Shown here in pieces: positions 1 to 40,788 of a stretch of 40,788 nt of DNA. The stretch's first letter is position 1, and each line of letters begins with the position of its first letter. Source of the DNA: an uncultured Bacteroidota bacterium (GTDB lineage Bacteria > Bacteroidota > Bacteroidia > Chitinophagales > Chitinophagaceae); assembly GCA_903878475.1 (NCBI GenBank), contig CAIRHQ010000041.1:1-40788 (forward strand), written 5' to 3'. The position numbers and the translations under genes were made by a program. The notes under the pieces were generated by a model, which had not been told where the DNA came from, searched no databases, and saw only the letters and a program-made list of their open reading frames with translations.

Positions 1-683
1 ATACAACTGAATGGCGACAATATGACCCAAGATTAGGAAGATGGTTATCGCCAGACCCTTTAATGTCTCAATTCCCCGGTTGGAGTCCTTATGTCTTTGC
101 TTTTGATAATCCGATTTGGTTAAATGACCCTAATGGAGATGCACCACCAACAATTAAAGAAATAATTGCAAACGGCAAAAAGAACAGTTCAACATTTACC
201 TCATTGTTAGGTACTGCAAAAATTACTGATGCAAATTACAGTCAAAATATTTCTTTTGGTAGTGGAACATACACAGAAAATAAAACAGGTAAAATTGTTT
301 TAACAAAGAGTGAGGATATAAAATTCCAAGTAATAAAATTAACTCACGAATTAACCAATAGAAAAAATATTAGTGTTATCCAAAAAACTGACACAAAAGT
401 TTCTGAAGGAAAAATCACAGCAAAGGAATATGCAAAACAATTAGCTCAAATAGAAGTTGAAGGCGAAATAAATCAACTTAAAGTTGCAGCAGAAACAGGA
501 TATAGGTATAAAGGAAAAGGGACGGAAGGGTTGAATAAACTAATAGACAATTATAGCAAAGACAAAACTATTGATTTGGCAAAAAAAATTGTTGCTAGTA
601 CGGAACATCTTAAAACCTACGAAAAGCAAGGTGAAAGTTTAAGAGAAGATTATTTGAAAAAAAATCCTGAACCCAAAAAATAA
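1..683 (+). CDS. RHS-repeat protein, C-terminal end with variable tip domain (5' end outside window)
   Basis: The frame is open from base 3 to the stop at 681-683 and has no start inside the window, so this is the 3' end of a larger gene. The first residues read RQYDPRLGRWLSPDPL, then FAFDNPIWLNDPNGD: the RHS repeat-associated core motif that closes the RHS/YD-repeat shell. In this family the ~180 residues after the core are a variable, often toxic tip. Here the tip is lysine-rich and contains THELTNRKN followed by VEGEINQLKVAAETG. The HExxN plus downstream acidic helix is reminiscent of metallopeptidase-like RHS tips, but the second histidine of HExxH is absent, so activity is inference. Delivery route is unknown. 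A lipoprotein gene starts 5 bases downstream. The methionine at 63 is internal and not a start. Confidence 0.8.
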   Translation, partial: TTEWRQYDPRLGRWLSPDPLMSQFPGWSPYVFAFDNPIWLNDPNGDAPPTIKEIIANGKKNSSTFTSLLGTAKITDANYSQNISFGSGTYTENKTGKIVLTKSEDIKFQVIKLTHELTNRKNISVIQKTDTKVSEGKITAKEYAKQLAQIEVEGEINQLKVAAETGYRYKGKGTEGLNKLIDNYSKDKTIDLAKKIVASTEHLKTYEKQGESLREDYLKKNPEPKK

Positions 684-688
684 AAACT

Positions 689-1099
689 ATGAAAAATTAT
701 CTATTAATACTTTTTTCATTAACTATTTTTGGTTGTAATGCACAAAGCAATAAAACGACTAAAAATAAAGCAACGATGGATTTATCATTTATTAATAATG
801 AAAAAATAAAACATTCAATAGTATTAATGTCTTGCGATACTTGTGCCCCAATAAGAAACATTGGTAATAGAGTTGTTATAGAGCTAACTAAAAAAGAACA
901 GGAGGCAGTAAAAAAAATCAGCAAAGAAAATTGGCTAAAATTATTGAATAGCGAAACAAGTGATTTTTCAGCAAATCTAATCCTTTATAGTCTTTATGAT
1001 AAAGACGCTTTTATATTATTAAGAAATGATGACAAGGAACAATGGCGAAAATATATGAAAACCGAAGATTTAGATTATTGGAAATTACATTTAAAATAA
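689..1099 (+). CDS. Small lipoprotein, candidate immunity partner of the RHS tip
   Basis: 136 residues. The N-terminus MKNYLLILFSLTIFGC is a lipoprotein signal peptide with lipobox IFGC, so the mature protein should be membrane-anchored at Cys16. The rest is hydrophilic, with a CDTC motif near residue 49 and no domain I recognise. The ATG is 5 bases after the RHS stop, so the two are co-transcribed, and a strong terminator follows directly. Small unrelated genes immediately downstream of RHS tips are usually immunity genes; that role is inferred from position only. The alternative is an unrelated lipoprotein. Confidence 0.7.
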   Translation: MKNYLLILFSLTIFGCNAQSNKTTKNKATMDLSFINNEKIKHSIVLMSCDTCAPIRNIGNRVVIELTKKEQEAVKKISKENWLKLLNSETSDFSANLILYSLYDKDAFILLRNDDKEQWRKYMKTEDLDYWKLHLK

Positions 1100-1103
1100 A
1101 TTT

Positions 1104-1131
1104 AAGCCACCAAAATTTGGTGGCTTTTTTT
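1104..1131 (+). terminator. Rho-independent terminator after RHS/lipoprotein pair
   Basis: A perfect 11-bp inverted repeat (AAGCCACCAAA / TTTGGTGGCTT, 1104-1114 and 1116-1126) runs into a T tract to 1131. It begins 5 bases after the lipoprotein stop. Confidence 0.85.
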
Positions 1132-1404
1132 CTGTTCAGCCTTGCAAGGCAAGGCAAAAAAGGGCAAAATAAATACTCCTGGCTTCGCCACACCTTTTAA
1201 TTTTTTCTATTTTTAAGGTTCATTTTGTCGGGCTTTAGTCGTCAAGATCGGCACAAATAAAAAAGCTTTCACAATTGCATTTTTGGTATAAAACTCTTTC
1301 TGTGTATGGCTTTTGGCTTGTTTTCTCTTTTTCCTTTCCGAACCTGCGTTAAATACTGTTGAGCAAAACACGTCATAGCAGGACTTCGTATATTCACAAT
1401 CTAA

Positions 1405-1566
1405 TCAAATTATGGAGAGTTGGCAATTGCAAGAGCGCAAACCATTAAAGATTTGCTTGTTGCGAAAGGATTAGATGCTTCAAAAATAAATACGACTTTG
1501 GGCGATCCTAATAAAGGCATGACTGCAGATTACCGTATAGAGACAGCAACAACACCGCATCACTAG
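1405..1566 (+). pseudogene. OmpA-like C-terminal fragment
   Basis: An open stretch without a start codon, between the in-frame stop at 1402-1404 and the TAG at 1564-1566, encodes about 53 residues. It contains GELAIARAQTIKDLLVAKG followed by LDASKI. This is the pattern of the C-terminal half of OmpA-type peptidoglycan-binding domains (LAxxRAxxVxxYLxxxGI). The N-terminal part is missing, so it is read as debris of a deleted gene. The rest of the gap 1132-1609 holds a short TGGC-TTCG-CCA hairpin near 1182-1192 and nothing else I can identify. Confidence 0.4.
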
Positions 1567-1609
1567 AATAATGAGAGCAGTTACGTTTACCTGACCCTCC
1601 GTTTATTAA

Positions 1610-2074
1610 ATGCGCAAAATTATGAAATATGTTTATGTTTTTTTGATGGTTTCTTTTTTATTCGCTTGCAATAATAAACCGCTCAAGAATAAAATAAAAG
1701 ATACCAATTTTGACATATTACAAATTCACCTAAAGGAATTTGATTTTTATTTTTTGCCTGATAGTTGCAACTGTAAAATGAATATGGAAATTCCTGGCAA
1801 TACTGGAAGATTAAAAATTGACATGCAAAGCTGTATGGGAAAGATGACTGTTCAGGAATTTGATAGTAGTGGCAAATTGGTAGCAGAAGGTTATTATGCC
1901 CCCTCGCTTGACACGCTAAAAAAGTATCCTATTGGAAAATCGGCTATAAATGGCGCCAGAAAAGTCTCAGTATTAAGTTATTTTGAGCCTCTTCCGGATG
2001 GAGTTTGGAGATTTTATAACGGCAACAGCATAATTAAAACAATTCAATATTCATTGGGAATTGAAAAACAATAG
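1610..2074 (+). CDS. Small lipoprotein of unknown function
   Basis: 154 residues beginning MRKIMKYVYVFLMVSFLFAC, a lipoprotein signal with lipobox LFAC. A second ATG at 1622 (MKYVYV) is an equally good start. The body has a CNCKMNM segment, a central FDSSGKLVAEGYYAPSLD stretch and ends PDGVWRFYNGN, which resembles the MORN-like beta repeats of toxin-antitoxin or immunity-type lipoproteins (G.W..Y...G). Function is not recognised. The gene stands alone between an OmpA-like scrap and unrecognised minus-strand ORFs, and its last 41 bases overlap one of them. Confidence 0.65.
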   Translation: MRKIMKYVYVFLMVSFLFACNNKPLKNKIKDTNFDILQIHLKEFDFYFLPDSCNCKMNMEIPGNTGRLKIDMQSCMGKMTVQEFDSSGKLVAEGYYAPSLDTLKKYPIGKSAINGARKVSVLSYFEPLPDGVWRFYNGNSIIKTIQYSLGIEKQ

Positions 2075-2456
2075 GATACCGCTGCTTGGTGGTATACTGC
2101 GCCGCTGTTGGTGTTACTCCTCTACATATAGGAGCCAGCCAACCCCGCTCGCCGCTGTTGTGCGTCCCCGCCACCAGGTTAAATAGCTCGCGCATGCGGC
2201 TGCGTACCCTAATTCCATAACGCTGCTCTATTCCAGTGCTATTCAAATTTGCGGTGATATGAGTGAGCATGCCGAAGGAATGATAGAGATCGTACCGCGA
2301 CAGCAGAATCTCGGACATTACCGAGCATTGATTGCAGTAAAAGTTCATCGTACTCTCCAGGCCTATATCAGCGAAGCAATATGTTTTGGGTTCAAACTTT
2401 GCCTGAGAAAAAGTTCCCCGGGTATCCCGGTGAAATTTTTCCTGTTCGTCTTTCAT
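2034..2456 (-). CDS. Hypothetical protein, doubtful
   Basis: 140-residue minus-strand ORF starting MKDEQEKFHRDTRGTFSQ. The first ~95 residues look coding (balanced composition, CNQCSVM, RMRELFNLVAG). The tail from about 2160 downward overlaps the convergent lipoprotein gene, contains a twice-occurring CGCCGCTGTTG segment (near 2090 and 2150), and reads like fused intergenic sequence. It begins 3 bases after the stop of the upstream small membrane ORF. I recognise no family. It could be a broken gene of the neighbouring mobile element. Confidence 0.35.
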   Translation of the reverse strand: MKDEQEKFHRDTRGTFSQAKFEPKTYCFADIGLESTMNFYCNQCSVMSEILLSRYDLYHSFGMLTHITANLNSTGIEQRYGIRVRSRMRELFNLVAGTHNSGERGWLAPICRGVTPTAAQYTTKQRYPIVFQFPMNIELF

Positions 2457-2459
2457 AAC

Positions 2460-2615
2460 TCAATAGCAATATCGCGACATGATATTATTGAGTGCCGAAG
2501 CTCTGCTGCCACTAAAAAACGACAAAGGGTCATTGCTCGTTTTACCAAATCCAACCAGCACGACAAGGACAAACCCCATTATCACACAAAAAGCGGATAA
2601 CAGGGTCTGTTTCAT
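2460..2615 (-). CDS. Small single-pass membrane protein, doubtful
   Basis: 51 residues from the ATG at 2615 (MKQTLLSAFCVIMGFVLVVL), one clear transmembrane segment and a short polar tail. A TTG at 2648 would add 11 hydrophobic residues. It is directly followed by the 140-residue ORF on the same strand, suggesting a two-gene remnant. No family recognised. The plus-strand ORFs covering the same bases have poorer composition. Bases 2649-2808 hold nothing identifiable. Confidence 0.35.
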   Translation of the reverse strand: MKQTLLSAFCVIMGFVLVVLVGFGKTSNDPLSFFSGSRASALNNIMSRYCY

Positions 2616-2808
2616 CAGACCTAACAAAAGTGTTGCTAATTCTGCCAATTACATCGGAGTATTTTTTTGGGTGCCCTTTTTCACCAGTTTTCTACCACAC
2701 CCATAATGACACCGATCGGCACTCGTACAGCATTAAGCTGAAAATGTTGCAGCACTTTACGGTACTGATCCTAGCAAAACTTAGAAAGCACTTTTTATAT
2801 TAATATAA

Positions 2809-3309
2809 TTATCTCCTTAAGAACTCAGGTGTATTCACACTTAAGTCCAACACAATTCCGGTTTTTTGCAAAACCAAATTTTCCAATATAAACCACTGAC
2901 TACTTTTTAAATATATAATGCTATTTAATGAATAAAAATATTCTACACCTTTGGGATAACATTTTCCGAAGTTTGCATTTCCTATTAGAGCATCGATAAC
3001 CATTTCAGAATACATTTCTGCACTTTCAAATTCCTCATTAGCAATTATTTGATTAAATTCTTCCATGACAAAATAAATATTGCCAATATTTGCCACTAGC
3101 TCATTAAGCAAACTCAAATCCTTTTTACTAAATGGTTTCCCAGAATTTGAAGCATTCATTGTAAATGGAATTTCATAATCTGTAATTTCATTTCTTAAAT
3201 GAAATATTTGTTCGCAATGTTTTTCTGTTAATAATTCTTTGCTGGTTAAAGAAAGCCATAATTCCTTATTCAATTCGGCTGCAATTTCTTTTACTCTTTT
3301 GTTTAACAT
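2809..3309 (-). CDS. Hypothetical protein of the mobile region
   Basis: 166 residues, soluble, largely helical by composition (MLNKRVKEIAAELNKELWLSL at the start; an acidic helix EEFNQIIANEEFESAEMYSEM in the middle). No signal peptide, no metal site and no family I recognise. It is the last gene of a minus-strand group with the small membrane protein, zinc-ribbon and helix-turn-helix genes upstream, from which it is separated by 93 bases. Low G+C like its neighbours. Role unknown; accessory cargo of the integrative element is the simplest reading. Confidence 0.65.
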   Translation of the reverse strand: MLNKRVKEIAAELNKELWLSLTSKELLTEKHCEQIFHLRNEITDYEIPFTMNASNSGKPFSKKDLSLLNELVANIGNIYFVMEEFNQIIANEEFESAEMYSEMVIDALIGNANFGKCYPKGVEYFYSLNSIIYLKSSQWFILENLVLQKTGIVLDLSVNTPEFLRR

Positions 3310-3402
3310 ATTTTTGGTTTTTAATTACTAATTATTTTTTCCATGCCCATACTTAAATAGTATGGGCAGGAAATTATTGCCCGACTTGTTTATATCTTTA
3401 CT

Positions 3403-3618
3403 TCAGAGTATTTTTTGGTTTTTTTCTGCCAGTTTTTTTGAATACCAAATTGCATATGCAACACCACCAACAAAGGCACCTATTACAAACCATGTAAGTA
3501 CATTTGATTTGAAAGGCTCCCCACCTTGCTGCGCCGAACTACTATCAACCAAAGACTGTTCCGGTAACGGCGGGAATGATTTGTTAAACAAATGATCCCA
3601 ATTTGATGAACTACTCAT
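3403..3618 (-). CDS. Small single-pass membrane protein
   Basis: 71 residues: a soluble N-terminal half rich in Ser/Pro (MSSSSNWDHLFNKSFPPLP), one transmembrane helix around residues 41-58 (VLTWFVIGAFVGGVAYAIW) and a lysine-rich C-terminal end, so the tail is probably cytoplasmic. Its start overlaps the stop of the zinc-ribbon gene by 4 bases (ATGA type), indicating translational coupling. Function unknown. Confidence 0.6.
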   Translation of the reverse strand: MSSSSNWDHLFNKSFPPLPEQSLVDSSSAQQGGEPFKSNVLTWFVIGAFVGGVAYAIWYSKKLAEKNQKIL

Positions 3619-3971
3619 AATTTAATTATTTTAATTTTTTTATTGTTCAAAAAATAAAACCCAAACTTGTTCATATAAAAGACCTTATATCCATCCATGT
3701 CCTTTTCCGCAGAATACAGATTCGAATCAAATCCGCCAGTATCAAGGTCAGCAGGATCGAGTTCATAATTATTACCGTAACGGTTATAAAACTCGCGTAG
3801 GACAGCTTCATTTTTCCAATACATATCAGCCTTTAGTGATTTTGATTGGTACTCATTTCTGGATCTTTCTTTCAGGGCTTCATATGCGCAATTCGCATTA
3901 GAACAATAACGTGCATTTCCATGACGAGCCATAAAACTTTTGCCACACTTATTACAAATTTTACGAATCAT
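3615..3971 (-). CDS. Zinc-ribbon protein
   Basis: 118 residues from the ATG at 3971 (MIRKICNKCGKSF). The first 25 residues form a probable zinc ribbon with four cysteines, C-x2-C-x13-C-x4-C (CNKC ... CSNANC). The rest is acidic with many aromatic residues and ends KKIKIIKL. I chose 3971 over the upstream ATG at 3983 because GGAGGT lies 4-5 bases before it, an unusually strong ribosome site for this group. The gene overlaps the end of the helix-turn-helix gene by 11 bases and the next gene by 4, so the three form one operon. DNA or RNA binding is likely, but the target is unknown. Confidence 0.65.
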   Translation of the reverse strand: MIRKICNKCGKSFMARHGNARYCSNANCAYEALKERSRNEYQSKSLKADMYWKNEAVLREFYNRYGNNYELDPADLDTGGFDSNLYSAEKDMDGYKVFYMNKFGFYFLNNKKIKIIKL

Positions 3972-4224
3972 AGTTACCTCCATTTTTTTTTATACCATTA
4001 ATGATCTCACCTAGAAAGTAAAAAATCTTTCCATCTATTTTATATGACGGATAAATTTTCCTCTTCCGGTATTCTAAAGAAGTCCTTCTGGAAATTTTTA
4101 ACAGCTCACGCAAATCCGTATCGTCCAATAAGATTTCATTTGCCGGCCGGTAATGCCTATCCAAATACTCTTTGACTCTTTTCTGGAATTCCTCCCAAAA
4201 CTCATCTGATGATTTCATGTTCAT
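3961..4224 (-). CDS. Helix-turn-helix protein, excisionase/MerR-like
   Basis: 87 residues. The central part, LLDDTDLRELLKISRRTSLEYRKRKIYPSYKIDGKIFYFLGEI, split here as LLDDTDLRELLKISRRTS then LEYRKRKIYPSYKIDGKIFY, has the layout of the HTH_17/excisionase family of Bacteroidota mobile elements: winged helix with the R-K-G/D-x-x-P-Y-K wing. Such proteins act as directionality factors or as transcription regulators of element genes. It is first in the operon with the zinc-ribbon and membrane genes, downstream of a terminator that separates it from the recombinase unit. An internal ATG at 4218 is an alternative start. The family is fairly sure, the exact role is inferred. Confidence 0.75.
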   Translation of the reverse strand: MNMKSSDEFWEEFQKRVKEYLDRHYRPANEILLDDTDLRELLKISRRTSLEYRKRKIYPSYKIDGKIFYFLGEIINGIKKNGGNYDS

Positions 4225-4286
4225 AAATTTTATTTTATAAATAATTTAACAACACAAAAAAAAGCATATTATGAGGTTCTAATAAG

Positions 4287-4320
4287 CAAAAGACCAATTA
4301 AAAATAATTGGTCTTTTTTA
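4287..4320 (-). terminator. Terminator after integrase/hypothetical operon
   Basis: Perfect 11-bp inverted repeat AAGACCAATTA / TAATTGGTCTT (4290-4300, 4305-4315) with A and T tracts on both sides, so it can work in both directions. It lies 22 bases past the stop of the 287-residue gene and upstream of the helix-turn-helix gene. Confidence 0.85.
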
Positions 4321-4341
4321 ACAACTTTTATAAAAGAAATG

Positions 4342-5205
4342 CTACTTCGCAGGTCGCTTTGGTGGATGAAGAGCGTTTAGGTTATCTGCGAGTTGATTCA
4401 TGAATTTACTTTTTGATTTCACCCTTTTAGCTATTTCATGTATTGCATTATTATACTCTTCTTTGGATATTTCAAACATCTCCATCAGAATTGCTTTCAA
4501 TTTTTCTGAATCATCTATTTTTTTTTCCAAAGCAATCGCATAAAGCAATTCACAAATATCTGTTTGTTGGCAGGAATATTCTATAGAAGGTAATTGATCA
4601 ATTCTTGGCAAGACAAGATATTTTATAAACAAATTAATCAGGTCCTTTTGTATCATTACTAATACTAAACTTCTAGATTTTAAATTTTGCTCAAAAATAT
4701 TCCTAGTAAACGTTTCAATATCTAAATCAAATTTAAGATACGATTTCCGTTCCTTATTGAGACTAAGAAAAAGTACATTTTGATTTTGATTTGGATTCAT
4801 TTTAATCAACCAATTATTATAATCAAGTTGCGAAATTTCAATATCTAATTTCTTAAGCGTATTCCCAATTAGTTCATTTAAGTGGTATAAATTCTCTCCG
4901 GATAGAAAAAGCTCACTGAATTTTTCATTAATAAATTTGGAACATTGGTTGGCTACATTTACAAGATCTTCATCTTCATTTTGCTGAGCGACAAAATCCG
5001 GATTTTCTAAACTATTTAAGAATATTGCAGAATTAACAACTATTTTATTCTGCTTGCTTTTAGCCAGAAACTTATCAACCAATTTAAAATTGGACTTCTC
5101 CTCAACAAATTTTGTTGATGTACATACTATATGATTTACTTGCACTCTTTTTATAAGAGTGTCTATATGTCCATTAAATGTATTTATAACTTCATTCGCT
5201 TCCAT
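4342..5205 (-). CDS. Hypothetical protein cotranscribed with the integrase
   Basis: 287 residues, no signal peptide or membrane segment, asparagine/lysine-rich and mostly helical by composition. It ends in a basic tail (KSKSKFMNQLADN ... PPKRPAK). The ATG is only 3 bases after the integrase stop, so they share a transcript ended by the terminator at 4287-4320. I recognise no family. The C-terminal ~90 residues (from IDQLPSIEYSCQQTDICELLYAIAL) resemble the RteC-like helper proteins of Bacteroidota integrative elements in layout, but that is a loose impression only. A role in element biology is inferred from position. Confidence 0.7.
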   Translation of the reverse strand: MEANEVINTFNGHIDTLIKRVQVNHIVCTSTKFVEEKSNFKLVDKFLAKSKQNKIVVNSAIFLNSLENPDFVAQQNEDEDLVNVANQCSKFINEKFSELFLSGENLYHLNELIGNTLKKLDIEISQLDYNNWLIKMNPNQNQNVLFLSLNKERKSYLKFDLDIETFTRNIFEQNLKSRSLVLVMIQKDLINLFIKYLVLPRIDQLPSIEYSCQQTDICELLYAIALEKKIDDSEKLKAILMEMFEISKEEYNNAIHEIAKRVKSKSKFMNQLADNLNALHPPKRPAK

Positions 5206-5208
5206 TTG

Positions 5209-6450
5209 CTAAGTTTTTAATAACTCAAATAATGCTTTCGTTTCTCTTTCCAGCTTCACAGCAGTAACTCGCGCATACTTCTGTGTCTGTGATAGCTTGG
5301 AATGCCCCACCATCTTGGAAACACTCTCCATCCCTACCCCGTTCTCCAAAGTTACGGAAGTACAGAACGTGTGGCGCCCAGAGTGCGTGCCGATACGTTT
5401 TTGGATTCCGGCCAAAGCAATAACCTCTTTTAAGTAATTATTGAACTTTTGGTTGGAGATTCTGGGTACCATGAACGTATCTGGCGCCGCATTTTCCCAG
5501 CCGGAATTCCACTGATCCAGCAGCTGACGGGCCGGTTGAAATAGTGGTAGCATGAACTCAACTCCAGTTTTTTCCCTTTTCTTGCGTATAATAAAGGAAG
5601 TCCCATTGCCGGCAGCTTCAATATGGCGCCGCCGTAAATGTTGCAGGTCGGTATAAGCAACTCCGGTATATATGCAGAATGTAAATAGATCCCGGGCCTT
5701 ACGCAGGTATTCCTTTTGAATATCCACATCGCGGAGTTGTTGAATCTCCATAGTAGTCAAAAACTCAATATCCGGGTCTTTATAAGAGAGCCGCTTGCCC
5801 GAAAAGGCATTGTAGGCAGTCCAGCGGTTGTCTACGGCGATGCGGTACACTTTTTTAAAGATCTGTAGCATCTTGTTGGCCGAATTATGCCCGTTGCCGC
5901 CAGTAGTTTTTAAATAATGCTCAAAATCATCTATAAATTGCCGGTTTATCCGGGTAAAGGCGATATCATTAAGGCTGTACTCAAGCTTTATAAAATCCCG
6001 CAAATGTTTCAGGCAGGAACGGTGCTTTTGAATGTTGGCAGTGCTCTTGCCTTCTTTTAACAGTTTCTCCATTTTCAGCACCACATCTTCAAAAACATTA
6101 AAAAGTGAATACACCCGGCCTCCACCGGCTGAACCAAAAGCCGTGTCAACGATCTCCCGAAGCGTTACTTCGGCCCCATGCTGGTTAAGCATATAATAGG
6201 CCCCCATTACTTTTTGTGTGTATTCACATATTTTTTTCTGTAAGATCTGGTTGTGCATGGGCTGACCTAGAATGGAATGGGATTCGGTATCCCACTGGTT
6301 GAAATCTATTCGCACCCCTAAGCTTTTACCGACCTTATTTAACTGATAACTAATTAGCATATACATATCTGCCTGAGGCGAAGTAGCCGATTTCCGCTTG
6401 GGAAATACTAGGAAACTTGGTGTACTGGATTTGGTTTGCGTATTTGACAT
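5209..6450 (-). CDS. Tyrosine recombinase (site-specific integrase)
   Basis: 413 residues with three parts: an N-terminal arm-binding domain (about 13-105, SFLVFPKRKSATSPQADMY ... GVRIDFNQWD), a SAM-like core-binding domain (about 115-215) and the catalytic domain (about 225-412). Catalytic residues visible: Lys near 290-291, His356 and Arg359 in THSGRH, His383 in VGHSKLSQT and the nucleophile Tyr392. The first catalytic Arg is replaced by Ala265 in YTGVAYTDL; loss of Arg I is known from Bacteroidota recombinases such as IntDOT, so this does not imply inactivity. The gene starts 266 bases from tRNA-Asp, the usual position for an integrase next to its attachment site. Downstream gene is cotranscribed. 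Confidence 0.95.
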   Translation of the reverse strand: MSNTQTKSSTPSFLVFPKRKSATSPQADMYMLISYQLNKVGKSLGVRIDFNQWDTESHSILGQPMHNQILQKKICEYTQKVMGAYYMLNQHGAEVTLREIVDTAFGSAGGGRVYSLFNVFEDVVLKMEKLLKEGKSTANIQKHRSCLKHLRDFIKLEYSLNDIAFTRINRQFIDDFEHYLKTTGGNGHNSANKMLQIFKKVYRIAVDNRWTAYNAFSGKRLSYKDPDIEFLTTMEIQQLRDVDIQKEYLRKARDLFTFCIYTGVAYTDLQHLRRRHIEAAGNGTSFIIRKKREKTGVEFMLPLFQPARQLLDQWNSGWENAAPDTFMVPRISNQKFNNYLKEVIALAGIQKRIGTHSGRHTFCTSVTLENGVGMESVSKMVGHSKLSQTQKYARVTAVKLERETKALFELLKT

Positions 6451-6542
6451 ATTATAGATTTACAAAATTCCGTAAAGTCCTGGACACCCCATTGTGCGAA
6501 TATGGGCAGCCATGGGCTTTGTGTGAAAGGAATAGAGAAAAT

Positions 6543-6658
6543 CTATTGAGTCGCTATTGAGTCACTCAACTCAGTTTAGTAGGTGCATAAAAAAACTCAA
6601 TAAAAAACTCAACGTTTATCGTTGAGCATTTTATTGAGTTACTGCGCTTTATTGAGCA
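6543..6658. repeat. Cluster of TATTGAGTC-type direct and inverted repeats (candidate integrase arm sites)
   Basis: Between the integrase start and tRNA-Asp the motif TATTGAG(T/C) occurs at 6544-6552, 6555-6563, 6632-6641 and 6650-6658, and inverted as AACTCAATA at 6594-6602. A related inverted pair CTCAACG / CGTTGAG (6608-6614, 6620-6626) forms a hairpin. Repeated short sites beside the integrase gene and the tRNA fit arm-type binding sites of a tyrosine recombinase. The hairpin could instead be regulatory for the integrase. No gene is seen in 6451-6716. Confidence 0.5.
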
Positions 6659-6716
6659 ATGGGATTTTGAAGTTCCCACCTCTGCTCAGTTCTGCGCAAA
6701 TTTGGTCTATGACTTG

Positions 6717-6790
6717 CGGACCGGACGGGACTCGAACCCGCGACCTCTGCCGTGACAGGGCAGCATTCTAACCAACTGAACTACCGATCC
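6717..6790 (-). tRNA. tRNA-Asp (GTC)
   Basis: Full cloverleaf on the minus strand. The acceptor GGATCGG (5' end at 6790) pairs with CCGGTCC (one G-T pair), discriminator G at 6717. Anticodon stem CTGCC / GGCAG closes the loop CTGTCAC, giving anticodon GTC. T arm GCGGG-TTCGAGT-CCCGT is regular. CCA is not encoded (GCAA follows). The 5' flank is a truncated GIY-YIG gene, not a promoter; the promoter-like element lies further upstream at 7092-7099. Confidence 0.95.
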
Positions 6791-6819
6791 TTATTTATAT
6801 TCACTCAAGCTACTGTTGC

Positions 6820-6963
6820 TTAAGTACATTTCCAGTGCATCTTTGATCGTGTAAACTGACTTTCACCCCGATTATGCTCCGCAAGCCTTTTTACATAATC
6901 TTCTGTACTCCCCTTGTAAAAATCACCATCAATCTCACTTTCTAATATATATACATAAAACAT
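6820..6963 (-). pseudogene. Truncated GIY-YIG nuclease gene
   Basis: A 47-residue ORF starts MFYVYILESEIDGDFYKGST and continues with KRLAEHNRGESQFTRSKMHW. This is the start of a single-domain GIY-YIG nuclease (YVYIL...YKGST, then the RL..HN.G motif with the catalytic arginine). The family normally has about 80-100 residues, with a conserved glutamate in the second half. Here the frame stops just after HWK, so the second half is gone. A one-base shift continues YLSNSSLSEYK to a TAA at the tRNA-Asp 5' edge. It sits exactly between the intact tRNA-Asp and the broken tRNA-Asp copy. Confidence 0.65.
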
Positions 6964-6979
6964 AAAAGAACTTTTCTAC

Positions 6980-7046
6980 CTCGAACCCGTCTCGCCTCAG
7001 GCGAGATGATTGGGCAGCATTCTAACCAACTGAACTACCGATCCTT
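6980..7046 (-). pseudogene. Broken tRNA-Asp copy carrying a palindrome
   Basis: Bases 7012-7046 are identical over 35 bases to 6758-6792, the 5' half of tRNA-Asp (acceptor 5' strand, D arm, 5' strand of the anticodon stem) with two leader bases. Bases 6980-6989 (CTCGAACCCG) match 6731-6740, the 5' side of the T arm. Between them, where the anticodon loop, its 3' strand and the variable loop should be, lies the palindrome 6990-7006 plus 5 bases. The T-stem and acceptor 3' strands are missing, so it cannot be a working tRNA. The promoter-like element at 7092-7099 is correctly placed for this copy, suggesting that this was the original gene start. Confidence 0.8.
6990..7006. repeat. 17-base palindrome TCTCGCCTCAGGCGAGA
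   Basis: Perfect 8-bp arms around one central base, inside the broken tRNA-Asp. The same palindrome with a variable centre occurs twice inside broken tRNA-Trp copies at 39054-39070 and 39097-39113. Confidence 0.9.
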
Positions 7047-7091
7047 CTGATTTTCCCTAAAAACAGGCAAAATTCCGTTTTTTAGGGACGG

Positions 7092-7099
7092 CAAAGATA
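7092..7099 (-). promoter_or_regulatory. -7 element TATCTTTG of the tRNA-Asp locus
   Basis: On the minus strand TATCTTTG matches the Bacteroidota -7 consensus TAnnTTTG and is followed by the G+C-rich stretch GCCGTCCC. It points at the broken tRNA-Asp copy about 45 bases downstream and, through it, at the intact tRNA-Asp. No clear -33 TTTG is seen. Confidence 0.55.
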
Positions 7100-7226
7100 G
7101 GTTTTTTTGTCTTTTACTTCAAAACTTTTATAAAATAATTGTAAGCGCTAATTTTACAAACTATCTTTCAGTTTTAAGTGACATATATATCATTAAATTG
7201 TTAAACTTAACCGGCAAAAGCAGTAC

Positions 7227-8207
7227 ATGATTGAGCTAAAAAAACGACAATTTCTCGACTTCGAAAAGCCTATTAAAGAGCTATACGACCAGATTGAACA
7301 ACTTAAGGTCACTTCGGAAAAATCGAAGACCAATATGAGTGGTGCCATCAGCATGCTCGAGGACCGAATCGTAGAAACAAAAAAACACCTCACCGCCAAT
7401 CTCACCCCCTGGCAAAAAGTACAACTGAGCCGGCATCCCGACAGGCCCTATACCCTCAAATACGTTGAGAATATGTGCACCAATTTTATTGAAATGCACG
7501 GCGACAGAAATGTAAAAGATGATAAGGCCATGGTGGGCGGATTTGCCCAACTGGGCGGGGAAACCATCATGATCATTGGTCAACAAAAAGGCTCCAATAC
7601 CAAAACAAGGCAAATGCGGAATTTTGGAATGGCCAACCCTGAAGGCTACCGCAAAGCCTTACGACTGATGAAACTGGCCGAAAAATTCAATAAACCGGTG
7701 ATCACACTCATCGATACACCGGGAGCCTTTCCAGGTCTGGAAGCTGAAGAAAGAGGACAAGGTGAAGCCATTGCCCGTAATATATATGAAATGATCAGGT
7801 TAAAAGTTCCAGTGATCTGTGTCATCATCGGCGAAGGAGCCAGTGGTGGTGCACTCGGGATCGGTGTGGGTGATAAGGTTTTTATGATGGAAAATACCTG
7901 GTATACCGTGATCTCGCCGGAAAGCTGCAGCAGCATCCTCTGGCGCAGCTGGGATAAAAAAGAAACCGCTGCCGAACAACTGCGTTTAACCGCTGAAGAT
8001 ATGCTTCAGTTTGGACTGGTGGATGGCGTGATCCCCGAACCATTGGGCGGAACACACTGGGACTATAAAGGAGCTGCAGAACTACTCAAAAACTTTCTGC
8101 TGCCCGTAATCAAATCCCTGAAAGCCATTCCGGCCGAACAAAGAATAACCGACCGAATCGAAAAATTCGGAAAAATGGGTTTCTGGGAAGAAACCGTTAT
8201 TGAATAA
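7227..8207 (+). CDS. accA: Acetyl-CoA carboxylase carboxyltransferase subunit alpha
   Basis: 326 residues, the usual length. With AccD it forms the cytoplasmic carboxyltransferase that moves CO2 from carboxybiotin to acetyl-CoA, the first step of fatty acid synthesis. The N-terminal helical part ([18 protein letters not shown]) is followed by [26 protein letters not shown], and the crotonase-fold oxyanion glycines in IDTPGAFPG and [15 protein letters not shown], all typical of AccA. The ATG at 7227 begins the conserved N-terminus. accD and accBC are not in this window. A TATCTTTC at 7162-7169 is a weak promoter candidate. First gene of a plus-strand run, 86 bases before the next gene. Confidence 0.97.
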
Positions 8208-8293
8208 AATTATTATCGGGTATTTACGGTTGTACGTAATATCTGTGTACCCACTCCAAACAGAAAATTATTGTTGAATAAAGAAATGATGCT

Positions 8294-9265
8294 ATGCTGA
8301 AAGTAGGAATTATAGGAGCCGGCCACCTGGGTAAATTTCATCTGAATAATTGGTCTGCCATGGAAAGCATCCAACTGATCGGGTTTTGTGATACCGATGA
8401 CGACAATGCAACACTCGTGAGTGAAAAATACCAACTCAAACGATTCAGTAACCCCGAAGCCCTGATGGATGAATGCGATGCCATCGATATAGTAGCCCCT
8501 ACCACGGCCCATTTCGAACTCTGCGAAATGGCCATCAAAAAAGGCAAACACGTATTCGTGGAAAAACCCCTGGCCAATACCATGGACGAAGCCCGGGAAC
8601 TATTGAAACTGGCCAAGGAAGCCAATATCAAATTTCAGGTAGGCCATGTGGAAAGATTCAATCCTGCCTTCCTCGCCTTAAAAGAATTTAACCTTCACCC
8701 CATGTTCATTGAAGTGCACCGCTTGGCGCAATTCAATCCAAGAGGTACCGATGTAAGTGTTATCCTCGACCTCATGATCCATGATATCGATATCATTTTA
8801 AGTCTGGTAAAAAGCAATGTAAATTATATCAGTGCCAACGGAGTAGCAGTAATGAGCGATACTCCCGATATCGCCAACGTGCGTATTGAATTTGATAACG
8901 GATGCGTGGCCAACCTTACCAGCAGCCGCATCTCCATGAAAAAGATGAGAAAGATGCGCTTGTTCCAGAAAGATGCGTATATCGGCATCGATTTTCTGGA
9001 AAAGAAAACAGAAGTGATCAAACTGAATACACCCGATGATAAAAACGTATTCACTTTCGATATTGAAACAAACAATGGCAAAAAAACTATCGCTATTGCA
9101 AACCCTTCGGTGAAAGATGGAAATGCAATTTTGATGGAACTGGAAGCTTTCCGGGATGCCATACTGAATAATACCAGTACCCCGGTTACTGTACTCGATG
9201 GATTCAGGGCCATGGAAGTAGCACACCAGATATTGGAAAAGATCGGGAAATCAACCCTGAGCTAA
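8294..9265 (+). CDS. Gfo/Idh/MocA family NAD(P)-dependent oxidoreductase
   Basis: 323 residues. The N-terminal Rossmann fold starts with GIIGAGHLGKFH (dinucleotide-binding GxGxxG), and the family signature EKPLANT follows at about residue 93, with the catalytic lysine of the EKP motif. The C-terminal part is the alpha/beta substrate domain (HDIDIILSLV). Members oxidise or reduce sugars and related polyols; the substrate here is not readable. A sugar transferase gene starts 24 bases downstream, which makes a nucleotide-sugar or polysaccharide role plausible (inference). The start has strong family support because GIIGAG is at residues 5-10. Confidence 0.9.
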   Translation: MLKVGIIGAGHLGKFHLNNWSAMESIQLIGFCDTDDDNATLVSEKYQLKRFSNPEALMDECDAIDIVAPTTAHFELCEMAIKKGKHVFVEKPLANTMDEARELLKLAKEANIKFQVGHVERFNPAFLALKEFNLHPMFIEVHRLAQFNPRGTDVSVILDLMIHDIDIILSLVKSNVNYISANGVAVMSDTPDIANVRIEFDNGCVANLTSSRISMKKMRKMRLFQKDAYIGIDFLEKKTEVIKLNTPDDKNVFTFDIETNNGKKTIAIANPSVKDGNAILMELEAFRDAILNNTSTPVTVLDGFRAMEVAHQILEKIGKSTLS

Positions 9266-9289
9266 ATCGTACCCTTTGTAAATTTTAGT

Positions 9290-10687
9290 GTGAACCAACC
9301 TCGCATACATATCCGCTGGTACGCCTTGGGCGATGCGCTTGCTTCCATCCTGGCATGGATCTGCTTTTATTATGTACGGGAATATATTTTAGGGCAAGAA
9401 TTCGCTACCGGAAAAAAATTCTACCTCGGCCTCGCACTATACCCACTGGCCTGGTTAATACTGTATTTTATCACAGGCGCTTATTATAACCTTTACCAAA
9501 AATCACGTCTGAATGAATTAACCAATACTTTCATCGTATCCACCATTGGCAGCATCTTCATTCTTTTCTTGTTCCTGTTATACGATGCTACCGGAGATTA
9601 TAATATTTACTACAAGGAATTTCTTTCCCTTACCGGCATTCAAATAGTGTTGGTATTTTCGGTCAGACTATTGCTGATCACCTATGCAAAAGACCAGATC
9701 AACCATGGGGAGGTTTTCTTTAATACCCTGATCCTGGGCTCCGATCAAAGCGCAGCTACTTTGTACAGCAGCCTCATGAACAACCCGGAAAAAACAGGAT
9801 TGAAAATCATTGGCTTCATCAATGCCAATGGAAATAATATTTCCTTGCTGCCAAATGAAGTGAAATATCTGGGCTATCTAGACCAAACAGCATCAGTAAT
9901 TGAAGCCCATCAAATTGAAGAAGTGATCATCGCTGTAGAAAGAAAAGAAAGAACTAAACTGGAAAATATCCTGCGGCAACTAAGCGATAAAGATGTTAAT
10001 ATAAAAATACTGCCCGACACAATTGATATCATCAGCGGTGCGGTAAAAACGAACAATGTACTCGGTGTTCCACTCATTGATCTGCATGCAGGCCTAATTC
10101 CCTTGTGGCAACAGAATATCAAACGCATGATCGATATAGCAATGGCCTTCCTCGGGCTGGTCCTGCTATCTCCCCTTTTTATCTATATCGCCATTCGCAT
10201 AAAACTTTCATCATCCGGCAAATTGCTTTATTTGCAGGAAAGGGTCGGATATAAAGGACGCGCTTTCACCATGATCAAATTCAGAAGCATGGTACCCGAT
10301 GCCGAAAAAAATGGTCCGCAACTCAGCAACGATTCCGATACCCGCATCACCCAATGGGGAAAGACCATGCGCAAATGGCGACTCGATGAACTTCCCCAGC
10401 TTTGGAATATCATGAAAGGTGAAATGAGCCTGGTAGGCCCCCGCCCTGAACGGAAATTTTATATTGACCAGATCGTGGCGCTTCACCCCGAATACAATTA
10501 CCTGCTTAAAGTAAAGCCCGGTCTCACCAGTTGGGGTATGGTAAAATTCGGTTATGCCTCCACGCTAGATGAATTGATCGAACGCATGCCCTTCGATCTT
10601 ATGTATATCGAAAATATTTCACTGGCCATCGATTTTAAGATCATGTTGCATACCATCCGGATCATCCTCTCTGGAAAAGGCAAATGA
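9290..10687 (+). CDS. Polyprenyl-phosphate sugar-1-phosphate transferase (exopolysaccharide initiation)
   Basis: 465 residues from a GTG. It has the WcaJ-type layout: four N-terminal transmembrane helices (about 10-140), a CoA-binding-like Rossmann region (about 140-260: [29 protein letters not shown]), a further hydrophobic helix and the C-terminal bacterial sugar transferase domain. That domain shows [46 protein letters not shown] and KPGLTSWG. These enzymes transfer a sugar-1-phosphate from UDP-sugar to undecaprenyl phosphate at the inner membrane, starting capsule or O-polysaccharide repeat synthesis. The sugar is not identified. The oxidoreductase upstream is probably in the same transcript. 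Confidence 0.92.
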
Positions 10688-10702
10688 TAGTATACACTAC
10701 AC

Positions 10703-10735
10703 TTGATGCGGATTGGAGCGATTTTACTATTTTTG
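10703..10735 (+). promoter_or_regulatory. Candidate promoter of the M1 peptidase gene
   Basis: TATTTTTG at 10728-10735 matches TAnnTTTG; TTG at 10703-10705 is 22 bases upstream, close to the usual spacing of the -33 element. A transcript would start only a few bases before the TTG start at 10753. Confidence 0.35.
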
Positions 10736-10752
10736 ATAAAACTATTTTGTAA

Positions 10753-13512
10753 TTGAAAAAAGTACTCCTAACACTGGTGCTGCTTGGTGTCCTAATAACC
10801 AACGCTTTCTGCCAAACTAATCCTTACTGGCAGCAACAGGTGAACTACAAAATAGATGTGCGTTTACAAGACTCCGAGCACACACTTGACGGATTCATCA
10901 AGATGGATTATTTCAATAATTCACCCGACACCCTCAATTTTATCTGGATCCATCTTTGGCCCAATGCCTACAAGAATGACCGTACCGCCTTCTCCGACCA
11001 ATTGCTGGAAAATGGGACTACTAAATTTTATTTCAGCAATGATGACCAGCGTGGATATATTAACCGGCTCGACTTTAAAATTAATGGCAATACCGTTAAA
11101 ACCGAAGACCATCCACAACACCAGGATATTATTAAACTTTTATTACTGCAACCGCTGCTGCCTGGAAAAACTATTCAGATAGAAACGCCTTTCCATGTAA
11201 AATTGCCCTATGTTTTTTCCCGGGGCGGGCATATAGAAAATAATTACTGGATCTCTCAATGGTATCCCAAACCGGCCGTGTACGACCGCAAAGGATGGCA
11301 TCCCATCCCCTATTTAGATCAGGGAGAGTATTACAGCGAGTTTGGCAATTATGAGGTGCAGATCACCGTGCCCCAAAATTATGTAGTGGCCGCAACTGGT
11401 ATCTTACAAAATGATACCATCGCAAGTTATAATCCTGCTTCCGCTGCCGGTTTAAAAACCTTAAAGTATAATCAAGATAATGTACACGATTTTGCCTGGT
11501 TTGCAGATAAACGCTTCGTAGTGGAATCGGATAGTCTTCGGTTGCCCTCCGGAAAGATCATCAATTGCTATTCTTATTTCCTTCCCATTCACCGGGATGT
11601 ATGGAAGAATAGCATTGCCATGATCAAAAGGGCTATTCTCAGCAAATCCAACTGGCTGGGAGAATACCCGTATCCGATTGTTTCTGTAGTGGATGGAGGC
11701 ACAGGAGGCGGCATGGAATATCCCACCATCACCCTGCTTGAATCGGGAGGCAGTGAAAGATCACTCGATATGGTCATCAACCATGAAGTAGGACACAACT
11801 GGTTTTATGGCATACTGGCCACTGATGAACGAACATATCCCTGGATGGATGAGGGCATGAATACTTATTACGATAACAGATATGCCCTTGAACAATATGG
11901 CAACACGGATGCCCCTTTAGGAAAATCATTTTTATCACGCAACCTGATGCCGTCCAATCCGGAAAAGATTTTAATGGATGAGTTGTTTCGTACCAAAAAA
12001 GACCAACCCATTGAAACCCCCTCGGAAAATTTCAATGAAATCAATTATAACCTGATCGCCTATTCGAAAACCGGCGACTGGATGCAACATCTTGAAAAAA
12101 TACTGGGAAAATCTATTTTTGACCAAGGCATGCAGGAATACTATCGCAACTGGCAGTTCAAACATCCTTATCCCGAAGATTTTAAACAGGTAATGGAAAG
12201 GGTAAGCAACAAAGACTTGAACAATGAATTTTCTCTATTGCAAAAAAAAGGCGATCTAGACGCATCGCATACGCAAAAAAAAGATTGGCGTATTGCTCCT
12301 TTTTTCAGTTTGAAGGCAACCGATAAACATCATTATATCTTTTTCGCCCCGGCGATTGGATTTAATTTCTACGACAAACAAATGTTTGGTGTGGCCCTTC
12401 ACAATTATACCCTGCCCAGCACCGGATTGCATTTTGTGGCGGTGCCGCTATACAGTACTGCCGTTAAACAATTCAATGGCATTGGGCGCATCAGCTATAC
12501 ATGGTTTCCGGGTACTAACGGACAAAAAGCTGAACTGGCACTCTCGGGTGAAAGTTTCACCGGAAATAGTTTCAGTGATTCAACCAGCACCCTGCATTAT
12601 CTTAGGTTTACAAAACTGGTACCCTCCGTTAAATATGTATTTGCCCTTAAAAATCCAAGAAGTACCATTACCCGTTTTATACAATGGAAAACTTTTCTGA
12701 TCAGCGAACAGGGTTTGCAGTTTTTTCGCGATACCACTTTACAAACTGATTTTATCAATTACCCATACACTTCAAGATACCTCAACCAGCTTCGGTTTGT
12801 GCTGGACAACCACCGGGTATTGTATCCTTATCGGGGTATTCTTCAATTGGAGCAGGGAGAAGGATTCGCCAGGCTCGATTTTACGGGAAATTATTTTTTC
12901 AACTATCCAAAAGGCGGTGGATTAAGCCTTAGATTTTTTGCCGGAAAATTTTTCTATCTGGGTTCTAAAACCGTTTACAAGCAATTCAGCACCGATGCCT
13001 ATCACCTTAACATGACAGGCCCGAAAGGATATGAAGACTATACTTACAGCAATTATTTTGTGGGACGCAATGAATTTGATCATTACCCTTCCCAGCAGAT
13101 CATGATCCGTGATGGGGCCTTTAAAGTAAGGACCGATTACCTCAGCAATAAAATTGGCAAAACAGACAATTGGCTTGCTGCCATCAACCTAAGTTCTGAT
13201 ATTCCAAAAGCCATTAACCCACTTTCCCTGCTCCCCTTTAAAATTCCGCTTAAACTATTTTTGGATATCGGCACCTATGCTGAAGCCTGGAAAAAAAATG
13301 CTGAAACGGGTAGGTTCGTGTATGATGGCGGACTTCAACTTTCGCTCTTCAAGGATATCGTAACTATTTATGTGCCGTTGGTATACAGCAAAGTGTATAC
13401 TAATTATTTCAAATCAACCCTCACAGAACAAAGGTTTCTTAAAAATATCGCATTCAGTATTAATGTTCAGGATATCAGCCTGCATAAATTCATCCCGCAA
13501 TTCGCATTTTAA
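10753..13512 (+). CDS. Secreted M1 family metallopeptidase
   Basis: 919 residues from a TTG (MKKVLLTLVLLGVLITNAFCQ), a Sec signal peptide ending before residue 21. The zinc site is complete: His344-Glu345-x2-His348 and Glu367 18 residues later (VINHEVGHNW ... PWMDEGMN), preceded by the substrate-anchoring GGGMEYPT motif of M1 aminopeptidases. The N-terminal beta domain binds the peptide amino end. The last ~350 residues are rich in aromatic and beta-type segments and look like an added beta-domain common in Bacteroidota M1 proteins. Probably periplasmic or outer-surface; peptide use is the likely role. The next gene begins 2 bases after the stop. Confidence 0.92.
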   Translation: MKKVLLTLVLLGVLITNAFCQTNPYWQQQVNYKIDVRLQDSEHTLDGFIKMDYFNNSPDTLNFIWIHLWPNAYKNDRTAFSDQLLENGTTKFYFSNDDQRGYINRLDFKINGNTVKTEDHPQHQDIIKLLLLQPLLPGKTIQIETPFHVKLPYVFSRGGHIENNYWISQWYPKPAVYDRKGWHPIPYLDQGEYYSEFGNYEVQITVPQNYVVAATGILQNDTIASYNPASAAGLKTLKYNQDNVHDFAWFADKRFVVESDSLRLPSGKIINCYSYFLPIHRDVWKNSIAMIKRAILSKSNWLGEYPYPIVSVVDGGTGGGMEYPTITLLESGGSERSLDMVINHEVGHNWFYGILATDERTYPWMDEGMNTYYDNRYALEQYGNTDAPLGKSFLSRNLMPSNPEKILMDELFRTKKDQPIETPSENFNEINYNLIAYSKTGDWMQHLEKILGKSIFDQGMQEYYRNWQFKHPYPEDFKQVMERVSNKDLNNEFSLLQKKGDLDASHTQKKDWRIAPFFSLKATDKHHYIFFAPAIGFNFYDKQMFGVALHNYTLPSTGLHFVAVPLYSTAVKQFNGIGRISYTWFPGTNGQKAELALSGESFTGNSFSDSTSTLHYLRFTKLVPSVKYVFALKNPRSTITRFIQWKTFLISEQGLQFFRDTTLQTDFINYPYTSRYLNQLRFVLDNHRVLYPYRGILQLEQGEGFARLDFTGNYFFNYPKGGGLSLRFFAGKFFYLGSKTVYKQFSTDAYHLNMTGPKGYEDYTYSNYFVGRNEFDHYPSQQIMIRDGAFKVRTDYLSNKIGKTDNWLAAINLSSDIPKAINPLSLLPFKIPLKLFLDIGTYAEAWKKNAETGRFVYDGGLQLSLFKDIVTIYVPLVYSKVYTNYFKSTLTEQRFLKNIAFSINVQDISLHKFIPQFAF

Positions 13513-13514
13513 CG

Positions 13515-14426
13515 GTGGCCATACAATACCTCACATACGCCGAAATAGATCTCAAAAAATGGGACGACTGCATCCTTCGTGCAAACAACGGATTGATCTA
13601 TGCCTATTCATTTTATCTGAACCAGATGGCCCTGAACTGGGATGCCCTGGTGATGGATGATTATGATGCCGTGATGCCCCTCACCTGGAATAAAAAATAT
13701 GGCATCCATTATTTATACCAGCCTGCTTTTACCGCTAGCCTGGGTGTATTCGGAAAAGATATTGATGCTTCCAAACTGAATGCATTTCTCAACGCCATAC
13801 CGGAGAAATTCAAATACTGGGATATCTGCCTCAATCATGAGAATTGTTTCCCCGTAAAAGATTTCACACTCTACGAACGAGTGAATTATGTATTGGCGCT
13901 TCAACAACCTTATGAAAAAATATTCAGCCAGTTCAGGGAAAGTACTCAACGAAATATAAAAAAATCGAAGGATCTTAATTGTGTCATCAAAAAGAATATA
14001 GCTGCCGAGGATATTATTTCCCTATCCCGATCCCAAGCATTGAATTTCGACGCAGTAACAAATGAAGATTTTAAACATATCGGAAATTTATACAGTCTGT
14101 TGCTGCAACAAGAGCAGGCATGTAATTATGCGGTATACAGCAATAGCGAACTTGTTGCTGCTGCTTTGTTTTTCTTTTCAAATAAACGGGCTTACTATAT
14201 TCTGGTGGGCAACCACCCCAACAGCAAAGTGCTGGGAGCTTCTCATGCCCTCATCAATGCATTCATTAAAGACCATACTGAACATGACCTCACACTTGAT
14301 TTTGAAGGATCAGATATCAGCAGTCTCGCTTTTTTTTATGGCAGTTTTGGCGCTGTTATAGAAAAATATGCAGCACTCAGGCTAAACCGTTTGCCGGTAT
14401 GGGCCAAATGGATGAAGCGTAGTTAA
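13515..14426 (+). CDS. FemAB/GNAT-like acyl- or aminoacyltransferase
   Basis: 303 residues from a GTG, 2 bases after the M1 peptidase stop, so translation is likely coupled. No signal peptide. The double GNAT-type fold is suggested by the central FRESTQRNIKKSKD motif, typical of the FemAB/peptidoglycan-bridge group, followed by a second half with AVYSNSELVAAALFFFSNKRAYYI and LTLDFEGSDISSLAFFYGSFG. Members transfer amino acids or acyl groups in cell-wall or polysaccharide modification; the substrate is unknown. It ends 2 bases from the convergent ispD stop, and no terminator is visible between them. Confidence 0.75.
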   Translation: MAIQYLTYAEIDLKKWDDCILRANNGLIYAYSFYLNQMALNWDALVMDDYDAVMPLTWNKKYGIHYLYQPAFTASLGVFGKDIDASKLNAFLNAIPEKFKYWDICLNHENCFPVKDFTLYERVNYVLALQQPYEKIFSQFRESTQRNIKKSKDLNCVIKKNIAAEDIISLSRSQALNFDAVTNEDFKHIGNLYSLLLQQEQACNYAVYSNSELVAAALFFFSNKRAYYILVGNHPNSKVLGASHALINAFIKDHTEHDLTLDFEGSDISSLAFFYGSFGAVIEKYAALRLNRLPVWAKWMKRS

Positions 14427-14428
14427 CC

Positions 14429-15094
14429 CTATGGATGAATGAGTCTTTCGGCGATCAGCAGATCAACAGGACTGGTGATCTTTAAATTATTTTCTTCGCC
14501 CGCTATCAGCTGCACTTTCAAACCAAATGATTCTACCACGGTTGCTTCATCGGTAAATTTCTCTTTATAATCGATCTTGAAAGCCGGCAATAATATCTTG
14601 CTGTGAAATGTTTGTGGTGTTTGTACTAATCTAATGCGGCTCCGCTCCAGGGCTTCATTGCCTTCGTCGGTAATCATTCTTAAACTATCTCGGCTATCCA
14701 CCACCGGTATGGCCGAACCCTGATCCAGGGCAGCTTCATAGCAACGATGAATCAGGTCTTCCGTGACCAGGCAACGCACGGCATCATGTACAAAAATGAT
14801 GCTCTCGTCGTTGATCATTGCCAACCCGTTCTGCACTGAATGAAATCTGGTTCGCCCCCCTACGGTGATCTGTATACGCTCATAATCAAAAAAAGCATCA
14901 ATGATCTCCTGCCCGGCAGATACATGCGCCTCGGGCAAAACCAAAATGAGCTGCAGGTCGGCATAGGCCTGTAAAAAAGCCTTGATGGTATAATAGAGTA
15001 CCGGCTTCCCGTTCAACAATAAAAATTGTTTGGGCACAGTATGATTCATCCTGCTTCCCATTCCTCCCGCCACTATGACTGCAAATTTTTTCAT
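14429..15094 (-). CDS. ispD: 2-C-methyl-D-erythritol 4-phosphate cytidylyltransferase
   Basis: 221 residues. The N-terminus MKKFAVIVAGGMGSRM is the CTP-binding GGxGxRM loop; HTVPKQFLLLNGKPVLYYT, FVHDAVRCLV and PVVDSRDSLR are further family motifs. The enzyme joins CTP and methylerythritol phosphate in the non-mevalonate isoprenoid pathway. An upstream in-frame ATG at 15241 would add 49 residues running into the preceding gene and without family similarity, so the start at 15094 is chosen. It follows the isoaspartyl peptidase gene by 37 bases on the same strand, probably as one transcript. Confidence 0.95.
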   Translation of the reverse strand: MKKFAVIVAGGMGSRMNHTVPKQFLLLNGKPVLYYTIKAFLQAYADLQLILVLPEAHVSAGQEIIDAFFDYERIQITVGGRTRFHSVQNGLAMINDESIIFVHDAVRCLVTEDLIHRCYEAALDQGSAIPVVDSRDSLRMITDEGNEALERSRIRLVQTPQTFHSKILLPAFKIDYKEKFTDEATVVESFGLKVQLIAGEENNLKITSPVDLLIAERLIHP

Positions 15095-15131
15095 ATATAG
15101 ATGACTGCAGGAGCAAACCTGCATGACTGAT

Positions 15132-16082
15132 TTAATCTTTGTAAATGCCCACAAAATTCTCTCCTGCACTATTGCGCATTCCACGATACATACCGGCACT
15201 ATTAAACTGCATGGATACATTTCCTTTGGCATCAATTCCAATCATACCGCCCTCCCCTTCCATCTGTACCAGTTTAACCTGCACCACTTCGTGCATGGCC
15301 TCTGCCAGACTAAGGCCCTTGTATTCCATCAAAGAACTCACATCATGTGCTGCAACCGCCCGGATGAATACTTCTCCATGTCCGGTACAACTGATGGCGC
15401 AGGTTTTATTGTTGGCATAGGTGCCGGCGCCAATCATAGGACTATCCCCGATACGGCCATATTTTTTATTTGTCATGCCCCCGGTACTGGTCGCAGCAGC
15501 AATATTGCCTTGTTTATCGCAGGCAACAGCACCTACAGTACCCAGTTTTTTATCCTTCATCAATTCTTCCAATCCCTGATGGGTATGGTCGAGCGAATAA
15601 TTGTCGCTATCACGCAATGCCTTCCACTGATCATACCGGAACTGCGAAAAAAAGAATTCATCCGGTTCCAATTTGATCCCCTGCTTAATGGCAAAATCAT
15701 TGGCCCCTTTTCCACTCAGAAAAACATGGTTGCTATTGTGCATCACTTCAGCCGCCAGTTCGATCGGATTCCGAACATTTCTAACCCCAGTAACTGCGCC
15801 AGCATGAAGATCACTTCCGTCCATGATGGCCGCATCCATTTCCTGCACGCCTTTTTTGGTGAACACCGAACCCCGGCCGGCATTGAATAGAAGATTATCT
15901 TCCAGCACTACAATGGATGCCTTTACTGCATTAGTGGCCGTGCCACCTTCTTCCAGTACCGCATACCCGGCATTCAGGGCATCCTGTAAGCCATTGATAT
16001 AGGCTCTTTCCAGTTCGGGGGTCATGTCTTCCTTGATGATGGTGCCTGCACCTCCATGAATAACTAGTGAATATGGCTGCAT
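15132..16082 (-). CDS. iaaA: Isoaspartyl peptidase / L-asparaginase (Ntn hydrolase)
   Basis: 316 residues, a plant-type asparaginase. The precursor is cleaved before Thr182 in KKLGTVGAVACD, which becomes the N-terminal nucleophile of the beta subunit. Other signatures: VIHGGAGTI at the start, NAGRGSVFT, GGMTNKKYGRIGDSPMIGAG, and STGHGE-like CTGHGEVFIR. It removes beta-aspartyl residues from peptides and hydrolyses asparagine. No signal peptide, so it should be cytoplasmic, unlike some periplasmic Bacteroidota homologues. Divergent from the DUF6498 gene across 75 bases that contain a TAnnTTTG promoter. Confidence 0.93.
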   Translation of the reverse strand: MQPYSLVIHGGAGTIIKEDMTPELERAYINGLQDALNAGYAVLEEGGTATNAVKASIVVLEDNLLFNAGRGSVFTKKGVQEMDAAIMDGSDLHAGAVTGVRNVRNPIELAAEVMHNSNHVFLSGKGANDFAIKQGIKLEPDEFFFSQFRYDQWKALRDSDNYSLDHTHQGLEELMKDKKLGTVGAVACDKQGNIAAATSTGGMTNKKYGRIGDSPMIGAGTYANNKTCAISCTGHGEVFIRAVAAHDVSSLMEYKGLSLAEAMHEVVQVKLVQMEGEGGMIGIDAKGNVSMQFNSAGMYRGMRNSAGENFVGIYKD

Positions 16083-16110
16083 ATAATCGTGTAGTATTTT
16101 TATTAAAGAA

Positions 16111-16118
16111 CAAATTTA
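16111..16118 (-). promoter_or_regulatory. -7 element TAAATTTG upstream of the isoaspartyl peptidase
   Basis: TAAATTTG on the minus strand fits TAnnTTTG, 29 bases before the ATG. A TTTG lies 15 bases further upstream, closer than the usual ~19, so the -33 assignment is uncertain. Confidence 0.45.
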
Positions 16119-16157
16119 TCTATTTTACTGCCACAAACCTTCTAAGAATTCAAGACA

Positions 16158-16832
16158 ATGTTTAAACGTAAGCTAACAATTAACGATTTATTTTTAATAC
16201 TGGTTAATCTGGTACCACTGTATGGCGTATGGTTTGAAGGATGGGATCCGTCCAGGGTATTCGTGGTGTATTGCTTGGAAACGGTTATCGTAGGCATTAT
16301 GAATGTACTGAAGATGGCAGCCGTTACCCTTTTAGTTAGCCCAAAGGGAGAGTGGAACAACAATGGATCACACAATATGCTAACGGGCTGGTTCTTTATT
16401 TTCTTTTTTATTATCCACTATGGCTTTTTTGTGTTGATACAAACTCAGATCTTCTTCTCCTTTAGCAAAATGGACATATTTGGTCCTTTTTTTTCTGTAT
16501 ATACCCAGATCCCCGCCCTGTTGGGTGATGAGGGGAAACTATTAATCGGGATATTTTTTGTTTACTATAGCCTGGATACCCTGTTCAATTTTTTCCTGAC
16601 GGGCGAATATAAAAAAATAACATTGATGGAATTGATGTTTCAACCTTACAAACGCATCATTGTTCAGCAACTGATCGTCATTGGCGGAAGCTTGTTCCTG
16701 ATGTTTGGCGCAGGAAAAATATTCATGCTGATCATGGTGTGTATTAAAATATACTTTGAATTATTTTTCCCATTCAACAGGGTGCTGAAGCTTTCAGCCA
16801 AGAAAGAATTTGATTCGAAAGAAGCACTATAA
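16158..16832 (+). CDS. DUF6498-like integral membrane protein
   Basis: 224 residues with about five or six transmembrane helices. The N-terminal NDLFLILVNLVPLYGVWFEGW and the following YCLETVIVGIMNVLKM are the pattern of the DUF6498 family as I remember it: an aromatic first helix, then a conserved glutamate-containing second helix. Function unknown. It is the only plus-strand gene between two minus-strand pairs and faces the heptose kinase gene end to end across 35 bases, without a visible terminator. Confidence 0.75.
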   Translation: MFKRKLTINDLFLILVNLVPLYGVWFEGWDPSRVFVVYCLETVIVGIMNVLKMAAVTLLVSPKGEWNNNGSHNMLTGWFFIFFFIIHYGFFVLIQTQIFFSFSKMDIFGPFFSVYTQIPALLGDEGKLLIGIFFVYYSLDTLFNFFLTGEYKKITLMELMFQPYKRIIVQQLIVIGGSLFLMFGAGKIFMLIMVCIKIYFELFFPFNRVLKLSAKKEFDSKEAL

Positions 16833-16867
16833 ATTTGTTGAACACAACCTGTATCACTTGAAATCCT

Positions 16868-17863
16868 TTATGGAAGCAGGGCACAGCATTCTGCAAAAAG
16901 TTTATCACGGTTGATGGCCACGGTACCCACTTCTTCACAAACCAATCCACCGGCAATATTGGCCACTTCGGCCATTAAGTGCATATCGCGTGATGCGGCA
17001 TATACCAATGAGGCAATGGCGATCACAGTATCACCGGCGCCACTCACATCAGCTACATTACGGATATGGGTAGATATAAGACGGGCATCTGCATCCTGCT
17101 GATAAAATACTCCTTTCTCTGACAAAGTGATCAGGGAAATTTTATGTTTGAGCCGATCTTCCAGTTGCACATGAATATCTTTTAGTAAACTTTCACTGAT
17201 CTTCTCTACCAATATATTCAATCCCTCTTTCACTTCTTTCCAGTTGGGCTTAAATACATCCACGCCGGTATAACTGAAAAAATTCTTTCGCTTAGGATCT
17301 ACTGTGGTGATGATGCCTTGCTTTTTACAAAGGCTGATCACGGCTTCGATCACCCGCGGAGTAAGTACTCCTTTGTTATAGTCTTCCAGTATCATTACAT
17401 CCGGCTGTTCAGCAGCGATGAAATTTTCAATGGCATAGATCAGTTTTTCTTCGTCGGCTGTTTCCATATCCGCACTCATTTCTGCATCCAGTCGCATCAT
17501 ATGCTGATTGCGGCTGATGATCCGGATCTTATTGGTAGTAATACGGGCCGTACTTTGTACCAGGTATGATGCTCCGATACCTTCCTTTTCTAATAAAGCT
17601 GCCAGTTGATCACCATCTTCATCTTTCCCTATCACACTCAGCATAGTTACCGGCGCGCCCATGGCTTTGATATTGAGTGCCACATTACCGGCACCGCCTA
17701 TACGCTGTTCTTTTTTCGACACGGCCACTACCGGAACAGGGGCTTCGGGCGAGATGCGGTCTACTGTACCCCACCAATAAGTATCGAGCATTACATCACC
17801 GATCACGCCCACTTTAGTTTGGGCCATCTGTTGAAATAATTTTTCGAAATCTGGCTTTGACAT
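16868..17863 (-). CDS. D-glycero-beta-D-manno-heptose-7-phosphate kinase (PfkB family)
   Basis: 331 residues. PfkB/ribokinase fold with GDVMLDTYWWGTVDRISPEA and PVPVV near the N-terminus, the heptose kinase (RfaE domain I) signature, plus GGAGNVALNI, VDPKRKNF, FKPNWKEV and the catalytic DVSGAGDTV near residue 270. It phosphorylates heptose 7-phosphate for ADP-heptose, the LPS inner-core precursor. The second, nucleotidyltransferase domain of bifunctional HldE is absent, so that step must be encoded elsewhere. The ATG is 9 bases after the permease stop, hence a shared transcript with it. Confidence 0.92.
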   Translation of the reverse strand: MSKPDFEKLFQQMAQTKVGVIGDVMLDTYWWGTVDRISPEAPVPVVAVSKKEQRIGGAGNVALNIKAMGAPVTMLSVIGKDEDGDQLAALLEKEGIGASYLVQSTARITTNKIRIISRNQHMMRLDAEMSADMETADEEKLIYAIENFIAAEQPDVMILEDYNKGVLTPRVIEAVISLCKKQGIITTVDPKRKNFFSYTGVDVFKPNWKEVKEGLNILVEKISESLLKDIHVQLEDRLKHKISLITLSEKGVFYQQDADARLISTHIRNVADVSGAGDTVIAIASLVYAASRDMHLMAEVANIAGGLVCEEVGTVAINRDKLFAECCALLP

Positions 17864-17872
17864 AAAAGATTT

Positions 17873-19291
17873 TTAATTTTTTTGCTGGTTCACCGTAAGA
17901 TAATACACTGGAATACCTGCCAACACGATACCGAGTCCGATACCGGCATACAATGGTTTCATGATGATCAGGAACACACAAAATACGATGGCCAGTAAGA
18001 TATAGATAACGGGCAAAACCGGGTATCCGAATGCTTTGTAAGGACGTTCCATTTCAGGACGAGTACTGCGAAGCCGGAAGATACCCAGGATGGTAAGGGC
18101 ATAAAACAATACCACCACAAAGGAGATCATATCGAGGAGATCGCCATACCGACCACTCAAACAAAGTAAGGATGCCATGATACACTGTGCCCATAAGGCA
18201 TATTCAGGAACCGCATGCTTATTGAGTATGGCTGCTTTTTTAAAGAACAATTTATCATTCGCCATGGCATTGTACACCCTGGCGCCGGCAAGGATCAATC
18301 CGTTGTTGCAACCGAATGTAGAGATCATGATCATCACGGCGATCACATAAGTGCCGATATCGCCGAAGATCACTTTACTAGCGGCAACGGCTACCCTATC
18401 TTGCGGAGCTGCGGCAATATCCTGCAAAGGCATTATACTGATGTACATCAGGTTGGCCGACACATAGATTATGGTTACGATCAAGGTGCCCAGGAATAAA
18501 GCCAGTCCGATATTTCTTTTAGGATTCCGGATCTCTCCGGCAATAAAGGTTACGTTGTTCCAGGCATCGCTGCTGAAGATAGACCCTACCATGGAAGCCG
18601 CGATGGCCCCCAGTATCGCCGAACCCGTAACGCCCCCAACAATGGCCCCTTCTGCATTGCGGCTGGTCATTTGCCAGGCATCCTGCCAGTTGGCATGCCA
18701 GATACTTCCTTTGGCTGCCAGCAAAAATCCGAATCCGATCAAGCCGAAAAGAGAAAGCAGTTTCACCACCGTAAAACTGGTCTGGATCATTTTACCGCCT
18801 TTAACACCCTTAGTATTGATATAGGTTAAGAAAACGATGAGCACAATAGAAACCAATTGTGCAGTATGCAGTTTAAAATCACCAATTTGGAAAATGATAT
18901 TTGCATCAGTCAATTCAAGCGAGGGAATAAAATAACCGGCGAATTTACTGAAGGCCACGCCAACTGCGGCAATGGTGGCAGTTTGGATCACCGTAAAAAA
19001 ACTCCAGCCATATAAAAAACCAGCGAGCGGATTGAATGCTTCTTTCAAATACACATACTGACCACCGGCCTTTGGAAACATCGCACTTAACTCACCATAG
19101 CTCATGGCTGCTGTCAGCGTCATGAACCCCGTAATGACCCATACGGCGATCAGCCATCCGGCACTACCTACATTGCGGGTGATATCGGCACTCACAATGA
19201 AGATACCCGACCCGATCATAGAGCCTGCCACGATCATGGTAGCATCAAATAACCCTAAACTGGGTTTAAAGGAAGTAGTTGCAGATGACAT
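17873..19291 (-). CDS. APC family amino acid permease
   Basis: 472 residues, about 12 transmembrane helices. The first helix has GSMIGSGIFIVSADI, the conserved substrate-binding break of the APC superfamily, followed by YGELSAMFPKAGGQYVYLKEAF. The lengths and motifs match the LAT-like/basic amino acid permeases. It should import amino acids at the inner membrane; the substrate is not readable. First gene of a two-gene unit with the heptose kinase, a pairing without evident functional link. Confidence 0.9.
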   Translation of the reverse strand: MSSATTSFKPSLGLFDATMIVAGSMIGSGIFIVSADITRNVGSAGWLIAVWVITGFMTLTAAMSYGELSAMFPKAGGQYVYLKEAFNPLAGFLYGWSFFTVIQTATIAAVGVAFSKFAGYFIPSLELTDANIIFQIGDFKLHTAQLVSIVLIVFLTYINTKGVKGGKMIQTSFTVVKLLSLFGLIGFGFLLAAKGSIWHANWQDAWQMTSRNAEGAIVGGVTGSAILGAIAASMVGSIFSSDAWNNVTFIAGEIRNPKRNIGLALFLGTLIVTIIYVSANLMYISIMPLQDIAAAPQDRVAVAASKVIFGDIGTYVIAVMIMISTFGCNNGLILAGARVYNAMANDKLFFKKAAILNKHAVPEYALWAQCIMASLLCLSGRYGDLLDMISFVVVLFYALTILGIFRLRSTRPEMERPYKAFGYPVLPVIYILLAIVFCVFLIIMKPLYAGIGLGIVLAGIPVYYLTVNQQKN

Positions 19292-19336
19292 ATTTATCTT
19301 GGTTTATGGAAGACAAGATAAATAATTTGCGGGGAA

Positions 19337-19951
19337 TTATTGTTTTACAGAAGCTTTCATTTTTTCATTCATTCCCTTGATCACATCATTGGTGATATTG
19401 AGGCTAGAATCCTTATATACCATATAATCTAAACCTGTTCCGGTAGTGAGGATATACATGAATTTTTTATCTCTATTGTAATCGCTTAAAAAACCTTTCA
19501 ATTGCTTTTGAATATCATCCATAAAGCTGAAACTTTTTTCACTGAGCTTCTGTCCGGAGGCTTGTTTTTTTGCATCGATCTGTTGTTGCTGTTGAACCAA
19601 TATGCCCTGAAACTGTTGTGCTTCTTCCTGGGTAATGGAAGCTCCTCTCTTTAAAAAATTATTCTTCTGTGCTTCCAGTCCTTTATAACCTGCTTCCCAC
19701 TCGCTTTCAATGGCTTTTTGTTCAGTTTCCAGTTCTTTGCGTTTGTCTTTGATATAACTGATGTTCTCATTCAATGAATCCAGTTCCACATAAGCGATCG
19801 GTGGACGATTACAATTGCTATCTTTCCACATGGAGGGACTACTGTTTTTTGCAGCCAGATCGCCTGTATGTTTTCCCGAAAAATTGGCATAGTACAAGTA
19901 CCCCACAGCAGCCAGCAACACAATATTTAATATGAGTGATACATTTTTCAT
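19337..19951 (-). CDS. OmpH/Skp-like periplasmic chaperone
   Basis: 204 residues. An N-terminal hydrophobic segment (LILNIVLLAAVGYLYY) is a signal or anchor. It is followed by IAYVELDSLNENISYIKDKR, the OmpH start (VD.D.L...), then a long glutamine/lysine coiled coil (about 70-150) and the C-terminal DKKFMYILTTGTGLDYMVYKD, the conserved OmpH beta end. Family members chaperone outer-membrane proteins in the periplasm. Unlike the paired skp genes near bamA, this one stands alone, so it may be a paralogue with another client. It lies downstream of the rpoC terminator. Confidence 0.85.
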   Translation of the reverse strand: MKNVSLILNIVLLAAVGYLYYANFSGKHTGDLAAKNSSPSMWKDSNCNRPPIAYVELDSLNENISYIKDKRKELETEQKAIESEWEAGYKGLEAQKNNFLKRGASITQEEAQQFQGILVQQQQQIDAKKQASGQKLSEKSFSFMDDIQKQLKGFLSDYNRDKKFMYILTTGTGLDYMVYKDSSLNITNDVIKGMNEKMKASVKQ

Positions 19952-20046
19952 TGTTCCTTACAATTTAATGGCAATATACAGACTATCATACATCGGACAA
20001 TAATTTAGCCCGATTTTTAGGAAAGGCTTAACGGCAATTGTATTAT

Positions 20047-20076
20047 AAAAAAGGAGTAAACGTTTCCGCTTACTCC
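20047..20076 (-). terminator. rpoBC operon terminator
   Basis: On the minus strand a 10-bp stem GGAGTAAGCG / CGTTTACTCC (one G-T pair) is closed by a GAAA tetraloop and followed by TTTTTT. It lies 25 bases after the rpoC stop. Confidence 0.85.
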
Positions 20077-20100
20077 TGTTATCCATCTGGTGATTATGAT

Positions 20101-23100
20101 CTATTCTTCCTCATCAAAGCTCATGGCTTCTTTGGTGGTCATCAGCAATTCATATTCTTCCTTGCTGCCCACGATCATGTTCTCAAATTCGCGCAAACCG
20201 GTACCGGCTGGAATATGATGACCAGTGATCACGTTCTCTTTCAGACCGAGCATTTCATCTGTTTTACCCTGAATAGCAGCAGAACTCAACACTTTCGTGG
20301 TTTCCTGGAACGAAGCAGCTGAGATCCAGCTATGCGTACCCAGTGAGGCCTTGGTGATACCCAGTAATAATGGAGATGAAGTAGCAGGATGAGCGTCGCG
20401 GTATTCAGCCAGCTTCTTATCAGCCCTTCTCAACACCGAATTCTCTTCCCTGATGTCACGGAGGGTAATGATCTGACCGGCTTTCAGTTTAGAACTGTCA
20501 CCTGCTTCAGTTACTACTTTCTTGTCGTAGATATAATCGTTCTCCACGTTGAAGTCGAAGCGATCTTCTGTATCCCCTTCCAGGAATTTAGTATCACCGG
20601 CATCTTCAATGGTTACTTTACGCATCATCTGACGAACAATAACTTCAATATGCTTATCATTGATCTTCACACCCTGTAAACGATAAACCTCCTGGATCTC
20701 ATTCACCACATATTCCTGAACCGCAAATGGTCCTTTGATCGACAGAATATCGGCTGGTGAGGTTTGTCCATCGCTCAATGCAGCACCGGCTTTCACAAAG
20801 TCACCATCCTGAACCAGGATCTGGCGGCTTAATGGAACCAGGTATTTTTTAACCACATTGTCTTTGGCTTCCACAATGATCTCGCGGTTACCACGCTTGA
20901 TGGCACCGAAGGTAACCACCCCGTCAATTTCACAAACCACAGCAGGATTGCTTGGATTACGCGCTTCAAATAATTCAGTTACACGAGGCAGACCTCCTGT
21001 AATATCCTTCAGTTTGCTTAATACCCTTGGAATTTTCACCAGTACCTGTCCGCTTCTAACATCATCTCCTTCTTCCACTACGATATGTGAACCTACCGGC
21101 AGGTTATATGTTTTCTTCTCTTTTCCTTCAACAATGATACAAGGCAATTTGGTCTTATCTTTTGTTTCGATAACCACTTTCTCTCTATGACCTGTTTGTT
21201 CATCAGCCTCATCACGGTAGGTGATACCTTCGATCAGACTTTCAAATTTGATCAAACCGTTTGCTTCTGCCACGATCACGTTGTTGAACGGATCCCATGT
21301 ACAAATAATATCGCCTTTGATCACTTTCTGCCCATCTTTCACGTTCAGGATGGCACCATAAGGAATATGCATCGTATTCAGTAATCTGTCAGATTTCACG
21401 TCAATATTCCTGATCTCACCGGTACGTCCGATAACCACATTGATCTTTTTACCTTCATGATTTTCGGTATGCACAGTACGCAATCCGTCGAACTGAATGG
21501 TACCGTCGAATTTAGCAGGGAGGGTTGATTCTACTGATGCAGAACCGGCCACACCACCCACGTGGAAAGTACGAAGTGTAAGCTGAGTTCCAGGCTCACC
21601 GATACTTTGTGCGGCAATGATACCCACTGCGTCACCGCGTTGAGCCAGCATACCGGATGCCAGGTTCTTACCATAACATTTCACACAAACACCGCGTTTG
21701 CTTTCGCAGGTCAGTACAGAACGGATCTCAACGGTTTCAATTCCGCTATCATCTATTTTGCGAGACATTTCAGCGCTGATCTCTGATCCCGCTTCAATTA
21801 ATAATTCTTCAGTAAGCGGATGGTATACATTATGTAAAGACATCCTTCCTTCGATCCTGTCGCTCAATGGTTCAATAATATCCTCATTGTCTTTCAGGGC
21901 TGAAGTAGCGATACCACGCAGGGTTCCGCAATCTTCTTCATTGATCACCACATCCTGTGATACGTCAACCAGTCGACGGGTAAGGTAACCGGCATCCGCT
22001 GTTTTAAGGGCGGTATCGGCCAAACCTTTACGGGCACCATGGGTAGAGATAAAGTATTCCAATACACTCAAACCATCTTTAAAGTTGGCCAAGATCGGAT
22101 TTTCAATGATCTCACTTCCTGATGAACCTGATTTACGTGGCTTTGCCATCAATCCCCTCAAACCTGCCAGCTGCTTGATCTGCTGCTTGCTACCACGGGC
22201 TCCACTATCCAACATCATATACACAGAATTGAATCCCTGCTTGTCGGCAGCCAATTCGCGTATAAGGGTTTCAGTTACTTTCGTATCCACACGACTCCAG
22301 ATATCGATGATCTGGTTATAACGCTCGTTGTTCGTGATCAATCCCATATTGTAATTGTCCCACACCTCATCTACTTCTAACTGGGCATTATCGATCAATT
22401 GCTGTTTAACGGCCGGAATGATCAGGTCATTGATATTGAACGACAATCCACCACGGAAGGCCATACGGTATCCGAGTGTTTTAATATCGTCGAGGAATTT
22501 TGCTGTAATAGGAACACTGGTCCATTTGATGATGTCGCCAATGATCTCCCTAAGGGCCTTCTTGGTGAGCAGGGCATTGATGAAACCAACGGTCTTGGGT
22601 ACATGCTGATTAAAGATCACGCGACCAACAGTTGTTTCGATCAACTTGTTGGTGAGCGAGCCATCCGCATTACGGAAATCGGCTTTTACTTTAATATTGG
22701 CATGCAGGTCTATCTGCTTTTCATTATAGGCAATGATCACTTCTTCTGCAGAATAGAAAGCTTTCCCTTCTCCTTTTACTTTTTCTGTATCGGTTGATTT
22801 CTTTCCTTTAGTAATATAATATAATCCGAGTACCATGTCCTGAGAAGGCAGGGTAATAGGCGTACCATTCTGCGGGTTCAATATATTATGCGAAGAAAGC
22901 ATCAATAACTGGGCTTCCAGAATAGCGGCATTGCTCAACGGAACGTGAACGGCCATCTGATCACCATCAAAATCCGCGTTAAAGGCGGTGGTTACCAATG
23001 GGTGCAACTGGATCGCTTTTCCTTCGATCAATTTTGGTTGGAAGGCCTGGATTGACAAACGGTGCAAGGTTGGGGCACGATTCAGCATTACCGGGTGACC

Positions 23101-24393
23101 TTTCAATATATTCTCCAGGATATCCCAGATGATCGCTTCTTTTTTATCAACCAGTTTACGAGCACTCTTCACGGTTTTCACGATACCTCTTTCGATCAGT
23201 TTGCGAATGATAAATGGCTTGAACAATTCAGCCGCCATATCTTTTGGTAATCCGCACTCATGCATTTTCAATTCAGGACCAACCACAATAACAGAACGAC
23301 CAGAATAATCCACACGTTTACCCAAGAGGTTCTGACGGAAACGTCCTTGTTTACCTTTCAGTACATCGCTCAATGATTTCAACGCACGTCCACCTTCTGC
23401 TTTTACAGCATTTGATTTACGGCTGTTATCGAACAGTGAATCGATGGCTTCCTGCAGCATACGCTTTTCATTGCGCAAGATCACTTCAGGCGCCTTGATC
23501 TCGAGCAACCTTTTCAAACGGTTGTTACGGATGATCACCCTACGATACAGGTCATTCAGATCGGAAGACGCAAAGCGTCCGCCATCCAAAGGAACCAATG
23601 GACGCAGTTCTGGTGGAATCACCGGAATATATTGCATTACCATCCACTCCGGACGGTTGTTGATACGGGTATTGGCATCGCGGAAACTTTCCACTACGCT
23701 TAAACGCTTTAAGGCATCAGCCTTACGTTGTTGAGAGGTTTCATTGGCAGCGGCATTACGCAGGTCGAAACTCAGTTGATCGAGGTCGATCCTTTGCAGC
23801 ATATCATGTACCGCTTCGGCACCCATCTTGGCGATGAATTTATTTGGATCTTCATCAGGCAGGTGCTGATTATCTTTCGGTAAGGTATCCAGGATATCCA
23901 GATACTCTTCTTCCGTAAGCAGGTCACTGTAATTCTGTCCTTTATCGGCACGGATGCCCGACTGGATCACTACAAAACGCTCGTAGTATACGATGCTTTC
24001 CAATTTCTTGGAACTCATTCCCAGCAGGTAACCGATCTTGTTAGGCAAAGATTTGAAGTACCAGATATGCACTACTGGAACTACCAATTTGATATGTCCC
24101 ATCCTTTCACGACGAACTTTCTTCTCCGTTACTTCCACACCGCAACGGTCGCACACGATACCCTTATAACGGATACGCTTGTACTTACCGCAGGCACATT
24201 CATAATCTTTCACCGGCCCAAAGATCCTTTCGCAGAACAAACCATCTCTTTCAGGTTTGTAGGTACGGTAGTTAATGGTTTCCGGCTTTAATACTTCACC
24301 GTAGCTTTTTTCTAAAATGCTATCGGGCGAAGCCAAACCAATGGTGATTTGAGAAAATGTTGGCCTTGGACGATTTTCTTTTTTGAATGCCAT
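20101..24393 (-). CDS. rpoC: RNA polymerase subunit beta'
   Basis: 1430 residues, full length. The N-terminal zinc site has Cys66, Cys68, Cys81 and Cys84 (CAC ... CDRC). The catalytic magnesium motif [12 protein letters not shown] begins at residue 472 with Asp474, Asp476 and Asp478. The second zinc site ([11 protein letters not shown]) and the bridge/trigger region ([21 protein letters not shown]) are present. It ends in an acidic tail. It follows rpoB on the same strand after 74 A+T-rich bases and closes the operon before the terminator at 20047-20076. No frameshift or insertion seen. Confidence 0.99.
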
Positions 24394-24467
24394 ATGATAA
24401 TTGATAATTAAAAATTAATAATTAATAACTCCTTCAGCACGATCCACACACAGGGGTTGCCCTGGTA

Positions 24468-27400
24468 TTAATCAAACCTCAGGTCCAGACCCAATCCCCT
24501 TAATTCATGTACCAGTACATTGAATGATTCAGGAATTCCTGCTCTTGGAATATTGTCGCCTTTTACAATGGCTTCATATGTTTTAGCCCTTCCGATGATA
24601 TCATCCGATTTAAGCGTCAACAATTCCTGCAGGATATTAGAAGCACCATAGGCTTCCAATGCCCAAACCTCCATCTCACCAAAACGCTGACCACCGAACT
24701 GAGCCTTACCTCCCAGCGGTTGCTGGGTAATGAGACTGTATGGTCCGATAGAACGGGCGTGCATCTTATCATCCACCATATGGTGTAATTTGATGATGTA
24801 GATGATCCCTACGGTCGCTTTCTGATCAAATTTATCTCCGGTTTCCCCATCATATAAATAAGTATGTCCGAATGTAGGCAATCCTGCTTTTTCAATATGC
24901 TGTGCAATCTCACTCACAGAAGCTCCGTCGAAGATCGGGGTAGCAAAACGAACGCCCAATTTTTCACCGGCCCAGCCCAATACTGTTTCATAGATCTGAC
25001 CCAGGTTCATACGACTTGGTACGCCCAATGGATTCAGTACAATATCAACCGGAGTTCCATCTTCCAGGAACGGCATATCTTCCTGACGAACGATCTTGGC
25101 TACAATACCTTTGTTACCATGTCGGCCCGCCATCTTATCACCCACTTTCAATTTACGCTTCACAGCCATATACACTTTAGCGAGTTTCAATACACCAGCC
25201 GGTAATTCATCACCGATTGAGATATTGAATTTTTCGCGCTTATACCTACCCAGTTCTTCATTGAACTTGATATTATAATTGTGCAACAGGACATTGATCA
25301 GCTCATCTACTTTAACATCGCCGCTCCATCCCAATGGATTTACGTTCTGGTAATCGATATTGGCCAAGTTCTTTGCATTGAATTTGGATCCTTTACCGAT
25401 CAGTACTTCACCAAAATTATTGCTCACACCGGCGCTGGTCTTTTCTTTCAGCAGGGTTTGCAATTTGTTGATGAGCAGTTCCATCAGATCTGTCTCATTC
25501 TTTTCGTGCGTTTTCTCGATCTTTTCCAGTTGTGCTTTTTCACGCACTTTGGCATTCTTATCTTTCTTGGCGCGCTGGAATAATTTTTTATTAATGATCA
25601 CCCCTTCTGTTCCGCTTGGTGCTTTCAATGAAGCATCTTTGGCATCACCGGCTTTATCGCCGAAGATGGCACGCAACAGTTTTTCTTCCGGTGTAGGATC
25701 GCTTTCTCCTTTTGGAGTAATCTTACCGATGATGATATCGCCTTCCTTAATATGAGCACCAATACGGATGATACCGTTCTGGTCCAGATCCTTGGTGGCT
25801 TCTTCACTTACGTTCGGAATATCTGGTGTCAGTTCTTCTTCACCCAATTTGGTATCGCGTACTTCAATTTCAAACTCACTGATATGGATAGACGTAAATA
25901 GATCTTCCTTCACTACTTTTTCACTGATCACGATCGCATCCTCAAAGTTGTATCCTTTCCATGGCATGAAGGCCACTTTCATATTTCTTCCCAGTGCCAG
26001 TTCTCCGCCCTTGGTAGCATACCCTTCAGTAAGGAAGTCGCCTTCGCTTACTTTCTGGCCTTTCACCACGGCTGGACGCAGGTTGATGCAGGTTTCCTGG
26101 TTGGTTCTTACAAACTTGGTGAGTTTGTAAATGATCAGGTCTTCATCAAAACTAACGAGCTGTTGAATTTCATTTCTCTTGTAACGAACATGGATCTCAT
26201 TGGCATCTACAAATTCAACCACACCATCACCATCTGAATGGATCTGGATACGCGCATCACGAGCAGCCTTTCCTTCCAGTCCGGTACCTACGATAGGCAC
26301 TTCGGGCTTGATCAGTGGTACGGCCTGACGTTGCATGTTCGATCCCATCAGGGCACGGTTGGCATCATCATGCTCCAAGAACGGGATCAGTGAAGCACTG
26401 AGTCCTACGATCTGGTTCGGTGCCACATCCATATATTCCACTTCGTTCTTATCCAGGATCGGGAAGTCACCGGTTTGGCGACTCTTGATCTTGTCTTCCA
26501 CAAAGTTTCCTTTCGCATCAATATCAATATTCGCCTGGGCGATCTTAGCAGTATCTTCTTCTTCTGCGCTCAGGAAGGTGATCTTTTTCATATCCACCTT
26601 GCCATGATCCACTTTGCGATAAGGGGTTTCAATAAAGCCCATATCGTTGATCTTAGCGTGTACGCATAAGGTTGAGATCAGACCAATGTTTGGTCCTTCC
26701 GGAGTTTCAATGGTACACAAACGGCCATAATGTGAATAGTGTACGTCACGTACCTCAAATCCCGCTCTCTCTCTGCTTAAACCACCGGGTCCGAGTGCGG
26801 AGATACGGCGTTTATGCGTGATCTCACTGAGGGGGTTGGTTTGATCCAGGAACTGCGACAACTGTGAGGTTCCAAAGAAGGAATTGATCACAGAAGAAAG
26901 TGTTCTGGCATTGATCAGGTCAACCGGAGTAAATACCTCGTTGTCCCTTACGTTCATCCTTTCACGGATGGTACGGGCCATACGGGCAAGACCTACTCCG
27001 AACTGAGCATACAATTGTTCGCCCACGGTACGCACCCTACGGTTGCTGAGGTGATCGATATCATCCACTTCACTTTTGCCATTGGTAAGCAATACCAAAG
27101 TTTTGATGATGGCGATGATATCGTCTTTTGTCAATACTTTCTTTTCGATCGGGAAGTTCAATCCCAAACGGCGGTTAATTTTATAACGGCCTACTTCGCC
27201 TAGATCGTAGCGTTTGTCGCTGAAAAATAATTTATCGATGATACCCCTTGCAGTTTCATCATCCGGAGCATCAGCACCACGCAATTGCTTGTAAATATGC
27301 TGAACGGCTTCCAGTTCACTGTTGGAGGTATCTTTATTCAGGGTGTTATAAATGATGGCATAATCACCGCTCACTTCTTCTTTCTGAATGAAGATGCTTT

Positions 27401-28277
27401 TCACATCCATTTCCAGGATCATGGTGATATTGGAATCATCCAATACGGTATCCCTTTCGAGTACGATCTCATTTCTTTCGATCGATACAACTTCACCGGT
27501 ATCTTCATCCACAAAATCTTCTACCCAGGTGCGCAATACGCGGGCGGCTAAACGCTTTCCGATACAGGCAGCAAGGGTCTTCTTATCGGCCTTTACTTCA
27601 TTGGCCATGCCAAAGAGTTCAAGGATATCCTTATCGGTTTCAAATCCTATTGAACGCAACAGGGTTGTTACCGGGAATTTCTTTTTACGATCGATATAGG
27701 CAAACATCACGTTGTTGATGTCTGTGGCAAACTCCATCCAGGCGCCTTTGAAAGGGATCACGCGGGCAGAGTAAATTTTAGTACCGTTGGGATGTACTGA
27801 TTGGCCGAAGAATACACCGGGTGAACGGTGCAACTGGCTAACCACTACCCTTTCAGCTCCGTTGATCACGAATGTACCACGGGGGGTCATGTAAGGGATA
27901 TTGCCCAGGAATACATCCTGCACAATGGTTTGGAAATCCACATGCTCCTCATCGTTACAGCTTAAACGCAGTTTTGCTTTTAAGGGAACGGCATAAGTGA
28001 GTCCACGTTCGATACACTCTTCAATGGTATAGCGCGGAGGATCTACGAAGTAGTCAAGAAATTCCAATACGAAAATATTCCGGGTATCAGTGATCGGGAA
28101 ATTTTCCTTGAACACACGGAATAAACCTTCCACGTTACGTTTGTCGGGAGTGGTTTCTAATTGGAAAAAATCTTTAAATGACTGGATCTGGATTCCGAGC
28201 AAATCGGGTGTCTCTGCCAAAAGTTCAACTTTACCGAAATTGATACGTTTAGCAGCGGGTGTTTTTGTTGCAGACAT
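24468..28277 (-). CDS. rpoB: RNA polymerase subunit beta
   Basis: 1269 residues from the ATG at 28277 ([14 protein letters not shown]). An upstream in-frame ATG at 28370 would place the start inside the promoter element at 28368-28375, so the shorter form is used. The rifampicin region reads [32 protein letters not shown]: the usual sensitive residues (Asp, His, Ser) are all present. [13 protein letters not shown] and the C-terminal switch region are conserved. In most bacteria rpoB follows rplL directly; here an M13 peptidase gene with its own terminator lies between, and rpoB has its own promoter. Confidence 0.99.
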
Positions 28278-28367
28278 ATTTGTAAATAAGACGTTTAAGT
28301 GTGCAGAAGATCCTTTGTCAACGGGCCTTTCAGCAACAGGTGCCAACAAGCCCAAATTAAAGGAGGG

Positions 28368-28375
28368 CAAAGGTA
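28368..28375 (-). promoter_or_regulatory. rpoBC promoter, -7 element TACCTTTG
   Basis: TACCTTTG on the minus strand is a perfect TAnnTTTG, preceded by TTTTTTCAC and followed by the G+C-rich CCCTCC. It lies about 90 bases before the rpoB ATG, giving a leader of roughly 80 bases. The remaining gap (28376-28481) shows nothing else identifiable. Confidence 0.65.
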
Positions 28376-28481
28376 GTGAAAAAATTCCGATTTTCTTACC
28401 CCGGAATACGATTTTTTGATGATTTGGAAAGGTTTTTGTGGATAAGTAAATTTATTATTAATTTTTACTATATATAGACAA

Positions 28482-28512
28482 AAATAAGGGCCGCAACAAC
28501 CGTTGCGGCCCT
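28482..28512 (-). terminator. Terminator of the M13 peptidase gene
   Basis: Perfect 11-bp stem AGGGCCGCAAC / GTTGCGGCCCT (28487-28497, 28502-28512) with a 4-base loop. On the minus strand it is followed by TATTTTTG, a short T-rich tail. It is 20 bases past the peptidase stop and separates it from rpoB. Confidence 0.8.
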
Positions 28513-28531
28513 CTTCAATAATTTGGCTGTT

Positions 28532-30571
28532 TTACCAGATTTTTGCCCTGTTTTCGGGCTTAATATACATTTTATCGCCCTCTTTTACCCCAAATGCGCC
28601 ATAAAATGGGTCGAAATTAGCAGCCGGGCCATTTACCCTGAAAATTTCGGGTGAATGAGGATCGGTATTGATCCTTACCCTAAGGCTTTCCTCCCTGTCG
28701 ATCAGTCGCCATACCTGGGCAAAACCTAGGAAGAAACGCTGGTCGGGGGTAAAGCCATCAATCTTATCATTACCCTGCCCTTGTTTGGTCATTTTAAAGG
28801 CATCATAGGCAATTGCCAGTCCGCCAATATCCGCCAGGTTTTCACCCAAGGTGAGTTCGCCATTCACGTGTACGCTATCGAACAAGGTATAGGCGCTGTA
28901 TTGCTTAACAACCCCGCCTGTCTTGGCTTTGAACTTGTCGGCATCTTCTTTACCCCACCAGTTCTTCATGTTGCCCACGGCATCGTACTGACTGCCCTGG
29001 TCATCAAATCCATGCGTCATTTCATGTCCGATCACCATGCCGATTGCACCATAATTTACGGCATCGTCTGACGACAAATTAAAGAATGGGAATTGCAGGA
29101 TACCTGCCGGGAAAACGATCTCATTATTGGTTGGATTGTAATAAGCATTTACGGTGGGTGCGCTCATGCCCCATTCGGTACGATCTACCGGCTTACCTGC
29201 TTTACCTACCATTTCATTGAAGCGATGCAGGCGAACGCTTTTTGCATTGGCATAAAGATTATTCTTATCAACGGTTACATCATCAAAACTTTTCCATTTT
29301 GAAGTATACCCGATCTTTTTCAAGAATGCATCCAACTTGGCCGTGGCTAGCTGTTTCGTGCTATCCGACATCCAGTCCAATTTTTTGATCCGGGCTCCAA
29401 ATGCTTTCTGCAGGTTATTCACCAGTTCATCCATTCTTTGCTTGGCATCGCTGGTGAAATATTTTTTTACATATAACTGACCCAGCAGATCACCGAGGTT
29501 TCCATCTACAGCATTCACCATTGTTTTCCAGCGATCACTTTTTTTCTTTTGTCCGCTGAAGATTCTTGAAAAATTAAATTGTGCATCAACGAATGCACTG
29601 CTGAGTATGGAAGCATTGCGACTGATATAATCGTACTTCACTTTTATTTTCCAGCGATCAATGGGCTCACTGGCGAGCAGGGCGCTCAGGGCTTTGTAAT
29701 AGCCTGGCTGACTCACGTTCACGCTATCTGTATTGATTGTTAAAGTAGTGAATAAATTTTTCCATCCCACATTAGGCGACAGTTGCTCCAGTTCTGTTAC
29801 GCTCATCTTATTGTAATTGACATGCGGATCGCGAAGTTCCACCGGCGTACGGTGAGATTTTGCAATTTCGGTTTCCAGGGCAAGCAGCACTGCCGCATTT
29901 TTTGATGCAGTAGCGGTATCGTTGCCGGTTAATGAAAACAAGGCGCCGGCATATTTCACTAAGCCATTTCTTGCCGCAACGGTGGCACTGTCTTTACGGA
30001 AATAATAATCGCGTTCGGGCAATGATAAACCTGCCTGTCCGAGTATGGCAATATTTTGAGCACTATTCTTTTCATCTGCTCCTACATATAATCCGATCAG
30101 TTGGGCTTCCTCATTTTTTGAGAGTTCGGTGAGCAGGGCTATCAATTCTTTATAATCTTTCACCGCATCTATCTTTGCCAGAACGGGTTTCAATGGATCG
30201 GCACCGAGTTTTTCGATGGCAACAGTATCCATTCCGCTGGCATAATAATCGCCTACTTTTTGTTCCAGGCTACCTTTTGCAGGATTGGAGGCGATGGATT
30301 CTTCCAGAATAGACCTCAGTTTTTTCTGATTGTCCTCATACAGGGTATAGAAACTACCCCAGCCGCTCTGGTCGTCGGGTATAACGGTAGTTTTCATCCA
30401 GGCGCCATTGGCATAATGGAAAAAATCATCTCCGGCCCTGATACTGGTGTCCATACCCTTGGTATCAAAGCTGATGCTGGCAGTATCTGATTTACCGCCG
30501 TTTGATGCATTGTTGCAAGCACTGAATACCGTGATGCCAATGCCCATTGCAAGCAAAGAAATTAATTTCAT
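28532..30571 (-). CDS. M13 (neprilysin-type) metallopeptidase lipoprotein
   Basis: 679 residues. MKLISLLAMGIGITVFSAC is a lipoprotein signal (lipobox FSAC), so the enzyme is membrane-anchored outside the cytoplasm. Zinc ligands are His516 and His520 in HEMTH and Glu577 in ENLADIGG, with Asp581 as the supporting acid. NAYYNPTNNEIVFPAG is the substrate-binding region, and the C-terminal ENRAKIW ends with the conserved tryptophan. It cleaves small peptides. Its placement between rplL and rpoB is unusual; terminators at both ends isolate it from the ribosomal and polymerase genes. Confidence 0.95.
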   Translation of the reverse strand: MKLISLLAMGIGITVFSACNNASNGGKSDTASISFDTKGMDTSIRAGDDFFHYANGAWMKTTVIPDDQSGWGSFYTLYEDNQKKLRSILEESIASNPAKGSLEQKVGDYYASGMDTVAIEKLGADPLKPVLAKIDAVKDYKELIALLTELSKNEEAQLIGLYVGADEKNSAQNIAILGQAGLSLPERDYYFRKDSATVAARNGLVKYAGALFSLTGNDTATASKNAAVLLALETEIAKSHRTPVELRDPHVNYNKMSVTELEQLSPNVGWKNLFTTLTINTDSVNVSQPGYYKALSALLASEPIDRWKIKVKYDYISRNASILSSAFVDAQFNFSRIFSGQKKKSDRWKTMVNAVDGNLGDLLGQLYVKKYFTSDAKQRMDELVNNLQKAFGARIKKLDWMSDSTKQLATAKLDAFLKKIGYTSKWKSFDDVTVDKNNLYANAKSVRLHRFNEMVGKAGKPVDRTEWGMSAPTVNAYYNPTNNEIVFPAGILQFPFFNLSSDDAVNYGAIGMVIGHEMTHGFDDQGSQYDAVGNMKNWWGKEDADKFKAKTGGVVKQYSAYTLFDSVHVNGELTLGENLADIGGLAIAYDAFKMTKQGQGNDKIDGFTPDQRFFLGFAQVWRLIDREESLRVRINTDPHSPEIFRVNGPAANFDPFYGAFGVKEGDKMYIKPENRAKIW

Positions 30572-30648
30572 ATAAAATCGTTTTGGTGAATGATCTGTAA
30601 ATCTGTCTAAAAAAGAACAAATTACTGAATATTTTATATGAACGGAAT

Positions 30649-30686
30649 AAAAAAGGCCATCAGGATGGATCCTGATGGCCTTTTTT
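30649..30686. terminator. rplL / M13 intergenic terminator (bidirectional shape)
   Basis: Perfect 11-bp stem GGCCATCAGGA / TCCTGATGGCC (30655-30665, 30670-30680), 4-base loop, flanked by AAAAAA and TTTTTT. Ends the rplKAJL transcript 16 bases after the rplL stop. Confidence 0.92.
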
Positions 30687-30701
30687 ACAATTTTTTATTA
30701 A

Positions 30702-31076
30702 TTAAGCGATCTCAACGTCAGCACCTGCTTCAGTCAATTTTGCTTTCAGGTCTTCTGCTGTTGCTTTGTCAACACCTTCTTTCAAAGGTTTTGGAGCGCC
30801 ATCAACCAGGTCTTTTGCTTCTTTCAGTCCAAGTCCGGTAAGTTCTTTAACGATCTTAACCACGGCCAGTTTGTTGGCACCTGCTGCTTTCAGAATTACA
30901 TCGAAAGATGTTTTTTCTTCAGCTGCTGCTGCACCATCGCCAGCACCTGCACTTACTACAACTGCAGCTGCAGCTGGTTCGATACCGTACTCTGATTTCA
31001 AGAACTCAGCCAGTTCCTGTACTTCTTTTACTGTTAAACCTACTAGTTTTTCAGCTAATGCTTTTACGTCTGCCAT
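30702..31076 (-). CDS. rplL: Ribosomal protein L7/L12
   Basis: 124 residues: N-terminal dimerisation domain ([20 protein letters not shown]), alanine/glycine hinge (about 37-53) and the factor-binding C-terminal domain ([33 protein letters not shown]). It forms the ribosomal stalk with L10 and recruits EF-Tu and EF-G. It lies 139 bases after rplJ; that gap has a weak CCGCC/GGCGG hairpin (31092-31116) just before the start, and nothing else identified. A strong terminator follows. Confidence 0.98.
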
Positions 31077-31215
31077 AATGTTTAATTTTTTCCGCCTTCA
31101 TCGTTTTCTCCGGCGGTAGTTTAAAAAAATTGTTCTTTATAAATATGCATGTTGTCCATCAGCAATAATGCCTTTGTCAAGATGCAACATTCGAATGTTT
31201 ACCTGCTTAATATTA

Positions 31216-31878
31216 TTAAGCCTGTGGTGTTTCATCAGCTGCTGCTTCAGTGGCTGGTGCTTCCGGAGCGGCTTCTGCTGCCGGAGCTTCCACTGCTGGT
31301 GCTTCTGCTACTGGAGCTTCGGCTACAACTGCTACTGGAGCTTCGGCAGCTACTGCTACTGGAGCTTCTGCAACTGCTTCTTCAGCATTAGCGGCATCTT
31401 TATTTTGCAGGGCACCCAATACGCGTTGGATGGGTGATTGCAACAATCCGATCACTTCACCGATCAGTTCATTCTTGGTCTTGATCTGGGTGAGTGCTTT
31501 CAGTTGGTCGTTACCTACAAATACATCGCCATTGATAAAGGCTGCTTTCAACAATGGTTTTTCATTGTTGTTTTCCTTGCGGAAGCTGCTGATGATCAAA
31601 GCCGGATCTTTTGGATTTTCGCTGAACATCAGTGCGGTCACTTTATGCAGTGAATCGTACACGCCAGCATATTTATCCGTATCGAGGCTTTCCAGTGCCT
31701 TTTTGATCAGGGTATTCTTGGCTACTTTCATTTCTACCTGCTTGGTAAAACAATGGTTGCGCAATTTGCCGATCTGGGCTACGGTCAGACTTTCTGTATC
31801 CGTGATGTAGAAGTTATTATACTGAGCGAATTTGCCTTTCAGCAATTCGATCACTTCATTTTTTTCCTGTTTAGTCAT
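31216..31878 (-). CDS. rplJ: Ribosomal protein L10 with long Ala/Pro/Glu/Val tail
   Basis: 220 residues; the normal L10 body covers about residues 1-162 (MTKQEKNEVIELLKGKFAQY ... LLQSPIQRVLGALQNKDA). Residues ~163-220 (bases 31216-31392) are a low-complexity tail of repeats such as EAPVAVAAEAPVAVVAEAP, ending DETPQA. L10 usually ends near 165-175 residues, so this is a 45-55 residue addition placed after the helix that binds L7/L12. Tails of this type occur in some Bacteroidota ribosomal proteins; their role is unknown. It is 45 bases downstream of rplA. Confidence 0.96.
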   Translation of the reverse strand: MTKQEKNEVIELLKGKFAQYNNFYITDTESLTVAQIGKLRNHCFTKQVEMKVAKNTLIKKALESLDTDKYAGVYDSLHKVTALMFSENPKDPALIISSFRKENNNEKPLLKAAFINGDVFVGNDQLKALTQIKTKNELIGEVIGLLQSPIQRVLGALQNKDAANAEEAVAEAPVAVAAEAPVAVVAEAPVAEAPAVEAPAAEAAPEAPATEAAADETPQA

Positions 31879-31923
31879 AACAATTATTTTTATCTCCTGA
31901 TGAATACCCGGAGCATTTCAGAT

Positions 31924-32613
31924 TTAGTTGTTAACAGATTTCGTGTCGATCAATATGCCCGGGCTCATGCTACTGGCCATGCTAACACCTCTCAGGTAAG
32001 TACCTTTAGAGGAAGATGGTTTCAGTTTGAGGATTGCATTGATCAGCTCCTGGCTGTTCTCTGCAATTTTTTCCGGAGTAAAACTTACCCTTCCGATAGA
32101 CGCGTGGATGATACCCACTTTATCTACTTTGAAAGCGATCTTACCGCCTTTGAGGTCATTGATGGCGCCTGCCACATCATTGGTTACCGTACCGGTCTTA
32201 GGATTCGGCATCAGGTTACGAGGACCTAATACTTTACCCAGTTTACCGATCTTCGGCATCACTGATGGAGTGGCCACGATCACATCAATATCTGTCCAAC
32301 CGCCTTCGATCTTGGTGATGAACTCATCCAATCCCACAAAATCAGCGCCGGCCGCTTTGGCTTCTGCTTCTTTATCAGGGGTACACAAAACCAATACACG
32401 CTTCGTTTTACCGGTACCGTGAGGTAGAGAAACCGTACCGCGAATGGCTTGGTCTGCTTTTTTAGGATCTACACCCAACTTGATGTGCAGGTCTACAGAG
32501 CTATCGAATTTAGTGGTGTTTACTTCTTTTACCAGGGTTGATGCTTCCTTTAAGGAATATGCTTTATTAATATCAACCTTAGCATTTGCCAATTTTCTTT
32601 TTTTCGTAATCAT
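31924..32613 (-). CDS. rplA: Ribosomal protein L1
   Basis: 229 residues, standard length. It has [20 protein letters not shown] at the start, the [10 protein letters not shown] motif and the L1 signature [20 protein letters not shown]. It binds 23S rRNA at the L1 stalk and can repress its own operon by binding mRNA. 46 bases after rplK; that gap carries a TCCCGA-type palindrome. Confidence 0.98.
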
Positions 32614-32631
32614 TTCTTACAAATTTTTGAA

Positions 32632-32649
32632 GTCCCGAACCATCGGGAC
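32632..32649. repeat. Palindrome GTCCCGA-ACCA-TCGGGAC in the rplK-rplA gap
   Basis: Perfect 7-bp arms around a 4-base loop, no T tract. It shares the core TCCCGA-N4-TCGGGA with the palindrome in the tRNA-like array at 40563-40730. Could fold in the polycistronic mRNA between the L11 and L1 cistrons. Confidence 0.85.
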
Positions 32650-32659
32650 AGGTTGATAA

Positions 32660-33103
32660 TTAATTTTCCCAGGGGGCTTTTCCGTCAACGGTTAATCCCA
32701 TACTGCGTGCAGTACCGGCGATCATGCTCATGGCACTGTTCAGGGTAAAGGCATTCAGATCGGCCATTTTATCTTTGGCGATCTCTTCTACCTGTTCCCA
32801 GGTAACCTTACCCACTTTCACGCGGTTAGGTTCCTTACTGCCACTGGTGATCTTGGCTGCATCCATCAATTGAACGGCTGCGGGGGGAGTTTTGATGATG
32901 AAGTCGAACGACTTATCTGCGTAAACTGTAATTAATACAGGAAGTACTTTTCCGGGTCTATCCTGGGTTCTGGCATTGAACTGCTTACAGAATTCCATGA
33001 TGTTGATTCCCTTAGAACCCAATGCAGGTCCTATTGGTGGTGCAGGATTGGCCTGTCCTCCTTTACACTGGAGTTTGACATAGCCGGTGATCTCTTTTGC
33101 CAT
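32660..33103 (-). CDS. rplK: Ribosomal protein L11
   Basis: 147 residues, standard length: N-terminal thiostrepton-binding domain ([21 protein letters not shown]) and C-terminal rRNA-binding domain ([19 protein letters not shown]). It starts the rplKAJL transcript here because the usual upstream nusG is separated by an inserted gene on the other strand. Promoter candidate at 33191-33198. Confidence 0.98.
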
Positions 33104-33190
33104 TTTTTTTAATTTAATTGGTGATAGCGTCTGGCCTATGGCTAGACTCCCAAGTCAATATAATTCTAAAAAAGAACTTTTTTGGGACGG

Positions 33191-33198
33191 CGAAGGTA
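33191..33198 (-). promoter_or_regulatory. Candidate rplKAJL promoter, -7 element TACCTTCG
   Basis: On the minus strand TACCTTCG differs from TAnnTTTG by one base. It is preceded by TTTTTTCCC and followed by GCCGTCCC, the same discriminator as the tRNA-Asp promoter at 7092-7099. It lies about 90 bases before the rplK ATG. The rest of the 330-base gap 33104-33433 is A+T-rich; I see no clear plus-strand promoter for the secreted-protein gene. Confidence 0.5.
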
Positions 33199-33433
33199 GG
33201 GAAAAAATCAGAGAAAAATATGAATTTCCTGCTTTTTTTATTAGTGCGACCCTTGAAATAAAAAAAATATATAATTAATATATCCGCAACACAACCTATT
33301 CTTTCTGCCACCCGATTAGACAAATAACAACAGATTCAAAATATTTTAAATAATTTCTAATTAACATATTAATTGCAAGGAGATTAAGTAGATTAATAAC
33401 GCTATTGAGTTCGCCTGCACCAAAAACTATATT

Positions 33434-36400
33434 ATGAAAAAGAATTTCCTTCTTTTTTGCTTTATTGCTATATCTAATCTTGCCTTTTGCCAGTTTCCAG
33501 CCCCATATTGTAATGAATTCTACCCTTCTGGAGTAGAACCCATCACGCTGGTAACTTTTCAGAGCATAAACAATGCTTCATCAGCAATAGCCGGCGGAAC
33601 AGCTCATGAAGATTTTACTTTATCCGTAACCGCCGCAAGCGTGATTGCCGGAAGCAGTTACACGATGTCCGTAAGAGGAAATACAGTAGGAAATTTTATC
33701 AATTATATCCGGGTTTTCATCGATTGGAACAATGATGGCGACTTCCTGGACCCGAACGAGAGTTACGACATCGGAACCATTACTAATTCTTCCGGACTGG
33801 ATGGCTTGCAGGCAGTCAATACCATCGTGGTACCTCCCGGAACTACAAATGGCTATAAAAGGATGCGGGTAACAAAAAAATATGCTGGTTACCAGACTCC
33901 GTGTAACACAACCGGGTACGGACAGGCAGAAGATTACCAGGTTCGTGTATATTCAATGGAGCCTTACTGCACCGAAGCGTATCCATCAAATGTAGAACCG
34001 ATCACATTGGTCACCTTCTTCTACAACGCAGTATCATCAAGTGCAGTTGTAAATGGCTCGCCGGAGAATGAAGACTTTACCAATATTGCTCCTACAAGGG
34101 TCGTTGCAGGAAGGTCATATGCCATTTCGGTGAAAGGGAATACCGATGGCATTCCTTATACAGATTATATCAGGGCTTTCATCGATTGGAACAATGACGG
34201 AGATTTTTTTGATGCAGGAGAAAGTTATGATATTGGAACCATCACCGGTTCAACCGGGCTTGATGCAATACAAGCATCCAACTTTATTGCTATTCCACCA
34301 GGTACTCCGGCTGGTAACTATCGCATGCGGGTCAGTAAAAAATATGCCGGATATCCTCCTCCCTGCAATACTGGTGGCTTTGGCCAGTCGGAGGACTATC
34401 TCATCCAGGTTTACAGTATGGCACCCTACTGTACTGATTCATACCCGAGTAATATTGAGCCCATCACGAAAGTGGATTTTTCAGCCATTTCTAACTGGAC
34501 AAATGCATTGCTAAATGGATCTCCAGATAATGAAGACTTTACCTATATCAATGGCGTGGTAGTGCCGGGAAATACATACACGATGAAAGTGGCAGGTAAT
34601 ACGGATGGAAATTATACGGATTATATTTCGGTTTTCATTGACTGGAATGGTAATGGCGACTTCCTTGATCCTAACGAAGTATTTAATATTGGAACCATCA
34701 CCAATTCTACCGGGCAAGATGCAATATTCATTTCCGGACCAATTGCTGTTCCCGCAGGAACAAGCCTCGGCAATAAACGAATGCGCGTGGTAAAACATTT
34801 TGGTGGTTATTTAAGCCCCTGTACTTCCTATGGATTCGGACAATCGGAAGATTATACACTCTCTGTTGTTGGCTCCATTAAAGCCGTGCTTTCTACCGGT
34901 AACGCATACCTGCAAGGCGATTATGTAGAAGTAGGAATCAATCAATGCGGTGGATGGGGTACCACTACTACGGCACCGCAAGGGTACCATGCAAGAAGCG
35001 GTGTAACAATTGCTTCAAACTATAATGCACAACTAAGTCTTGGTTTTGTAGCAGATCCCGATAAAGATGGTTGGACAACTGGAAGCCCAAGTAAATACAA
35101 CGGGGATTATTTTATGCCGGCATCTCCTTATATTGGCTGGGGCATAAATTTTAATGGACTTAGCTATGGTACCGATCGTACAAATTCCACCCAAACTAAT
35201 TGCGCACTGATGGTGGGCACTAGCAACCCAAATCAAACCTTTTCCGGGGTCAACGTCTCTGCCACCGGTTATGCAACAAAAGCAGAATCGGTTTGGGAGG
35301 GCACCCATAACGGGTTAAAGATCCAGAAAATAACTACAGTAAAACAAGACAAGGTATATTTCACTGCACGGATAAAAATTTATAACACAACCGCCTTTTC
35401 TATTTCGAATATCTATTATGGTGAGTACATAAATCCCGACCCAGAAGCCTATTATAATGACATATATACAGCAAACCTCAATACCATTAACACAATTGTG
35501 AACCAGAATCCCACAAATGGGCAGGCACTGGTTCAGGCTATAAGTAGCCCTCACAATGTTTATGTAGCGTTGGGCACAAAAGATTGCCGGGCCAAGGTTT
35601 TCAGAAGTCCATCAAATGTAGTTCCAAATTTTTCACCAATCAATTGGTATAGTGGCGGTGGAAATGTTTCTTTAACTGGTGCCGATGCTATTGCTACTAA
35701 CCTTTGTTATGGTATTGCCTATAATATTGGCACCCTGGCTCCCGGAGACAGTACCAGTTTTCTGTATACCTATATTCTGAAAGCCACCGATTTTGATGAG
35801 GCCCTCTCAGAAACAGAACCCAGTTTCCTGTCCAACAATATCAGCATCCTCAATGACGGCACCATCACACCTTGTGCAAATACACCTGTGGATGTATCCA
35901 TCGTAGATGGTGATTATTATAATTGGGTATGGAGTCCGGCGAGCGGACTGAATACTACAACCGGAGAAAATGTTACGATCACTCCAGGCACGACACCAAT
36001 CACATACACAATAACGGGAACGGGTACCTGCGCAAACAAGACCATTACCCTCAATGTAAATCCTGTTAATACTACAGACGTAGTGACCACTCCAGCCAGT
36101 ATCGTTAAATGCATCTCAGATCCTCCGGTGTTGCTAACTGCAAGCGGGGGCGATTTTACTGACGCAGTGATCCTGAATGAAAAATTCAATTCGTTATATG
36201 ATAACTGGACGAAGCTCAATAATTCAACAGGCGGTGTTCCTGCCAATGCTGCTTGGACATTAAGACCGAATAATTATTTATATGCGGCTACTACTTTTAA
36301 CAGCAATGACAATACACAGTTTTACCTGAGCAACAGTGATGCCCAGGGCAATGGAAGTACCATCGCTACCATCCTTCAATCACCCGCATTTAGCACCTTG

Positions 36401-37972
36401 AATTACAACAGTGTGAATCTTAGCTTTTATCATTATTTCCGCGAAGATGCTGCAGCAAGCACGGCTGTAGTTGAAGCATCTACCGATAGAATAAACTGGA
36501 CCAACCTGCAGACCTATACCAGTACCACTGGAAGCAGTAGCAGTTTTTCACTGGAGACCATTGCATTAACGCCCGCATTCATTGACCAGCCACTGGTGTA
36601 TATCCGTTTCAAATATGATGGTTCCTGGAGTAGTTATTGGGCAATTGATAATGTGCAGGTAACAGGTAGCGGACAACCCCTTGTATGGGCCCCGATCACT
36701 GGATTATACAACGATGCTGCAGGAACGATCCCCTACACAGGTGTCATTACCACAAGCGTTTATGCCAATCCCGCTCTAACAACAGTTTACACTGCTTCTT
36801 CACTGGTTGGCAATTGTTCTAAAACAGCAGATGCAACAGTCACGGTAAATAACCCTACCAATATTCTGGCCGGCGTAGTAGGTGCTGGAACCTGTCAGAA
36901 TAAAGCGGTTGATAATGCTGGCACGGTTTATAATGCAACCAGTTGCGACCTGATCGGAAAAGTAACTCCTGCTGGTGCCAGTCCGGTAGCTGGTGATATA
37001 AACATGTGTGTAACCCTGGATGATATGGCAGGGCCCTTACCAGAATTCAATGCAGAGCCCTATCTTACCCGGCACTATGATGTGGAACCCGCACTCAATG
37101 CAGCAACAGCTACAGCCAGGGTAACTTTCTATTTCACGCAGGAAGAATTTGATAATTACAATGCCAAAAATTCTGTGTGGCCCGATCTTCCAACCGGCCC
37201 GGGTGATGTAGTTGGTATTGCCAATCTCCGGATGTCACAATACCATGGCACCCCTACTTCAACACCCTCCAGTCCGGGCCAATACACCGGCACCGGTGAA
37301 TATATTGATCCAGCTGATGTAGATATCGTTTGGAATGGCAGCTACTGGGAAGTAACCATTGACGTAACAGGTTTCTCCGGATTTTATGTGCACACCAATT
37401 TTAGATATATTCTGCCCATTACCCTGAACTACTTTAACGGCAATACAAATGGCAACGACAATATCCTGAACTGGAAAGTAAATTGCAACAACACTAACGG
37501 CATCAGTTATACGCTGGAAAGAAGTGGAGATGCTGTGCACTATACCGGCATCAGCGACTATCATCCCAGCTTTGCTCAATGCGGATCGCCATTTAGTTAT
37601 ACGGATGTGAACGCCCCTAAAGGCATCAATCACTACCGGCTAAAAATTATAGCTCCAGATGGTGCGATCAGTTATAGTAACCAAGTGGTTTTGTCGAATG
37701 ATTACAAAGGTTCCGATATCATCAACCTTTCACCGGTTCCGGTACCAGCCGACGGGAATTTTGCACTCACCCTGGTAACCGAAAAACAAGGTAAGGCGGA
37801 ACTGACGATCATGGATCTTCAGGGAAGAGTGGTATTACGTAAACCGATCAACGTAGTAAAAGGCGCCAATATGTACAACCTGAATATTGCGGAACTGGCC
37901 GCGGGATCATACCAGTTGATCGAGTACCGACAGGATCAACCGACAAGAACGATCCGGTTTGTAAAATTATAA
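33434..37972 (+). CDS. Giant secreted GEVED-repeat protein with type IX sorting domain
   Basis: 1512 residues with signal peptide MKKNFLLFCFIAISNLAFCQ. Three tandem ~153-residue GEVED units follow (start near 24, 177 and 331; DNA 33503, 33962, 34424). Each opens PYC..YPS..EPIT, has the calcium-loop-like DWNNDGDFLD or DWNGNGDFLD and ends with GQ(A/S)EDY. Then come a long uncharacterised region, an Ig-like segment (about 810-876, YNWVWSPASGLN), a MAM/choice-of-anchor-J-like domain (about 910-1080, LNEKFNSLYDNW ... YWAIDNVQVTG) and a C-terminal type IX sorting domain (about 1425-1512: LSPVPVPADGNFALTL ... AELAAGSYQLIEY). It is expected on the cell surface or outside, probably in adhesion. It lies opposite to, and between, nusG and rplK. 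Confidence 0.93.
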   Translation: MKKNFLLFCFIAISNLAFCQFPAPYCNEFYPSGVEPITLVTFQSINNASSAIAGGTAHEDFTLSVTAASVIAGSSYTMSVRGNTVGNFINYIRVFIDWNNDGDFLDPNESYDIGTITNSSGLDGLQAVNTIVVPPGTTNGYKRMRVTKKYAGYQTPCNTTGYGQAEDYQVRVYSMEPYCTEAYPSNVEPITLVTFFYNAVSSSAVVNGSPENEDFTNIAPTRVVAGRSYAISVKGNTDGIPYTDYIRAFIDWNNDGDFFDAGESYDIGTITGSTGLDAIQASNFIAIPPGTPAGNYRMRVSKKYAGYPPPCNTGGFGQSEDYLIQVYSMAPYCTDSYPSNIEPITKVDFSAISNWTNALLNGSPDNEDFTYINGVVVPGNTYTMKVAGNTDGNYTDYISVFIDWNGNGDFLDPNEVFNIGTITNSTGQDAIFISGPIAVPAGTSLGNKRMRVVKHFGGYLSPCTSYGFGQSEDYTLSVVGSIKAVLSTGNAYLQGDYVEVGINQCGGWGTTTTAPQGYHARSGVTIASNYNAQLSLGFVADPDKDGWTTGSPSKYNGDYFMPASPYIGWGINFNGLSYGTDRTNSTQTNCALMVGTSNPNQTFSGVNVSATGYATKAESVWEGTHNGLKIQKITTVKQDKVYFTARIKIYNTTAFSISNIYYGEYINPDPEAYYNDIYTANLNTINTIVNQNPTNGQALVQAISSPHNVYVALGTKDCRAKVFRSPSNVVPNFSPINWYSGGGNVSLTGADAIATNLCYGIAYNIGTLAPGDSTSFLYTYILKATDFDEALSETEPSFLSNNISILNDGTITPCANTPVDVSIVDGDYYNWVWSPASGLNTTTGENVTITPGTTPITYTITGTGTCANKTITLNVNPVNTTDVVTTPASIVKCISDPPVLLTASGGDFTDAVILNEKFNSLYDNWTKLNNSTGGVPANAAWTLRPNNYLYAATTFNSNDNTQFYLSNSDAQGNGSTIATILQSPAFSTLNYNSVNLSFYHYFREDAAASTAVVEASTDRINWTNLQTYTSTTGSSSSFSLETIALTPAFIDQPLVYIRFKYDGSWSSYWAIDNVQVTGSGQPLVWAPITGLYNDAAGTIPYTGVITTSVYANPALTTVYTASSLVGNCSKTADATVTVNNPTNILAGVVGAGTCQNKAVDNAGTVYNATSCDLIGKVTPAGASPVAGDINMCVTLDDMAGPLPEFNAEPYLTRHYDVEPALNAATATARVTFYFTQEEFDNYNAKNSVWPDLPTGPGDVVGIANLRMSQYHGTPTSTPSSPGQYTGTGEYIDPADVDIVWNGSYWEVTIDVTGFSGFYVHTNFRYILPITLNYFNGNTNGNDNILNWKVNCNNTNGISYTLERSGDAVHYTGISDYHPSFAQCGSPFSYTDVNAPKGINHYRLKIIAPDGAISYSNQVVLSNDYKGSDIINLSPVPVPADGNFALTLVTEKQGKAELTIMDLQGRVVLRKPINVVKGANMYNLNIAELAAGSYQLIEYRQDQPTRTIRFVKL

Positions 37973-38011
37973 AAGCAAGCGTTATATCTTCAACAAAGAC
38001 AGACAGAAACT

Positions 38012-38042
38012 AAAAAGCCCATCCGATTGGATGGGCTTTAAT
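38012..38042. terminator. Bidirectional terminator between the GEVED gene and nusG
   Basis: Perfect 11-bp stem AAAGCCCATCC / GGATGGGCTTT (38014-38024, 38029-38039) with a GATT loop and A/T flanks. It lies between two convergent genes (stops at 37972 and 38057) and can serve both. Confidence 0.85.
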
Positions 38043-38056
38043 TTATTTGTATCGCA

Positions 38057-38665
38057 TTAGGATATCTTTTCCACCTGCATATAGCTAAGTTCAACGGGAG
38101 TAGCCCTTCCGAAGATCTTCACCTGTACTTTTAATTTTTTCTTCTCGTCATTCACTTCTTCAATCACACCGTTGAAATCGTTGAACGGACCGTCGATGAT
38201 CTTGATGGTTTCGCCAATGATGAATGGTTCACTCATCGTCATACCACCTGCATCGCTCATTTCATCTACTTTACCCAGCATCTTGTTCACTTCCGACTTA
38301 CGCAAAGAAATGATATTGCCCTTTGATCCTTTTCCATCGGTAAGGAAGTGCATCACATTGCTGATATTGCTCATCGATTGGATCATATCATCATGCAGTT
38401 TGCCGTCGGCCACTTCAATCATGATATACCCGGGATAGAAATTTCTTTCACGCATCACTTTTTTACCATTCACTACCTTGTACACTTTTTCTACTGGTAA
38501 AAAAACCTGCTTTACTATATTGGTCCAGCCATTGCGCACAATATCCTTATCCAGGTATTCCTTGATCTTCCGCTCCTTACCACTCACTACGCGCAGCACA
38601 TACCATTTGCTTTCCTTTTCGGCCTTCTCCACTTTTTCTACTGCAATTCCTGTTGTTTCTTCCAT
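38057..38665 (-). CDS. nusG: Transcription termination/antitermination factor NusG
   Basis: 202 residues: NGN domain (KWYVLRVVSGKERKIKEYLD ... NFYPGYIMIEV) and C-terminal KOW domain (IKIIDGPFNDFNGVIEEVN). It binds RNA polymerase and links it to Rho or ribosomal protein S10. The start is 1 base after the secE stop, so the pair is coupled as in most bacteria. Downstream the usual rplK is displaced by the GEVED gene. Confidence 0.98.
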   Translation of the reverse strand: MEETTGIAVEKVEKAEKESKWYVLRVVSGKERKIKEYLDKDIVRNGWTNIVKQVFLPVEKVYKVVNGKKVMRERNFYPGYIMIEVADGKLHDDMIQSMSNISNVMHFLTDGKGSKGNIISLRKSEVNKMLGKVDEMSDAGGMTMSEPFIIGETIKIIDGPFNDFNGVIEEVNDEKKKLKVQVKIFGRATPVELSYMQVEKIS

Positions 38666-38666
38666 G

Positions 38667-38861
38667 TTATTTGAATAAAGAATAAATGAATTTCATTGAG
38701 CCGGTTGCAGCAAAGTCCATTACCCAAACCACAAAAGTGATCATCAGGGTAGCCCCCAAAACGATCATTGTAGATTGTTGCAACTGATCCCATCCTGGCC
38801 AGGTTACTTTCTGTACCAGTTCTTTGTAAGAATCTTTTAAGTATGCGGTTAATTTATTCAT
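38667..38861 (-). CDS. secE: Preprotein translocase subunit SecE
   Basis: 64 residues, the short single-helix form. The amphipathic YLKDSYKELVQKVTWPGWDQL with the conserved V-x-W-P precedes the transmembrane helix (TMIVLGATLMITFVVWVMDF). With SecY it forms the protein-conducting channel. It sits between tRNA-Trp and nusG, the common Bacteroidota order. Confidence 0.96.
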   Translation of the reverse strand: MNKLTAYLKDSYKELVQKVTWPGWDQLQQSTMIVLGATLMITFVVWVMDFAATGSMKFIYSLFK

Positions 38862-38966
38862 ATCATTAAATCATTTAAAAATTAAAACGGTGTAAAGCGG
38901 CTCAGTGTAAGCGTTAAAGGTACATTACCTTAAACGTTAAACCTGCAACCTTAAACACTTCATTCG

Positions 38967-39037
38967 CACGGGCACTAGGATTCGAACCCAGATCAAAGGT
39001 TTTGGAGACCCGTATGCTACCGTTGCACCATGCCCGT
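38967..39037 (-). tRNA. tRNA-Trp (CCA)
   Basis: 71-base cloverleaf. Acceptor ACGGGCA (5' end at 39037) pairs fully with TGCCCGT. D arm GTGC-AACGGTA-GCAT. Anticodon loop CTCCAAA gives CCA, with the stem's outermost pair (C-T) mismatched. T arm CTGGG-TTCGAAT-CCTAG (one G-T pair). The 3' CCA is not encoded. Located between tuf and secE as expected. Two broken copies lie directly upstream. Confidence 0.93.
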
Positions 39038-39044
39038 ATTATTT

Positions 39045-39124
39045 AGACCCGTATCTCGCCTGAGGCGAGACCATGCCCTTATTATTCAGACCAGAATCTC
39101 GCCTGCGGCGAGACCATGCCCGTA
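39045..39124 (-). pseudogene. Two tandem broken tRNA-Trp copies with the D arm replaced by a palindrome
   Basis: On the minus strand each ~43-base unit reads ACGGGCATGG (or AAGGGCATGG), a 17-base palindrome, TACGGGTCT (or TTCTGGTCT) and an A+T-rich spacer like the real gene's own 5' flank. The intact tRNA-Trp has ACGGGCATGG, then TGCAACGGTAGCA (the D arm), then TACGGGTCT. So the D arm has been exchanged for TCTCGCCTCAGGCGAGA (39054-39070) or TCTCGCCGCAGGCGAGA (39097-39113), and the units end in the anticodon stem. They lack everything 3' of it and cannot be functional tRNAs. Confidence 0.8.
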
Positions 39125-39181
39125 ATTGCTACCAAACAGCTTTGAAAGTGGATAGTAAGCGTATAAAAATAAAGAACTTTT

Positions 39182-39222
39182 AAAAAAGCAAAGTACCTAA
39201 GCGGATCGCCTAAGTACTTTGC
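39182..39222 (-). terminator. tuf terminator
   Basis: On the minus strand a 9-bp outer stem GCAAAGTAC / GTACTTTGC (39188-39196, 39214-39222) with a partly paired inner loop is followed by TTTTTTA. It lies about 50 bases past the tuf stop and would separate tuf from the downstream tRNA-Trp and secE. A short CCC-TTCG-GGG hairpin (about 39252-39261) lies even closer to the stop. Confidence 0.8.
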
Positions 39223-39272
39223 AAAGTTATTAAAAAGCTTCCACAAAGTCCCCCTTCGGGGATGCAGGCGCT

Positions 39273-40460
39273 TTATTTTACGATTTCGGTAACCTGGCCA
39301 GCACCTACGGTACGACCACCTTCACGAATCGCGAATTTCAATCCTTTCTCCATTGCGATCGGCTGAATCAGCGTTACGTTCAATGAAGTATTATCGCCAG
39401 GCATCACCATTTCTGTACCGGCATTCAAAGTTACCTCTCCGGTAACGTCAGTAGTACGGAAATAGAACTGAGGACGATATTTGTTGAAGAATGGAGTATG
39501 ACGTCCACCTTCTTCTTTGCTCAATACGTAAACCTCTCCTTTGAATTCAGTATGCGGAGTGATAGAACCTGGTTTGCAAAGTACCATACCACGACGGATC
39601 TGAGTTTTCTCAATACCGCGCAATAATAAACCTGCATTATCTCCAGCTTCACCTTCATCGAGTAATTTTTTGAACATCTCAACACCAGTACAAGTTGTAG
39701 CCAGTGGTTTGTCCATCAAACCTACGATCTCAATGGCTTCACCCACTTTGATACGACCTCTTTCAATACGACCGGTAGCAACAGTACCACGACCAGTGAT
39801 TGAGAATACATCCTCAACACTCATCAGGAAAGGAAGGTCAACCAACCGTGGAGGTAATGGGATATAGCTATCCACAGCATCCATCAGTTCGTCAATTTTC
39901 TTAACCCATTTTTCTTCTCCGGCTAAAGCACCAGTAGCAGAACCCTGGATGATCGGTGTGTTATCACCATCAAAACCATATGAGGTCAGCAGTTCGCGGA
40001 TCTCCATTTCAACCAGTTCCAATAATTCAGGATCATCTACCAGATCAACTTTGTTCATGAAAACAACGATCTGAGGTACACCTACCTGACGAGCCAACAA
40101 GATGTGCTCTTTGGTTTGTGGCATTGGACCATCGGTAGCCGCTACCACTAAGATAGCACCATCCATTTGGGCAGCACCCGTGATCATGTTCTTCACATAA
40201 TCCGCGTGACCCGGACAGTCAACGTGCGCATAGTGACGCGCAAGTGTAGCATACTCCACGTGTGCAGTATTGATCGTGATACCCCTTTCTTTTTCTTCAG
40301 GTGCACCATCGATATCATCATAATTTTTTTTCTCCGCTAAACCTTTTTTTGACAAAACATCGGTTATAGCGGCTGTAAGTGTTGTTTTACCATGATCCAC
40401 GTGACCGATAGTACCAACGTTAAGATGGGGTTTATCCCTCTTGAAAGATTCTTTTGCCAT
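39273..40460 (-). CDS. tuf: Elongation factor Tu
   Basis: 395 residues, full length. GTPase motifs: GHVDHGKT (P loop), DCPGHADY (switch II), NKVD and GSATGAL-type G5. It delivers aminoacyl-tRNA to the ribosome. It lies downstream of a tandem tRNA-like array on the same strand, with 100 bases between. Codon use is even and conserved, as expected for a highly expressed gene. Confidence 0.99.
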
Positions 40461-40562
40461 TGTTTAAATTTTAATATTTGTTTTGAAAATTGGTTTTCAT
40501 TTAAAGTCTGTAAACCATGGACCTATTATGTTATAAGTGCTAAGCACCCGAATGAATTCTTT

Positions 40563-40636
40563 GAGCCATCAGTGAGAATCGAACTCACGACCCTCCCGAT
40601 TTCAATCGGGATGCTCTACCACTGAGCTACAACGCA
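40563..40636 (-). pseudogene. tRNA-like unit 1
   Basis: Where the anticodon arm belongs is the palindrome TCCCGATTGAAATCGGGA. Its symmetry allows an 8-base loop on a 5-bp stem, or longer pairing, but not the standard 7-base loop, so no anticodon can be read with confidence (GAA is central). Acceptor strands TGCGTTG and TGATGGC pair at only five of seven positions, mostly G-T, and fail at the end pairs. The GGGTCGTGAGTTCGATTCTC 3' half resembles tRNA-Gly/Thr types expected upstream of tuf. A gene finder may call it a tRNA; I think it is a derived, non-functional copy. Confidence 0.6.
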
Positions 40637-40656
40637 TCTTTTTCAAATATCTTCTC

Positions 40657-40730
40657 GAGCCATCAGTGAGAATCGAACTCACGACCCTCCCGATTTCAAT
40701 CGGGATGCTCTACCACTGAGCTACAACGCA
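40657..40730 (-). pseudogene. tRNA-like unit 2
   Basis: Identical to unit 1 over all 74 bases, including the palindrome in the anticodon-arm position, which implies recent duplication or gene conversion. Confidence 0.6.
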
Positions 40731-40788
40731 TTACTTTTCAAATATATTCTCGACCCATCAGTGAGAATCGAAATCACGACCCTCCCGA

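Follow-up and report, generated by a model that had tools for sequence, protein, structure and literature searches.

Partial tRNA copies in the window

The window, that is, the whole 40,788-nucleotide stretch of DNA analysed here (from an uncultured Chitinophagaceae bacterium), carries intact tRNA-Asp and tRNA-Trp genes accompanied by partial copies, as well as three tandem tRNA-Thr units, with the Asp, Trp, and Thr copies all located on the minus strand (Table 1). The Asp copy comprises Asp positions 1-33, a palindrome, and CGGGTTCGAG. The GIY-YIG sequence between it and the intact gene matches PF01541 over positions 1-43 of 78 (E 4.1e-7); the first-pass annotation had placed a gene at 6820-6963, and the domain match holds, but two internal stops (one TGA, one TAA) mark it as a broken remnant rather than an intact gene. 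In the Trp copies, the D arm TGCAACGGTAGCA is lost and its flanks, ACGGGCATGG (AGGGCATGG in one copy) and TACGGGTCT or a near copy of it, are kept, whereas in the Thr units the anticodon arm CTTCCTTGGTAGGGAAG of the reference, the tRNA-Thr(GGT) genes of relatives, is exchanged for TCCCGATTGAAATCGGGA. The palindrome positions and genuine tRNA flanks reported earlier for these copies were confirmed, and the tandem tRNA-like units noted at 40563-40788 proved to be tRNA-Thr(GGT) with the palindrome at the anticodon arm.

Table 1. Positions of tRNA genes, partial tRNA copies, and associated features in the window
Feature	Position	Strand	Basis or detail
tRNA-Asp(GTC), intact	6716..6790	-	ARAGORN; Rfam tRNA
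Small GIY-YIG gene remnant, flanked by intact tRNA-Asp and partial Asp copy	6799..6963	-	PF01541
tRNA-Asp partial copy	6980..7044	-	Asp positions 1-33 at 7012-7044; CGGGTTCGAG at 6980-6989
Palindrome TCTCGCC-TCA-GGCGAGA in Asp copy	6990..7006	n/a	
tRNA-Trp(CCA), intact	38966..39037	-	ARAGORN; Rfam tRNA
tRNA-Trp copy 1, truncated	39045..39079	-	palindrome 39054-39070 instead of D arm
tRNA-Trp copy 2, truncated	39087..39123	-	palindrome 39097-39113; 43-base tandem unit
tRNA-Thr(GGT) copy 1	40563..40637	-	palindrome 40594-40611 instead of anticodon arm; Rfam tRNA; relatives' genes
tRNA-Thr copy 2, identical to first	40657..40731	-	palindrome 40688-40705; 94-base period; Rfam tRNA
tRNA-Thr copy 3	40752..40788	-	contig end falls inside palindrome

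Distribution of the palindromes

TCTCGCC-N3-GGCGAGA occurs exactly in the Asp and both Trp copies, and the search allowing up to two mismatches gave four matches compared with 0.05 in shuffles; TCCCGAT-N4-ATCGGGA is exact in the first two Thr copies (0.13 in shuffles). The phenomenon is wider than first described, as palindrome-bearing copies of Leu, Lys, Val, Ala, Met, and Ser tRNAs are present elsewhere in the same genome (2.85 Mb). Genome-wide, the four TCTCGCC-type sites all have an intact tRNA no more than 300 bp away (0.02 expected under independence, the two tandem Trp sites being non-independent), as do two of the five TCCGCC-type sites, with two others located within tRNA-Met fragments. 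TCCCGA-N6-TCGGGA is a dispersed repeat of 37 sites, of which three are near intact tRNAs (0.23 expected), two more are Thr units, and the remaining 32 are away from tRNAs. Occurrence independent of tRNA genes, which the first-pass annotation had named as evidence against a tRNA association, is largely what the TCCCGA type exhibits. Among 59 genomes (the window's own and 58 relatives), TCCCGA-N2-8-TCGGGA was present in 54 (at most 43 per genome) and TCCGCC-N2-6-GGCGGA in 41 (at most 35), with 0-3 per genome for reversed controls. Palindromes of both types were also found within other repeats and in intergenic DNA.

Of the partial-copy clusters at loci in this genome and its relatives, 68/103 contained a palindrome; the set retains weak chance hits and lacks this genome's own Trp, Leu, and Ser copies, which are too short for the BLAST used. 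At E <= 1e-6 a palindrome was present in 51/59 copies, the other eight lacking it by the rule used. Control frequencies were 36/1704 for windows drawn at random from those loci, often in coding sequence, and 9/70 for intact tRNAs. Chance or decay as the source of the palindromes, already doubted in the first-pass annotation, was rejected on the basis of the shuffles, the proximity to tRNAs, and these controls.

GIY-YIG genes and tRNA-Met-type loci

GIY-YIG sites were taken from the PF01541 matches listed (UvrC-size proteins, some small ones, and the weakest matches being left out), and the matches listed exceeded the PF01541 cut-off. Among these matches, 53 of 73 sites (5 from this genome and 68 from relatives) are at a tRNA or tRNA fragment, and 18 of the 20 sites off tRNAs form one separate protein clade; 14 of 20 further sites are likewise at a tRNA or fragment. 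On the tree of 73 sequences (L100, the same place as L088, being excluded), tRNA isotype labels require 29 changes over all groups compared with 50.3 when shuffled, and none of 200 shuffles was as low. In many genomes, small GIY-YIG genes belonging to a single protein group adjoin tRNAs accompanied by palindrome-bearing copies, a relationship strongly supported by association; the earlier suggestion of a GIY-YIG link gains support to the same degree, with cutting itself being inferred. Four tRNA-linked GIY-YIG proteins compared with PHROGs and NCBIfam gave no family match, and tblastn with one protein as the query retrieved 13 phage records (identity 39-50 percent), 10 of which carry a GIY-YIG annotation.

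Scanning named genomes with the tRNA-Met-type protein yielded 294 relatives, and 79 loci from several phyla were examined. Sixty have an intact tRNA-Met within 600 bases and nine are at Met fragments (69 together), the commonest order being tRNA-nuclease-palindrome (22/79). The palindrome was present in 83 of 98 partial copies at these loci, 71 of which contain TCCGCC or GGCGGA; it is usually TCCGCC-N4-GGCGGA at a fixed position, and the junction CATA-palindrome-C reappears with identical bases. This junction pattern was found in 24/395 genomes of the phylum, the window's own included, compared with one for the reversed control. The loci L193, L197, and L208 contain 3' parts or a decayed copy of normal sequence from which the palindrome is absent. 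Nine of the 59 genomes contain the Met-type nuclease and have TCCGCC counts of 2-35, and the 50 others have a median of 1 (Mann-Whitney p 1.7e-4, with locus copies counted in, kinship ignored, and genomes classed among the PF01541 matches listed), which is at most suggestive of an association between the nuclease and higher TCCGCC copy number.

An alternative view is that REP-like palindromes spread by themselves and collect in neutral DNA, neutral tRNA copies included, the nuclease being unconnected with them. The presence of both palindromes in most of the 59 genomes against nearly empty reversed controls, and their occurrence in other repeats and intergenic DNA, would be expected under this view. 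We nevertheless consider it unlikely given that 51/59 well-matched copies carry a palindrome, that tRNA-Met receives it at one exact position, and that even in the window's genome, despite its larger number of TCCCGA sites, Met copies carry a TCCGCC stem. No such palindrome was found within about 1.5 kb of the two Y1_Tnp matches of this genome, which also led us to reject a RAYT origin. The first-pass annotation had proposed a family of tiny palindromic elements; dispersed repeats do exist, but at tRNAs the fixed position and the mostly single Met stem across phyla suggest that the palindrome is an integral component of a tRNA-linked unit, and the first-pass interpretation as a whole is partly supported.

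Of 106 Met palindrome segments (3 unusable), 69 were unique and 63 had at least 14 bases: 50 with TCCGCC/GGCGGA, 5 with two-sided changes, 4 with a change on one side, and 4 wrongly cut by the rule. The stem sequence is conserved and the loop is variable. Stems that stay paired despite two-sided changes (5/63), and a longer hairpin replacing a hairpin, would also fit template switching at small inverted repeats during replication or repair, with tRNA arms as natural targets; hairpin creation by this process has been reported (PMC8794818). As this would not account for one stem sequence recurring across tRNAs and phyla, we regard this origin as improbable. Outside tRNAs, palindromes were nested in longer inverted repeats in 16/52 cases compared with 19 percent for mismatched flanks, which is not clearly above chance (mean score 8.6 compared with 7.5, highest shuffle 8.67; striking cases L297, L284, and L285), and hairpin-tip swapping was rejected as a general rule there.

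The conserved stem, variable loop, and two-sided changes, together with anticodon-loop bases kept in some loops (Lys TTTTAA), could likewise reflect selection for a hairpin in functional RNAs, either tRNA-like transcripts or decoys. However, numerous copies comprise half a tRNA and cannot adopt its fold, and only 1/4 single stem changes in Met segments gives a G-U pair, which makes this explanation very improbable. Folding energies of three copies were near those of shuffles, as was that of the intact tRNA-Asp, making this comparison uninformative.

A proposed tRNA-linked element and known systems

We propose that the Asp, Trp, and Thr copies are probably units and remnants of chromosomal, tRNA-linked, SegB-like GIY-YIG mini-elements, with cutting and mobility as inferred properties. 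The proposal draws on the observed gene order, isotype preference, fixed palindrome position, Met stem and loop pattern, and tandem units. Typical units sit immediately downstream of a functional tRNA and consist of a spacer (mostly 36-90 bases) with the terminator, then a small gene with a GIY-YIG domain of about 70 residues, and finally a copy of that tRNA, partial or complete, whose D arm or part of whose anticodon region is a GC-rich perfect palindrome. Static arrays are present in G025, with five tandem 365-base units, and in L212 (Niastella caeni) and L223, with two or three nuclease genes. By analogy with the phage homing endonuclease SegB, the nuclease would cut the tRNA gene, and recombination repair would duplicate tRNA pieces and carry the unit along. 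The palindrome would render the spare copy uncuttable and break its homology with the functional gene, thereby stabilizing the unit.

In this genome, copies at the Trp, Leu, Ser, and Ala loci and at one Met locus have no adjoining GIY-YIG gene; they may be remnants or have been made in trans. In 28 relatives with tRNA-Trp adjoining tuf, both Trp copies and GIY-YIG genes are absent from the locus, so that Trp copies arise without any known Trp nuclease. These loci weigh against the proposal, as do the 32 TCCCGA-N6 sites away from tRNAs, the copies that lack a palindrome (eight of the 59 well-matched ones and those at L193, L197, and L208), and the missing PHROGs and NCBIfam matches.

More tentatively, the element may be a selfish chromosomal unit consisting of a tRNA-isotype-specific GIY-YIG nuclease and a palindrome-tagged pseudo-tRNA, in which the palindrome serves as the working DNA site, either as a protection mark or for recombination, with dispersed palindromes as by-products, a nuclease-based counterpart of REP/RAYT. 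If so, bacterial chromosomes would gain a SegB-like system of the phage kind, a source would be provided for many of the partial tRNA copies and short palindromes of Bacteroidota and neighbouring phyla, and tiny nucleases with tRNA-gene preference would become available, with the palindrome copy as a natural candidate "uncut" control. Judged by titles and abstract beginnings in mostly open-access literature, no publication describes bacterial GIY-YIG genes at tRNAs together with palindromic tRNA copies, and a literature search on four palindrome strings gave no match.

Rickettsia palindromic elements are palindromes of about 100-150 bases inside genes, longer than those described here, which mostly have 14-21 bases and reside in additional tRNA copies. 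Elements that integrate into tRNA genes leave the displaced tRNA 3' part downstream and carry an integrase; the 365-base unit of G025 has room for a GIY-YIG gene, and no integrase gene was found in its full length. REP/RAYT palindromes (PMC3733652, PMC2817692) are similarly short and dispersed, but those described here occupy a fixed position inside tRNA copies and are accompanied by a nuclease of another fold. SegB of phages T4/T6 is, according to the accessible part of PMC13096335, a free-standing GIY-YIG homing endonuclease that cuts inside tRNA genes, drives tandem amplification of the tRNA and segB unit, and has no preference for particular isotypes, whereas the nuclease groups described here go with one isotype. 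Partial tRNA copies with palindromes, of which that part of PMC13096335 makes no mention for SegB, are a feature of the present units. SegB is a phage protein and the present units belong to bacterial genomes of several phyla; the two are likened by the GIY-YIG domain and by the position of a small free-standing gene adjoining tRNA genes.

Spare tRNA copies in the window and its genome

The palindromes that the first-pass annotation had placed within spare tRNA copies of the window were confirmed in position, and their occurrence lies far above chance. On the minus strand, a broken GIY-YIG gene separates the intact tRNA-Asp from its partial copy (a spare tRNA piece beside the functional gene), two truncated 43-base copies lie directly upstream of tRNA-Trp (also minus strand), and two whole units and one cut unit, likewise on the minus strand, follow each other with a period of 94 bases at the contig end. 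Judged by relatives, in which the tRNA preceding tuf is Thr(GGT), these units are tRNA-Thr(GGT) copies. Elsewhere in the window (33694-34726), a 115-base repeat occurs three times at intervals of about 460 bases, with 70-73 percent identity to the middle copy.

Ten tRNA loci chosen from the same genome were read along their flanks, which revealed further copies (table). This genome has seven PF01541 (GIY-YIG) matches. The five small ones, of which three are open and two broken, are all located at a tRNA or a fragment of one; the other two belong to frames 213 and 460 residues long, on whose loci no tRNA was found. At the Phe locus, a 15-base tRNA start accompanies a GIY-YIG gene, with no perfect palindrome in the inverted-repeat count.

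Further tRNA copies in the genome of the window
Copy	Position	Palindrome or arm	Source
tRNA-Lys	downstream, behind GIY-YIG gene	TCCCGATTTTAATCGGGA in anticodon arm	flank reading
tRNA-Val, two	downstream, GIY-YIG gene between them		flank reading
tRNA-Ala	upstream	palindromes in D loop and anticodon arm	flank reading
tRNA-Leu(TAG), two	upstream	D arm	flank reading
tRNA-Met	upstream	TCCGCCACGGCGGA	flank reading
tRNA-Ser	downstream	TCCGCCGCGGCGGA	flank reading
tRNA-Met 3' parts, two	contig C151, one each side of GIY-YIG gene	TCCGCCGCGGCGGA	

DNA no more than 300 bp from an intact tRNA makes up 0.6 percent of this genome. This territory holds 4/4 sites of TCTCGCC-N3-GGCGAGA and 3/37 of TCCCGA-N6-TCGGGA, to which the two Thr units add; the latter is therefore a dispersed repeat that lies mostly away from tRNA copies, though enriched at them. 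For the TCCGCC type, two of five sites are in the territory and two more lie inside Met fragments. Among 59 genomes (the window's own and 58 relatives), the TCTCGCC palindrome occurs in three, including the window's own, the TCCCGA type in 54 and the TCCGCC type in 41. Some TCCGCC palindromes form the tips of longer hairpins resembling intrinsic terminators (L297:585, L284:621). At five loci (L010, L040, L303, L306, L307), TCCCGATAGCTATCGGGA lies within TTCGACA...CAG repeats, at a place where other copies of such repeats may read AGCT, as if arms had been added around a small palindrome. Within an array of seven tRNAs, a tRNA-Ser(TGA) called by ARAGORN (L276:588-676) holds TCCGCCAGCTGGCGGA at about the variable arm, a palindrome in what may be a functional tRNA.

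Palindromes and GIY-YIG genes at tRNA loci of relatives

Perfect inverted repeats of at least six pairs were present in 68 of the 103 BLAST clusters representing partial copies at GIY-YIG/tRNA loci of this genome and its relatives, versus 36/1704 random windows and 9/70 intact tRNAs; for repeats starting with TC and ending with GA, the counts were 50, 6 and 1, respectively. Restricting the set to E <= 1e-6 leaves 59 clusters, of which 51 carry a palindrome (40 of them TC..GA) and eight do not. The stem varies by tRNA, being TCCGCC for Met, TCCCGA for Val, Lys and most Arg(ACG), several for Asp, and CCTGCCTGCCGGCAGGCAGG or near it for the group around Arg(CCT) and Leu(GAG); at the Arg and Leu copies of five loci (L090, L092, L104, L105, L134), which have a nuclease group of their own, the latter has the same role.

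PF01541 matches, UvrC included, occur in 59/59 genomes, and 53 of the 73 GIY-YIG sites examined are tRNA-linked. Eighteen of the 20 unlinked sites encode ordinary small GIY-YIG nucleases that group in a single clade; of the other two, L123 encodes a Met-type protein and lies 286 bases from the end of a contig, while L138 has no tRNA. A further 20 sites comprised 14 linked to tRNAs, one with tRNA-Lys 1170 bases off and five without tRNA. Isotype groups cluster in the protein tree, which, built on 74 columns, leaves many forks open and several isotypes (e.g., Val) not as one group. In one relative (G025:C3:41000-46500), five tandem 365-base units, each comprising a nuclease gene, an Asp 3' part that carries the palindrome TCCCCACAGTATTGTGGGGA, and a terminator, adjoin one intact tRNA-Asp.

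As an independent test, named genomes were scanned with the Met-type protein, yielding 294 relatives, and 79 loci were read, assigned by record title to Bacteroidetes of several orders, Balneola, Gracilimonas, Rhodothermia, Ignavibacteria, KSB1, Cloacimonadota and Marinimicrobia. Intact tRNA-Met lies within 600 bases at 60 loci, and nine have Met fragments only; tRNA-Asn occurs at three, an Asn fragment at one and tRNA-Asp at one (428 bases off, contig end), while five lack a tRNA (four at contig ends, one without any). Palindromes occupy 83 of the 98 partial copies, CATA-ACCCGAAGGT-C of the functional gene (with small variations) corresponding to CATA-TCCGCC-N4-GGCGGA-C in the copies. Among 63 segments delimited by their flanks, the stem is exact in 50, changed on both sides with pairing kept in five and on one side in four (one G-T); four were wrongly cut. 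Five loci have a piece, uncalled by ARAGORN, in which the normal sequence runs on with no palindrome: the contig end truncates L194, N precedes the piece at L243, and L193, L208 and L197 hold 3' parts or a decayed copy. The junction pattern was found in 24/395 genomes of the phylum (the window's own included) versus one for the reversed pattern. The junction CATATCCGCC-N4-GGCGGAC also occurs in five viral-contig stretches (L313-L317).

Origin of the copies

In 28 of 29 relatives, tRNA-Trp was found next to tuf. On none of these 28 loci was a second occurrence of the first ten tRNA-Trp bases or a GIY-YIG gene found, and the only nearby palindrome lies inside tuf; for these reasons the window's Trp copies look like a gain of its own lineage. 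No GIY-YIG gene lies beside the Trp copies of the window either, and no Trp nuclease is known here.

The commonest order is tRNA, nuclease, palindrome copy (exactly so in 22/79 loci). Together with the tandem repeats of nuclease and copy, it fits a unit that would land on the 3' part of a tRNA. The palindrome may make the spare copy resistant to the nuclease and may limit its recombination with the functional gene. Dispersed palindromes and nuclease-free copies are left unexplained by this proposal; its main rival is that another agent spreads the palindrome. A possible model for the nuclease unit is the phage enzyme SegB, which cleaves inside tRNA genes and is required for tandem amplification of tRNA and segB (PMC13096335).
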